Positions 1 through 64,000 of a stretch of DNA of 64,000 bases are shown here, piece by piece (position 1 is the first letter of the stretch; the number at the start of each line of letters is the position of its first letter). The notes under the pieces are model-generated. The model made no database searches. It had not been told where the DNA came from and was given only the letters and a program-made list of their open reading frames with translations. The stretch covers positions 144,593,464 through 144,657,463 of the forward strand of contig NC_072796.1 of assembly GCF_028583425.1 (NCBI RefSeq). Direction: 5' to 3'. The DNA comes from Eublepharis macularius (Eukaryota > Chordata > Lepidosauria > Squamata > Eublepharidae). Made by a program: the position numbers and the translations under genes.

Positions 1-187
1 TGTCATTTTATCGCAATGACTTCCTCTCCTAATACACTCTCTACATCCAGTGGAAAAGTCCCCATTGGCCTTGTGGAACCCGGCACAAAGCACTGGATTT
101 CTCTCTTTTGCTCCCCACATCTATTCTGTTGAGAAGGCTGCCACTTTTCCCTTTGAGACACTCTGCAAAAAGAGTGCTTCCTCCCTA
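1..187. other. no recognised feature (left edge)
   Basis: I see no gene, repeat or signal that I can support here. Short open frames are not convincing. Confidence 0.5.
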
Positions 188-195
188 CCCTTACC

Positions 196-685
196 CAGGG
201 GTCATTTTGTAGAAAAAGAGCTGCAGGAACTCATTAGCATAACTCATTAGGACAGCTCATTAGCATATGCCACACCCCTTGCCATCACCGAAAGTGTGCC
301 ATTAGCATAACTGATTTGCATATGCCACATCCCCTGGCATCACCTATCCTGGCTGTTTTGGACCCAATCCTGGCCATTCAGGGCTGAAATTGGGCCCAAA
401 ATGGCAAAAAGGGGCTGAAAATGGCCGAAAGGGGGCCCAAAATGGTCAGGATTGGGCTGCTGCTGAGCGGGAGAGTGATCCACCACCCATCAGAGGCCTG
501 ACCCTGGCCGTTTTGGGACCAATCCTGGCTGTTTTAGGCCCGATCCTGGACATTTAAGGCCAAATCCAGGCCGAAACAGGCCCAAAATGGCCAAAAATCA
601 GGTGGGTGGGGCCACCTGACATGTGACCTCTTTGGAGAACTACCGGAACGGCGTTCCTGCGCGTTCCCCCTCAAAATGAGCCCTG
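196..685. mobile_element. non-autonomous hAT-like DNA transposon with 8-bp target duplication
   Basis: The 490-bp element has terminal inverted repeats: the left end reads CAGGGGTCATTTTG and the right end, reverse complemented, reads CAGGGCTCATTTTG (one mismatch in 14). It is flanked by an exact 8-bp direct repeat CCCTTACC at 188-195 and 686-693. An 8-bp target duplication and CAGGG-type ends are established hallmarks of hAT transposons. The inside has no coding capacity. It holds AT-rich 'cattagcata' motifs and many short direct and inverted copies of 'ggcccaaaatggcc'-like sequence. A transposase from an autonomous relative would be needed to move it. Confidence 0.75.
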
Positions 686-693
686 CCCTTACC

Positions 694-1703
694 CCTCTGC
701 TTCATGTTCCGGCCATCCATTCCTTCATTAGTGCAGCCCTCTTGTTTCTGTATCCCAACTCCTCACCTCTAGCCAGCAAATCAGCTGCCAGAATCGCCCC
801 CCTTCCTTGAGCGTGTGATAATCCCCCTCTGCCTTCTCATCCAGCACAAACCCCTTGGCCTTCAAAGCCTTCCACGGCTGTGCCCTCTCAGCTGTCTCCT
901 GCTGTATCCTCATGGATACTTCGCTTCTCCAGCCCCGACCCCTTTAGCCTGCGGAAGGTCTCAGCGTCCTCCAGCAACTCCACCCTTGTGACCAGAGGTG
1001 CCTCCCGGAACCTCTGCTAGAGGCCCGATCTCTGCCCCACTCCTCTGCAAAGCCTCACACTTGCTCCCCTACTGGAGCTAAGCTTCAGCGCCTCTGAGAG
1101 GAGGAACGGAGCCGGGATCCTCCCCATTTCACCCTTCCTCTGCTTGGTGTGCCTCCCTCGTTTCCTGTTTCAGACTAGAAATGGCAAGCCTTGGCTGTGG
1201 AGGAGGGCTGGCAGACACACGTGATGGCAGTGCTGCGAGTGGTTGCTTTGCTGCTGGCTAAAGACAGGAGATCAGTTGGCTCACATGGGCACAAGCAGAG
1301 CTCTAAAAGGAATTTTGTGCACTGATCCGCTCCCTGTCCAGGTTACCTGCTTGAAGCATTTGTCATTTCCCTCCATCATGCATGGTAGATTTCAGAATGT
1401 TAGGACTGGGTTAAGAAGTTTCCTTAGTTTTTTGAATAATTTCCCTATCTTTATTTCTGTTTAGCAGTGAAGGTAAGAAAACCGGAAAGCATGAAATGCT
1501 GGTCTCCCTAGTAAGGAAGGTTGTGGTTATCATTGCTCTGAGTGTCGTGTGCTGCCTCATCCCACGTCCCGGGAAGGTCTTTTCCTCCTCTGGGCCTGCC
1601 TGTCCTCGAGGCCTGTGACGAGCCATTCCTTACAACTCTCCTCTTCCCTCTGCACAGGTGGCTGTCACACCTCCTTCAGGCAGGCACCTTCCTATTGCAG
1701 GTT
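694..1703. other. no gene recognised
   Basis: Roughly 1 kb of unique-looking sequence 3' of the CCDC166-like gene. It may hold that gene's 3' UTR (minus strand), but I cannot place a polyadenylation signal with confidence. Confidence 0.4.
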
Positions 1704-2708
1704 TTAGACGACATAGCTTGCAGCCTGCTCCTTTCTCTCCGTGGAATACCTGGCAGGTCCTCCTAGCTCCTCCTCTTTGGGCAATGGGGCATTTATGTCC
1801 TGGGGGGAAAGAGTCCTATTCTTGGCTGCTGGGCTGCATCTGAATCTGTTGCCAGGAGTGATGATGAGCCGAGCCCCACGCTGCCTTAGCCAGTGGCGCA
1901 TGCGTGCAAGGTCTTGGCTGTACTGGTGCTCCCGTAGAAGCTGTTGCTGCTGTTCTCTCAGCTGGCCCATGAAGTCTTTCAGGACTTCAGCTCGTCTAAT
2001 GAGGTTGAGCAGCTCATGGCGTAGCCGCCAGTTCTCTGCTTTCACTTGCTTGGTGTGCTGTATCAGACTGCGCACAGCTTCCTTCTCAGCCAGTTTGGCC
2101 AATGCTTGGACTTTCTGCTGGGACTCCATCTCATATTCAGCCTTCTGCTGCAGGAACTGGCTCTTGACCTTGTGCATTTGCTCTGAATGCTGGATTCTCA
2201 TGGCCAGAAGCTCCTTCTCCAGTTCCCGGATCCGAGTTATCTGCTCCAGCTGCAGTTCTTTGAAGGGCTGTAGCTCGTCCACCTCTCTGTTCATGAGGGA
2301 GTACTTGGTCTCCATCTCCATCAGCTGGCTCCTCACCTCCTTCTCCTTGTCTGCATACTGTGAGGTCATCTGCTCCTTTTGCTTCCGAACTTGTGCCAGG
2401 TCTGAGCGATTCTGGTCATTGAGTGTGACAATGGCAGTCTGGCACCGGAGGGTGCGCTTGTTCAGGTAGGAGAGGTAGGCCTTGCTGTTCTCCCGGATCT
2501 GTTGCGCTTCCTTGTCCAGGAAGTCATTTTCCCTCTGGAAGCGCTGCGTGCGCTGGGTGTATGTATCAACGTGCTCGGTCAGTGTGGCATATTCCTTCTG
2601 TAGGTATTGCTCCCGCTCACTGACAAATTGTGCAACACCACTTTGTCCTTTGGCCACATTTCCAACCTTGCCTTTTTTATCTTTTGACTTTTTTTTCTTC
2701 GGTGCCAT
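1704..2708 (-). CDS. CCDC166: CCDC166-like coiled-coil protein
   Basis: A single uninterrupted frame encodes 334 aa. The start ATG is followed by a lysine-rich N-terminus (MAPKKKKSKDKKGK), then a long, charged heptad-rich coiled coil from about residue 30 to 265, with blocks such as SEREQYLQKEY, RENDFLDKEAQQIREN and ELQPFKELQLEQ. This arrangement and these blocks match what I recall of vertebrate CCDC166 (DUF4515 family). The function of that protein is poorly defined. The C-terminal tail (about 265-334) is low complexity and lacks the long Ser/Arg/Pro repeats I recall in the human protein, so it is shorter than that. Nothing suggests decay. The absence of an intron in the visible frame is consistent with either a gene of few exons or a retrocopy. 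A related DUF4515 paralogue is the main alternative. Confidence 0.78.
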   Translation of the reverse strand: MAPKKKKSKDKKGKVGNVAKGQSGVAQFVSEREQYLQKEYATLTEHVDTYTQRTQRFQRENDFLDKEAQQIRENSKAYLSYLNKRTLRCQTAIVTLNDQNRSDLAQVRKQKEQMTSQYADKEKEVRSQLMEMETKYSLMNREVDELQPFKELQLEQITRIRELEKELLAMRIQHSEQMHKVKSQFLQQKAEYEMESQQKVQALAKLAEKEAVRSLIQHTKQVKAENWRLRHELLNLIRRAEVLKDFMGQLREQQQQLLREHQYSQDLARMRHWLRQRGARLIITPGNRFRCSPAAKNRTLSPQDINAPLPKEEELGGPARYSTERKEQAASYVV

Positions 2709-3470
2709 GTTATGCCAAACTGTCAGTATTCAGATGCTGGCAAAATGAAACAGAATAGGCTGTTACCGAATGGCCATGCGTTATCTAGGGGAACGTGAGT
2801 AAAGTTGCTTTCTTGGGTAATCTTGAAAATTCTGGTGCTAAAAATTATAGGATTCCCCATGGCCTAGAGGCCAACCCTGATTTGGGAAGACCCGGGTTAT
2901 CACTGCCCCTGCAGCCGTGGAAGAGGAAAAGGTGGGTAATGCCACTGGTTCCTCCTTGCTACACCTTGTGGACTACCTGGCTTTTCGCCAACATAAAATA
3001 ATTACTGTGGAGGAATGCCCTTCACCGGAGGATTCACCCCAAGATTTCAGTCACTGTGACGACGCTGTGCGTGCTCAGGACTCCTGCTGCAACTGGCAAG
3101 GAGGAGGGGGCTGGGGGAAGGAGCCATGAAGCTCCAAGCACAGAGAACTCAAGCTCTTGGTGAAGCAAATACCTCTTGTGGAAGAATGACAACAGTTTAC
3201 CACCCTGCCGCCTGCTGGCAAGGGACACCCAGGGACAGGGAGGGAAAAAGCCAAATTGCTCAAAAGTATTCTCTTCCTCGTGGGACAGGAAGATATGAAT
3301 TACCCAAAGGGGATGGATTTTCTCCAAGTAGATTATAGAGTCTCTGGACACAGAGAAGAAGAACTCTGCTTGCCTTCTGACCAGGGAGCCACATGCTATG
3401 CAGGAGTAAGATTTATTTAGGGACTTCATGTTTTCCACCTGGCAAGGATTGGGTAGAAGTCCCAACCAGG
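2709..3470. other. 5' flank of the CCDC166-like gene, no other gene seen
   Basis: This should contain the minus-strand gene's promoter and 5' UTR. I see no clear TATA box. Open frames on both strands here are short and show no recognisable protein. Confidence 0.35.
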
Positions 3471-3479
3471 AGAACTAAG

Positions 3480-4060
3480 GTAAATTTTAAATTACTGCAA
3501 CTGCAAGTAAAGCATGCCTGTCTTAACTAAACATTGTCTAGGGCAGGGAAAAGGGCTCGTGCGTTTTCATCTTTTCTTTTTACCCTCGCTCAGCCTGCAT
3601 GCTTGAAGAACAGACCATATTCATTTATTACACTTCCTTATATTTTGACTGTAGTATGCTTGGTCTCTGGAAGCATACCATGCCTCTTTGGTCTCCCTGT
3701 CTGAAGTGTGCTAATAGGAAAGGCATTGGATAAGCTCACCATCCTTGGAGCGTGCAAGCTCAGAACTGCAAAGTTGTAATACGTCTCTGCACAAGAGTTT
3801 TCAGGAGAGAAGTCGGCAGTTGCAGCCACTCGGCATAGCCTCTGAACAGCAACACAAGTACATAATGCTTCGAGTGTAACTCTGTTTAGCAGGAAATACT
3901 CTTAGACAGCGGAGGTTATCCCGTTTATTTGGGGCAATGATGGGGAATGAGGGGAAGGGGTGGCTTCGCTGAGGAGACATTTGGGACAGAGGTTTTCTGG
4001 TCTGCTGTGGACCAGCCCAAAGGAACAGGGGGGACTTGTGAGTCCATTCCTTCACAATGA
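3480..4060 (+). repeat. old dispersed duplication, copy 1
   Basis: This segment resembles 5,780-6,350 in the same order and orientation. Shared landmarks include 'cttccttatatttt', 'catgcctgtttggtct/catgcctctttggtct', 'tctgaagtg' followed by 'gataagct', a G-rich stretch ending in 'gtttattt', and 'cttgtgagtc.gttccttcac'. Many substitutions and indels separate the copies, so the duplication is old. What was duplicated is unclear. It could be flanking DNA of an ancestral tandem gene pair or an unrecognised interspersed repeat. Confidence 0.55.
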
Positions 4061-5146
4061 TTAAAATTAAAAAACAGAGCCAATGTAAAACTACCATTCA
4101 GAATGCAAACTTTAAAACCCCAAACAATAAAAACAATTTGAAACTACTTCAAATACTTTTAAAGGCCTTCCAGGGGACAGGTTTGTCTACAATTCCAGTG
4201 GAAGGCCAAAGGGAGAGGCAGTTTCAGGATCTACATCTAATAGGAAGACTCCCCCCTCCCCCTCCAAGAGTCCCCAATAAATGAAGTTCCCAGAGAATGG
4301 CTTCTTCTGTCGCCCACCCTTTTGCCTCGTGACATTGGCCCCTGGGTGGCCCATCAGCTACCTCGGATGCAAGACATGGAGGTCTTTGAATGTGAAAACC
4401 AGTCTCTGTCCTGGAGATGGACCCAGAAACAAACTGTGGTCTAATGTAATTGGTACATTATGACTCCCTGTTACACTCCAGCTACTTCATTGTGTACCAG
4501 TTGCTGTCTCTGGGGCTACCTTCAAGGCAACCACCTGCAGGCCCATCTAGATGTCCGGGCACCTTTTTCTTCAGGAATAACAGTATCTGGTGAAGCCTCC
4601 TAAGCTACTATAAAGCACTCCTGGCCACCACTGTCACCTGTTTATCAAGGGGAGCCATGCGTCCATGAACCTCTCCAAACTGCATGCCTGACATTTCAGG
4701 GGGAGTAAAACATCCTCCTGTTCCTCTGTCAGCCTTATATTTGATACATAGCATTTCCTTCTTGCCTCGATTGCATGCCCTCGTCCGGTTCTTCATGACA
4801 TGCAGACATTGGTTCAGCACACCTACCATCTTGCCAGATTCAGAGAGAAGGAAGAGCAAGCTGGATAGCCACACAATACTCACAACATTTTCCTCCCCAT
4901 CTCCCAGGCTTGGATTCTGGGTGGATGGGCCAAGAGAGAAACCTTGGCACCCCGTAAGCTAATAGTCAATGTTAGTCCATGGGGGCAGGGGCTGGATTGG
5001 CCGAGTTGGTTTCCGCCTATGAATTGCAGACCCTCTTGCTGTGTTATTTGCCATCAGAAACTATTAGTTTAACTGAGGGTTTTGCCTGCCCCAACTCCCA
5101 GTCACATGTATGTCCGGGAAAAAAAAGTTAAAGCACTGACCCATTG
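4061..5146. other. no gene recognised
   Basis: Only short frames. A minus-strand frame at 4,608-4,883 looks superficially like a secreted protein but would start at GTG, and I do not accept it. Confidence 0.4.
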
Positions 5147-5148
5147 GC

Positions 5149-5408
5149 GGGGGGGGGGGGGGGAGTCTCATCACAATGTTTTCTCGGCAGACTTTTTGTT
5201 ATGGGGTGGTTTGCCATGGCCTTTCCCAGTCATCTACACTTTACCCCCAGGAACCTGGGTGCTCATTTCACCAACCTTGGAAGGATGGAAGGCTGAGTGG
5301 ACCTGGAGCCGGCTACCTGAACCGGGCTCCCACCGGGATCGAACTACTCAGGTCGTGAGCAGAGCTTGGGCTGCAGTGCTGCCGCTTACCTGTCTGCGCC
5401 ACGGGGCT
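5149..5408 (-). mobile_element. tRNA-derived SINE (squamate type), antisense
   Basis: Read on the minus strand, the element starts near 5,408 with a tRNA-like head. A pol III A box lies at about 5,389-5,402 (TGGCGCAGACAGG) and a B box at 5,335-5,344 (GTTCGATCCC), followed by a conserved non-tRNA body and ending at a run of about 15 G on the plus strand (C on the element strand). I recognise the body ('gctgagt', 'ccggctacctgaac', 'gtcatctacact') from SINEs common in lizard genomes. A few inserted bases before the B box show it is not a pristine copy. It has no protein product and relies on a partner LINE. Confidence 0.75.
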
Positions 5409-5779
5409 CCTGTCGTATGTCAGAGGACCCGTCTTAAAAATGGCCCCATCGCTTGCTGGAGTTGGGAGCGCTGGAAGGGGTGGGAGGAGGTGCTGCTCCT
5501 GCCGTGTAATGCCACCCTGAAAGAGAGGGAGACAGAAACTCCATTCCTCTTTGCCGCAGATCAATCAGAACAACCCCGGGGGGGGGGGCGGACTTCCCAA
5601 GGGGAGATTATACCTTCCCAAGGGGCACAGGCAAGAAGCCTCTCTTCTTATGGTTCTGACCAGGGGGGCATAAGCCATGAAGGACTAGAATGTTAACAAG
5701 ATCTCTAACAAAAGACTTTAGCTAGGGAATCTGCCCTGTCCGTGTGTCAAGAGACGATGGGGAGAAGTTTCTCAGTCAT

Positions 5780-6350
5780 AAGGTCATGCTGAACTTTTAA
5801 TGACTGCGACTTCAAATAATACTACCCTGTTGCATTTAAGCACCAAGTGTGGGGAAGGGGAACTGTGTATTTTCACCATGTCTTTGTACTCTTGCTCAGC
5901 CTGAACGATTGAACAAATCATGTGCATTTTTTGTTCATTTCTTAAACTTCCTTATATTTCAGATTTTCTAAACCTGATCTCTGTAAACATGCCATGCCTG
6001 TTTGGTCTTGCTATCTGAAGTGCAGTAATTGGGAGGGGCAGCGGATAAGCTTGCCACCTCTTGACCACGATAGCTCTTGTGAAAGATGCAAGTTTGTCAG
6101 AGCAAAATAAGAGAGGCAGCAACTAGGCAGAGCCGGTAAAAGGCCAGGGAGGTGGAGCCTGCTGGCTGTGCAAACCTGTCTGGTAGGAGATGCTCTTTGA
6201 CCTGCTGGTGGTGGAGGTTACTACCCAGTTTATTTTTAGTTCCTCTCAGGACTAAGGAAAAGGGGCAAAATTACCACGTGGAAACTTGGGATGGCAGTGG
6301 GGTCTTTGGATCTCCCTGGATGCTTGTGAGTCTGTTCCTTCACAGGGAGC
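5780..6350 (+). repeat. old dispersed duplication, copy 2
   Basis: Partner of 3,480-4,060, with the same order of landmarks in the same orientation about 2.3 kb away. See that entry for the shared blocks. The SINE at 5,149-5,408 lies between the two copies and is not part of either. Confidence 0.55.
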
Positions 6351-7980
6351 AACTAGTCTAAATGGATTTTACAGCAAAAGATCTAGGCGACTCCCATGGG
6401 TTTGACCTGATGGTATTATGGTGTGTGGGGAGAAGCATGGATGGGCATCTGACCTTATTCTGAGTGATTATTCGTGGCTCTGGGAGAATCTGTAGATTCA
6501 GCTGAAATAACCCAGGAGCTGGTACATAAACTGAAATATACTTCCCCAACCGAGTTAAGATGAGCAGCATCTGAGATGCCGACCGAAGTCTGGATGTTCT
6601 GTCAGAAACCACCTTTGCCGCCAGTCAGTTTGCCCAGGACTGAGTCCCATTCATTAGGAGCCCCCCTCCTTGAACTGCATGTACAGGGGTACCCTTCCTT
6701 GAATCCAGTCTGAAAACCCCCATTTGAAGCCCCCAGAAGATGCTGCTGATGGTTCAGAAAGCAAAAAGTTCCCAGGGCGTGAGCACACCTGCACCTCTGA
6801 CCAACAGGAAGACCAGCCTTGTGATCGATAGGAATAGCTTTGACTGGCACGCTGTTTTGGGAGAGTTGAAGATGTTATGGGTGTGGAGCTTTTTTCCCTC
6901 CAGGGTGCCAAAGTAAACAATAAGTGGAGGAGAAAATGAAGTCCACACTTGCACCCCCAACTCTAAGGAAGGGGTGCCAGGTGCCAGGGCAGTCGCACCC
7001 CCAGCAAGGGAAGTGTCGAGGAATCCTTGGGAAAGGGAGGGTGGCCGCTTCCCCCCGCCCCCTTTTAGGGTCTGCTTGCCTTGAGGATGTCTTGATGGTG
7101 TGACTTACAGCCTGTGAAGGCCTCTCCCACCATGCCCTTCCCCACTCCTTGTTCTCAGCTGAGAGGACTGGGGGTCGAGAGGCCCACAAGCCCGTGAGCG
7201 TCTTGTGTCAGGCAGGCAAGGCAGCCTTAATGGCCCCCCCCTCGCCTCCGTTCTCTGGAGATCCTTTGAGTCCATCTTTGTTTGGGAGTGGTCTGGTTGT
7301 TTCCCCCTCCCTGCGACAGCACTGAATCCCCCCTCAGGGAAAACGGATGAAACAGATGACCTCAAGTAACGGTCTGCCTGTGGCAGCGGACATTGGCGCT
7401 CCATTCTTGCACCTGCCCCATCATCAAACCCTGTGGATCTCTCACCAGCTGTATCCCCCAGGGCTCAGCTGCCCACCAGCCTCTTCTCAGCAGGACCCTA
7501 ACAGAGGCTGGGGAAGCCGGAATGGGCTGTTTCCGTTCAGGCCACTGGCATCTTCCGGAAGCTTCATGTGTCCATGGCGATGATGGAATGCCTTGACAGC
7601 ACAGGGCTGCAAACCAGCTGGAGAAGCATTGCTCTGAATACTGTTACTGCTCAGTCACCCCCCGTCCGATGTCCAGAATTTCTGGTTCAGGCTCGATGTC
7701 TTGTTTCACAGGCGCTCTCAGATGTATTTCTTCTGTATAGAGCTGTTTGACATTTTTATAGAATTTAGTATAAATAACTTCATTTTCTATAAGAAAAATT
7801 GCAAGCATAAACAACAAAGAGTTGCAAACTTTTATAGCCTAAAGCTCCCTTCTTCAGATACAGGGTGTAATGGAGATCCTTTATAGCCCAAAGGTGGTTG
7901 GGGTGTGACCAGGGAGGGCATCAGGATGCAAAGGTACAAGGCAGCTTGATTAGAGCAGAAATTAGCACCTGTAATGAGAT
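6351..7980. other. no gene recognised
   Basis: Open frames of 60-104 codons overlap on both strands but none is recognisable. The section 7,740-7,980 is AT-richer and may belong to the repeat that follows ('cttcttcagatacaggg'), but I cannot fix its edge. Confidence 0.35.
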
Positions 7981-7982
7981 AG

Positions 7983-8495
7983 ATCCAGAGGAGTTAGCTG
8001 TGTTAGTCTGCAGTAGTAAAATAGTAAAGAGCCCAGTAGCACCTTTAAGACTAACCAACTTTACTGTCGCATAAGCTTTTGAGAACCACAGCTCTCTTCA
8101 TCAGATGCAGTGAGATAAGAATCCAAAGTCTCTATTCAGGCCCACCTGGGGGGGGGGGGCTGAACCAGTAAATGAACTCAGGTTCAGCAATCTCACATTG
8201 TAATCTCCCCTTGAGGTTTCTCTGTTTGAAGGCAGCCACTGTTAAGTCAGCAATGGAATGTTCTGGAAAATGTTCTCCAGCTGGTTGTTGAGTGCTGTTG
8301 TGTTTTCTGTAAGATTTATTGTCTGATTTTTGTCCAATGTAGAGTGCAGAAAGGCATTGCTGACACTTGATAGCATATATATATATAACACTGGAAGAGG
8401 AACAAGTAAATGAACCTGAGATGGTGGAATTGGTGCTTTTAGTGGTTGTGCTGTCGGAGTGACTATGGGGACAAAGTTGGCATCACGGTTTGTTG
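7983..8495 (-). mobile_element. degenerate Penelope-like element fragment, GIY-YIG region
   Basis: Translating the minus strand through frameshifts gives a piece resembling the C-terminal GIY-YIG endonuclease region of Penelope-like retroelements (a remnant of 'LYIGQT'-like sequence and a downstream 'EHF'-like block are scrambled by mutation). Its 3' part on the minus strand has the 'gcataagctt.tgagaaccacagctctcttcatcagatgca' type of terminal sequence (plus-strand wording, 8,069-8,107) that I recognise from abundant reptile repeats. A run of about 11 G sits at 8,149-8,159. The fragment is 5' truncated and cannot be functional. The family assignment is from memory of these repeats and is the less certain part. 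Confidence 0.5.
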
Positions 8496-8860
8496 CAGGC
8501 ACTGGATGTCGTATGCATGGATCCAGAGCCCTCAGATCTGCTATTGACAGTCCTTTACAACAGTGATGCTGCCCCTGTAGCATTCCCTGTGCTTCAGGAA
8601 CTTCTAGATATTGCAGCCAACATCTGGCTAAAGCCAGCTTCCACAGCGCCATCTGCCCAGAAACCAGAAAATGTGTATAAGGTCAGAGACGAATCCCTGT
8701 CCCAGGCAAATTCCCTTGTGGCAGAGGCGTTACCTTCCAGGCAAAATGCTGTGGAACAGCCAGGCCCTGAAGACAGCTCTGACTCTGACGAAGAAGGGCT
8801 GGACTCCCTGTCCATCAGCCACCAGCCAGCTGCAGCTGAGCAATCAGGTGAGGAGCCACA
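8496..8860 (+). pseudogene. retroelement gag-like coding remnant
   Basis: An open frame of 162 codons (8,490-8,978) contains 'ANIWLKPASTAPSA...ENVYKVRDE...ANSLVAEAL', followed by an acidic Ser/Asp/Glu stretch. The pattern W-x-K-P, then Y-[KR]-V, then N-S-L-V resembles a capsid-like segment I associate with DIRS/Ngaro-type and related retroelement gags. It begins exactly where the neighbouring Penelope-like fragment ends, so it may be nested debris. No upstream start or downstream pol is visible. A host exon ending near 8,680 is a less likely alternative. Confidence 0.3.
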
Positions 8861-9079
8861 GTTAGGAGGCTGGGAGGTGTGTGTGTTTCGACCCCCTGCC
8901 TGGAGCTGTCACGTCCGGGTCAGCCAGCTGCTCTGTCTCCTCCCAACATCCACAAAAGCAATGTCAGCACAGGTGTAGGGGGCCTTACAGGCCTGACGCA
9001 GGTCAGCACGCCTCAGAGTTCAGCACTGGCAATCAGTTGCAGAGGAAGGAGAAACCTCGCCAGAGGAGATGTGGAGCAG

Positions 9080-9385
9080 GTGTGACATGGGGCTTGCAGT
9101 GTATAAAAGCATGAGGGAGGAGCTTTTCCGCGTGTCTTCAACACGTTCCCTGAGACATGGAATGGCTGCTGCTGTTATTGGATCTGCTTGAGTCTCTTGA
9201 AAGACTGACCATGGCCTGCTTCAGTAACTCTTGTGCAATTTATGGACTCTGTTCATTAAACTCTGACATCCTGCCTCTGTTAACTGCCTCCCGTTGTCTT
9301 CCTGTTAACCCTCTGGATGCTGGCACCTGCCGGAGGCAGAACACAGAGGGCTGGAAACCATACCACTCTGTTAGATTAAGACAGC
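9080..9385 (+). promoter_or_regulatory. LTR-like promoter fragment with TATA box
   Basis: A TATAAAA box at about 9,102-9,108 is followed by a plausible start region and an 'attaaac' polyadenylation-like motif near 9,256. It lies downstream of gag-like debris, which fits a solo or decayed LTR. I cannot find matching terminal TG...CA ends or a second copy, so this is weak. Confidence 0.25.
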
Positions 9386-9710
9386 CGTAAGCTGAATGGC
9401 CTGGGAAGGAAGATTTATCAGGTGCCATTCTCTTTAAGATTGATAGTTACATGGCTAAGGTGTAGGTGCCAAATGTTCACCTTTGTGGCTTCTGTGCAGT
9501 CCCACATTGGGTCTGTGCACACACCAGCCAGCCATGGAGAAGATTCCCAGAGCCCTCCCCCATTTCATCAGAGCCCGGTGAGAAGTTAGGCTGAGAGCAA
9601 GAACTGGTCCAAAGTGGAAGCTTAGGGAGTTTTGGCTTAGGAGGAATTTTGGGTTGGAACCTGGGTGACCTGGAGGTTGCCAGGACCCTTCCTGCCACAA
9701 TAGCTTGCTG

Positions 9711-9863
9711 GGTGACCATTGGCCAGCAATATTCTCTCAGCCTACCCTACCTCGCAGGGTTGTTGTGAGAATAAACTGGAGGAGAGTGATGTGAGCTGCT
9801 TTGAGTCCCCGCTGCGGTGAATGCTGGGGCATAAATAAAGTACATAAAAATAAATAAAACTCA
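9711..9863 (+). mobile_element. 3' end of a LINE/SINE-type repeat with A-rich tail
   Basis: The block 'ctcagcctaccctacctcgcagggttgttgtgag' type sequence (9,738-9,769) followed by 'gagctgctttgagtcc' and a tail of 'aataaataaa' is a very common reptile retroposon 3' end. Only the tail is present. Which LINE or SINE it belongs to I cannot say. Confidence 0.55.
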
Positions 9864-10098
9864 CCAGACCACAGGGCAACTTCTGTGTCCTCACACCACC
9901 GGCCCTCCAGGCCCACCCCCTATGGGACAGGCAGAGACAGTAGCCCCATGGAAAGGCAGAAATTGTGTCAGTTTCACCCCTTGTCCTACAACACTCCAGA
10001 CCCTCAACCCACGTGGCTGCTGCTCTACATGGGTCTCAGGAGCCCACGAATGAGCTCTCCAGGGCTCCGGAGGGCTGCAAGAACAGAAGGTACCTGTG

Positions 10099-10285
10099 TG
10101 TGCGCACTGCCATTCATGGCATGGATGTTAAGATACATGTGTGCGTACTGCCATTCGTGGCATGGATGTTAAGATACGTGTGTGTGCACTGCCATTTGTG
10201 GCATGGATGTTAAGATACGTGTGTGTGCACTGCCATTTGTGGCATGGATGTTAAGATACGTGTGTGTGCACTGGCATTCTTGGTG
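10099..10285 (+). repeat. 41-bp tandem repeat, about 4.5 copies
   Basis: The core 'atggatgttaagatac' recurs at 10,121, 10,162, 10,203 and 10,244, a constant 41-bp step. Each unit also has a GTGTG-rich stretch and 'ctgccatt'. Units differ by a few substitutions, the outer ones most. Confidence 0.9.
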
Positions 10286-10289
10286 TGTG

Positions 10290-11640
10290 TGATATCCTGT
10301 GCTCCCAGAAAAATAAAATAGGCCATTGGAGTGAATGTGTGGTATCAATTAAAGGGAATGTTTAGGATTCGGAGTACACTATAAAATGGAGTTAAAAGAT
10401 CAACCCTAAGTTAAATCTTTGCCTAAAAGGCATCAGTACTGCTGATAATAGATATTTCTCACTCAAAGTTTGAACTATTTTTTTCCTAAGTAGTTCTTTG
10501 AACCTTTGACCGCTCTCATTATGCATCATTTCTAACTGCTGATCCTCTTAATTTGTTTACAAAGAACATTGCCTAACATTACTTCTTTTAGAGATTATTA
10601 CAAAATTTATCACAACATTCATGTTCACGCCGTACTCCTCTCTTTTCCTCCCCTCTTGTCACCTCCACCGTTAAGTAGAGCCTCTCTGGGCCAGCAACCA
10701 CTGATGACATTTGGAGGCATTTGCACTTCTTTATAGTGACTAGGAGGCCCTGCTCAAGAGCACGTGCAGTGGCCCCAGGAGGTCATGCCCCACCCCGCCT
10801 CGCCCCCTGGCACTTTCAGGTGCCAAAAGAGCCCGGTTTCTTTTTAGCACCTGAAAATGTGCAGGGCGGGGGGGGGGGGAACGAGGCCACGTCACGCAAG
10901 CCCTGGATCAGGGCCTCAGGACAATTTTAAAAGAAGTACAAATGCTTCCAAAAACGCATCAGCGACCATGGGATGGACTCCTGTCTGTTGTCACAGTACA
11001 CCTGAAGAAGTTACACGGACGCTCATTTTGCAATAAATGTTGGCCTGTAAGCTGCCACCTGCCTTGTGTTTGATAGTATCCAGAAACTGGAACTTTATTT
11101 ATTTATTGGGGCAGCCCAAACATTCATTTGAGTGGCTGTCGCCTTCCCCCAGTGTCCATCACGGTGTTTTCACCAGTTCCTCAGCTGGCCAGAGCGCCTC
11201 AGCCTGGCTGTGTGCAGTTTTATCTGAAGCTCCTCCAGTCATTTCTTTTGGTTTTCTTAGTAAACCAATAAAATAAATTGCGGAGGACCCAAAATATGAA
11301 GCTCTTGTTTTTTTGTCCGAATAGATTTCATCAATACTTGATTGGTTTTTGGAAAGTAGCAAATGCACGTAAATCTTGTTTCCTGCTTCGGCTTGAAAAA
11401 AGAAACACAGAAACAGATCAGAATCAATATACGAACATGAAAGGACAATTTTGGCATGCCGTCCTCTTCTGCCTTCCTCCATTTTTTTCTCACAAGCCTT
11501 CCAGTTAAGATCAGAAAAATGCCTTCTCCACTCCAGACTACATAAATCTAGGTAAGGAAAAGGCAAGCTCTCCTCCCCCCCACCCTGAGAAAGAGAAATT
11601 TGTATTATAAAACATGGCCACCCTGATTCCAAACCATGTG
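10290..11640. other. no gene recognised
   Basis: AT-rich intergenic DNA with a G-run at about 10,869-10,879. The motif 'cacctgaagaagttacacgg...aataaatgttgg' near 11,000-11,042 looks repetitive, but I cannot name it. Confidence 0.35.
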
Positions 11641-11643
11641 CAC

Positions 11644-12036
11644 ATCATAGAATCCTAGGGTTGGAAGGGACCTCTACAGTCATCTAGTCCAACCCACTGC
11701 ACAATGCAGGAAATTCACAAATACCTCCCCCCCTCTACACACAGTGACTCTTACTCAATGCCCAGGAGACGGCAAAACACCATCAGGATCCCTGGCCAAA
11801 CTGGCCTGGGGGAAATTGCTACCTGACCCCAAGGTGGTGATCCGCCTTACCCTGGGCATGTAAGAAGGGGCCGTGGGAACTAAGCACTGACGCAACCCTT
11901 CCTGCCCTCCCTCTCATGATCTGCCCAGGTTCATAGAATCAGCATTGCTGTCAGGTGGCCAACCAGCCTCTGCTTAAAACCTCCAAGGAAGGAGAGCCCA
12001 CCACCTTCTGAGGAAGCCTGTTCCATCAATTGGAAA
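11644..12036 (-). mobile_element. CR1 LINE 3' fragment, antisense
   Basis: The plus strand starts with 'catagaatcctagggttggaaggga', continues with 'catctagtccaaccc' and 'gaggaagcctgttcca', which is the reverse complement of the CR1 3' region. CR1 is the dominant old LINE of birds and non-avian reptiles and ends in short ATTCTATGAT-like repeats, here represented once. The element is 5' truncated, as most CR1 copies are, and has no coding capacity. It supports a sauropsid host. Confidence 0.85.
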
Positions 12037-12460
12037 CAACCACATATAAGGATGACATATTGCTCCAACAAACGGTGGTACAGGCCCTTACCCTCAGGGC
12101 CTTCTGTTGAGGGCGTAAACCAGAAGAACTACCTGTATACTGAGGCAGCAACTGGAATGGTCTCTGACTTAACTGTTTTAATGATGTTTTTGAAATTAAT
12201 GTCACAAAAATATCCCTCAGCAGCTTTTTAACTATTTAATTATTAAAACTTTTATACTCCACTTTTCCATATGGTTCAATATTATTAGTTCAGTAGTTCA
12301 ATATTGATTGTTTTGAGTTGCATTCACTGGTGTCACCTGCCTTGAGTGACAAATATCCTAAAGGCATTTCTCCTTATACTTTTCACAGTTTGACTTTGTA
12401 ATCTGTTGGAGTCAAATAAGTAAGATTCTTTATAGATCACTGTTTATGATGCATCATGTT

Positions 12461-12602
12461 GTTGTGCACCCGGAAGACAGTGTCTTTTCGCATGAAATTG
12501 CATCAGGAAGATGCTTTCATCTGGAAGTTTTGCGTGAAATCGCGTCTTCCTGGCACGATTTCATGCAAGAAGAATGAGTCTTCTGGGTGTTTTGCACAAT
12601 GT
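12461..12602. repeat. imperfect foldback, MITE-like
   Basis: The left arm 'ttgtgcacccggaagac...gcatgaaattgca.caggaagat' is an interrupted inverted copy of the right arm 'gtcttcctggcacgatttcatgc...gtcttctgggtgttttgcacaa'. Arms differ by indels, and a central partial third copy is present. No clear target duplication was found, so a transposon origin is only a suggestion. Confidence 0.45.
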
Positions 12603-13237
12603 TCTGGTGGCTGGTAAGACGTGTGGAAACAGCCACTGTTTCTTATACTTCCTGAGGGTCCAGAATACTCCTGAGGGCTTCAGGGTAGCGTGATCCTCTC
12701 GTCATCAATTATTCCAAAAAGCAATGCATATTGCTGCAAAGGAGAGCTTTGTATTCTTTTTTTAGGATCTTCGACCAGCATGTCCCCATTTCATTAACCC
12801 CTTGTGGGCAAAAGTTCTTGCCTTCTCAGGGCACAGCCATCTTCCAGGAAATCAGGGACATGTTGCACAGTAAGACAATTCTGATCTGATATTTTAGACA
12901 CCCAGTACCTTTTGAAAGTGGAGGGGGGATTTATTTTACTCTGTGTGCCAATTCAACCCCCTTCAGCCAATAACCTCCCAAAAATTAAGACATCAAACAG
13001 AAAAATGGGTTTTATTGTTTAAATAAACCCAGGCACATATTGCCTTTTCAGGCTCATACACGTAAAGAACAGTTACAACAGAGAACATATCTTAGCACTA
13101 GATCAAAAAGGTTAATACAGAATGACTCATTTCCCAGAATGCGTGCCACCCGACAAGCTTGAGTGACAAATGAATCATACAAACATTTCGAAAGCTGGAG
13201 CCATATTTTTGTTATACTTCTGGGAAGAAGCTCGTCC
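12603..13237. other. no gene recognised
   Basis: Intergenic sequence up to the LTR. No feature that I can support. Confidence 0.4.
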
Positions 13238-13661
13238 TGTCAGGTTCAGAATGCTGTATTGTACTGCTTCGCTTAACCGACTCCATCTTTAATCCTTTCA
13301 GTGTTTAAGTGCTCTCTTCACAGGTGCCAAGGTTCCCAGGCAGCTATCTCACAGAAGAGGATTGTTTTGGCTACCGACGTTCCACCAAGAACTGGCCTTG
13401 GGAACTTTCGCTATCCTGACTTCAAAGGGGTTGTTTTGAGAACTATGGTGGGAGGTTGGGCCTATTGTGATCTGTTACTTTGTACCTCATGCTTTGCCAG
13501 TCATTGGTAACAATGCATATGTACCATCCTGAATATTGCATTCAGGCTAGTGGACTATAATGAACTATTTTTCCAGTAAAAGCCTTTTGGAAACGATGGA
13601 CTGTTGTCTGATTGCAGAAGGTAGTCTGGAGTAAGGACATTATCTAGCCACAGTTCTGACA
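13238..13661 (+). mobile_element. 5' LTR of a Ty3/gypsy retrotransposon
   Basis: The boundaries are inferred from the inverted ends TGTCAG (13,238-13,243) and CTGACA (13,656-13,661), which give a 424-bp LTR ending 24 bp before the gag ATG. 'agtaaa' near 13,577 could serve as a polyadenylation signal. The sequence after the LTR (ttttgttaccaatcc) should be the primer binding site but does not begin with the usual TGG, so the primer tRNA is not identified. The 3' LTR is missing because the element is broken at 17,274, so the LTR identity and target duplication cannot be verified inside this window. Confidence 0.55.
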
Positions 13662-13685
13662 TTTTGTTACCAATCCACTTTTCCA

Positions 13686-16157
13686 ATGCCTAAGCCGGAT
13701 CAAACGGGCTCCAAAGCTGTCCCAGTCAGGGATCCTTTGTTTGACCCATATGCCTCTCTCGGCTCTCAAGGTTTGGAAGCCCAAAAACCTGTACCGCGAG
13801 GAGACGGCTCCTCGGTTACAACGATTTATACCCTCACTCCCAGCAGCGCTGATACTCGGCCTAGAGCCACAGCTGCACCACTCTTCAACTTGCCCACCCC
13901 AATGCAGTGGGGTGCAAGACCAAGGGAAACGAGGGACCGGAGGGCCAGCACGATGTTCACGCAGCTACAGCTGGATAGTCGGCGCAGTTTGGAATCCATA
14001 CCCAAACAAACCGGTGGCCGACCGTGGCTGTTCTGGAACAGGACGACCGAACAAACGGAATGGGAAACGTCCCGGCGTGGCGCCCTGAGTTGGGATTATG
14101 CGGAAGTCACCCCGTGGTCGGGGCAGCAAGATGTAAGTGAGCACCAATGGGTGCAGCTCCAGAGCCAAATGATTGCCATTGATTCAGGAATATCAGCAAT
14201 CACTGGCCTGACAGAAGGAGTTTTAGCCGCGAGATCTCAAGAGGAACAAGGGGTAGAAACACCCTTGCCGTGGCAGCAGACACTAACCATGGGACCGCCG
14301 CCCAAAACTATGCCGACCTCACAGACGACGGGAGATGTGGGGTCCACGGAAATACGGGAGGAGGAAACTACGGATAGAGTACAGCTGTTGGAGAACAGAC
14401 TCTTAAATATGGAAGAAAGTTTGGCAAATGCCGTCCACCTACTTTCAGTGCTAGTGGTGGGGGACAGAGGCCGTGTTCCGCCAGCTGGTCTACCTGACAT
14501 CAGCCAAAGTTTGGCTAACCTGCAAAATCAACTGTGGCTGCAACAGCCACCAGAGACGGGAGACGAGGACTCTATCACCGGGGAAGGACCCTGCCCAGAA
14601 GATCCTTGTCCAGATGAACCCCATCCCGAGCAACCGATTACACCAGGAGACGTCGGTGCCGAAGGGGGAGGTGGAGAACCGTGTCCGGAAGACCCTCGTC
14701 CCGATCGCCCTATAACTCTGGCTGGTAGTGGGACTGGAGGAGGAGGGGGAGAACCAGGACGACCGCTAGAGCCAGCTTCCCCGATAGTCCCACCACCCAC
14801 GACTCAAGCGAGCCAGCCCCCAAGCCTTCCGGGAGGAACCACACCACCGGTCATCCCAGGAGCGGGCAGGCCTCTTCCGACACCAGGGCCGCGAGGGGAT
14901 ACGGTTCCTCTTCAACCCATCTCTCCTCACCCACCTCCATTACGGCCGGCTCCCACTCCCCTTCAACCAGTGCCAGGGGGCCTACCGAGGGGGCGTCCGA
15001 CACCTTCTCGGACAGCACCAGTTCATCTGGCACCAAGAGGACCCCAGCCGATCCCCCAGCCGATTCTGGGTGCGCCTGGGATTCCCCAGCCGATTCCGGG
15101 AGCGCCTTTGCTGCACCAACCTCAACCCTACCCTCAGCATCCTCCGCCACAGCTACCGCCAATGCCACAACAGCCTCCTTTACAACTCGCTCCGCTCGAT
15201 GCCTACCCAATGCCAGCACCAGCTCCTAGACAAGATCTTCCAATGGGATGGGTCAAACTGGACGCTACATTTGATGGAGACCCTTCCAAATTGGGATTCT
15301 TCCTGGTACAAGTAGTGCAATTTTTCAATCGATGGGGGCATCTTTTTGGGAGTGAGGCCAGTCAAATAGAGCATCTGGGATCACGTCTCCAAGGTAAAGC
15401 AGCCGACTGGTATGTGGGACTTTATAACGTGGGGGCCCCTGAGTTAGATACGCTCCAAGGGCTAGTGGATGCGATCCGAGCCCAATATGAAGACCCCCTA
15501 GAAGAAACTAGGGCCCGAACGGAATTGCAGGCTATTAGGCAAGGCAGCATGTCGGCTAGAGACTATGCCACAAAATTCCGACAACTCGCTGCCAAATGCC
15601 CAAGGTGCGAAGAGTCCACCAAGATTATTTTGTACAAACAAGGTTTAAATCCTAAATTGTTGGACCGAGCTCTCATGCAGGATAACCCTCCTACGCTGTT
15701 AGGGTGGATACAATTGACCTGCGAAGTAGAAAAACGCCTGCTAGAAGTTCATCTAGTGGAACACCAACAACAACCTCCGGGCCAAAGACGCTCCTCCACT
15801 CCCATCAGGGGGAGCCGGGGGGCTGGATATGCCACTCGTGGAGCAAGAGATGCTAGATGGCAACAAGGGCTATGTTTGCAATGTGGCCAAGGTGGTCATT
15901 TTGCGGCGCAATGCCCATATCGGCCTGTGCAAAGACCTCTGCTCCAGCTAAGACGCCCAGCCCCCGCAGCCTACCCAGCGCCACCACGCCCCACTCCAGC
16001 TCCAAGAACCGCTCCAAGAGGTAGGGGGGCGTCGAGGAGGAACCTCCCCGAAAGAGGACTAGAATTGGAAGAAGTTATGGAATACAATCCAACAGCCCTA
16101 ACGGGGGGAGAGAATCCAGAGAGCCCCGCCTCGGGAAACGAAATGGATCTGTCGTAA
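13686..16157 (+). CDS. Ty3/gypsy gag polyprotein
   Basis: The frame encodes 823 aa, uninterrupted. Residues 1-240 are unfamiliar. Residues about 290-510 are extremely proline-rich (many PQP/PIP/PAP blocks). A capsid domain of the retrotransposon gag family follows at about 520-680 (FDGDPSKLGFFLVQVVQFF, then WYVGL and YATKFRQLA blocks). One CCHC knuckle, CLQCGQGGHFAAQC (CX2CX4HX4C), lies at about residue 730. Gag packages element RNA into virus-like particles in the cytoplasm. The ATG at 13,686 is the first in frame, 24 bp after the LTR. The intact frame suggests the element was recently active before its 3' half was lost. The overall domain order fits vertebrate Ty3/gypsy elements. Confidence 0.88.
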   Translation: MPKPDQTGSKAVPVRDPLFDPYASLGSQGLEAQKPVPRGDGSSVTTIYTLTPSSADTRPRATAAPLFNLPTPMQWGARPRETRDRRASTMFTQLQLDSRRSLESIPKQTGGRPWLFWNRTTEQTEWETSRRGALSWDYAEVTPWSGQQDVSEHQWVQLQSQMIAIDSGISAITGLTEGVLAARSQEEQGVETPLPWQQTLTMGPPPKTMPTSQTTGDVGSTEIREEETTDRVQLLENRLLNMEESLANAVHLLSVLVVGDRGRVPPAGLPDISQSLANLQNQLWLQQPPETGDEDSITGEGPCPEDPCPDEPHPEQPITPGDVGAEGGGGEPCPEDPRPDRPITLAGSGTGGGGGEPGRPLEPASPIVPPPTTQASQPPSLPGGTTPPVIPGAGRPLPTPGPRGDTVPLQPISPHPPPLRPAPTPLQPVPGGLPRGRPTPSRTAPVHLAPRGPQPIPQPILGAPGIPQPIPGAPLLHQPQPYPQHPPPQLPPMPQQPPLQLAPLDAYPMPAPAPRQDLPMGWVKLDATFDGDPSKLGFFLVQVVQFFNRWGHLFGSEASQIEHLGSRLQGKAADWYVGLYNVGAPELDTLQGLVDAIRAQYEDPLEETRARTELQAIRQGSMSARDYATKFRQLAAKCPRCEESTKIILYKQGLNPKLLDRALMQDNPPTLLGWIQLTCEVEKRLLEVHLVEHQQQPPGQRRSSTPIRGSRGAGYATRGARDARWQQGLCLQCGQGGHFAAQCPYRPVQRPLLQLRRPAPAAYPAPPRPTPAPRTAPRGRGASRRNLPERGLELEEVMEYNPTALTGGENPESPASGNEMDLS

Positions 16158-16219
16158 AAGGACCCAAACGGCAGATCAAACCTTCGCCGGTTCCGGTTCC
16201 GAACCGACCCCGTGGGTCC
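16133..16219 (+). promoter_or_regulatory. candidate -1 ribosomal frameshift site with H-type pseudoknot (gag-pol)
   Basis: The heptamer GGGAAAC at 16,133-16,139 is phased as G GGA AAC in the gag frame, 15 nt before the gag stop codon. After a 6-nt spacer, 16,146-16,155 (GATCTGTCGT) pairs with 16,168-16,177 (ACGGCAGATC), a 10-bp stem with one G-U pair and a 12-nt loop. The loop bases GGACCC (16,160-16,165) are fully complementary to GGGTCC at 16,214-16,219, giving a pseudoknot. Pol lies in the -1 frame, as required. GGGAAAC is an established retroviral slippery heptamer. Folding was done by eye only. Confidence 0.72.
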
Positions 16220-17281
16220 ATACTCTTCATACCAGTAACGTTGGTGAATCCTGTCAAGAAAATGCACATTCGCATACAAGCCCTGATTGACTCGGGCTGC
16301 TCCAGAGACATTATCGCACCAGCTCTAGTAAATGGACTAGTACTTCCTGTAAAAGATTTGGAAATACCGGTAATTTTCGAGCAAATGGATGGCACTAACA
16401 TGAATCCAGTCACTACCGAAACCACTCCGATCATAACAGGTATGGGGCAACATTGGGAAGTAAGATCATTCGTCATTAGTGCCACAGCGAAATACCCCTT
16501 GATCCTGGGAAGCCGGTGGTTATGCGATCATAACCCTTATATCAACTGGGCAGAGGGAAGCATCACGTTCACCCATGAATTATGCAAAGACCATCGTTGG
16601 AATCAAAATTGGGGTAATAACCCTACTGTAACTGAGCCTGCTCTCCTCACCCAAGAAGAAATCAACCAAATACCCAAGCAATACACAGCGTACACCCAAG
16701 CCTTCACAGAGGAAGAAGCTAATACTTTACCTCCTCACAGGAGGACAGACTGTGCTGTGGAAATTTTACCGGGCACCTCGCTGCCCAAGGGCCGTCTATA
16801 TCCCATGAGTCCTAACGAAAGAGAAGAGCTCCGCAAGTTCATAGACCTGAATCTTCAAAGAGGATTCATTCGCCCAGCTAATAGCCCCCACGCAGCGCCA
16901 GTGCTTTTCGTTAAAAAGAAGGATGGGGGCCTAAGACTGTGCACGGACTTTCGAGGACTCAACGCAGTCTCCTCCAGCAACGCCTACCCCATCCTGCTCA
17001 TCAGAGATCTACTCAACGTCGTGGCGCAAGGTAAGGTCTTTACGAAATTAGATTTAAAAGACGCTTACTTCCATGTCCGTATCCGAGAGGGGGATGAATG
17101 GAAAACCGCTTTTAACACGCCCCTCGGCCAATATGAATATTTGGTTATGCCATTTGGTCTGGCTGGGGCACCCTCGGTTTTCATGTCCATGATCAATGAA
17201 CTGCTACATGAATTTCTATACAAAGGCGTTGTAGTGTACCTAGATGATGTGTTGATCTATTCGGAAACTGAAGAGGGTTAG
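16154..17281 (+). pseudogene. Ty3/gypsy pol, protease and partial reverse transcriptase, truncated
   Basis: This frame is -1 relative to gag and has no ATG before the conserved part, consistent with gag-pol frameshifting. An aspartic protease is seen as ALIDSGCSRDIIAP and, downstream, ILGSRWL. The reverse transcriptase follows with LRLCTDFRGLN, KLDLKDAYFHVRI, FNTPLGQYEYLVMPFGL and the catalytic YLDDVLIYS. The frame then ends because the sequence turns into telomere repeats. The last codons before the stop read ...SETEEG and the TAG comes from a TTAGGG unit. Connection, RNase H, integrase and the 3' LTR are absent, so the copy cannot transpose on its own. There is no internal damage in what remains. 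Confidence 0.88.
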
Positions 17282-17294
17282 GGTTAGGGTTAGG
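17275..17294 (+). repeat. telomere repeat tract at broken LTR element
   Basis: GGGTTAGGGTTAGGGTTAGG, 3.3 perfect vertebrate telomere units, joined directly to the interrupted pol sequence on the left and to the 3' end of a type 1 non-LTR element on the right. The G-strand reads toward the right, so the break was healed on the centromere-side fragment. Confidence 0.95.
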
Positions 17295-20200
17295 AAAATA
17301 GATTTTTTAGGAAAATAGATTTTTTATTTATAAATACCATTCTACATACACACGAGAAAAAGCTTTAAAGAACAATCAAGAACATTAAAGAACAATAAAA
17401 ACCAATAAAGAACATTAAAACTTTGCACTTTGCACTTTACACTTTGAAATTTGAACGTTACAGTAACGAAGAATGCAGTAATGAAGAAAACAGTACTGAA
17501 GAAAAACAAGGTACATAAAAAAAGTACATTAAGACTTCAACACTCGTAAGAATAAACTTACTTTACTTTAATTGTATTTTCTGCTTCTGTCTCTTTATTT
17601 CCACCCCCTACTAAATCATAGCAGGTGTGGCCTAACTTAAAGGAGTAAAGGGTAAAAGGTAAGCTTAAGTTCCAGGGGGGTTACCAAGGGGTTCCCCTGT
17701 CTTACGGGGGGGAGGCGAGGGTCCGAACTTCACCGTATAGTCCTTTTGTAAATTACCAGAGGGGGAAGACTCCCGGGACGACACTGCTGAGGCACCTCTT
17801 TGCTCCCTTTCCTCTCCTTTACTTGGTTCCTTGTCTTTACTTTGTTCCTTGTTTCCACCTCTCTTCTGTTCCTCCCCCTCTTCCTCTACTACCATCTCCG
17901 AATCCACTTCTGGTGTCTGTGAAGATTCACCTTCTCTCGCCCTTCGTTCCATTCTTTTTTCTATTTCACATGCTAAAAAATTGATCTCATCCCTCCAAAA
18001 TTGCTGTTTGTCCTTCAACCTCTTTCCCTCCTCCTGAGACCCTCCAGATTCCTCCCACTGCCGAAGCTTCTGAGTCACTCCCTCCAACTTCTCCTTAGTC
18101 TCATTACGCCACACCTCGAGTTCCTTCTCACTCATATCCCCCATGGTACGGAAAAGTGACTTCTTTGCCACAACCTGAGCCTCCCTTTTTGTCTCCCTTT
18201 TTGTCTCCCTTCTAGTTTTGGGCCTCACCGTCTGAATCTCACCACCTCCTCCTCCTCCTGCTTGTGACTCAGTCTCCATCTCCTCGCACTCTCCCAGTAT
18301 TCCAAATCTATTTCTGTTATTAGGTGCTAACCTGGGTAACAGAGTATTTCCCTCTCCTCACCTTACCTCGGGATGATCCTCTCACCTGTGTCCATCCTCC
18401 CTCCTCCCCGTCATCCTGCCTCTGTTTTTGCATTGTGCTTTCCTGATTCACAGGGGGTCCCTCCTCCTCAGTAGCTGCATCCCGAGGGGACCTCCGTTTA
18501 TGAACATGGGCCAGCCTAAGTTTTTCGTAAGCCTCAGGGTAAGCCCGGTTATAATAGGCATCTGGACACAGTAAATAAGTATGCCCCTCCCCACCACACA
18601 AATTACAGGTAACCTCGTAAGTACAGCGGATTGAATCGTGGCCCCTCCTTCCGCAAGCAGCACACAAAGACGACGTGCAATATTGTCGAATGTGATCAAA
18701 ACCTCCACACTGGAAACAAGCAGGAGGCTGCCCACTATATCTCGTTACATCTCTGTCACCCCCTAAGTAAAAGTATTTTGGAACGTGCCTGATGTTGCTA
18801 CGGTGGTCCCTCTGTAATGACACGACTGCCTTATACTCCCCTTTCCACACATTCCACGCATTCATGGCTTTCCGGGGGGGGTAGCAACACCTTGCAATGT
18901 CTCTCTAGCCATCGCTCAACATCCTCCTCCGGAATGCTAGTGGTCCGGAAGGCAACAGTGAGAACTCTCGACTCGCCTCTAAATAGGGGCACCACATCAA
19001 AGTCAGAAAAGGGATTCCTCTCAGATTTTTGGAACGCCTTAAGTACTTGCCAGAAATATTGATAAGCCCGCTCAGTCACAAAACATACGTCTGTTTCTTT
19101 CAGACCGGGGGCATAAGAACAGCTAGTATGTCCTGGGGGGAAACTTTTAAACATTCTAGCAGAGCATCCATCATGTATTCCTCTGTCAATTTTGTAGGGT
19201 CTGTTCCTTTATATCTAAACCGAACCACGAATCTCTGCCTAGGATCAAATTCAGACTCTTCTTGTTCCCTCATATTAAAGAACTCTTCCAGGAAATCCTC
19301 ATCCTCCAATTTCTCCTTTTCAAAATCTACCCGACGTCTAAGAGGCTCCCCGATATTCTCTCCTCCCCTTGGTCCCGTTGTCCCTTTTTGTTTCCCTGCT
19401 GGGCCCTTAAGCATTTGGGCATAAGACGACCCTGAGGCTAACACAGAGCTTCTACCTGATGTGGTTGGAACTGCCTGGGGGTTCAAATCATCTACAGTGG
19501 TCGTAGTTGACCCTATACTCAATCCCTCCCCAGCCTTTGTGCCTTCTGTAACATTATTAACCTTATTCACAGGAGGTTCTTTCTGCAAGGCTCCCAGAGG
19601 TCTTGCAGGCAGGTCCACATGAAGTTTACTTACAGAAAATAATGCAGTAGAACTAATGTCCATTGCCGTTATCTCCCCTGAACGAGTCCCGTGCCGTCCC
19701 ATCGTATTTGTCCTTTCAACATCTTCCAAAATCAAAGGAGCAAATGTCCCAGAAGCAGCAGTCCCAGAAGCAGCAGTCCCAAGAGGAGTATTCACAGAAT
19801 CAGCAATCCTATTTTGGTTCCTCTCATCGTGAGTAGAAATTGCTCCATTTAGTCCCTTTTGGTCAGGAGCCGCTCCATCCAAAATTCTGTTCCCTCCCGC
19901 CTCTGTCTGTGACAACCGAGGCTCAACTGTAAGAGAGAAAGCAAAAACGCCCGCAGGCCCAGTATCTTCCCTATCAACTACCCCTCGAGGGCGTTGTGCC
20001 TCTGTCAACCCTGGCACCCCCACTTTTTGTATTTCCCTCCTTTCTTCCCTGTCACACCCACCTTCTCCTTCATTGCTTTGAATATCTAGTCCTTCTGTTC
20101 TCTCTGCATACCCTCCCTCAGGAAACTCTTGCACACCTGTCTTCCCAAGGACTAGTCCTTCCACTTCCCAATCTTGTTTCCCTCCCCTTTGTTCGTCTTC

Positions 20201-21824
20201 CAAAGCTGGAATACCCTCCAGTTCCCCATCCGAGGCAGCAGCAGACTCCACCCCTGACAAACCCCCATCATCCTCACTAGTCTCCTCAACGTCCGTTCCA
20301 CTTCCCCTCCCACCCTGACCTCCCCCGCCCTTTTCTGTAGAAAGCGTCTTGCTGATACTGGGCAAGGAAACGGCAACTAAAGCCTCACCCGTTTCCGGGA
20401 GACCCTGTAAACCAGAGTCTCCCTGATTTCGAATCTGGGCCTCTTGTATCTCAGTCATCGTGGTCATCTGGGCTTGTGACGGAACGACCGCTGAACCATC
20501 CGTCTTTACCGCGGCCTTCCCTTCAGATGGTCCCTTTTCTCCAGTCCTGTTTCCCGTTCCCGTGGGTTCCATCGCCCGATCCATCCTCCGAAGTCGAACG
20601 TCGATCCAGTAGAAAGCCTGCTCGCACCAGGCCGCCCAGTCCTCATAAGTAAGTTCAGAGTTTTCATCATCGGGGCAGTCGTAAATGCCCGCAAACTCCT
20701 CCTGTACGCTTTCCTTCGCATACGTCTGAAAAATCCGCAAAGTATCCTTAAGTCCTTCTTCAGACAGCCAATCAGGATAGGTTTCCGTAGATGTACGACC
20801 TTTCCGACCAATAACAAACCTATCAACAACTTTCACAGTCAGAGATTTAGCGTAAGCGGCTTTCTCCAAAGCTGGAGGCTCGGGTTCTATCTTCCCGGTC
20901 AAACAGTCCACAAGCACTGTCCTCTGCTTGTCCAGCATACCAATCACAACATCTTTGCTCTTCTTCTTCAACGTCACAGTGTTCACTATAGGCAAAGCCA
21001 TGTGACCTACCAGAAAGGCCCAAAACTTGGCGAGATCTATTTTCTGCATCTCTTTGGGAACTAGGATGTCAAAGGCTTTAGAGATCGGTTGCAGCTTTAC
21101 TTTTTGCCAGGCTTCCAACAGATTCGCCTCCCTCGTATTTCGTGATGCATTTTTAACTTCCCCGTCTGTTTCCATATCAGTATCTGTTCCCGTTGTAGAG
21201 GGTACCGGTGACTCATTTTGCTTGGATGGCACTGGAGACTGAGTCATCCGATTTCTCATCCTCTTCTTTTCTGGGTGACCCTCTGGGGATACCCGCATCC
21301 TCTTCTGCGCAAGGTATTGAGCTGCCTCTTCATGAGCCGCCCTCTGCTCCTGTCGGTCATATGCTTGCACTAACCGCTTCAGTTCCTCACGACAAGCCAC
21401 ACTCAGTTCGTATGCTAAAGACTTTGCATCTCCATCCATTTGCATCAATACATCCACCTCCTTCCACTCCTCCATCAGTTCGGTCCGCTCATCAGGGTCC
21501 GTAGAATTCTTCAACTCACCCTCAATATCATCTCGCCTTGAATACAAGTCAAAACTGTATGACGTCTTCTCATCACATTCTCTGGCCAAACATTTCTCTT
21601 CTTCTTTCATTCTAAGGTATTGTTCTCTCAATACCTTAAGTTTATCCTTTTCTGGTGTAGGTATCTTAACTATAGCTGTCTTGCTCAACACAGGAGACTG
21701 AGAAGTCTTCCTAATATCTCTAGGAGACTTAGCTAGGTCCATATTCATTTCCAGATATTTCTCAAATTTTCGAGATCGTTCTTCAGCGTCCTCAGAAACA
21801 TTAGGTTCAAAATCAGGACAATCA

Positions 21825-21866
21825 GGGTTAGGGCTAGGGTTACTAGGGTTAGGAAAATAGATTTTT
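21825..21866 (-). repeat. in-frame telomere/3'-tail seam inside ORF1, copy 1
   Basis: Within the coding region the plus strand reads GGGTTAGGGCTAGGGTTACT then AGGGTTAGGAAAATAGATTTTTAT. This is telomere repeat followed by the same AAAATAGATTTTT tail found at every element 3' end. On the minus strand it encodes ...IKIYFPNPSNPSPNPDC... with no stop. Confidence 0.9.
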
Positions 21867-21889
21867 ATGTTCTCAGTCTTCTGGGCCTC

Positions 21890-22370
21890 CTGAGTTATGA
21901 AGGTCTCCTCATGAGTAAGAACATGTGTAACAGCGTCCCCAGCATTCAAGTTTTTCATAGGAGCAAAGGTCTCCTTGTGAGTAAGGACATGTGTAACAGC
22001 CTTCCCAGCACTCAGGTCTTGCTTAGGAGCAAAGATCTCCTCATGAGTAAGGACACGTGTAACAGCCTTCCCAGCATTCAAGTCTTGCTTAGGAGCAAAG
22101 GTCTCCTCGTGAGTAAGGACACGTGTAACAGCGTTCCCAGCATTCAAGTCTTGCTTAGCAGCAAAGGTCTCCTCATGAGTAAGGACACGTGTAACAGCGT
22201 CCCCACCATTCAGGTCTCGCTTAGCAGCAAAGGTCTCCTCATGAGTAAGGACGTGTGTAACAGCCTTCCCAGAGGCCAGGGCGTTCTTAGAAGAAAAGGT
22301 CTCCTCAAGAGTAGGGCCACGTGTAACGGGTTTACGAATGCTGTGGGTCTCCTCATGAGTAAGGGTGTCA
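21890..22370 (-). repeat. 66-bp coding tandem repeats (22-aa LTHEETF repeats), copy 1
   Basis: About seven units of a 22-aa motif with core VLTHEETFA and D-L-N-A-G spacing. Each unit carries ACACGTGT or a close variant, and so mostly an E-box CACGTG. Equivalent blocks lie at 23,800-24,340, 29,492-29,972, 31,402-31,942 and 35,035-35,450. Confidence 0.88.
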
Positions 22371-22590
22371 TTCAAGCTCTTACACCCCACGTCCTGGTCC
22401 AGATGATCCCCAGGGCCCTCATCTGTGACGTCAGAAGGCGCGACTCCCAAAGCGGATGGCAGCAGATGAAGTTCGAAGCCTTTTTCTTGTAGGCCATGCT
22501 GGGAAGTATGCTCTCCATGATCTCCATTGTCTTCTATAGGCAAAAATTCGATCTCAATTTGGGGGTCCCCCCAGGAAGGGGGGGCTCCAT

Positions 22591-22736
22591 ATTCGCACCC
22601 CCTGATGGGGGTACCCTTAGGAACAAGCTCTGACCAAAATTGAAATTTTTCTCAGAGATATAATAGGTAAAAAAAGCGAAAATCCAAACCAGGAAGTGAG
22701 AGCTCCTTGATCGCACATCTGGTATTCAAGGTGGGT
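22591..22736 (-). promoter_or_regulatory. shared 146-nt 5' leader of both element families
   Basis: The same leader, beginning CCACCCACCTTGAATA on the minus strand and ending at the ATGGAGCC start region, is exactly 146 nt in five copies: 22,591-22,736, 24,716-24,861, 30,193-30,338, 32,316-32,461 and 35,666-35,811. The constant length marks the true 5' end of the elements. As it abuts telomere repeat, any promoter must lie inside the leader or be supplied by the neighbouring element. I see no TATA box in sense orientation. Confidence 0.75.
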
Positions 22737-22775
22737 GGGGTTAGGGTTAGGGTTAGGCTTAGGCTTAGGGTTAGG
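22737..22775 (+). repeat. telomere spacer with GGCTTA variants
   Basis: About 39 bp of TTAGGG repeat containing two consecutive GGCTTA variant units. The identical spacer, variants included, occurs at 30,339-30,377. Confidence 0.95.
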
Positions 22776-24861
22776 AAAATAGATTTTTTTTTTTTAGGAA
22801 AATAGATTTTTTATTTAATAATAACCATTCTACAACAAACTGTAAGCAACAAAATCCAAGATACAAGATACATAATCACTATTGAAACAATAAAATACAG
22901 TTAAAGTACAAAAAACTAAACTGCCCTTGCTTCTGCTTCTTTTTAGCCGGTTGTTCCTCCGGGGACGAACTGTGGTCAACGACACCCTTAGGATATTTCG
23001 TTCTGGAGGAAGGGGCGATGTTTGAAGAGTCTTCATCGACTTGTGCCAGTTTGAATAAGTCCTCATAAATGTGGACCTTGTGTGTCTCTTTCCGTATTAT
23101 GTCAAGAAATCTGTCCTTCTGTTTAAGGAGTTTAGTATGCCGTTCAAGGTCCAGACAATCCACTAGGTGTTTATCCACATTTTGAATGGAAATTTCCATT
23201 TCTGTTAGCTGGTAACGAGCTTTACGTAGTCCCTCGGCCCATCTTTGCTTTTCCTCTTCGGTCTCTGGGGTAAGTCTGTGTTAGAGGAGACGATGTCTTT
23301 CTCCACGGGGATCTCCGAAGGAACAGGTTCCGATTTTGCTCTACAAGCTATAGGGGACTTAGCTAAATCCATCACCTCATCAAGATAACGGTCCATACGC
23401 CGCTGAGAAAAATCATCCCCCTTTCCCAGGACAAAGGAATCCTTTGATTGTTTACAAGCTGCTCTTTGGCGTTGGATAACAGCGACATCAATAGAGTCAA
23501 CCCGGGAAATACGGCCAGGACCGAGGTCGGAGTCAGAGGTAAGAATAAATTCAACTTCACTCCCTTGGTCAGGGCAGAGTCTTGACTGCTGTATGTCTTC
23601 CTGAAATTTGGTGCTGTGGGAGGGGCCCCTTGTCTGTTTAAGGGCCTGTCCTTGTTTCTCCATTTGCACAGCCGCTGTTATCGGAAGTCTATCTTGGCTT
23701 TTAATAGATTGCATATCTGGTTCAGCCGTGTCAACATCTGGGTCAGCAAGCGGGTCCATCACATCACAACACACTGGTGCGTCAGAATCAGGAATGGGAG
23801 TAGAGGTCTCCTCAGGAGTAAGGACCTGTGTAATAACGTTCTCGGTCTTCTGCGCCTCCTGGGTTATAAAGGTCTCCTCATGAGTAAGAACATGTGTAAC
23901 AGGGTCCCCAGCATTCAGGCCTTTCGTAAGAGCAAAGGTCTCCTCGTGAGTAAGGACACGTGTAACAGCCTTGCTAGCATTCAGGATTTGCATAGGAGTA
24001 AAGGTCTCCTCGTGAGTAAGGACATGTGTAACGGCCTCCCCAACATTCAGGTCTCGCGTAGGAGCAAAGGTCTCCTCATGAGTAAGGATGCGTGTAACAG
24101 CCTCCCCAGCATTCAAGTTTTGTGTAGGAGCAAAGGTCTCCTCATGAGTAAGGACACGTGTAACAGTCTCCCCAACATTCAGGTCTTGCGTAGGAGCAAA
24201 GGTCTCCTCACGAGTAAGGACACGTGCAACAGCCTTCCCAGAGGCCAGGGCGTTCTTAGAAGGAAAGGTCTCCTCAAGAGTAGGGCCACGTGTAACGGGT
24301 TTTCGAATGCTCTGGGTCTCCTCCTGAGTAAAGGTGCCATTCAAACTCTCACCCACCACGTCCAGGGCCAGGTCATCCCCAGACCCCTCTAAGGTTACAG
24401 CTGCCTGTTCTGTTGCTTGTTCCATTGAAAGCAATAGGGAAAAGGGATTCTCCTTTAAAGCAGCAGGGGTCTTCTGGGAGGGGTCAGAACCCAAAATGGA
24501 GGTCCGGTCAATATTCCCCAGGGGCCCTTGAACATCCTTACTGTCCGTTACGTCCGAAGGCGCGACTCCCAAAGCGGATGGCAGCAGATGAAGTTGGAAG
24601 CCTTTTTCTTGTAGGCCATGCTGGGAAGCATGCTCTCCATTGTCTCCATTGTCTTATATAGGCAAAAATTCGATCTCAATTTGGGGGTCCCCCCCCAGGA
24701 GGGGGGGGGCTCCATATTCGCACCCCTTGATGAGGGTACCCTTAGGAACAAACTCTGACCAAATTTGAAATTTTTCTCAGAGATATAATAGGTAAAAAAA
24801 GCGAAAATCCAAACCAGGAAGTGAGAGCTCCTTGATCGCACGTCTGCTATTCAAGGTGGGT
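22776..24861 (-). mobile_element. type 2 internal-deletion derivative, copy 1
   Basis: 2.09 kb, complete at both ends. The 3' end has the type 2 UTR (ccattctacaacaaactgtaagc) and the 5' end the shared 146-nt leader. Inside, the 3' UTR jumps at about 22,925 straight to the N-terminal third of ORF1. Relative to the full type 2 copy this removes the equivalent of about 36,007-44,415, that is all of ORF2 and two thirds of ORF1. The break has one or two bases of microhomology (gc). It keeps both termini and is presumably mobilised in trans, like a LINE-derived non-autonomous element. Confidence 0.88.
22879..24715 (-). pseudogene. type 2 ORF1 N-terminal remnant
   Basis: The coding remains are at 23,205-24,572 (455 aa) and 22,879-23,199 (106 aa). 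They include the 22-aa LTHEETF repeats, then MDLAKSP, then a basic coiled-coil-like stretch ending in the 3' UTR. A one-base deletion near 23,265, shared with the copy at 30,807, splits the frame. In addition, the leader ATG at 24,715 is out of frame and a TAA stop interrupts the 5' coding part near 24,657. No zinc knuckles remain. Confidence 0.85.
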
Positions 24862-24894
24862 GGGGTTAGGGTTAGGGTTAGGGTTAGGGTTAGG
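24862..24894 (+). repeat. telomere spacer
   Basis: About five TTAGGG units between the 5' end of the type 2 derivative and the 3' end of the next type 1 element. Confidence 0.95.
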
Positions 24895-25266
24895 AAAATA
24901 GATTTTTTTTAGGAAAATAGATTTTTTATTTATAAATACCATTCTACATACACACAAGAAAAAGCTTTAAAGAACAATCAAGAACATTAAAGAACAATAA
25001 AAACCAATAAAGAACATTAAAACTTTGCATTTTGCACTTTACACTTTGAAATTTGAATGTTACAGTAACATAGAATGCAGTAATGAAGAAAACAGTACTG
25101 AAGAAAAACAAGGTACATAAAGAAAGTACATAAAGACTTCAACACTCGTAAGAATAAACTTACTTTACTTCAACTGTATTTTCTGCTTCTGTCTCTTTAT
25201 TTCCACCCCCTACTAAATCATAGCAGGTGTGGCCTAACTTAAAGAAGTAAAGGGTAAAAGGTAAAC

Positions 25267-25588
25267 TTAAGTTCCAGGGGGGTTACCAAGGGGTTCCCCT
25301 GTCTTACGGGGGGGAGGCGAGGGTCTGAACTTCACCGTATAGTCCTTTTGTAAATTACCAGAGGGGGAAGACTCCCGGGACGACACTGCTGAGGCACCTC
25401 TTTGCTCCCTCTCCTCTCTTTTACTTGGTTCCTTGTCTTTACTTTGTTCCTTGTTTCCACCTCTCTTCTGTTCCTCCCCCTGTTCCTCTACTACCATCTC
25501 CAAATCCACTTCCTGTGTCTGTGAAGATTCACCTTCTCTCGCCCTTCGTTCCATTCTTTTTTCTATTTCACATGCTAAAAAATTGATC
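25267..25588 (-). pseudogene. C-terminal tail of type 1 ORF1, out of frame
   Basis: Encodes the charged tail (MERRAREGESSQTQE... to NPPGT) that in the copy at 62,104 is continuous with ORF1. Here it is separated from the upstream frame by loss of two bases in 'ttcctgtttg' (reads 'ttcctttg'). Confidence 0.85.
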
Positions 25589-28500
25589 TCATCCCTCCAA
25601 AATTCCTTTGTCCTTCATCCTCTTTCCTTCCTCCTGAGACCCTCCAGATTCCTCCCACTGCCGAAGCTTCTGAGTCACTCCCTCCAACTTCTCCTTAGTC
25701 TCATTACGCCACACCTCGAGTTCCTTCTCACTCATATCCTCCATGGTACGGAAAAGTGACTTCTTTGCCTCAACCTGAGCCTCCCTTTTTGTCTCCCTTT
25801 TTGTCTCTCTTCTAGCTTTGGGCCTCACCGTCTGAATCTCACCACCTCCTCCTCCTTCTGCTTGTGACTCAGTCTCCATCTCCTCGCACTCTCCCAGTAT
25901 TCCAAATCTATTTCTGTTATTAGGTGCTAACTTCTGGGTAACAGAGTATATCCCTCTCCTCACCTTACCTCGGGATGATCCTCTCACCTGTGTCCATCCT
26001 CCCTCCTCCCCGTCATCCTGCCTCTGTTTTTGCATTGTGCTTTCCTGATTCACAGAGGGTCTCTCCTCCTCAGTAGCTGTATCCCGAGGGGACTTATGTT
26101 TATGGACATGGGCCAGCCTAAGTTTTTCGTAAGCCTCAGGGTAAGCCCGGTTATAATAGGCATCTGGACACAGTAAATAAGTATGTCCCTCCCCACCACA
26201 CAAATTACAGGTAACCTCGTAAGTACAGCGGATTGAATCGTGGCCCCTCCTTCCGCAAGCGGCACACAAAGACGACGTGCAATATTGTCGAATGTGATCA
26301 AAACCTCCACACTGGAAACAAGCAGGAGGCTGCCCACTATATCTCGTTACACCTCTGTCACCCCCTAAGTAAAAGTATTTTGGAACGTGCCTGATGTTGC
26401 TACGGTGGTCCCTCTGTAATGACACGACTGCCTTATACTCCCCTTTCCACACATTCCACGCATTCATGGCTTTCCGGGGGGGTAGCAACACCTTGCAATG
26501 TCTCTCTAGCCTTCGCTCAACATCCTCCTCCGGAATGCTAGTGGTCCGGAAGGCAACAGTGAGAACTCTCGACTCGCCTCTAAATAGGGGCACCACATCA
26601 AAGTCAGAAAAGGGATTCCTCTCAGATTTTTGGAACGCCTTAAGTACTTGCCAGAAATATTGATAAGCCCGCTCAGTCACAAAACATACGTCTGTTTCTT
26701 TCAGATCAGGGGGCATAAGAACAGCTAGTATGTCCTGGGGGGAAACTTTTAAACATTCTAGCAGAGCATCCATCATGTATTCCTCTGTCAATTTTGTAGG
26801 GTCTGTTCCTTTATATCTAAACCGAACCACGAATCTCTGCCTAGGATCAAATTCAGACTCTTCTTGTTCCCTCATATTAAAGAACTCTTCCAGGAAATCC
26901 TCATCCTCCAATTTCTCCTTTTCAAAATCTACCCGACGTCTAAGAGGCTCCCCGATATTCTCTCCTCCCCTTGGTCCCGTTGTCCCTTTTTGTTTCCCTG
27001 CTGGGCCCTTAAGCATTTGGGCATAAGACCACCCTGAGGCTAACACAGAGCTTCTACCTGATGTGGTTGGAACTGCCTGGGGGTTCAAATCATCTGCAGT
27101 GGTCGTAGTTGACCCTATACTCAATCCCTCCCCAGCCTTTGTGCCTTCTGTAACATTATTAACCTTATTCACAGGAGGTTCTTTCTGCAAGGCTCCCAGA
27201 GGTCTTGCAGGCAGGTCCACATGGAGTTTACTTACAGAAAATAATGCAGTAGAACTAATGTCCATTGCCGTTATCACCCCTGAACGAGTCCCGTGCCGTC
27301 CCATCGTATTTGTCCTTTCAACATCTTCCAAAATCAAAGGAGCAAATGTCCCAGAAGCAGCAGTCCCAGAAGCAGCAGTCCCAAGAGGAGTATTCACAGA
27401 ATCAGCAATCCTATTTTGGTTCCTCTCATCGTGAGTAGAAATTGCTCCATTTAGTCCCTTTTGGTCAGGAGCCGCTCCATCCAAAATTCTGTTCCCTCCC
27501 GCCTCTGTCTGTGACAACTGAGGCTCAACTGTAAGAGAGAAAGCAAAAACGCCCGCAGGCCCAGTATCTTCCCTATCAACTACCCCTCGAGGGCGTTGTG
27601 CCTCTGTCAACCCCGGCACCCCCACTTTTTGTATTTCCCTCCTTTCTTCCCTGTCACACCCACCTTCTCCTTCATTGCTTTGAATATCTAGTCCTTCTGT
27701 TCTCTCTGCATACCCTCCCTCAGGAAACTCTTGCACACCTGTCTTCCCAAGGACTAGTCCTTCCACTTCCCAATCTTGTTTCCCTCCCCTTTGTTCGTCT
27801 TCCAAAGCTGGAATACTCTCCAGTTCCCCATCCGAGGCAGCAGCAGACTCCACCCCTGACAAACCCCCATCATCCTCACTAGTCTCCTCAACGTCCGTTC
27901 CACTTCCCCTCCCACCCTGACCTCCCCCGCCCTTTTCTGTAGAAAGCGTCTTGCTGATACTGGGCAAGGAAACGGCAACTAAAACCTCACCCGTTTCCGG
28001 GAGACCCTGTAAACCAGAGTCTCCCTGATTTCGAATCTGGGCCTCTTGTATCTCAGTCATCGTGGTCATCTGGGCTTGTGACGGAACGACCGCTGGACCA
28101 TCCGTCTTTACCGCGGCCTTCCCTTCAGATGGTCCCTTTTCTCCAGTCTTGTTTCCCGTTCCCGTGGGTTCCATCGCCCGATCCATCCTCCGAAGTCGAA
28201 CGTCGATCCAGTAGAAAGCCTGCTCGCACCAGGCCGCCCAGTCCTCATAAGTAAGTTCAGAGTTTTCATCATCGGGGCAGTCGTAAATGCCCGCAAACTC
28301 CTCCTGTACGCTTTCCTTCGCATACGTCTGAAAAATCCGCAAAGTATCCTTAAGTCCTTCTTCAGACAGCCAATCAGGATAGGTTTCCGTAGATGTACGA
28401 CCTTTCCGACCAATAACAAACCTATCAACAACTTTCACAGTCAGAGATTTAGCGTAAGCGGCTTTCTCCAAAGCTGGAGGCTCGGGTTCTATCTTCCCGG

Positions 28501-30145
28501 TCAAACAGTCCACAAGCACTGTCCTCTGCTTGTCCAGCATACCAATCACAACATCTTTGCTCTTCTTCTTCAACGTCACAGTGTTCACTATAGGCAAAGC
28601 CATGTGACCTACCAGAAAGGCCCAAAACTTGGCGAGATCTATTTTCTGCATCTCTTTGGGAACTAGGATGTCAAAGGCTTTAGAGATCTGTTGCAGCTTT
28701 ACTTTTTGCCAGGCTTCCAACAGATTCGCCTCCCTCGTATTTCGTGATGCATTTTTAACTTCCCCGTCTGTTTCCATATCAGTATCTGTTCCCATTGTAG
28801 AGGGTACCGGTGACTCATTTTGCTTGGATGGCACTGGAGACTGAGTCATCCGATTTCTCATCCTCTTCTTTTCTGGGTGACCCTCTGGGGATACCCGCAT
28901 CCTCTTCTGCGCAAGGTATTGAGCTGCCTCTTCATGAGCCGCCCTCTGCTCCTGTCGGTCATATGCTTGCACTAACCGCTTCAGTTCCTCACGACAAGCC
29001 ACACTCAGTTCGTATGCTAAAGACTTTGTACCTCCATCCATTTGCATCAACGCATCCACCTCCTTCCACTCCTCCATCAGTTCGGTCCGCTCATCAGGGT
29101 CCGTAGAATTCTTCAACTCACCCTCAATATCATCTCGCCTTGAATACAAGTCAAAACTGTATGACGTCTTCTCATCACATTCTCTGGCCAAACGTTTCTC
29201 TTCTTCTTTCATTCTAAGGTATTGTTCTCTCAATACCTTAAGTTTATCCTTTTCTGGTGTAGGTATCTTAACTATAGCTGTCTTGCTCAACACAGGAGAC
29301 TTGGAAGTCTTCCTAATATCTCTAGGAGACTTAGCTAGGTCCATATTCATTTCCAGATATTTCTCAAATTTTCGAGATCGTTCTTCAGCGTCCTCAGAAA
29401 CATTAGGTTCAAAATCAGGACAATCAGGGTTAGGGCTAGGCTTACTAGGGTTAGGAAAATAGATTTTTATGTTCTCAGTCTTCTGGGCCTCCTGAGTTAT
29501 GAAGGTCTCCTCATGAGTAAGAACATGTGTAACAGCGTCCCCAGCATTCAAGTTTTTCATAGGAGCAAAGGTCTCCTTGTGAGTAAGGACATGTGTAACA
29601 GCCTTCCCAGCACTCAGGTCTTGCTTAGGAGCAAAGATCTCCTCATGAGTAAGGACACGTGTAACAGCCTTCCCAGCATTCAAGTCTTGCTTAGGAGCAA
29701 AGGTCTCCTCGTGAGTAAGGACACGTGTAACAGCGTTCCCAGCATTCAAGTCTTGCTTAGCAGCAAAGGTCTCCTCATGAGTAAGGACATGTGTAACAGC
29801 GTCCCCACCATTCAGGTCTCGCTTAGCAGCAAAGGTCTCCTCATGAGTAAGGACGTGTGTAACAGCCTTCCCAGAGGCCAGGGCGTTCTTAGAAGAAAAG
29901 GTCTCCTCAAGAGTAGGGCCACGTGTAACGGGTTTACGAATGCTGTGGGTCTCCTCATGAGTAAGGGTGTCATTCAAGCTCTTACACCCCACGTCCTGGT
30001 CCAGATGATCCCCAGGGCCCTCATCTGTGACGTCAGAAGGCGCGACTCCCAAAGCGGATGGCAGCAGATGAAGTTCGAAGCCTTTTTCTTGTAGGCCATG
30101 CTGGGAAGTATGCTCTCCATGATCTCCATTGTCTTCTATAGGCAA
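25589..30145 (-). CDS. type 1 ORF1 gag-like protein, nearly full length
   Basis: An open frame of 1,518 codons. Approximate residues: 22-aa repeats 58-225; telomere-derived seam 228-245; conserved mid domain of unknown function 475-655 (VVDRFVIGR, TSTETYPDWLSEEGL); acidic low-complexity region 660-1,000; RRM-like half repeats FVVRFRYKG (about 1,100) and LTVAFRTT (about 1,195); three CCHC knuckles 1,275-1,330 (CFQCGGFDHIRQYC, CAACGRRGHDSIRC, CNLCGGEGHTYLLC). Such RRM-like plus CCHC ORF1 proteins are typical of the L1/Tx1 group and bind element RNA. The frame has no in-frame ATG at its N-terminus: position 30,145 is TTG, and the leader ATG at 30,192 is in the -1-related frame. A two-base deletion near 25,607 diverts the C-terminus, whose remaining sequence is at 25,267-25,554. 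Function is inferred. Confidence 0.85.
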   Translation of the reverse strand: MPIEDNGDHGEHTSQHGLQEKGFELHLLPSALGVAPSDVTDEGPGDHLDQDVGCKSLNDTLTHEETHSIRKPVTRGPTLEETFSSKNALASGKAVTHVLTHEETFAAKRDLNGGDAVTHVLTHEETFAAKQDLNAGNAVTRVLTHEETFAPKQDLNAGKAVTRVLTHEEIFAPKQDLSAGKAVTHVLTHKETFAPMKNLNAGDAVTHVLTHEETFITQEAQKTENIKIYFPNPSKPSPNPDCPDFEPNVSEDAEERSRKFEKYLEMNMDLAKSPRDIRKTSKSPVLSKTAIVKIPTPEKDKLKVLREQYLRMKEEEKRLARECDEKTSYSFDLYSRRDDIEGELKNSTDPDERTELMEEWKEVDALMQMDGGTKSLAYELSVACREELKRLVQAYDRQEQRAAHEEAAQYLAQKRMRVSPEGHPEKKRMRNRMTQSPVPSKQNESPVPSTMGTDTDMETDGEVKNASRNTREANLLEAWQKVKLQQISKAFDILVPKEMQKIDLAKFWAFLVGHMALPIVNTVTLKKKSKDVVIGMLDKQRTVLVDCLTGKIEPEPPALEKAAYAKSLTVKVVDRFVIGRKGRTSTETYPDWLSEEGLKDTLRIFQTYAKESVQEEFAGIYDCPDDENSELTYEDWAAWCEQAFYWIDVRLRRMDRAMEPTGTGNKTGEKGPSEGKAAVKTDGPAVVPSQAQMTTMTEIQEAQIRNQGDSGLQGLPETGEVLVAVSLPSISKTLSTEKGGGGQGGRGSGTDVEETSEDDGGLSGVESAAASDGELESIPALEDEQRGGKQDWEVEGLVLGKTGVQEFPEGGYAERTEGLDIQSNEGEGGCDREERREIQKVGVPGLTEAQRPRGVVDREDTGPAGVFAFSLTVEPQLSQTEAGGNRILDGAAPDQKGLNGAISTHDERNQNRIADSVNTPLGTAASGTAASGTFAPLILEDVERTNTMGRHGTRSGVITAMDISSTALFSVSKLHVDLPARPLGALQKEPPVNKVNNVTEGTKAGEGLSIGSTTTTADDLNPQAVPTTSGRSSVLASGWSYAQMLKGPAGKQKGTTGPRGGENIGEPLRRRVDFEKEKLEDEDFLEEFFNMREQEESEFDPRQRFVVRFRYKGTDPTKLTEEYMMDALLECLKVSPQDILAVLMPPDLKETDVCFVTERAYQYFWQVLKAFQKSERNPFSDFDVVPLFRGESRVLTVAFRTTSIPEEDVERRLERHCKVLLPPRKAMNAWNVWKGEYKAVVSLQRDHRSNIRHVPKYFYLGGDRGVTRYSGQPPACFQCGGFDHIRQYCTSSLCAACGRRGHDSIRCTYEVTCNLCGGEGHTYLLCPDAYYNRAYPEAYEKLRLAHVHKHKSPRDTATEEERPSVNQESTMQKQRQDDGEEGGWTQVRGSSRGKVRRGIYSVTQKLAPNNRNRFGILGECEEMETESQAEGGGGGEIQTVRPKARRETKRETKREAQVEAKKSLFRTMEDMSEKELEVWRNETKEKLEGVTQKLRQWEESGGSQEEGKRMKDKGILEG
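29427..29468 (-). repeat. in-frame telomere/3'-tail seam inside ORF1, copy 2
   Basis: Same seam as at 21,825, with one substitution (GGCTTACT for GGGTTACT). The reading frame stays open through it. Confidence 0.9.
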
Positions 30146-30338
30146 AAATTCGATCTCAATTTGGGGGTCCCCCCAGGAAGGGGGGGCTCCATATTCGCAC
30201 CCCCTGATGGGGGTACCCTTAGGAACAAGCTCTGACCAAAATTGAAATTTTTCTCAGAGATATAATAGGTAAAAAAAGCGAAAATCCAAACCAGGAAGTG
30301 AGAGCTCCTTGATCGCACATCTGGTATTCAAGGTGGGT

Positions 30339-30377
30339 GGGGTTAGGGTTAGGGTTAGGCTTAGGCTTAGGGTTAGG
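30339..30377 (+). repeat. telomere spacer with GGCTTA variants, second copy
   Basis: Identical to 22,737-22,775 including both variant hexamers, which marks the 7.6-kb dimer as a duplication. Confidence 0.95.
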
Positions 30378-32461
30378 AAAATAGATTTTTTTTTTTTAGG
30401 AAAATAGATTTTTTATTTAATAATAACCATTCTACAACAAACTGTAAGCAACAAAATCCAAGATACAAGATACATAATCACTATTGAAACAATAAAATAC
30501 AGTTAAAGTACAAAAAACTAAACTGCCCTTGCTTCTGCTTCTTTTTAGCCGGTTGTTCCTCCGGGGACGAACTGTGGTCAACGACACCCTTAGGATATTT
30601 CGTTCTGGAGGAAGGGGCGATGTTTGAAGAGTCTTCATCGACTTGTGCCAGTTTGAATAAGTCCTCATAAATGTGGACCTTGTGTGTCTCTTTCCGTATT
30701 ATGTCAAGAAATCTGTCCTTCTGTTTAAGGAGTTTAGTATGCCGTTCAAGGTCCAGACAATCCACTAGGTGTTTATCCACATTTTGAATGGAAATTTCCA
30801 TTTCTTTTAGCTGGTAACGAGCTTTACGTAGTCCCTCGGCCCATCTTTGCTTTTCCTCTTCGGTCTCTGGGGTAAGTCTGTGTTAGAGGAGACGATGTCT
30901 TTCTCCACGGGGATCTCCGAAGGAACAGGTTCCGATTTTGCTCTACAAGCTATAGGGGACTTAGCTAAATCCATCACCTCATCAAGATAACGGTCCATAC
31001 GCCGCTGAGAAAAATCATCCCCCTTTCCCAGGACAAAGGAATCCTTTGATTGTTTACAAGCTGCTCTTTGGCGTTGGATAACAGCGACATCAATAGAGTC
31101 AACCCGGGAAATACGGCCAGGACCGAGGTCGGAGTCAGAGGTAAGAATAAATTCAACTTCACTCCCTTGGTCAGGGCAGAGTCTTGACTGCTGTATGTCT
31201 TCCTGAAATTTGGTGCTGTGGGAGGGGCCCCTTGTCTGTTTAAGGGCCTGTCCTTGTTTCTCCATTTGCACAGCCGCTGTTATCGGAAGTCTATCTTGGC
31301 TTTTAATAGATTGCATATCTGGTTCAGCCGTGTCAACATCTGGGTCAGCAAGCGGGTCCATCACATCACAACACACTGGTGCGTCAGAATCAGGAATGGG
31401 AGTAGAGGTCTCCTCAGGAGTAAGGACCTGTGTAATAACGTTCTCGGTCTTCTGCGCCTCCTGGGTTATAAAGGTCTCCTCATGAGTAAGAACATGTGTA
31501 ACAGGGTCCCCAGCATTCAGGCCTTTCGTAAGAGCAAAGGTCTCCTCGTGAGTAAGGACACGTGAAACAGCCTTGCTAGCATTCAGGATTTGCATAGGAG
31601 TAAAGGTCTCCTCGTGAGTAAGGACATGTGTAACGGCCTCCCCAACATTCAGGTCTCGCGTAGGAGCAAAGGTCTCCTCATGAGTAAGGATGCGTGTAAC
31701 AGCCTCCCCAGCATTCAAGTTTTGTGTAGGAGCAAAGGTCTCCTCATGAGTAAGGACACGTGTAACAGTCTCCCCAACATTCAGGTCTTGCGTAGGAGCA
31801 AAGGTCTCCTCACGAGTAAGGACACGTGCAACAGCCTTCCCAGAGGCCAGGGCGTTCTTAGAAGGAAAGGTCTCCTCAAGAGTAGGGCCACGTGTAACGG
31901 GTTTTCGAATGCTCTGGGTCTCCTCCTGAGTAAAGGTGCCATTCAAACTCTCACCCACCACGTCCAGGGCCAGGTCATCCCCAGACCCCTCTAAGGTTAC
32001 AGCTGCCTGTTCTGTTGCTTGTTCCATTGAAAGCAATAGGGAAAAGGGATTCTCCTTTAAAGCAGCAGGGGTCTTCTGGGAGGGGTCAGAACCCAAAATG
32101 GAGGTCCGGTCAATATTCCCCAGGGGCCCTTGAACATCCTTACTGTCCGTTACGTCCGAAGGCGCGACTCCCAAAGCGGATGGCAGCAGATGAAGTTGGA
32201 AGCCTTTTTCTTGTAGGCCATGCTGGGAAGCATGCTCTCCATTGTCTCCATTGTCTTCTATAGGCAAAAATTCGATCTCAATTTGGGGGTCCCCCCCAGG
32301 AGGGGGGGGCTCCATATTCGCACCCCTTGATGAGGGTACCCTTAGGAACAAACTCTGACCAAATTTGAAATTTTTCTCAGAGATATAATAGGTAAAAAAA
32401 GCGAAAATCCAAACCAGGAAGTGAGAGCTCCTTGATCGCACGTCTGCTATTCAAGGTGGGT
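30378..32461 (-). mobile_element. type 2 internal-deletion derivative, copy 2
   Basis: Near-identical to 22,776-24,861, with the same deletion junction between 3' UTR and ORF1 N-terminus and the same one-base frame loss. Those shared defects show that it is a copy of that element, not an independent deletion. Both ends are intact. Confidence 0.9.
30807..32315 (-). CDS. type 2 ORF1 N-terminal fragment with in-frame ATG
   Basis: This is the only copy in the window whose leader ATG (32,315, MEPPPPGG) is in frame with the rest, giving about 502 aa. It has an N-terminal region, seven or so 22-aa LTHEETF repeats, an acidic linker, an MDLAKSP motif and a frameshifted end (...YVKLVTS). The frame continues upstream to 32,441 without a stop, but the leader ATG is preferred because it follows the constant 146-nt leader. 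The remaining coding piece in another frame is at 30,481-30,801. It lacks zinc knuckles, RT and endonuclease. Whether any protein is made is unknown; a truncated gag could act in trans or interfere. Confidence 0.65.
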   Translation of the reverse strand: MEPPPPGGDPQIEIEFLPIEDNGDNGEHASQHGLQEKGFQLHLLPSALGVAPSDVTDSKDVQGPLGNIDRTSILGSDPSQKTPAALKENPFSLLLSMEQATEQAAVTLEGSGDDLALDVVGESLNGTFTQEETQSIRKPVTRGPTLEETFPSKNALASGKAVARVLTREETFAPTQDLNVGETVTRVLTHEETFAPTQNLNAGEAVTRILTHEETFAPTRDLNVGEAVTHVLTHEETFTPMQILNASKAVSRVLTHEETFALTKGLNAGDPVTHVLTHEETFITQEAQKTENVITQVLTPEETSTPIPDSDAPVCCDVMDPLADPDVDTAEPDMQSIKSQDRLPITAAVQMEKQGQALKQTRGPSHSTKFQEDIQQSRLCPDQGSEVEFILTSDSDLGPGRISRVDSIDVAVIQRQRAACKQSKDSFVLGKGDDFSQRRMDRYLDEVMDLAKSPIACRAKSEPVPSEIPVEKDIVSSNTDLPQRPKRKSKDGPRDYVKLVTS

Positions 32462-32482
32462 GGGGTTAGGGTTAGGGTTAGG
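32462..32482 (+). repeat. telomere spacer
   Basis: About three TTAGGG units between elements. Confidence 0.95.
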
Positions 32483-32854
32483 AAAATAGATTTTTTTTAG
32501 GAAAATAGATTTTTTATTTATAAATACCATTCTACATACACACAAGAAAAAGCTTTAAAGAACAATCAAGAACATTAAAGAACAATAAAAACCAATAAAG
32601 AACATTAAAACTTTGCATTTTGCACTTTACACTTTGAAATTTGAATGTTACAGTAACATAGAATGCAGTAATGAAGAAAACAGTACTGAAGAAAAACAAG
32701 GTACATAAAGAAAGTACATAAAGACTTCAACACTCGTAAGAATAAACTTACTTTACTTCAACTGTATTTTCTGCTTCTGTCTCTTTATTTCCACCCCCTA
32801 CTAAATCATAGCAGGTGTGGCCTAACTTAAAGGAGTAAAGGGTAAAAGGTAAAC

Positions 32855-35665
32855 TTAAGTTCCAGGGGGGTTACCAAGGGGTTCCCCTGTCTTACGGGGG
32901 GGAGGCGAGGGTCTGAACTTCACCGTATAGTCCTTTTGTAAATTACCAGAGGGGGAAGACTCCCGGGACGACACTGCTGAGGCACCTCTTTGCTCCCTCT
33001 CCTCTCTTTTACTTGGTTCCTTGTCTTTACTTTGTTCCTTGTTTCCACCTCTCTTCTGTTCCTCCCCCTGTTCCTCTACTACCATCTCCAAATCCACTTC
33101 CTGTGTCTGTGAAGATTCACCTTCTCTCGCCCTTCGTTCCATTCTTTTTTCTATTTCACATGCTAAAAAATTGATCTCATCCCTCCAAAATTCCTGTTTG
33201 TCCTTCATCCTCTTTCCTTCCTCCTGAGACCCTCCAGATTCCTCCTACTGCCGAAGCTTCTGAGTCACTCCCTCCAACTTCTCCTTAGTCTCATTACGCC
33301 ACACCTCGAGTTCCTTCTCACTCACATCCTCCATGGTACGGAAAAGTGACTTCTTTGCCTCAACCTGAGCCTCCCTTTTTGTCTCCCTTTTTGTCTCTCT
33401 TCTAGCTTTGGGCCTCACCGTCTGAATCTCACCACCTCCTCCTCCTTCTGCTTGTGACTCAGTCTCCATCTCCTCGCACTCTCCCAGTATTCCAAATCTA
33501 TTTCTGTTATTAGGTGCTAACTTCTGGGTAACAGAGTATATCCCTCTCCTCACCTTACCTCGGGATGATCCTCTCACCTGTGTCCATCCTCCCTCCTCCC
33601 CGTCATCCTGCCTCTGTTTTTGCATTGTGCTTTCCTGATTCACAGAGGGTCTCTCCTCCTCAGTAGCTGTATCCCGAGGGGACTTATGTTTATGGACATG
33701 GGCCAGCCTAAGTTTTTCGTAAGCCTCAGGGTAAGCCCGGTTATAATAGGCATCTGGACACAGTAAATAAGTATGTCCCTCCCCACCACACAAATTACAG
33801 GTAACCTCGTAAGTACAGTGGATTGAATCGTGGCCCCTCCTTCCGCAAGCGGCACACAAAGACGACGTGCAATATTGTCGAATGTGATCAAAACCTCCAC
33901 ACTGGAAACAAGCAGGAGGCTGCCGACTATATCTCGTTACACCTCTGTCACCCCCTAAGTAAAAGTATTTTGGAACGTGCCTGATGTTGCTACGGTGGTC
34001 CCTCTGTAATGACACGACTGCCTTATACTCCCCTTTCCACACATTCCACGCATTCATGGCTTTCCGGGGGGGTAGCAACACCTTGCAATGTCTCTCTAGC
34101 CTTCGCTCAACATCCTCCTCCGGAATGCTAGTGGTCCGGAAGGCAACAGTGAGAACTCTCGACTCGCCTCTAAATAGGGGCACCACATCAAAGTCAGAAA
34201 AGGGATTCCTCTCAGATTTTTGGAACGCCTTAAGTACTTGCCAGAAATATTGATAAGCCCGCTCAGTCACAAAACATACGTCTGTTTCTTTCAGACCAGG
34301 GGGCATAAGAACAGCTAGTATGTCCTGGGGGGAAACTTTTAAACATTCTAGCAGAGCATCCATCATGTATTCCTCTGTCAATTTTGTAGGGTCTGTTCCT
34401 TTATATCTAAACCGAACCACGAATCTCTGCCTAGGATCAAATTCAGACTCTTCTTGTTCCCTCATATTAAAGAACTCTTCCAGGAAATCCTCATCCTCCA
34501 ATTTCTCCTTTTCAAAATCTACCCGACGTCTAAGAGGCTCCCCGATATTCTCTCCTCCCCTTGGTCCCGTTGTCCCTTTTTGTTTCCCTGCTGGGCCCTT
34601 AAGCATTTGGGCATAAGACGACCCTGAGGCTAACACAGAGCTTCTACCTGATGTGTTTGGAACTGCCTGGGGGTTCAAATCATCTGCAGTGGTCGTAGTT
34701 GACCCTATACTCAATCCCTCCCCAGCCTTTGTGCCTTCTGTAACATTATTAACCTTATTCACAGGAGGTTCTTTCTGCAAGGCTCCCAGAGGTCTTGCAG
34801 GCAGGTCCACATGGAGTTTACTTACAGAAAATAATGCAGTAGAACTAATGTCCATTGCCGTTATCACCCCTGAACGAGTCCCGTGCCGTCCCATCGTATT
34901 TGTCCTTTCAACATCTTCCAAAATCAAAGGAGCAAATGTCCCAGAAGCAGCAGTCCCAGAAGCAGCAGTCCCAAGAGGAGTTACTAGGGTTAGGAAAATA
35001 GATTTTTATGTTCTCAGTCTTCTGGGCCTCCTGAGTTATGAAGGTCTCCTCATGAGTAAGAACATGTGTAACAGCGTCCCAAGCATTCAAGTTTTTCATA
35101 GGAGCAAAGGTCTCCTCGTGAGTAAGGACATGTGTAACAGCCTTCCCAGCACTCAGGTCTCGCTTAGGAGCAAAGGTCTCCTCATGAGTAAGGACACGTG
35201 TAACAGCCTTCCCAGCATTCAAGTCTTGCTTAGCAGCAAAGGTCTCCTCATGAGTAAGGACACGTGTAACAGCGTCCCCACCATTCAGGTCTCGCTTAGC
35301 AGCAAAGGTCTCCTCATGAGTAAGGACGCGTGTAACAGCCTTCCCAGAGGCCAGGGTGTTCTTAGAAGAAAAGGTCTCCTCAAGAGTAGGGCCACGTGTA
35401 ACGGGTTTACGAATGCTGTGGGTCTCCTCATGAGTAAGGGTGTCATTCAAGCTCTTACACCCCACGTTCTGGTCCAGATGATCCCCAGGGCCCTCATCTG
35501 TGACGTCAGAAGGCGCGACTCCCAAAGCGGATGGCAGCAGATGAAGTTCGAAGCCTTTTTCTTGTAGGCCATGCTGGGAAGTATGCTCTCCATGATCTCC
35601 ATTGTCTTCTATAGGCAAAAATTCGATCTCAATTTGGGGGTCCCCCCAGGAAGGGGGGGGTCCAT
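32855..35665 (-). pseudogene. type 1 ORF1, deleted and with nonsense mutation
   Basis: Three frames remain: 34,908-35,618 (22-aa repeats, then a short out-of-frame tail across the deletion), 33,245-34,927 (RRM-like part and three knuckles) and 32,855-33,208 (C-terminal tail). The deletion shifts the frame. A TGG-to-TAG change at about 33,246 separates the last two, which are otherwise in register. Confidence 0.88.
34981..35008 (-). repeat. partial telomere/3'-tail seam at deletion junction
   Basis: Reads TTACTAGGGTTAGGAAAATAG then ATTTTTAT. The left half of the seam seen at 21,825 and 29,427 is gone with the deletion. Confidence 0.88.
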
Positions 35666-35811
35666 ATTCGCACCCCCTGATGGGGGTACCCTTAGGAACA
35701 AGCTCTGACCAAAATTGAAATTTTTCTCAGAGATATAATAGGTAAAAAAAGCGAAAATCCAAACCAGGAAGTGAGAGCTCTTTGATCGCACGTCTGGTAT
35801 TCAAGGTGGGT

Positions 35812-35856
35812 GGGGTTAGGGTTAGGGTTAGGGTTAGGGTTAGGGTTATGGTTAGG
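35812..35856 (+). repeat. telomere spacer, longest between elements
   Basis: About seven units of TTAGGG type with one TTATGG variant, between the type 1 copy 3 leader and the full type 2 element. Confidence 0.95.
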
Positions 35857-36395
35857 AAAATAGATTTTTTTTTTTTTAGGAAAATAGATTTTTTATTTAA
35901 TAATAACCATTCTACAACAAACTGTAAGCAACAAAATCCAAGATACAAGATACATAATCACTATTGAAACAATAAAATACAGTTAAAGTACAAAAAACTA
36001 AACTGCTCATATATACATACATATATACGTACGTACATATTAATATATGCCTCTGAATATTTCTAGCATTAAATATTACCATTAAATATTAACCATTAAA
36101 TATTAACATTATGCATCGACAGAAATGTAAGCCATCAACATTCAGGCTGTTCATGTTTCAAACTATTAACTTTTTAAACTGTATTATCTTTATTAACTTT
36201 ATTAATTATTAACTATTAACTATTATTAACTATTAACTATCAGCTATTAACTATCAACTTTCCTCTTTATACTAATAAAGGAAATAAAGGAAAAAGAAGA
36301 AGAATTAAGTTATACAACAGAAAAAGAATTAAATTATACAACAGATGTCTGTCCAACCTGAGAGAAGTCAAGGTAGGAAGCAATTATATCTGACT

Positions 36396-39300
36396 TCAAG
36401 GAACTGGGGGGTTGATCTCATGAAACCACCTCCACCTGCTCAGCCACTTCACGCCCTTCATCGTCTTTTCTTCCCACCTTTTAATTTTTGCCAAATAATC
36501 TGTTACAGTATGTACCGTTTCAACTAGGGGGACTGCCTTTTTGGTATACACCTCCTCCCTTCTATTTTTCATCACAGTGCTAACAAAGATAAGATTCACT
36601 AACCTAACCAGGGCCCAAGGGACTTTAATACCAACCTTCTCACCCAGACAGCCCCCCTGTTCCCTGGGATTCCCAAAACCTTCTGTCGGCTCCAATCCCG
36701 AGACAATCGTTTCCCAGTGTTGTGATATCAGAAAAGGCCATTGCAATGCTCTGGCTACTCCTGCCCACGACCTCCTTACAGCTACACACTCCTTCACAAC
36801 ATGGGGGATGGTCTCAGGAATGTTGGTATGTGGATTCAAAGACCTACAAAGCACCCTGGGGCAACGCTGTTGGTCTTCTGTCGCCCCAAACTTTTTACTT
36901 CCCACATATAATATCTGATGGTAAGTCCTCCAACGAAGATCCCGTAGGGCATAAGGTATGGTCCGGTCACTGAAGGTGGGAATAGGAAAGATCTGGTTCC
37001 TCAAATACGAAGAAAGCGTCTCCTTCTTCCGTCTCTCTTCATCATAGGGTACCAACCAACTTCGGTGCATAACAGTCCAGTACAACTTTCCAGTAACTCC
37101 TTTAGTTCCCGGGCTAGTTCCCTTGACTTCTGAGGCTTCGATGCCATGTTTCTGTATCCCCTTTGCTACCTCAACCATAAAGTCAGGAAGCTGTACTTTC
37201 ATCGAAGCCGTCAAGCGGGTCGGCAGAGAGCCTTCTTTCCACCATCGTTTTGCCCATCTGGTGTCTACCCAACTGTCCATAAAGAACTGTCTGGTGTACA
37301 TTTCTTGCGTAATCAAGCCCGTCGCATTCTGCTGCCAAGTTCCACAGTTAAAAACTAGAAAGATGGATAGGAACCACAGTCCAATCTCCGGTAACCCAAG
37401 ACCTCCTTCTCCGTGTCCTCTCTGAACGACTACTCTCGCAAGCGGTAAGTGGAGCGTCCCGAAAATCCACTTGAAAACCGCTCTGGTGATGATGGTTACT
37501 GTAGATTCTGGCGGAGGGTAAACTGTCGCTAGGTAATTGCCAGCTGGAATGCAATATATGGCAAAATATTGAACTTTTTGTGCGGTGGATAATCTCCATG
37601 TCTTCCACTTGTCCAGTCTTTCCAACACTCGCTGTTGCCATACAATCCAATTATCCCTCCAGCCATCAGCTCTCAAAGAAAAGGTGACTCCCAGGATCTT
37701 CAGAGACAGCATCCCCGTTCCTGTCCCGCTCGCTCCTTCATCGTCATGCTGTCTGTTCTCCTTTCCTTCTACCTGTCCTTCCGACTCATCACGGTCTTTA
37801 TGATCCTTCTCCGTAGGCACCATGGGAGTCACTTCCATTCTTCCCGTCCGCCCGTCGAGGTCGTAAATCTGACTTTTCAGCTCGTTCACCTTTGCTCCGG
37901 ATACAATTTCGTAGCGCCGTAAATGTTCTCGCACCTTTAGCAGTTCCTCTGTGTTCCGGAGGATGACGTAACAATCGTCAGCGTGGGCTAGACTGGTGAT
38001 GCGATACTCCGGACAACCGTGGGGAAAAATTCCTCTGATGAACCGATCTCTCTGTAACGCCCTAAGAAGAGGATCTAGTGTCAAGACGTACAGGAGAGGA
38101 CTGAGAGGGCATCCTTGTCTAACCCCCGTGGGTACTGGAAATGGTGACCCTCGACACCCTCCGACGTTTGGGGTAACCTGCGCGTTCATGTAAAGTGCCT
38201 GTAGGAGCTTGATCAACTGTTCTGGCAATCCATGGAATTTTAAAACAGCCCACATGTAGCCTCTGTCAACCCGGTCAAACGCTTTACTCTGGTCCAGCTG
38301 CAATATGCATAGGTGTTCCTTTTCTTGCTGTAACCGGTCAAAAATCTGTCTGAAAACACAGGTGGTATGCGCCATTCTCCTTCCGGGTACAGAGCTGGTT
38401 TGTCCAACCTGCACTAGTGCATTAGCCAGTTTTTTCAACCTATTATTGAGGACCCTTGCTAGTATCCTGTAATCGGTGTTGTTAACCGTGATGGGTCTCC
38501 AGTTGCCTATCAGAGTCAGATCTCCTCCTTTGTACAATAGACTCATTGATCCGTGTAAAAAACTCCGTCCCACCCTCGCCCTCTGCAGCATCTCATTAAA
38601 AACCTCCGTCAAGATGGGAATTAAGTGATCTTTAAAGTTCTTATAGAACCCATACGGTAACCCATCCGGTCCCGGCTTAGAGTTACATTTACCGGCCTGA
38701 ATGGCTCGCTGGATTTCTTCTTGCTCGAAGGGCCGAGATAGTTCGCAAAGATCTTCCTCGTTTGGCGGTAACGGTTTCTGCCCAAAGGCACTTTCTAGAT
38801 AGGACTGAATGTGTACTTCATCAGGAGAGGTTTCCGAAACCGCGTAAAATTCTCTATAAAATCTAGAGACCTCTTCTGCTATCTGGACCGGTTCTTGAAG
38901 TAGTCCATCTGACGGACCTCCTTTTAACGCGGACAGAGTCTGGTTGTATCGAGGCAGGCGATCTTTTTGCCATTCTCCCTTCTCAATTAATGGCCCCGAT
39001 GCTCTAGCCACCCGTGCCATATGACGCCGTCGACGTTGGGTAAGGCGGTAAGTTTTAATAACTTCTTGATTGCGTCGAAGCCGTTCATTGTCAACATCAA
39101 GGCCCTTGTTCATTCTCCATCTGCATGCAAGTACGTTCTGGATCGCTCTGTGATATTGTGACAGTTCATAACTGCCCTGCACTCTCCTGGCCCGAACCGA
39201 AGCATATCGTATGGCATCTTTCGTCCTTTCCCACCAATCGAGGACATCCATTCCAGACTTTATACGCTTCTGGCATTCAAGCGTCAGAACAATTTCCGGT

Positions 39301-40190
39301 TCCATCCGAAAGGTCCGGAGGTCTGCTTCACTGAGTCGCCAAGCTGGTTTGTGTTTCCTCCTATTGGGTTGTCCTGCAAATAATACTTGAAGAATAGCGT
39401 GGTCTGACCACGGCGTCAAAATAATCTTACATCCCGTAAGGGGGAGAGCCGCTGGGGCCCATATTCTGTCCAGCCTGCTTGTCGACAGAGGGTGATAATA
39501 AGTCATCTTACACCCTAAGGTTGCTGTGAATTTACGACGGAACGTTGCCCGGTGATGCGTAGGGAGAAAATCTAATTCCCCATCATTCTGTAGCCCCGCA
39601 TCCATCAAGCCAAGGCGATCTTTAAGAAGGGCTTTCAGTCTTTTTTCCTCCATTGTCAGCTGTTTAAATACAGGGGCAGACGTTCCCATTTGAGCACCGG
39701 CTCTCAAATTAATTCTATCCTCTCGCTCGGAGCGAACATTGAAATCTCCCGCCACGAGTAGAGCCCTCTTTGTACCAATATGATCCTCCAATGTTTGCCA
39801 CAGTTGTCGTCTATGAATTGCCTTCACAGGAGCATAGAGGGCACACAACCTAAACTTGCTGTCTAACGCTTTTGCCGGGTTTTTAAGATTGAAGTCCACT
39901 ATTATAAGATGACCCGGCATAGCATCGATGGTCCTCACAACTTTAAGATCAGGATTGCATAAGAAGAGAACCGCGACACCTCCCGTTCCTTCCTCTTCTT
40001 TCAAAGACCAAATTGAAGGCCCCCAAGTCCAGGAATTCTGCGCTGCACTCCTCTCCCTAGGAGTACTAATATTAGTTTCTTGCAGGACAAAAACATCAGC
40101 CTTTAGCCTCCTAATGTGGTAATAAACATCTTCTCTCCTCACCGACTGCCGTAGCCCTCTACAATTCCAGGTAAGTATGTTCAACTCCAT
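36396..40190 (-). CDS. ORF2: AP endonuclease and reverse transcriptase, intact
   Basis: 1,264 aa with no interruption. I start at the ATG at 40,190 (MELNILTWNCRGL) because the endonuclease motif begins there; the frame runs 30 codons further upstream without conservation. The APE-type endonuclease covers residues 1 to about 265 with WNCRGL, LQETN, YAPV, GDFNV, SRLDRIW and SDHAIL, so the catalytic residues are present. The reverse transcriptase shows NWRPITVNN, motif A LQLDQSKAFDRVDR near 630, motif B GVRQGCPLSPLLY near 692 and catalytic AHADD near 735. Alanine-histidine before ADD differs from the common YADD/FADD. A C-terminal CCHC-like cluster lies near 1,105-1,135 (CPRVLC, then HVVKEC). 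The enzyme nicks or uses a target end and reverse transcribes element RNA by target priming. Telomere specificity is inferred from the insertion sites. Confidence 0.93.
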   Translation of the reverse strand: MELNILTWNCRGLRQSVRREDVYYHIRRLKADVFVLQETNISTPRERSAAQNSWTWGPSIWSLKEEEGTGGVAVLFLCNPDLKVVRTIDAMPGHLIIVDFNLKNPAKALDSKFRLCALYAPVKAIHRRQLWQTLEDHIGTKRALLVAGDFNVRSEREDRINLRAGAQMGTSAPVFKQLTMEEKRLKALLKDRLGLMDAGLQNDGELDFLPTHHRATFRRKFTATLGCKMTYYHPLSTSRLDRIWAPAALPLTGCKIILTPWSDHAILQVLFAGQPNRRKHKPAWRLSEADLRTFRMEPEIVLTLECQKRIKSGMDVLDWWERTKDAIRYASVRARRVQGSYELSQYHRAIQNVLACRWRMNKGLDVDNERLRRNQEVIKTYRLTQRRRRHMARVARASGPLIEKGEWQKDRLPRYNQTLSALKGGPSDGLLQEPVQIAEEVSRFYREFYAVSETSPDEVHIQSYLESAFGQKPLPPNEEDLCELSRPFEQEEIQRAIQAGKCNSKPGPDGLPYGFYKNFKDHLIPILTEVFNEMLQRARVGRSFLHGSMSLLYKGGDLTLIGNWRPITVNNTDYRILARVLNNRLKKLANALVQVGQTSSVPGRRMAHTTCVFRQIFDRLQQEKEHLCILQLDQSKAFDRVDRGYMWAVLKFHGLPEQLIKLLQALYMNAQVTPNVGGCRGSPFPVPTGVRQGCPLSPLLYVLTLDPLLRALQRDRFIRGIFPHGCPEYRITSLAHADDCYVILRNTEELLKVREHLRRYEIVSGAKVNELKSQIYDLDGRTGRMEVTPMVPTEKDHKDRDESEGQVEGKENRQHDDEGASGTGTGMLSLKILGVTFSLRADGWRDNWIVWQQRVLERLDKWKTWRLSTAQKVQYFAIYCIPAGNYLATVYPPPESTVTIITRAVFKWIFGTLHLPLARVVVQRGHGEGGLGLPEIGLWFLSIFLVFNCGTWQQNATGLITQEMYTRQFFMDSWVDTRWAKRWWKEGSLPTRLTASMKVQLPDFMVEVAKGIQKHGIEASEVKGTSPGTKGVTGKLYWTVMHRSWLVPYDEERRKKETLSSYLRNQIFPIPTFSDRTIPYALRDLRWRTYHQILYVGSKKFGATEDQQRCPRVLCRSLNPHTNIPETIPHVVKECVAVRRSWAGVARALQWPFLISQHWETIVSGLEPTEGFGNPREQGGCLGEKVGIKVPWALVRLVNLIFVSTVMKNRREEVYTKKAVPLVETVHTVTDYLAKIKRWEEKTMKGVKWLSRWRWFHEINPPVP

Positions 40191-40308
40191 TGGTATTGTT
40201 AATGAATATAAGATAGCAGCAATAGCTATAAAACCATAAGCCATCTTAAATCCAGTTCCATTGAACTTATCGACTGTCATTTTATCTTTGCCTATTCCTA
40301 TTCTTTTC

Positions 40309-43300
40309 CTACAAACCTCGCCGGTCTTCCTCCGTGCCTTCCACTACAGTTTCTAAACTCATCGTCTCCACCTCCTCCTGCGGATCAGGAGGTGTGGCCT
40401 TACATGGAAATGACGCGCACGGCGTCAAAATGTTTCCCCTTGAGTCGGGTAAGCTAACAGGAGGAGGATACTCGTGCTGTTGAGGAACCTTTTCCTGGTC
40501 AGGAGGAGAGTCAGACTGGTCACCTGTCACAGGGTTCTTTTCCACCAATGATATTCCACTTATCCACTCCATCGATTCCGTCTTCCCTCCTTCAAGGTCC
40601 TCGCTTATCTCTGCAATTCGCTCTCTAATTTGTTCTTGTCTTTGTCCATCTGTATACATAGGTATCTGTTCCTGGTTCTGTGTGTCTCCCTGGTTCAGCA
40701 TCGCCTCCTGTTCTGGCGCTTCTTCCACCATCATCATCTGGGAGTCACTTAACGGTTCCTCGGTAAGGTTTGGGTCTCGGTCCCTTCTTCTAGCCAGTTC
40801 ACATTGTATGCAGGTAACCTCATCTCTCCAATAATGCTCCTTTTTACTTAAACGTAGTTGTACCTCCTCAGATGCACCTTCAGCAGCGGAAAGTGCTTGG
40901 GTCACCTTTTGGATCTTTTCGTTGAGTTATTCAGAAATTACCTGGAGTTCCTTTTCTGTAAGGTTTTCATATGTACGGAATATGGCTTTCTTCGACTCTT
41001 TCCTTGACTCTTTCCTCATCTTAGGTTTCTCCGATCCCGCCTTTCTATCAGTCTGCATGTCATCTCTTTGTTTTTGTTCCGGGTTGATACATAATCCAGT
41101 AGTAAAGGAGGCCAGAGGCGTATCTTGCCTACCTTCCTCTTCTGTCACATTCAAGGCTTCAAATCGGTTGCTGACCATCGTTCGTATCGGGTTATACACT
41201 CCCCATCTTACCCTGCCTCTAAGGACATCGTGCGAAGTCCTCTTTACTTCCTGCCAACCCCCTTCATGTAAACATTTGTTCCTGTCCTTCTCCCCGTGTT
41301 TAGCAGTAGTACCCTCTGAAAATTGGCTAGTCGATGAATCCTCATCTGTTCGATTTAAATGAGGGTGAGAGCGAACGAGTTTTGAGTACGAGTTTGGATA
41401 CCACTTGTTATAATGCGCGTCGGGACACAGAAGGTACGTGTGGCCTTGGCAGCCACAAAGGTTACAGACCACTCCAGTTGTACATTGTGTGGAGTTATGG
41501 CCCCGCCTCCCACAGACAGAACACAAAGGTGTGGCACAGTGTTGCCTAATATGGTCAAACCCCCCACATTGGAAGCATGCTGGGGGTTGCCCACTGTACC
41601 TGGTGATTCCTCTATCTCCTCCCAGAAAAAAATATTTAGGAATATGTTGTAGTTTACTCCTGAAATCTCTTTGCAAAGAGACGACAGTCTTATATTCTCC
41701 TTTCCAAATGCCCCACGAATTGAGGGCCTTTTGGGGGGTAACAACACCTTGCAAAATCTGCCCAGCCATTGTTCCACATCCTCTGCTGGAATATTTGTCG
41801 TTCTGAAGGCCACCGTCAGAACCCTCGATTCTCCTCGGAAGAGGGGAATAATGTCATAGTCACCAAAGGGATTCGGGGTCGACCTCATGATTTCTCTCAA
41901 CCTCCCCCAACCCTTCTGATATCCTCGTTCTGACACAAAACAAACATCGGTTTCCCTAAGCCCCGGCGGCATAATAACTGCCAGTATGTCGCCTCGTGGA
42001 ATTCCCATTATCCCTAAAAGCACCTCCTCTATCATGTATTCTTCCGTGAGCTTTTGTGGATCTGAGCCTTTATACCTGAACCGAATAACAAATCTTTGCC
42101 TCGGATCAAATTCTCCTTCATCTCTCATATTGAAGAAATCCTCTAAGAATTCTTCATCCTCCAGTCTCTCCTTTTCAAAATCCGTCCGACGGCGGGGGGC
42201 TTCTCCATCCATTTCCCCCTCCCTCCGTGATCCCGGGTCCCTTGGCCTCCTACTAGTTCCCCTCAACATGTCTGCATAAGACGTTCCTGCGCTCCCAACG
42301 GAAGGTGTGTGGACTGGTAAGGATTCGCTAGAACCCGTTGTTAGAGGTTCCCTAGAATCTGTTGTTAAAGATTCTCTAAAACTTGCTGTTGAAACCTTAG
42401 GCATTGTGTCAGGAAGAGTATTACTTGTAGGTAACCTAGGTGTTGTTACAGTTACTCCCGGGTTCCTAGCAACCGGTAGGACCAAATCCCTCTTAGGTTC
42501 TCCTTGGTTTCCCAATGCTATCCCCACTGGCGTACCTTGTGACACATCAGCATCTCCTACTCCAATTCCTAAACCTTGGGCTCCCTTTTCAACCCTAACC
42601 GTGCATACCGATATTTGTGTATCACGTTCCCGCTTTCCGTTTGTCTCTGATGTTACATGATTGGAAGGATCCTCCTGCAAGATCACTGAAGTTCCTGCAG
42701 AAGGATTTACATATGTCTCAAATGTCTCATGTATGTTTTCTTTACTCACAGGTCCTGTATTAAGTCGCAGTTCAATCAATTCCGAGTCCGTGTCCATGAC
42801 GAAGTTCCCTATCGACATATCTTCAGTCGTCACAGGTAAGTTTCCTTGCACGGTGATCAGAAGGGAGTCCTGTTCTGATTGCATGTCTGTCTGCATCGGT
42901 AGAACTGTCTCGTTCATAGTCCTAGTCATTGAGGTCAAGCTAACAGCTTCTCCCTTCCCTTCAGATGACAGGCTGGTCTGTGCTGTATCGGGAAGAGAAA
43001 GAACACCCGAAGACCCAGTATCCACTTGCGAAACAGTCCCCCGCAGGGGTGCCTTGTCCCTAAAGTTTAATTCCCTGCTCTCCTTCCTTCTCCCCTCCCT
43101 TCTCCCCTCCCTCTGCGGCTTCCCTCCACATCTCTCCGAAGAAACTACTTCCTTTCTCTTAATATCCCTATCTGATATACATCCACCTTCCTTAGTAGGG
43201 GCTAACTCGATCTCCTCTTCTTCCTCCTCTTCCCTTTCGGAACTAGAGAGCGATTCTATGCCAGATAAGCCAGATAACCCCCCGCTGTCCTCATCTCCTC

Positions 43301-45162
43301 CCTCTCCTTCCTTTCCAGTCCCCTTTTCATCTTTCATCCCTCTCTCTCCTTTCTTCCTACGTCCCTCTTCATCTTCTAGAAAGAGCCTCTTATCCACAGA
43401 ACAGAAACGACCGTGACCCTCACCCGTTTGCGGGAGACTCTGCGAAGCAGTCTCCCTGGAGACACATTCGGGCATCTTGTGCTGCTATCATGGCAGATAA
43501 TTCAGCATGCGATGGAATCGTCACAGGATTAGCCAGCTGAGTCGTATCCGTCATCATCTTAGACACAGTTTTACGTTCAAGCCTTCCTTTCCTGGGCGCG
43601 ACACTCCTTCCAGTCGACGTCTCCGCCTCTCCCTTTTGTCGTTGAACACGGACTTTGAAAACATGCAACGCTTGGATGCACCAGTGTATCAAATCTTTTT
43701 GTGTCATTTCTGTCGCTCTCTTGCCAGGTTCGTCAAGAAATCTCGTGCCTTCCGCCGGCGGTCTTTCTTCAGCACGACGACAGATACCTTTGAGAAGTTT
43801 CGTAAGTCCCTCCTCCGTCAACCAGGAGGGATAGGTCTCCGTCGAAGTACGACTCCGACGTCCTATAACAAGCCTATCAACGATGTTGATCGATAGGGAT
43901 CTGGCATAAAGAAGATTTTGCGACGGCGGCTCTCGTCCGGTTTCCTCTCCATCAGTAAGATATGTAAACAACACCTCCTTTTGTTTATCAAGCAAGTCTA
44001 TCATCGAGTCCTTGCTTCTCTTAGTTAAGGAAGGCGTGGGTACCATCACCCATCCCACATGAGTCAACAGAAAACACCAGAACTTTGCCAAATCAAGCTT
44101 ATTAGTTTCTTCTGGAACCAAAAGGTCCAGACCCTTAGACATGGGACCAAACTTTATCTTCTCCCAGGCATTCCTCAATTGGATCTCTCTAACATTCCGG
44201 ACAGCATTAGATTCTATCCCTGGGGTTCCGCAATCCACAGACAGGGCCGGAGACAAGTCCCCGATTCCAACCCCTTGTTTTGCTATACTCATATTTTGCT
44301 CCTCTGAGCGCTGTCCATAAACATGTGTAGAACAATCTTGTTCAAGACTCTGGGAAGACTGTCGGTCTACATGTTCTCGGGCACCATGCGAAGTCTGGGC
44401 CGAGTGAGATTCTCGCCCTTGCTTCTGCTTCTTTTTAGGCGGTTGTTCCTCCGGGGACGAACTGTGGTCAACGACACCCTTAGGATATTTCGTTCTGGAG
44501 GAAGGGGCGATGTTCGAAGAGTCTTCATCGACTTGTGCCAGTTTGAATAAGTCCTCATAAACGTGGACCTTGTGTGTCTCTTTCAGTATTATATCAAGGA
44601 ATCTGTCCTTCTGTTTAAGGAGTTTAGTACGCCGTTTGAGGTCCAGACAATCCACTAGGTGTTTATCCACATTTTGAATGGAAATTTCCGTTTCTTTTAG
44701 CTGGTAACGAGCTTTACGTAGTCCCTCGGCCCATCTTTGCCTTTCCTCTTCAGGCTCTCGGGGTAAGTCTGTGTTACAGGAGACGATGTCTTTCTCCACG
44801 GGGATCTCCGAAGGAACAGGTTCCGATTTTGCTCTACAAGCTATAGGGGACTTAGCTAAATCCATCACCTCATCAAGATAACGGTCCATACGCCGCTGAG
44901 AAAAATCATCCCCCTTTCCCAGGACAAAGGAATCCTTCGATTGTTTACAAGGTGCTCTTTGGCATTGGATAACAGCGACATCAATAGAGTCAACCTGGGA
45001 AACACGGCCAAGATCGAGGTCGGAGTCAGAGGTAAGAATAAACTCAACTTCACTCCCTTGGTCGGGGCAGATTCTTGACTGCCGTATGTCTTCCTGAAAT
45101 TTGGTGCTGTGGGAGGGGCCCCCTATCTGTTTAAGGGCCTGTCCTTGTTTCTCCATTTTCAC
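40309..45162 (-). pseudogene. type 2 ORF1, frameshifted and 5' truncated
   Basis: Pieces at 43,420-45,162, 41,355-43,475, 40,927-41,769 and 40,309-40,905 join into one gag-like protein homologous to type 1 ORF1. They carry MDLAKSP, the conserved mid domain (NIVDRLVIGRRSRTSTETYP), RRM-like FVIRFRYKG and LTVAFRTT, and knuckles CFQCGGFDHIRQHC, CSVCGRRGHNSTQC and CNLCGCQGHTYLLC. Two frameshifts (near 43,440 and in the G-run near 41,732-41,737, six Gs where most type 1 copies have seven) and one TAA stop at about 40,927 break it. ORF2 could still be supplied in trans, but this copy cannot make its own full ORF1. Confidence 0.9.
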
Positions 45163-45180
45163 AGCTGCTGTTATCGGAAG

Positions 45181-45540
45181 TCAGGGTCGGGGTCGGGGTC
45201 GGGGTCGGGGTTGGGGTCGGGGTTACGGTCAGGGTCAGGGTTACGGTCAGGGTCAGGGTCAGGGTCAGGGTCAGGGTTACGGTCAGGGTCAGGGTCAGGG
45301 TCAGGGTCAGGGTCAGGGTCAGGGTCAGGGTTACGGTCAGGGTCAGGGTCAGGGTCAGGGTCAGGGTTACGGTCAGGGTCAGGGTTACGGTCAGGGTCAG
45401 GGTCAGGGTTACGGTCAGGGTCAGGGTCAGGGTCAGGGTCAGGGTCAGGGTTACGGTCAGGGTCAGGGTCAGGGTCAGGGTCAGGGTCAGGGTCAGGGTC
45501 AGTGTTACGGTCAGGGTCAGGGTTACGGTCAGGGTCAGGG
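45181..45540 (+). repeat. variant telomere-like hexamer array
   Basis: About 60 hexamers: first about five GGGTCG units, then mostly GGGTCA with regularly interspersed GGGTTA-CGGTCA pairs. Canonical TTAGGG runs are absent. The hexamer register is kept throughout. The array adjoins the 5'-truncated type 2 element on the left and the satellite on the right. All units are G-rich on the same strand as the true telomere repeats, so the orientation agrees with them. Confidence 0.93.
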
Positions 45541-48500
45541 TTTGGGGATGATTTACGAGATGTCCCTTGGCTGGACATCTCCAAACAGCGAACGAGTCGC
45601 CCTGACGGCGGGCGAGCGAGGGAGTTAGAGTTCCTCCCATTACCTCCCTGCCCGGCATTGAGGGTTTGATATACGGTTCTATCCAGTCTTCGGAGGAGGG
45701 GTAAGGCTGTAGTTTAGAGTTTAAAAGAGTTCTATACCTAGGCTGAGATGCAGACAGGATTCCGTATTCAGTGTTTGTCTTATTCGTAATGGTCTGGGGA
45801 TGATTTACGGGATGTCCCTTTGCTGGATGTCTCCAAACAGAGAACGAGTCGCCCTGAGGGTGGGCGAGCGAGGGAGTTAGAGTTCCTCCCATTACCTCCC
45901 TGCCCGGCATTGAGGGTTTGATATAGAGTTCTATCCAGTCTTTGGAGGAGGGGTGTGCCTGGTGTTTAGACTTTGGAAGTGTTCTATACCCAGGGTGAGA
46001 TGCAGACAGGGTTCCGTATTCAGTTTTTGGCCTTTTCGTAATGGTCTGGGGATGATTTACGTTATGTCCCTTGGCTGGATGTCTCCAAACAGCAAACGAG
46101 TCGCCCTTAGGGCGGGTGACCGAGGGAGTTAGAGTTCCTCCCATTACCTCCCTGCCCAGCATTGAGGGTTTGATATAGAGTTCTATCCAGTCTTTGGAGG
46201 AGGGTTGTGGCTGGAGTTTAGAGTTTGGAAGTGTTCTATACCTAGGGTGAGATGCAGACAGGGTTCCGTATTCAGTGTTTGTCTTTTTCGTAATGGTCTG
46301 GGGATGATTTACGGGATGTCCCTTTGCTGGATGTCTCCAAACAGAGAACGAGTCGCCCTGAGGGCGGGTGAGCGAGAGAGTTAGAGTTCCTCCCATTACC
46401 TCCCTGCCCGGCATTGAGGGTTTGATATACGGTTCTATCCAGTCTTCGGAGGAGGGGTGTGGCTGGAGTTTAGAGTTTGGAAGTGTTCTATACCTAGGGT
46501 GAGATGCAGACAGGGTTCCGTATTCAGTGTTTGTCTTTTCAGTAATGGTCTGGGGATGATTTACGGGATGTCCCTTTGCTGGATGTCTCCTAACAGAGAA
46601 CGAGTCGCCCTGAGGGTGGGCGAGCGAGGGAGTTAGAGTTCCTCCCATTACCTCCCTGCCCGGCATTGAGGGTTTGATATGCGGTTCTATCCAGTCTTTG
46701 GAGGAGGGGTATGCCTGGTGTTTAGACTTTGGAAGTGTTCTATACCCAGGGTGAGATGCAGACAGGGTTCCGTATTCAGTTTTTGTCCTTTTCGTAATGG
46801 TCTGGGGATGATTTACGTGATGTCCCTTGGCTGGATGTCTCCAAACAGCAAACGAGTCGCCCTTAGGGCGGGTGACCGAGGGAGTTAGAGTTCCTCCCAT
46901 TACCTCCCTGCCCAGCATTGAGGGTTTGATATAGAGTTCTATCCAGTCTTTGGAGGAGGGATGTGGCTGGAGTTTAGAGTTTGGAAGTGTTCTATACCTA
47001 GGGTGAGATGCAGACAGGGTTCCGTATTCAGTTTTTGTCTTTTTCGTAATGGTCTGGGGATGATTTACGGGATGTCCCTTTGCTGGATGTCTCCAAACAG
47101 AGAACGAGTCGCCCTGAGGGCGGGTGAGCGAGAGAGTTAGAGTTCCTCCCATTACCTCCCTGCCCGGCATTGAGGGTTTGATATACGGTTCTATCCAGTC
47201 TTCGGAGGAGGGGTGTGGCTGGAGTTTAGAGTTTGGAAGTGTTCTATACCTAGGGTGAGATGCAGACAGGGTTCCGTATTCAGTGTTTGTCTTTTCAGTA
47301 ATGGTCTGGGGATGATTTACGGGATGTCCCTTTGCTGGATGTCTCCAAACAGAGAACAAGTCGCCCCGAGGGCAGGCGAGCGAGGGAGTTAGAGTTCCTC
47401 CCATTACCTCCCTGCCCGGCATTGAGCGTTTGATATAGGGTTCTATCCAGTCTTTTGAGGAGGGTTGTGGCTGGAGTTTAGAGTTTCGAAGAGTTCTATA
47501 CCTAGGGTGAGATTCAGACAGGGTTCTGTTTTCAGTGTTTGTCTTTTTCGTAATGGTCTGGGGATGATTTACATGATGTCCCTTGGCTGGATGTCTCCAA
47601 ACAGAGAACGAGTCGCCCAGAGGGCGGGCGAGTGAGGGAGGTAGAGTTCCTCCCATTACCTCCCTGCCCGGCATTGAGGGTTTGATATACGGTTCTATCC
47701 AGTCTTCGGAGGAGGGGTAAGGCTGTAGTTTAGAGTTTAAAAGAGTTCTATACCTAGGGTGAGATGCAGACAGGGTTCCGTATTCAGTGTTTGTCTTTTT
47801 CATAATGGTCTGGGGATGATTTATGGGATGTCCCTTTGCTGGATGTCTCCAAACAGAGAACGAGTCGCCCTAAGGGCGGGCGGGCGAGGGAGTTAGAGTT
47901 CCTCCCATTACCTCCCTGCCCGGCATTGAGGGTTTGATATACGGTTCTATCCAGTCTTTGGAGGAGGGGTGTGGCTGGAGTTTAGAGTTTGGAAGTGTTC
48001 TATACCAAGGGTGAGATGCAGACAGGGTTCTGTATTCAGTGTTTGTCTTTTTCGTAATGGTCTGGGGATGATTTACGGGATGTCCCTCGGCTGAATGTCT
48101 CCAAACAGAGAACGAGTCGCCTGAGGGCGGGCAAGCAAGGGAGTGAGAGCATGTCCCCTCCCCTCCCTGCCCGGCATTGAGGGTTTGATATAGGGTTCTA
48201 TCCAGTCTTCGGAGGAGGGGTGTGTCTGGAGTTTAGAGTTCAAAAGAGTTCTATACTTAGGGTGAGATGCAGACAGGGTTCCGTATTCAGTTTTTGTCTT
48301 TTTCGTAATGGTCTGGGGATGATTTACGTTATGTCCCTTGGCTGGATGTCTCCAAACAGCAAACGAGTCGCCCTTAGGGCGGGTGACCGAGGGAGTTAGA
48401 GTTCCTCCCATTACCTCCCTGCCCAGCATTGAGGGTTTGATATAGGGTTCTATCCAGTCTTTGGAGGAGGGTTGTGGCTGGAGTTTAGAGTTTGGAAGTG

Positions 48501-51500
48501 TTCTATACCTAGGGTGAGATGCAGACAGGGTTCCGTATTCAGTTTTTGTCTTTTTCGTAATGGTCTGGGGATGATTTACGGGATGTCCCTTTGCTGGATG
48601 TCTCCAAAAAGAGAACGAGTCGCCCTGAGGGCGGGTGAGCGAGGGAGTTAGACTTCCTCCCATTACCTCCCTGCCCGGCATTGAGGGTTTGATATACGGT
48701 TCTATCCAGTCTTCGGAGGAGGGGTGTGGCTGGAGTTTAGAGTTTGGAAGTGTTCTATACCTAGGGTGAGATGCAGACAGGGTTCCGTATTCAGTGTTTG
48801 TCTTTTTCGTAATGGTCTGGGGATGATTTACGGGATGTCCCTTTGCTGGATGTCTCCAAACAGAGAACGAGTCGCCCTGAGGGCGGGCGAGCGAGGGAGT
48901 TAGAGTTCCTCCCATTACCTCCCTGCCCGGCATTGAGGGTTTGATATAGGGTTCTATCAGGTCTTCGGAGGAGGGGTAAGGCTGTAGTTTAGAGTTTAAA
49001 AGAGTTCTATACCTAGGGTGAGATGCAGACAGGGTTCCGTATTCAGTGTTTGTCTTTTTCGTAATGGTCTGGGGATGATTTACGGGATGTCCCTTTGCTG
49101 GATGTCTCCAAAAAGAGAACGAGTCGCCCTGAGGGCGGGTGAGCGAGGGAGTTAGAGTTCCTCCCATTACCTCCCTGCCCGGCATTGAGGATTTGATATA
49201 TGGTTCTATCCAGTCTTCGGAGGAGGGGTGTGGCTGGAGTTTAGAGTTTGGAAGTGTTCTATACCTAGGGTGAGATGCAGACAGGGTTCCGTATTCAGTG
49301 TTTGTCTTTTTCGTAATGGTCTGGGGATGATTTACGGGATGTCCCTTTGCTGGATGTCTCCAAACAGAGAACGAGTCGCCCTGAGGGCGGGCGAGCGAGG
49401 GAGTTAGAGTTCCTCCCATTACCTCCCTGCCCGGCATTGAGCGTTTTATATAGGGTTCTATCCAGTCTTTTGAGGAGGGTTGTGGCTGGAGTTTAGAGTT
49501 TCGAAGAGTTCTATACCTAGGGTGAGATGCAGACAGGGTTCTGTTTTCAGTGTTTGTCTTTTTCGTAATGGTCTGGGGATGATTTACGTGATGTCCCTTG
49601 GCTGGATGTCTCCAAACAGAGAACGAGTCGCCCAGAGGGCGGGCGAGTGAGGGAATTAGAGTTTCTCCCATTACCTCCCTGCCCGGCATTGAGGGTTTGA
49701 TATAGGGTTCTATCAGGTCTTCGGAGGAGGGGTAAGGCTGTAGTTTAGAGTTTAAAAGAGTTCTATACCTAGGGTGAGATGCAGACAGGGTTCCGTATTC
49801 AGTGTTTGTCTTTTTCATAATGGTCTGGGGATGATTTATGGGATGTCCCTTTGCTGGATGTCTCCAAACAGAGAACGAGTCGCCCTAAGGGCGGGCGGGC
49901 GAGGGAGTTAGAGTTCCTCCCATTACCTCCCTGCCCGGCATTGAGGGTTTGATATACAGTTCTATCCAGTCTTTGGAGGAGGGGTGTGGCTGGAGTTTAG
50001 AGTTTGGAAGTGTTCTATACCAAGGGTGAGATGCAGACAGGGTTCTGTATTCAGTGTTTGTCTTTTTCGTAATGGTCTGGGGATGATTTACGGGATGTCC
50101 CTCGGCTGAATGTCTCCAAACAGAGAACGAGTCGCCTGAGGGCGGGCAAGCAAGGGAGTGAGAGCATGTCCCCTCCCCTCCCTGCCCGGCATTGAGGGTT
50201 TGATATAGGGTTCTATCCAGTCTTCGGAGGAGGGGTGTGGCTGGAGTTTAGAGTTCAAAAGAGTTCTATACTTAGGGTGAGATGCAGACAGGGTTCCGTA
50301 TTCAGTTTTTGTCTTTTTCGTAATGGTCTGGGGATGATTTACGTTATGTCCCTTGGCTGGATGTCTCCAAACAGCAAACGAGTCGCCCTTAGGGCGGGTG
50401 ACCGAGGGAGTTAGAGTTCCTCCCATTACCTCCCTGCCCAGCATTGAGGGTTTGATATAGGGTTCTATCCAGTCTTTGGAGGAGGGTTGTGGCTGGAGTT
50501 TAGAGTTTGGAAGTGTTCTATACCTAGGGTGAGATGCAGACAGGGTTCCGTATTCAGTTTTTGTCTTTTTCGTAATGGTCTGGGGATGATTTACGGGATG
50601 TCCCTTTGCTGGATGTCTCCAAAAAGAGAACGAGTCGCCCTGAGGGCGGGTGAGCGAGGGAGTTAGACTTCCTCCCATTACCTCCCTGCCCGGCATTGAG
50701 GGTTTGATATACGGTTCTATCCAGTCTTCGGAGGAGGGGTGTGGCTGGAGTTTAGAGTTTGGAAGTGTTCTATACCTAGGGTGAGATGCAGACAGGGTTC
50801 CGTATTCAGTGTTTGTCTTTTTCGTAATGGTCTGGGGATGATTTACGGGATGTCCCTTTGCTGGATGTCTCCAAACAGAGAACGAGTCGCCCTGAGGGCG
50901 GGCGAGCGAGGGAGTTAGAGTTCCTCCCATTACCTCCCTGCCCGGCATTGAGCGTTTGATATAGGGTTCTATCCAGTCTTTTGAGGAGGGTTGTGGCTGG
51001 AGTTTAGAGTTTCGAAGAGTTCTATACCTAGGGTGAGATGCAGACAGGGTTCTGTTTTCAGTGTTTGTCTTTTTCGTAATGGTCTGGGGATGATTTACGT
51101 GATGTCCCTTGGCTGGATGTCTCCAAACAGAGAACGAGTCACCCAGAGGGCGGGCGAGCGAGGGAATTAGAGTTTCTCCCATTACCTCCCTGCCCGGCAT
51201 TGAGGGTTTGATATAGGGTTCTATCAGGTCTTCGGAGGAGGGGTAAGGCTGTAGTTTAGAGTTTAAAAGAGTTCTATACCTAGGGTGAGATGCAGACAGG
51301 GTTCCGTATTCAGTGTTTGTCTTTTTCGTAATGGTCTGGGGATGATTTACGGGATGTCCCTTTGCTGGATGTCTCCAAAAAGAGAACGAGTCGCCCTGAG
51401 GGCGGGTGAGCGAGGGAGTTAGAGTTCCTCCCATTACCTCCCTGCCCGGCATTGAGGGTTTGATATATGGTTCTATCCAGTCTTCGGAGGAGGGGTGTGG

Positions 51501-54500
51501 CTGGAGTTTAGAGTTTGGAGGTGTTCTATACCTAGGGTGAGATGCAGACAGGGTTCCGTATTCAGTGTTTGTCTTTTTCGTAATGGTCTGCGGATGATTT
51601 ACGGGATGTCCCTTTGCTGGATGTCTCCAAACAGAGAACGAGTCGCCCTGAGGGCGGGCGAGCGAGGGAGTTAGAGTTCCTCCCATTACCTCCCTGCCCG
51701 GCATTGAGCGTTTGATATAGGGTTCTATCCAGTCTTTTGAGGAGGGTTGTGGCTGGAGTTTAGAGTTTCGAAGAGTTCTATACCTAGGGTGAGATGCAGA
51801 CAGGGTTCTGTTTTCAGTGTTTGTCTTTTTCGTAATGGTCTGGGGATGATTTACGTGATGTCCCTTGGCTGGATGTCTCCAAACAGAGAACGAGTCGCCC
51901 AGAGGGCGGGCGAGCGAGGGAATTAGAGTTTCTCCCATTACCTCCCTGCCCGGCATTGAGGGTTTGATATAGGGTTCTATCAGGTCTTCGGAGGAGGGGT
52001 AAGGCTGTAGTTTAGAGTTTAAAAGAGTTCTATACCTAGGGTGAGATGCAGACAGGGTTCCGTATTCAGTGTTTGTCTTTTTCATAATGGTCTGGGGATG
52101 ATTTATGGGATGTCCCTTTGCTGGATGTCTCCAAACAGAGAACGAGTCGCCTGAGGGCGGGCGGGCGAGGGAGTTAGAGTTCCTCCCATTACCTCCCTGC
52201 CCGGCATTGAGGGTTTGATATATGGTTCTATCCAGTCTTTGGAGGAGGGGTGTGGCTGGAGTTTAGAGTTTGGAAGTGTTCTATACCAAGGGTGAGATGC
52301 AGACAGGGTTCTGTATTCAGTGTTTGTCTTTTTCGTAATGGTCTGGGGATGATTTACGGGTTGTCCCTCGGCTGAATGTCTCCAAACAGAGAACGAGTCG
52401 CCTGAGGGCGGGCAAGCAAGGGAGTGAGAGCATGTCCCCTCCCCTCCCTGCCCGGCATTGAGGGTTTGATATAGGGTTCTATCCAGTCTTCGGAGGAGGG
52501 GTGTGGCTGGAGTTTAGAGTTTAAAAGAGTTCTATACTTAGGGTGAGATGCAGACAGGGTTCCGTATTCAGTTTTTGTCTTTTTCGTAATGGTCTGGGGA
52601 TGATTTACGTTATGTCCCTTGGCTGGATGTCTCCAAACAGCAAACGAGTCGCCCTTAGGGCGGGTGACCGAGGGAGTTAGAGTTCCTCCCATTACCTCCC
52701 TGCCCAGCATTGAGGGTTTGATATAGGGTTCTATCCAGTCTTTGGAGGAGGGTTGTGGCTGGAGTTTAGAGTTTGGAAGTGTTCTATACCTAGGGTGAGA
52801 TGCAGACAGGGTTCCGTATTCAGTTTTTGTCTTTTTCGTAATGGTCTGGGGATGATTTACGGGATGTCCCTTTGCTGGATGTCTCCAAAAAGAGAACGAG
52901 TCGCCCTGAGGGCGGGTGAGCGAGGGAGTTAGAGTTCCTCCCATTACCTCCCTGCCCGGCATTGAGGGTTTGATATACAGTTCTATCCAGTCTTCGGAGG
53001 AGGGGTGTGGCTGGAGTTTAGAGTTTGGAAGTGTTCTATACCTAGGGTGAGATGCAGACAGGGTTCCGTATTCAGTGTTTGTCTTTTTCGTAATTTTCTG
53101 GGGATGATTTACGGGATGTCCCTTTGCTGGATGTCTCCAAACAGAGAACGAGTCGCCCTGAGGGCGGGCGAGCGAGGGAGTTAGAGTTCCTCCCATTACC
53201 TCCCTGCCCGGCATTGAGCGTTTGATATAGGGTTCTATCCAGTCTTTTGAGGAGGGTTGTGGCTGGAGTTTAGAGTTTCGAAGAGTTCTATACCTAGGGT
53301 GAGATGCAGACAGGGTTCTGTTTTCAGTGTTTGTCTTTTTCGTAATGGTCTGGGGATGATTTACGTGATGTCCCTTGGCTGGATGTCTCCAAACAGAGAA
53401 CGAGTCGCCCAGAGGGCGGGCGAGCGAGGGAATTAGAGTTTCTCCCATTACCTCCCTGCCCGGCATTGAGGGTTTGATATAGGGCTCTATCAGGTCTTCG
53501 GAGGAGGGGTAAGGCTGTAGTTTAGAGTTTAAAAGAGTTCTATACCTAGGGTGAGATGCAGACAGGGTTCCGTATTCAGTGTTTGTCTTTTTCATAATGG
53601 TCTGGGGATGATTTATGGGATGTCCCTTTGCTGGATGTCTCCAAACAGAGAACGAGTCGCCCTAAGGGCGGGCGGGCGAGGGAGTTAGAGTTCCTCCCAT
53701 TACCTCCCTGCCCGGCATTGAGGGTTTGATATAGGGTTCTATCCAGTCTTTGGAGGAGGGGTGTGGCTGGACTTAAGAGTTTGGAAGTGTTCTATACCAA
53801 GGGTGAGATGCAGACAGGGTTCTGTATTCAGTGTTTGTCTTTTTCGTAATGGTCTGGGGATGATTTACGGGATGTCCCTCGGCTGAATGTCTCCAAACAG
53901 AGAACGAGTCGCCTGAGGGCGGGCAAGCAAGGGAGTGAGAGCATGTCCCCTCCCCTCCCTGCCCGGCATTGAGGGTTTGATATAGGGTTCTATCCAGTCT
54001 TCGGAGGAGGGGTGTGGCTGGAGTTTAGAGTTTAAAAGAGTTCTATACTTAGGGTGAGATGCAGACAGGGTTCCGTATTCAGTTTTTGTCTTTTTCGTAA
54101 TGGTCTGGGGATGATTTACGTTATGTCCCTTGGCTGGATGTCTCCAAACAGCAAACGAGTCGCCCTTAGGGCGGGTGACCGAGGGAGTTAGAGTTCCTCC
54201 CATTACCTCCCTGCCCAGCATTGAGGGTTTGATATAGGGTTCTATCCAGTCTTTGGAGGAGGGTTGTGGCTGGAGTTTAGAGTTTGGAAGTGTTCTATAC
54301 CTAGGGTGAGATGCAGACAGGGTTCCGTATTCAGTTTTTGTCTTTTTCGTAATGGTCTGGGGATGATTTACGGGATGTCCCTTTGCTGGATGTCTCCAAA
54401 AAGAGAACGAGTCGCCCTGAGGGCGGGTGAGCGAGGGAGTTAGAGTTCCTCCCATTACCTCCCTGCCCGGCATTGAGGGTTTGATATACAGTTCTATCCA

Positions 54501-57500
54501 GTCTTCGGAGGAGGGGTGTGGCTGGAGTTTAGAGTTTGGAAGTGTTCTATACCTAGGGTGAGATGCAGACAGGGTTCCGTATTCAGTGTTTGTCTTTTTC
54601 GTAATGGTCTGGGGATGATTTACGGGATGTCCCTTTGCTGGATGTCTCCAAACAGAGAACGAGTCGCCCTGAGGGCGGGCGAGCGAGGGAGTTAGAGTTC
54701 CTCCCATTACCTCCCTGCCCGGCATTGAGCGTTTGATATAGGGTTCTATCCAGTCTTTTGAGGAGGGTTGTGGCTGGAGTTTAGAGTTTCGAAGAGTTCT
54801 ATACCTAGGGTGAGATGCAGACAGGGTTCTGTTTTCAGTGTTTGTCTTTTTCGTAATGGTCTGGGGATGATTTACGTGATGTCCCTTGGCTGGATGTCTC
54901 CAAACAGAGAACGAGTCGCCCAGAGGGCGGGCGAGCGAGGGAATTAGAGTTTCTCCCATTACCTCCCTGCCCGGCATTGAGGGTTTGATATAGGGTTCTA
55001 TCAGGTCTTCGGAGGAGGGGTAAGGCTGTAGTTTAGAGTTTAAAAGAGTTCTATACCTAGGGTGAGATGCAGACAGGGTTCCGTATTCAGTGTTTGTCTT
55101 TTTCATAATGGTCTGGGGATGATTTATGGGATGTCCCTTTGCTGGATGTCTCCAAACAGAGAACGAGTCGCCCTAAGGGCGGGCGGGCGAGGGAGTTAGA
55201 GTTCCTCCCATTACCTCCGTGCCCGGCATTGAGGGTTTGATATAGGGTTCTATCCAGTCTTTGGAGGAGGGGTGTGGCTGGACTTAAGAGTTTGGAAGTG
55301 TTCTATACCAAGGGTGAGATGCAGACAGGGTTCTGTATTCAGTGTTTGTCTTTTTCGTAATGGTCTGGGGATGATTTACGGGATGTCCCTCGGCTGAATG
55401 TCTCCAGAGAACGAGTCGCCTGAGGGCGGGCAAGCAAGGGAGTGAGAGCATGTCCCCTCCCCTCCCTGCCCGGCATTGAGGGTTTGATATAGGGTTCTAT
55501 CCAGTCTTCGGAGGAGGGGTGTGGCTGGAGTTTAGAGTTTAAAAGAGTTCTATACTTAGGGTGAGATGCAGACAGGGTTCCGTATTCAGTTTTTGTCTTT
55601 TTCGTAATGGTCTGGGGATGATTTACGTTATGTCCCTTGGCTGGATGTCTCCAAACAGCAAACGAGTCGCCCTTAGGGCGGGTGACCGAGTGAGTTAGAG
55701 TTCCTCCCATTACCTCCCTGCCCAGCATTGAGGGTTTGATATAGGGTTCTATCCAGTCTTTGGAGGAGGGTTGTGGCTGGAGTTTAGAGTTTGGAAGTGT
55801 TCTATACCTAGGGTGAGATGCAGACAGGGTTCCGTATTCAGTTTTTGTCTTTTTCGTAATGGTCTGGGGATGATTTACGGGATGTCCCTTTGCTGGATGT
55901 CTCCAAAAAGAGAACGAGTCGCCCTGAGGGCGGGTGAGCGAGGGAGTTAGAGTTCCTCCCATTACCTCCCTGCCCGGCATTGAGGGTTTGATATACGGTT
56001 CTATCCAGTCTTCGGAGGAGGGGTGTGGCTGGAGTTTAGAGTTTGGAAGTGTTCTATACATAGGGTGAGATGCTGACAAGTTCCGTATTCAGTGTTTGTC
56101 TTTTTCGTAATGGTCTGGGGATGATTTACGGGATGTCCCTTTGCTGGATGTCTCCAAACAGAGAACGAGTCGCCCTGAGGGCGGGCGAGCGAGGGAGTTA
56201 GAGTTCCTCCCATTACCTCCCTGCCCGGCATTGAGCGTTTGATATAGGGTTCTATCCAGTCTTTTGAGGAGGGTTGTGGCTGGAGTTTAGAGTTTCGAAG
56301 AGTTCTATACCTAGGGTGAGATGCAGACAGGGTTCTGTTTTCAGTGTTTGTCTTTTTCGTAATGGTCTGGGGATGATTTACGTGATGTCCCTTGGCTGGA
56401 TGTCTCCAAACAGAGAACGAGTCGCCCAGAGGGCGGGCGAGCGAGGGAATTAGAGTTTCTCCCATTACCTCCCTGCCCGGCATTGAGGGTTTGATATAGG
56501 GTTCTATCAGGTCTTCGGAGGAGGGGTAAGGCTGTAGTTTAGAGTTTAAAAGAGTTCTATACCTAGGGTGAGATGCAGACAGGGTTCCGTATTCAGTGTT
56601 TGTCTTTTTCATAATGGTCTGGGGATGATTTATGGGATGTCCCTTTGCTGGATGTCTCCAAACAGAGAACGAGTCGCCCTAAGGGCGGGCGGGCGAGGGA
56701 GTTAGAGTTCCTCCCATTACCTCCGTGCCCGGCATTGAGGGTTTGATATAGGGTTCTATCCAGTCTTTGGAGGAGGGGTGTGGCTGGACTTAAGAGTTTG
56801 GAAGTGTTCTATACCAAGGGTGAGATGCAGACAGGGTTCTGTATTCAGTGTTTGTCTTTTTCGTAATGGTCTGGGGATGATTTACGGGATGTCCCTCGGC
56901 TGAATGTCTCCAAACAGAGAACGAGTCGCCTGAGGGCGGGCAAGCAAGGGAGTGAGAGCATGTCCCCTCCCCTCCCTGCCCGGCATTGAGGGTTTGATAT
57001 AGGGTTCTATCCAGTCTTCGGAGGAGGGGTGTGGCTGGAGTTTAGAGTTTAAAAGAGTTCTATACTTAGGGTGAGATGCAGACAGGGTTCCGTATTCAGT
57101 TTTTGTCTTTTTCGTAATGGTCTGGGGATGATTTACGTTATGTCCCTTGGCTGGATGTCTCCAAACAGCAAACGAGTCGCCCTTAGGGCGGGTGACCGAG
57201 GGAGTTAGAGTTCCTCCCATTACCTCCCTGCCCAGCATTGAGGGTTTGATATAGGGTTCTATCCAGTCTTTGGAGGAGGGTTGTGGCTGGAGTTTAGAGT
57301 TTGGAAGTGTTCTATACCTAGGGTGAGATGCAGACAGGGTTCCGTATTCAGTTTTTGTCTTTTTCGTAATGGTCTGGGGATGATTTACGGGATGTCCCTT
57401 TGCTGGATGTCTCCAAAAAGAGAACGAGTCGCCCTGAGGGCGGGTGAGCGAGGGAGTTAGAGTTCCTCCCATTACCTCCCTGCCCGGCATTGAGGGTTTG

Positions 57501-60500
57501 ATATACGGTTCTATCCAGTCTTCGGAGGAGGGGTGTGGCTGGAGTTTAGAGTTTGGAAGTGTTCTATACATAGGGTGAGATGCTGACAAGTTCCGTATTC
57601 AGTGTTTGTCTTTTTCGTAATGGTCTGGGGATGATTTACGGGATGTCCCTTTGCTGGATGTCTCCAAACAGAGAACGAGTCGCCCTGAGGGCGGGCGAGC
57701 GAGGGAGTTAGAGTTCCTCCCATTACCTCCCTGCCCGGCATTGAGCGTTTGATATAGGGTTCTATCCAGTCTTTTGAGGAGGGTTGTGGCTGGAGTTTAG
57801 AGTTTCGAAGAGTTCTATACCTAGGGTGAGATGCAGACAGGGTTCTGTTTTCAGTGTTTGTCTTTTTCGTAATGGTCTGGGGATGATTTACGTGATGTCC
57901 CTTGGCTGGATGTCTCCAAACAGAGAACGAGTCGCCCAGAGGGCGGGCGAGCGAGGGAATTAGAGTTTCTCCCATTACCTCCCTGCCCGGCATTGAGGGT
58001 TTGATATAGGGTTCTATCAGGTCTTCGGAGGAGGGGTAAGGCTGTAGTTTAGAGTTTAAAAGAGTTCTATACCTAGGGTTAGATGCAGACAGGGTTCCGT
58101 ATTCAGTGTTTGTCTTTTTCGTAATGGTCTGGGGATGATTTACGGGATGTCCCTCGGCTGAATGTCTCCAAACAGAGAACGAGTCGCCTGAGGGCGGGCA
58201 AGCAAGGGAGTGAGAGCATGTCCCCTCCCCTCCCTGCCCGGCATTGAGAGTTTGATATAGGGTTCTATCCAGTCTTTGGAGGAGGGGTGTGGCTGGACTT
58301 AAGAGTTTGGAAGTGTTCTATACCTAGGGTGGGATGCAGAAAGGGTTCTGTATTCAGTTTTTGTCTTTTTCGTAATGGTCTGGGGATGATTTATGTTATG
58401 TCCCTCGGTTGGATGTCTCCAAACAGCGAACGAGTCGCCCTTAGGGCGGGCGAGCGAGGGAGTTAGAGTTCCTCCCATTACCTCCCTGCCCAGCATTGAG
58501 GGTTTGATATAGGGTTCTATCCAGTCTTCGGAGGAGGGGTAAGGCTGTAGTTTAGAGTTTAAAAGAGTTCTATACCTAGGGTGAGATGCAGACAGGGTTC
58601 CGTATTCAGTGTTTGTCTTTTTCATAATGGTCTGGGGATGATTTATGGGATGTCCCTTTGCTGGATGTCTCCAAACAGAGAACGAGTCGCCCTAAGGGCG
58701 GGCGGGCGAGGGAGTTAGAGTTCCTCCCATTACCTCCCTGCCCGGCATTGAGGGTTTGATATAGGGTTCTATCCAGTCTTTGGAGGAGGGGTGTGGCTGG
58801 ACTTAAGAGTTTGGAAGTGTTCTATACCAAGGGTGAGATGCAGACAGGGTTCTGTATTCAGTGTTTGTCTTTTTCGTAATGGTCTGGGGATGATTTACGG
58901 GATGTCCCTCGGCTGAATGTCTCCAAACAGAGAACGAGTCGCCTGAGGGCGGGCAAGCAAGGGAGTGAGAGCATGTCCCCTCCCCTCCCTGCCCGGCATT
59001 GAGGGTTTGATATAGGGTTCTATCCAGTCTTCGGAGGAGGGGTGTGGCTGGAGTTTAGAGTTTAAAAGAGTTCTATACTTAGGGTGAGATGCAGACAGGG
59101 TTCCGTATTCAGTTTTTGTCTTTTTCGTAATGGTCTGGGGATGATTTACGTTATGTCCCTTGGCTGGATGTCTCCAAACAGCAAACGAGTCGCCCTTAGG
59201 GCGGGTGAGCGAGGGAGTTAGAGTTCCTCCCATTACCTCCCTGCCCAGCATTGAGGGTTTGATATAGGGTTCTATCCAGTCTTTGGAGGAGGGTTGTGGC
59301 TGGAGTTTAGAGTTTGGAAGTGTTCTATACCTAGGGTGAGATGCAGACAGGGTTCCGTATTCAGTTTTTTCTTTTTCGTAATGGTCTGGGGATGATTTAC
59401 GGGATGTCCCTTTGCTGGATGTCTCCAAAAAGAGAACGAGTCGCCCTGAGGGCGGGTGAGCGAGGGAGTTAGAGTTCCTCCCATTACCTCCCTGCCCGGC
59501 ATTGAGGGTTTGATATACGGTTCTATCCAGTCTTCGGAGGAGGGGTGTGGCTGGAGTTTAGAGTTTGGAAGTGTTCTATACATAGGGTGAGATGCTGACA
59601 AGTTCCGTATTCAGTGTTTGTCTTTTTCGTAATGGTCTGGGGATGATTTACGGGATGTCCCTTTGCTGGATGTCTCCAAACAGAGAACGAGTCGCCCTGA
59701 GGGCGGGCGAGCGAGGGAGTTAGAGTTCCTCCCATTACCTCCCTGCCCGGCATTGAGCGTTTGATATAGGGTTCTATCCAGTCTTTTGAGGAGGGTTGTG
59801 GCTGGAGTTTAGAGTTTCGAAGAGTTCTATACCTAGGGTGAGATGCAGACAGGGTTCTGTTTTCAGTGTTTGTCTTTTTCGTAATGGTCTGGGGATGATT
59901 TACGGGATGTCCCTTGGCTGGATGTCTCCAAACAGAGAACGAGTCGCCCTGAGGGCGGGCGAGCGAGGGAATTAGAGTTCCTCCCATTACCTCCCTGCCC
60001 GGCATTGAGGGTTTGATATACGGTTCTATCCAGTCTTCGGAGGAGGGGTGTGGCTGGAGTTTAGAGTTTAAAAGAGTTCTATACCTAGGGTGAGATGCAG
60101 ACAGGGTTCCGTATTCAGTGTTTGTCTTTTTCGTAATGGTCTGGGGATGATTTACGGGATGTCCCTTTGCTGGATGTCTCCAAACAGAGAACGAGTCGCC
60201 CTGAGGGCGGGCGAGCGAGGGAGTTAGAGTTCCTCCCATTACCTCCCTGCCCGGCATTGAGCGTTTGATATAGGGTTCTATCCAGTCTTTTGAGGAGGGT
60301 TGTGGCTGGAGTTTAGAGTTTCGAAGAGTTCTATACCTAGGGTGAGATGCAGACAGGGTTCTGTTTTCAGTGTTTGTCTTTTTCGTAATGGTCTGGGGAT
60401 GATTTACGTGATGTCCCTTGGCTGGATGTCTCCAAACAGAGAACGAGTCGCCCAGAGGGCGGGCGAGCGAGGGAATTAGAGTTTCTCCCATTACCTCCCT

Positions 60501-61660
60501 GCCCGGCATTGAGGGTTTGATATAGGGTTCTATCAGGTCTTCGGAGGAGGGGTAAGGCTGTAGTTTAGAGTTTAAAAGAGTTCTATACCTAGGGTGATAT
60601 GCAGACAGGGTTCCGTATTCAGTGTTTGTCTTTTTCGTAATGGTCTGGGGATGATTTACGGGATGTCCCTCGGCTGAATGTCTCCAAACAGAGAACGAGT
60701 CGCCTGAGGGCGGGCAAGCAAGGGAGTGAGAGCATGTCCCCTCCCCTCCCTGCCCGGCATTGAGAGTTTGATATAGGGTTCTATCCAGTCTTTGGAGGAG
60801 GGGTGTGGCTGGACTTAAGAGTTTGGAAGTGTTCTATACCTAGGGTGGGATGCAGACAGGGTTCTGTATTCAGTTTTTGTCTTTTTCGTAATGGTCTGGG
60901 GATGATTTATGTTATGTCCCTCGGTTGGATGTCTCCAAACAGCGAACGAGTCGCCCTTAGGGCGGGCGAGCGAGGGAGTTAGAGTTCCTCCCATTACCTC
61001 CCTGCCCAGCATTGAGGGTTTGATATAGGGTTCTATCCAGTCTTCGGAGGAGGGGTAAGGCTGTACTTTAGAGTATAAAAGAGTTCTATACCTAGGGTGA
61101 TATGCAGACAGGGTTCCGTATTCAGTGTTTGTCTTTTTCGTAATGGTCTGGGGATGATTTACTGGATATCTATTTGCTGGATGTCTCCAAACAGAGAACG
61201 AGTCGCCCTGAGGGCGGGCAAGCGAGGGAGTTAGAGTTCCTCCCATTACCTCCCTGCCCGGCATTGAGCGTTTGATATAGGGTTCTATCCAGTCTTTGGA
61301 GAAGGGGTGTGGCTGGAGTTTAGAGTTTCGAAGAGTTCTATACCTAGGGTGAGATGCAGACAGGGTTCTGTATTCAGTGTTTGTCTTTTTCGTAATGGTC
61401 TGGGGATGATTTACGGGATGTCCCTTGGCTGGATGTCTCCAAACAGAGAACGAGTCCCCCTTAGGGTGGGCGAGCGAGGGAGTGAGAGTTTCTCCCCTCC
61501 CCGCCCTGCCCGGCATTGAGGGTTTCATATAGGGTTCTATCCACTCTTTGGAGGAGGGGTGGGGCTGTAGTTTAGAGTTTAAAAGGGTTCTATACCTAGG
61601 GTGAGATGCAAACAGGGTTCCGTATTCAGTGTTTCTTTTTCATAATGGTCTGGGGATGAT
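45541..61660 (-). repeat. 252-bp satellite array, about 64 units, with higher-order repeats
   Basis: The landmark 'ggtctggggatgattta' recurs every 252 bp. A distinctive variant unit ('gagcatgtcccctccc') occurs at 48,151, 50,166, 52,432, 53,943, 55,450, 56,960, 58,218, 58,972 and 60,733. The steps are close to 8, 9, 6, 6, 6, 5, 3 and 7 units, showing higher-order units of mostly 1.5 kb. 252 is divisible by three and the minus strand of the unit has no stop in one frame, so long frames of 84-aa repeats appear (up to 890 codons). They are broken by a one-base deletion in the variant unit. I treat it as subtelomeric satellite, not a gene. Both array ends fall at the same point of the unit (TGGGGATGATT). 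Confidence 0.93.
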
Positions 61661-61725
61661 TCAGGGTTAGGGTTAGGGTTGTGGTTGGGGTTAGGCTTAG
61701 GGTTAGGCTTAGGCTTAGGGTTAGG
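61661..61725 (+). repeat. telomere repeats with GGCTTA and GGTTGT variants
   Basis: About 65 bp of degenerate TTAGGG repeat between the satellite and the next element, richer in variants than the other spacers. Confidence 0.93.
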
Positions 61726-64000
61726 AAAATAGATTTTTTTTTTTTTTTTAGGAAAATAGATTTTTTATTTATAAATACCATTCTACATACACACGAGAAA
61801 AAGCTTTAAAGAACAATCAAGAACATTAAAGAACAATAAAAACCAATAAAGAACATTAAAACTTTGCACTTTGCACTTTACACTTTTAAATTTGAACGTT
61901 ACAGTAACGAAGAATGCAGTAATGAAGAAAACAGTACTGAAGAAAAACAAGGTACATAAAAAAGTACATTAAGACTTCAACACTCGTAAGAATAAACTTA
62001 CTTTACTTTAATAGTATTTTCTGCTTCTGTCTCTTTATTTCCACCCCCTACTAAATCATAGCAGGTGTGGCCTAACTTAAAGGAGTAAAGGGTAAAGGTA
62101 AACTTAAGTTCCAGGGGGGTTACCAAGGGGTTCCCCTGTCTTACGGGGGGGAGGCGAGGGTCCGAACTTCACCGTATAGTCCTTTTGTAAATTAACAGAG
62201 GGGGAAGACTCTCGGGATGACACTGCTGAGGCACCTCTTTGCTCTCTTTCCTCTCCTTGCTCCCTTTCCTCTCCTTTACTTGGTTTCTTGTCTTTACTTT
62301 GTCCCTTGTTTCCACCTCTTTTCTGTTCCTCCCCCTGTTCCTCTACTACCATCTCCAAATCCACTTCCTGTGTCTGTGAAGATTCACCTTCTCTCGCCCT
62401 TCGTTCCATTCTTTTTTCTATTTCACATGCTAAAAAATTGATCTCATCCCTCCAAAATTGCTGTTTGTCCTTCAACCTCTTTCCCTCCTCCTGAGACCCT
62501 CCAGATTCCTCCCACTGCCGAAGCTTCTGAGTCACTCCCTCCAACTTCTCCTTAGTCTCATTACGCCACACCTCGAGTTCCTTCTCACTCATATCCTCCA
62601 TGGTACGGAAAAGTGACTTCTTTGTCTCAATCTGAGCCTCCCTTTTTGTCTCCCTTTTTGTCTCCCTTCTAGCTTTGGGCCTCACCGTCTGAATCTCACC
62701 ACCTCTTCCTCCTTCTGCTTGTGACTCAGTCTCCATCTCCTCGCACTCTCCCAGTATTCCAAATCTATTTCTGTTATTAGGTACTAACTTCTGGGTAACA
62801 GAGTATATCCCTCTCCTCACCTTACCTCGGGATGATCCTCTCACCTGTGTCCATCCTCCCTCCTCCCCGTCATCCTGCCTCTGTTTTTGCATTGTGCTTT
62901 CCTGATTCACAGAGGGTCTCTCCTCCTCAGTAGCTGTATCCTGAGGGGACTTCTGTTTATGGACATGGGCCAGCCTAAGTTTTTCGTAAGCCTCAGGGTA
63001 AGCCCGGTTATAATAGGCATCTGGACACAGTAAATAAGTATGTCCCTCCCCACCACACAAATTACAGGTAACCTCGTAAGTACAGCGGATTGAATCGTGG
63101 CCCCTCCTTCCGCAAGCGGCACACAAAGATGACGTGCAATCTTGTCGAATGTGATCAAAACCTCCACACTGGAAACAAGCAGGAGGCTGCCCACTATATC
63201 TCGTTACACCTCTGTCACCCCCTAAGTAAAAGTACTTTGGAACGTGCCTGATGTTGCTACGGTGGTCCCTCTGTAATGACACGACTGCCTTATACTCCCC
63301 TTTCCACACATTCCACGCATTCATGGCTTTCCGGGGGGGTAGCAACACCTTGCAATGTCTCTCAAGCCATCGCTCAACATCCTCCTCTGGAATGTTAGTG
63401 GTCCGAAAGGCAACAGTGAGAACTCTCGACTCGCCTCTAAATAGGGGCACCACATCAAAGTCAGAAAAGGGATTCCTCTCAGATTTTTGGAAAGCCTTAA
63501 GTACTTGCCAGAAATATTGATAAGCCCGCTCAGTCACAAAGCATACGTCTGTTTCTTTCAGACCAGGGGGCATAAGAACAGCTAGTATGTCCTGGGGGGA
63601 AACTTTTAAACATTCTAGCAGAGCATCCATCATGTATTCCTCTGTCAATTTTGTAGGGTCTGTTCCTTTATATCTAAACCGAACCACGAATCTCTGCCTA
63701 GGATCAAATTCAGACTCTTCTTGTTCCCTCCTATTAAAGAACTCTTCCAGGAATTCCTCATCCTCCAATTTCTCCTTTTCAAAATCTACCCGACGTCTAA
63801 GAGGCTCCCCGATATTCTCTCCTCCCCTTGGTCCCGTTGTCCCTTTTTGTTTCCCTGCTGGGCCCTTAAGCATTTGGGCATAAGACGACCCTGAGGCTAA
63901 CACAGAGCTTCTACCTGATGTGTTTGGAACTGCCTGGGGGTTCAAATCATCTGCAGTAGTCGTAGTTGACCCTATACTCAATCCCTCCCCAGCCTTTGTG
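61726..64000 (-). mobile_element. type 1 telomeric non-LTR retrotransposon, copy 4 (runs off window)
   Basis: The 3' tail has a long A-run (15 T on the plus strand between two tail units), the type 1 3' UTR, and ORF1 from its C-terminus to the window edge. Only the 3' 2.3 kb is visible. Small differences from the other three type 1 copies (for example an extra GEEREQ-type repeat near the C-terminus) show that it is a separate lineage, not another copy of the 7.6-kb dimer. Confidence 0.92.
62104..64000 (-). CDS. type 1 ORF1, C-terminal part, uninterrupted to the window edge
   Basis: At least 625 codons without a break, continuing past the right edge. It contains the RRM-like segments (FVVRFRYKG, LTVAFRTT), the three CCHC knuckles (first one CFQCGGFDHIRQDC) and the full charged C-terminal tail ending in NPPGT. 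The three upstream copies each lost this by frameshift or stop. This gives the true C-terminus of type 1 ORF1 and confirms that no ORF2 lies between it and the tail: the stop at 62,104 is followed by about 375 bp of 3' UTR only. Confidence 0.9.
   Translation of the reverse strand, partial: TKAGEGLSIGSTTTTADDLNPQAVPNTSGRSSVLASGSSYAQMLKGPAGKQKGTTGPRGGENIGEPLRRRVDFEKEKLEDEEFLEEFFNRREQEESEFDPRQRFVVRFRYKGTDPTKLTEEYMMDALLECLKVSPQDILAVLMPPGLKETDVCFVTERAYQYFWQVLKAFQKSERNPFSDFDVVPLFRGESRVLTVAFRTTNIPEEDVERWLERHCKVLLPPRKAMNAWNVWKGEYKAVVSLQRDHRSNIRHVPKYFYLGGDRGVTRYSGQPPACFQCGGFDHIRQDCTSSLCAACGRRGHDSIRCTYEVTCNLCGGEGHTYLLCPDAYYNRAYPEAYEKLRLAHVHKQKSPQDTATEEERPSVNQESTMQKQRQDDGEEGGWTQVRGSSRGKVRRGIYSVTQKLVPNNRNRFGILGECEEMETESQAEGGRGGEIQTVRPKARRETKRETKREAQIETKKSLFRTMEDMSEKELEVWRNETKEKLEGVTQKLRQWEESGGSQEEGKRLKDKQQFWRDEINFLACEIEKRMERRAREGESSQTQEVDLEMVVEEQGEEQKRGGNKGQSKDKKPSKGEEREQGEEREQRGASAVSSRESSPSVNLQKDYTVKFGPSPPPRKTGEPLGNPPGT

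Follow-up and report, generated by a model that had tools for sequence, protein, structure and literature searches.

Telomere-targeting retrotransposons are well known in flies, silkworms, fungi and algae, and to our knowledge they are almost unnoticed in vertebrates. In mammals, endonuclease-independent insertion of LINE-1 at telomeres was reportedly described by Morrish in 2007, in mutant cells; this is like the case analyzed here in that an L1-type reverse transcriptase (RT) primes on telomeric 3' ends in a vertebrate, but differs in having no genome-wide resident family. The telomeric elements of Drosophila keep one strand G-rich like canonical telomeres (available passages of PMC10088271), and for TRAS1/SART1 of Bombyx the poly(A) and the telomere-like sequence of the tail matter for the start of reverse transcription (available passages of PMC7265360). 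PMC10088271 also cites Tx1 elements that are specific to telomeres in the green anole (Tx1-1_ACar; Kojima & Jurka 2013, Repbase Reports). An earlier, sequence-only reading of the DNA studied here had suggested that a vertebrate system of this form was as yet undescribed, and this citation contradicts it. In the open-licence literature, as far as the accessible texts go, no gecko case was found and the sole earlier vertebrate case was the green anole, via that citation; such a search cannot prove absence.

The seven elements of the window

We have analyzed a stretch of 64,000 nucleotides from the gecko Eublepharis macularius (the window), located 33–97 kb from the tip of contig C7. It contains seven elements (E1–E7), all on the minus strand, within TTAGGG tracts and with their 3' ends inward. 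The features are the following.

17275..17294, plus strand: TTAGGG tract, with a truncated gypsy element on its left and E1 on its right
17295..22738, minus strand: E1, family A (gag-only), with both ends, ORF1 spread over several frames
17323..17328, minus strand: AATAAA in the 3' tail, E1 example
22739..22775, plus strand: TTAGGG/TTAGGC tract, E1 to E2, same as 30341-30377
22776..24863, minus strand: E2, family B derivative with internal deletion, 5' region and 3' tail retained
24864..24894, plus strand: TTAGGG tract, E2 to E3
24895..30340, minus strand: E3, family A, both ends present
25589..30253, minus strand: ORF1 of E3, open frame of 1554 codons (stop to stop)
29427..29468, minus strand: fossil 3' tail and degenerate telomere repeats inside the ORF1 of E3 (family A)
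30341..30377, plus strand: TTAGGG/TTAGGC tract, E3 to E4
30378..32463, minus strand: E4, family B derivative with internal deletion
32464..32482, plus strand: TTAGGG tract, E4 to E5
32483..35813, minus strand: E5, family A, internal deletion of ~2 kb
35814..35856, plus strand: TTAGGG tract, E5 to E6
35857..45182, minus strand: E6, family B with ORF1 and ORF2, 5'-truncated
36396..40343, minus strand: ORF2 of E6, open frame of 1315 codons (stop to stop), APE-type endonuclease and RT
40927..45180, minus strand: ORF1 of E6, three overlapping frames (43420-45180, 41355-43484, 40927-41853)
45175..45541, plus strand: telomere-variant array (mostly TCAGGG; also TTACGG, TCGGGG) at the truncated 5' end of E6
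45183-61660: TCAGGG-type array and 252-bp satellite x64, non-element
61661..61725, plus strand: TTAGGG/TTAGGC tract, satellite to E7
61726..64000, minus strand: E7, family A, running ~3350 bases beyond the window end

All seven 3' ends begin at the junction TTAGG/AAAATAG, with outer tail copies at 17290, 22771, 24890, 30373, 32478, 35852 and 61721. With at most 1 mismatch allowed, the window has 20 occurrences of TTAGGGTTAGGGTTAGG, always on the plus strand and at element junctions, and 100 shuffles had 0. Six 5' ends lie within the window; those of E1–E5 (5/6) are flush with TTAGGG, that of E6 is truncated and abuts a TCGGGG/TCAGGG array, and that of E7 is ~3.35 kb past the edge. The gypsy element to the left of E1 is broken off in mid-RT and capped with telomere repeat at 17275.

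These junctions bear out the sequence-only reading in its seven elements oriented the same way within TTAGGG, 3' ends inward, and in its geometry, in which the TTAGGG strand runs on as the antisense strand of the element. Seven independent insertions are ruled out, however, because 17274-27391 is repeated at 24874-34981 with 99.06% identity, variant TTAGGC junction included, a tandem duplication of the AB unit (E4 is 99.76% identical to E2); the comparison points to at most five. The extent proposed, 17275..64000, holds for E1–E7 but not for the array and satellite at 45183-61660, and the telomeric location holds as proximity to the chromosome end but not as the end itself, since the last ~8.7 kb of C7 are pure TTAGGG and the window stops 33 kb short of the contig end.

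Family B (~10.7 kb) is L1/Tx1-like, with ORF1 and an ORF2 encoding APE endonuclease and RT, and family A (5.4–5.7 kb) is gag-only, with the 5' region and 3' tail in common with B and no ORF2 in the copies read (E1, E3, E5, E7). The ORF1 of E3 contains 22-aa repeats, three CCHC-type knuckles (by eye) and two ZCCHC3-like RNA-binding domains. In the ORF2 of E6, a Met at 40190 aligns with the start of P0001; L1 ORF2p is its nearest relative among solved structures, the pairing of APE endonuclease with RT is that of L1/Tx1-type elements, endonuclease (EN) motifs are present and the best match of the EN fold model is the LINE-1 endonuclease. One of the top three ORF2 matches came from Varanus. Genome-wide, a first look gave 31843 ORF2 candidates. 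The 35 copies scored were each full length and 34 of them stop-free, with a pooled dN/dS of 0.22 (9 copies), indicating that ORF2 is under purifying selection; a value so far below 1 implies selection through retrotransposition at some time. As defects of the B ORF2, we saw a frameshift in one copy and a stop in one. For the A ORF1, 28 of 30 near-full-length copies scored were stop-free, and four separate N-terminal pieces carried a stop. Between A and B ORF1, pN was well under pS (0.24/0.76, 0.31/0.88, 0.45/0.76); among the A copies of the window dN/dS was 1.04 for E1 and 0.47 for E7, and E5 had 15 nonsynonymous vs 0 synonymous changes.

No ORF1 homologue appeared at E<=0.001 with residues 900-1554 as query (8000 candidates scored), the viral contigs scan found no relative, and the Rfam and tRNA scans were empty. 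Plus-strand frames opposite the elements gave no Pfam match in the eight scanned (of 11 with >=150 codons, 17275-45700), and a 912-aa frame of the satellite matching DUF2805/FlgT_C was dismissed as a chance match in repeats. Splicing was considered for E2 and E4, but their deletion joint (2-nt overlap, by eye) misfits splice sites, an ordinary internal deletion seeming the likelier origin.

In the 3' tail, as exemplified by E1, AATAAA leads to CCTA and an A run of variable length, after which come another copy of the tail and TTAGGG. The duplication, with a T run of 4 to 22 between copies, was found in 86 of 100 inspected copies, and the tails of two further families, C and D, have the same build. 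The fossil tail within the A ORF1 of E3 recurs in E1 (near 21849), E5 (near 34990) and E7 (part examined). What is novel here is this chimera containing telomere sequence, together with the HeT-A/TART-like pair. Truncated 5' ends showed an in-phase overlap of 3-4 nt at 6/6 joints tested, against an expectation of 4.7% per joint. Three tails tested for folded RNA did no better than shuffles, and G-quadruplex motifs were few and gave no pattern of strand bias (each element had 0-1 on its TTAGGG strand and 0-2 on its sense strand).

Distribution over the chromosome ends

A census of the whole genome gave at least 106 A and at least 131 B exact tails, and 0 with reversed-pattern controls. The distribution was tallied over 200 listed tails and the 38 ends of 19 chromosome contigs. 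Copies were neither mostly non-telomeric nor randomly oriented: 187/200 lay within 1 Mb of contig ends, zones making up 1.7% of the 19 contigs, and all 187 had the 3' end inward, spread over 34 of the 38 ends. On the 3' side, 97 of 110 inspected copies matched (TTAGGG)3 at >=15/18 positions when the G strand was read (other strand 0/110; shuffles 9/2200). Telomere targeting and one-way orientation are strongly supported genome-wide, as in telomere-repeat-specific non-LTR retrotransposons. Eleven of the 200 tails are away from ends, seven on C1 with telomere-type flanks and four interior A copies without them, the latter among the exceptions to this pattern. Where borders of terminal TTAGGG arrays were read, an element adjoined directly in 5/5 (C4, C9 and C16 left; C7 and C12 right). 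Interstitial telomere repeats form short tracts; those at 58 copies measured 1.7-16.7 units.

Part of this picture could come from misassembly of chromosome ends: C1 bears telomere-type blocks at 1.8-7.6 Mb, several elements in each, and 23 of the 38 contig ends are without terminal telomere repeat in the sequence read (two owing to N). We find this highly improbable, as the same geometry appears at 34 ends and the other 15 of the 38 contig ends do finish in telomere repeat. Ordinary terminal TTAGGG arrays coexist with the elements, and two Telomerase_RBD exons, the only ones of that gene examined, were found at C7:15.5 Mb, both above cut-off. The role in telomere maintenance that the sequence-only reading named as one option is left unsupported, given this telomerase RNA-binding domain gene and the terminal arrays.

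Proposed priming, re-capping and array growth

Target, orientation, junctions, arrays, a mostly stop-free and selected ORF2 and a telomerase domain gene are demonstrated. The best explanation, in which we have high confidence, is that these are L1/Tx1-type non-LTR retrotransposons targeting telomere repeats, with priming at TTAGGG ends, re-capping and arrays built by recombination. Family B encodes ORF1 and the EN/RT ORF2, and A presumably borrows the ORF2 of B or a relative via the common 3' tail. The sense RNA would carry AATAAA, with probable polyadenylation after CCUA and a CCUAA-like end. A TTAGGG 3' end, either a G-strand nick or the chromosome overhang, would pair with the RNA tail and prime reverse transcription, so that the cDNA extends the G strand and the element's 5' end faces the chromosome tip; the terminus of a full-length cDNA would be GGTGGGTGG. 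Telomerase or repair may add TTAGGG afterwards, to truncated ends as well, and the short interstitial tracts together with recombination would yield head-to-tail arrays behind an ordinary telomere. Several observations count against this explanation. Were elements simply added at the tip of a long telomere (8.7 kb in C7), long tracts would be expected, but the interstitial ones are short; 11/200 copies are away from ends; many copies owe their place to recombination; among the window's own A copies the signs of selection are mixed; and the B ORF2 shows the frameshift and the stop mentioned above.

The source of the primer divides the explanation into two versions. In the first, ORF2 would nick the G strand inside existing TTAGGG tracts (target-primed insertion, TRAS/SART-like) and a free end would be unnecessary. 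The EN motifs, the EN-like fold model, the purifying selection on ORF2, the TTAGGG found 3' of most inspected copies and again at full 5' ends, and the TTAGGG flanks of the C1 blocks distant from contig ends all argue for it. We give it close to an even chance, since end-priming explains the fixed orientation and the junction equally, the multi-element C1 blocks may be scaffolding errors, and random insertion in kilobase arrays predicts long proximal tracts, but those seen have at most 17 units (58 copies). In the second version, with the primer source considered in the sequence-only reading, reverse transcription would start without EN on the G overhang of the chromosome itself, chiefly where telomeres are damaged or very short (HeT-A/TART-like); we find this plausible but lean against it. 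Several facts agree with it: terminal arrays directly abut copies that are full-length, truncated or reduced to the tail, truncated ends have in-phase overlaps, and the gypsy element is capped. Against it, those terminal telomeres that were read extend over kilobases and the interstitial tracts are short, microhomology repair also yields in-phase overlaps, and the EN is conserved.

Many copies stem from recombination rather than insertion. Taken to the extreme, exchange between subtelomeres and the amplification of arrays would have spread a few old insertions, and there would have been little transposition in recent times. The 99% tandem duplication in the window is of this kind, as are C2 tracts whose lengths alternate between 8 and 7 units and whose T runs are equal, an identical unusual tract at C12 and C1, and the order B, TCAGGG array, satellite common to the window and C9 right. 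That recombination alone is responsible is nevertheless improbable, as T runs range from 4 to 22, several families exist, and the low ORF2 dN/dS requires selection via retrotransposition at some time. The elements are apparently young, and A and B may be mobile at present. A further scenario, which we consider rather unlikely, is that a telomerase-positive vertebrate has a HeT-A/TART-like split (gag-only A; gag-pol B, C) adding to TTAGGG 3' ends and aiding end repair, e.g., healing broken or critically short ends like the gypsy-telomere joint at 17275, with read-through over head-to-tail telomeric junctions producing new chimeric families.

Comparison with known systems

The green anole Tx1-1_ACar, known here from citation alone (in passages of PMC10088271), is similar in its squamate host, its L1-like/Tx1-type nature and its insertion in telomere repeats. 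According to the accessible part of PMC7367193, MoTeR1/MoTeR2 of Magnaporthe oryzae are also head-to-tail with 5' ends toward the chromosome end, have TTAGGG tracts of half to >20 units between copies, include a non-autonomous partner with both ends in common, and form arrays reshaped by breaks and recombination, with in-frame seeds at truncated ends. In that same text the RT of MoTeR1 is CRE/SLACS-like and its endonuclease restriction-like, whereas the gecko element is APE-type and L1-like; the Pfam matches of gecko ORF2 include no restriction-like endonuclease (MoTeR/FoTeR, CRE), with an APE-type EN instead. MoTeR2 has a replacement sequence without obvious function (same passages of PMC7367193), whereas gecko A has a long stop-free ORF1 in 28/30 scored. 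TRAS1/SART1 are alike in inserting into telomere repeats alongside telomerase-type repeats, but belong to the R1 clade, and TRAS inserts in the opposite direction to SART (PMC7265360, parts available); the best solved relative of gecko ORF2 is L1.

The Drosophila HeT-A/TART/TAHRE elements are head-to-tail, 3' ends inward, with gag-only beside gag-pol (passages of PMC5537684), and this arrangement is found in the gecko; the sequence-only reading had also pointed out the match in orientation. Drosophila lacks telomerase according to the same passages of PMC5537684, but the gecko has terminal TTAGGG as well as a gene with a telomerase domain; its ends are not made of elements only, with Telomerase_RBD exons in the genome and telomere repeat at 15/38 ends. 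Unlike in Drosophila, within family A there is more C than G on the TTAGGG strand (GC skew -0.16 to -0.24). The gecko offers a vertebrate test case of telomeric LINEs as parasites, passengers or end-maintenance helpers, its ORF2 is a natural L1-type RT with telomere specificity, and its gag-only/gag-pol pair seems to be an independent parallel of HeT-A and TART.

Elements in the window

All seven minus-strand elements of the window (E1-E7) start at the junction TTAGG/AAAATAG, and five of their 5' ends meet TTAGGG again. A 17-base telomere pattern (at most one mismatch) matched 20 times, always on the plus strand and at element junctions, with no matches in 100 shuffles. Since TTAGGG runs left to right, the chromosome tip lies to the right of the window. 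Sequence comparison sorted the elements into family A (gag-only) and family B (L1/Tx1-like, with ORF1 and ORF2).

Features of the window
E1, E3, E5, E7, minus strand: family A copies
E6, minus strand: family B copy
E2, E4, minus strand: family B derivatives lacking most of the body
1704-2729: CCDC166, best named matches in geckos (Paroedura 86%, Sphaerodactylus 84%)
13635-17281: Ty3/gypsy-type element matching gag, protease and RT, broken off mid-RT, TTAGGG directly after
45175-45541: variant telomere array
45539-61661: 252-bp satellite, 64 copies, between elements and adjoining TCAGGG-type arrays

Families A and B have in common ~0.3 kb of 5'-terminal sequence (94-95% identity), another 0.55 kb with 66-bp repeats (88-89%) and the final ~60 bp of the tail. 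Between the ORF1 bodies, DNA identity is only 68% over 0.8 kb. The sequence-only reading had described seven one-way elements in TTAGGG, and the seven junctions are indeed there, but not as seven independent events. Because 17274-27391 repeats 24874-34981 (99.06%) with identical junctions (that of E1/E2 is that of E3/E4, variant TTAGGC units included), the copies represent at most five insertions. Not being independent, they make orientation within the window weak evidence by itself, and the genome census is decisive. The gypsy-TTAGGG joint looks, from its sequence, like a healed broken chromosome end. Inside the A elements the TTAGGG-carrying strand is C-rich (GC skew about -0.21 at 17330-22724 and 24945-30326), which differs from the telomeric elements of Drosophila, where this strand is described as G-rich.

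Distribution at chromosome ends

The genome searched comprises 2.24 Gb in 72 contigs (labelled with C), 99.8% of it in the 19 largest; the window occupies C7:144593464-144657463. Genome-wide, the 21-base tail gave 260 matches, the A-specific tail at least 106 and the B-specific tail at least 131, with 0 for every reversed control. Position and orientation were taken from 200 listed copies (100 A and 100 B), of which 187 lay within 1 Mb of the ends of the 19 contigs, 11 were interior and 2 were on small contigs. All 187 had the 3' end inward, and at least 34 of the 38 contig ends bore listed copies. Among 110 copies sampled for 3' flanks (100 listed matches of the 21-base tail plus 10 others), 97 matched (TTAGGG)3 at 15 or more of 18 positions when the G strand was read and none when the opposite strand was (9 of 2200 shuffles reached this level). 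The expectation of one-way copies at chromosome ends, flanked by TTAGGG, was thus borne out. Five of the remaining 13 flanks had a very short tract against another element's end or tail (L031, L047, L062, L074, L118) and eight were non-telomeric (L033-L038, L045, L120). Three of these, L035-L037, are interior, combine the 21-base tail end with another type of 3' UTR (TTTACAA.CC) and lack telomere repeat; by sequence they are perhaps a non-telomeric relative.

The C7 terminus consists of ~8.7 kb of pure TTAGGG. The border of the terminal telomere was read at five ends (C4, C9 and C16 left; C7 and C12 right), and in all five an element was flush with it: with its full 5' end at C4, C9 and C12, as a 5'-truncated copy at C16 and as a tail-only copy at C7. 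At C4 and C12, ~60 telomere units were read at the border and also the contig end, the stretch between being unread. Telomere repeat was found at 15 of the 38 contig ends, three of them behind 2.5 kb of N, and C10 left and C17 left were N where read. The karyotype of E. macularius is 2n = 38. Two exons carrying a telomerase RNA-binding domain were found in the genome.

Telomeric blocks also occur inside C1, at 1.81, 3.73-3.79 and 7.38-7.63 Mb (L021-L027, L155-L163), for which scaffolding error, inversion or old fusion are candidates; the block at 7.4-7.6 Mb is oriented like a right-hand chromosome end. The 252-bp satellite is present at 7.63 Mb (L161, L162) and also on C9 right (L168), where it adjoins a TCAGGG array. 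Variant arrays (TCAGGG, TCGGGG, TTACGG, TTTAGG) lie at some element ends (also L009 ~4736-4920, L003 ~4156-4260, L168 283-556 and L171).

Coding capacity and further families

ORF2 of family B contains Exo_endo_phos and RVT_1 domains, its nearest solved structure being LINE-1 ORF2p (E 1.5e-50). The predicted endonuclease model, of modest confidence (mean pLDDT 62.6), best matched the LINE-1 endonuclease, with the hairpin-exchange variant LTx on top. ORF1 carries two ZCCHC3-like RNA-binding domains and, by eye, three CCHC-type knuckles. In E3 (family A) it is an open frame of 1554 codons, the earliest in-frame ATG being codon 232, and in E6 it is split over three frames. The 66-bp repeats have a length divisible by 3 and keep the frame across the 5' coding region of both families, where they encode 22-aa repeats (21900-22327 and other copies).

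All 35 ORF2 copies scored were full length and 34 stop-free, these being the best of 31843 first-look candidates and so not an unbiased sample. Pairwise dN/dS of B ORF2 was 0.11-0.58, pooled 0.22 (9 copies, one with a stop; a tenth, frameshifted and one base shorter, was omitted). Near-full-length A ORF1 was stop-free in 28 of 30 scored copies, and four separate N-terminal pieces had one stop apiece. Between A and B ORF1, pN was 0.24-0.45 with pS saturated. Among the A copies of the window dN/dS was neutral or weak (E3/E1 1.04, E3/E7 0.47); E3/E5 showed 0 synonymous and 15 nonsynonymous differences, possibly an alignment effect near the E5 deletion.

Family C, on C7 outside the window, has an ORF2 with 61% protein identity to B; its ORF1 is open for 1868 codons, in two pieces that abut by coordinates. 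The tail of family D, AAATCTTTATTTTCC, was found on C1, C2, C7, C11 and C12. Near the C1 blocks, L158 and L160 hold ORF2-like coding sequence, by eye not B, perhaps a further family. ORF1 of E1, E3, E5 and E7 contains an internal tail motif and degenerate telomere repeats beside the B-like 5' region and ahead of the A body (shortened in E5 by its deletion). In the copies L059, L087, L088 and L098 the A body is joined directly to a telomere tract at an identical point, by eye. The simplest account would be that A is a copied-back read-through RNA, which would begin in a B-like deletion derivative, traverse its tail and telomere tract, continue into the next element and then be copied back as a chimera.

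Priming, 5' ends and known systems

The tails follow a common plan: AATAAA-like signal, tail, variable A run, second tail and CCCTAA. In A and B the A run is 4-22 long and the tail duplicated in 86 of 100. A TTAGG primer would pair with CCUAA close to the RNA end and a short stretch would be copied; the T-rich cDNA would then slip onto the poly(A) tail, where copying would begin anew. Such priming may start at an endonuclease nick in a TTAGGG tract or at the chromosome's own G overhang, and the sequence fits both. At ~415-430 of L168 (C9 right), within the TCAGGG array, TTAGGAAAATAGGG reads as though only six or seven bases of an element tail had been copied and the array then continued; reverse transcription may have aborted here.

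Full-length cDNAs terminate in GGTGGGTGG, followed by TTAGGG. Six 5'-truncated ends whose intact counterpart is known, a subset of the listed joints, were tested, and all six joints show an in-phase overlap of 3-4 nt with the repeat (chance 4.7% per random break); L108, which repeats the L054 joint, is uncounted. E6 is in phase with the TCNGGG variant. Telomerase healing and microhomology joining both fit. Interstitial tracts from tail to full 5' end measure 1.7-16.7 units (58 copies), far below the terminal telomere. The copies may have arrived when telomeres were very short, or close to the array base, or the tracts may have shrunk later. Recombination-driven array growth is evident.

To the sequence-only reading, no vertebrate system of this form was known to have been described. 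Among elements inserted in telomeres, however, Mob DNA 2023 (PMC10088271) already names the green anole's Tx1-1_ACar, with Kojima and Jurka (2013) as its source, so the telomere-inserted kind was known in one squamate. Of the systems compared, the gecko system is closest to MoTeR in architecture (PMC7367193), to HeT-A/TART in division of labour (PMC5537684) and to SART1 in tail-dependent priming (PMC7265360). MoTeR also resembles it at truncated ends, with in-frame seeds at 17 of 23 (PMC7367193), and its TTTGGG tracts recall the gecko variant arrays. Apparently new in the gecko is the combination of gag-only and gag-pol telomeric elements, in several families, at no fewer than 34 of the 38 contig ends of a genome that also contains a telomerase-domain gene.
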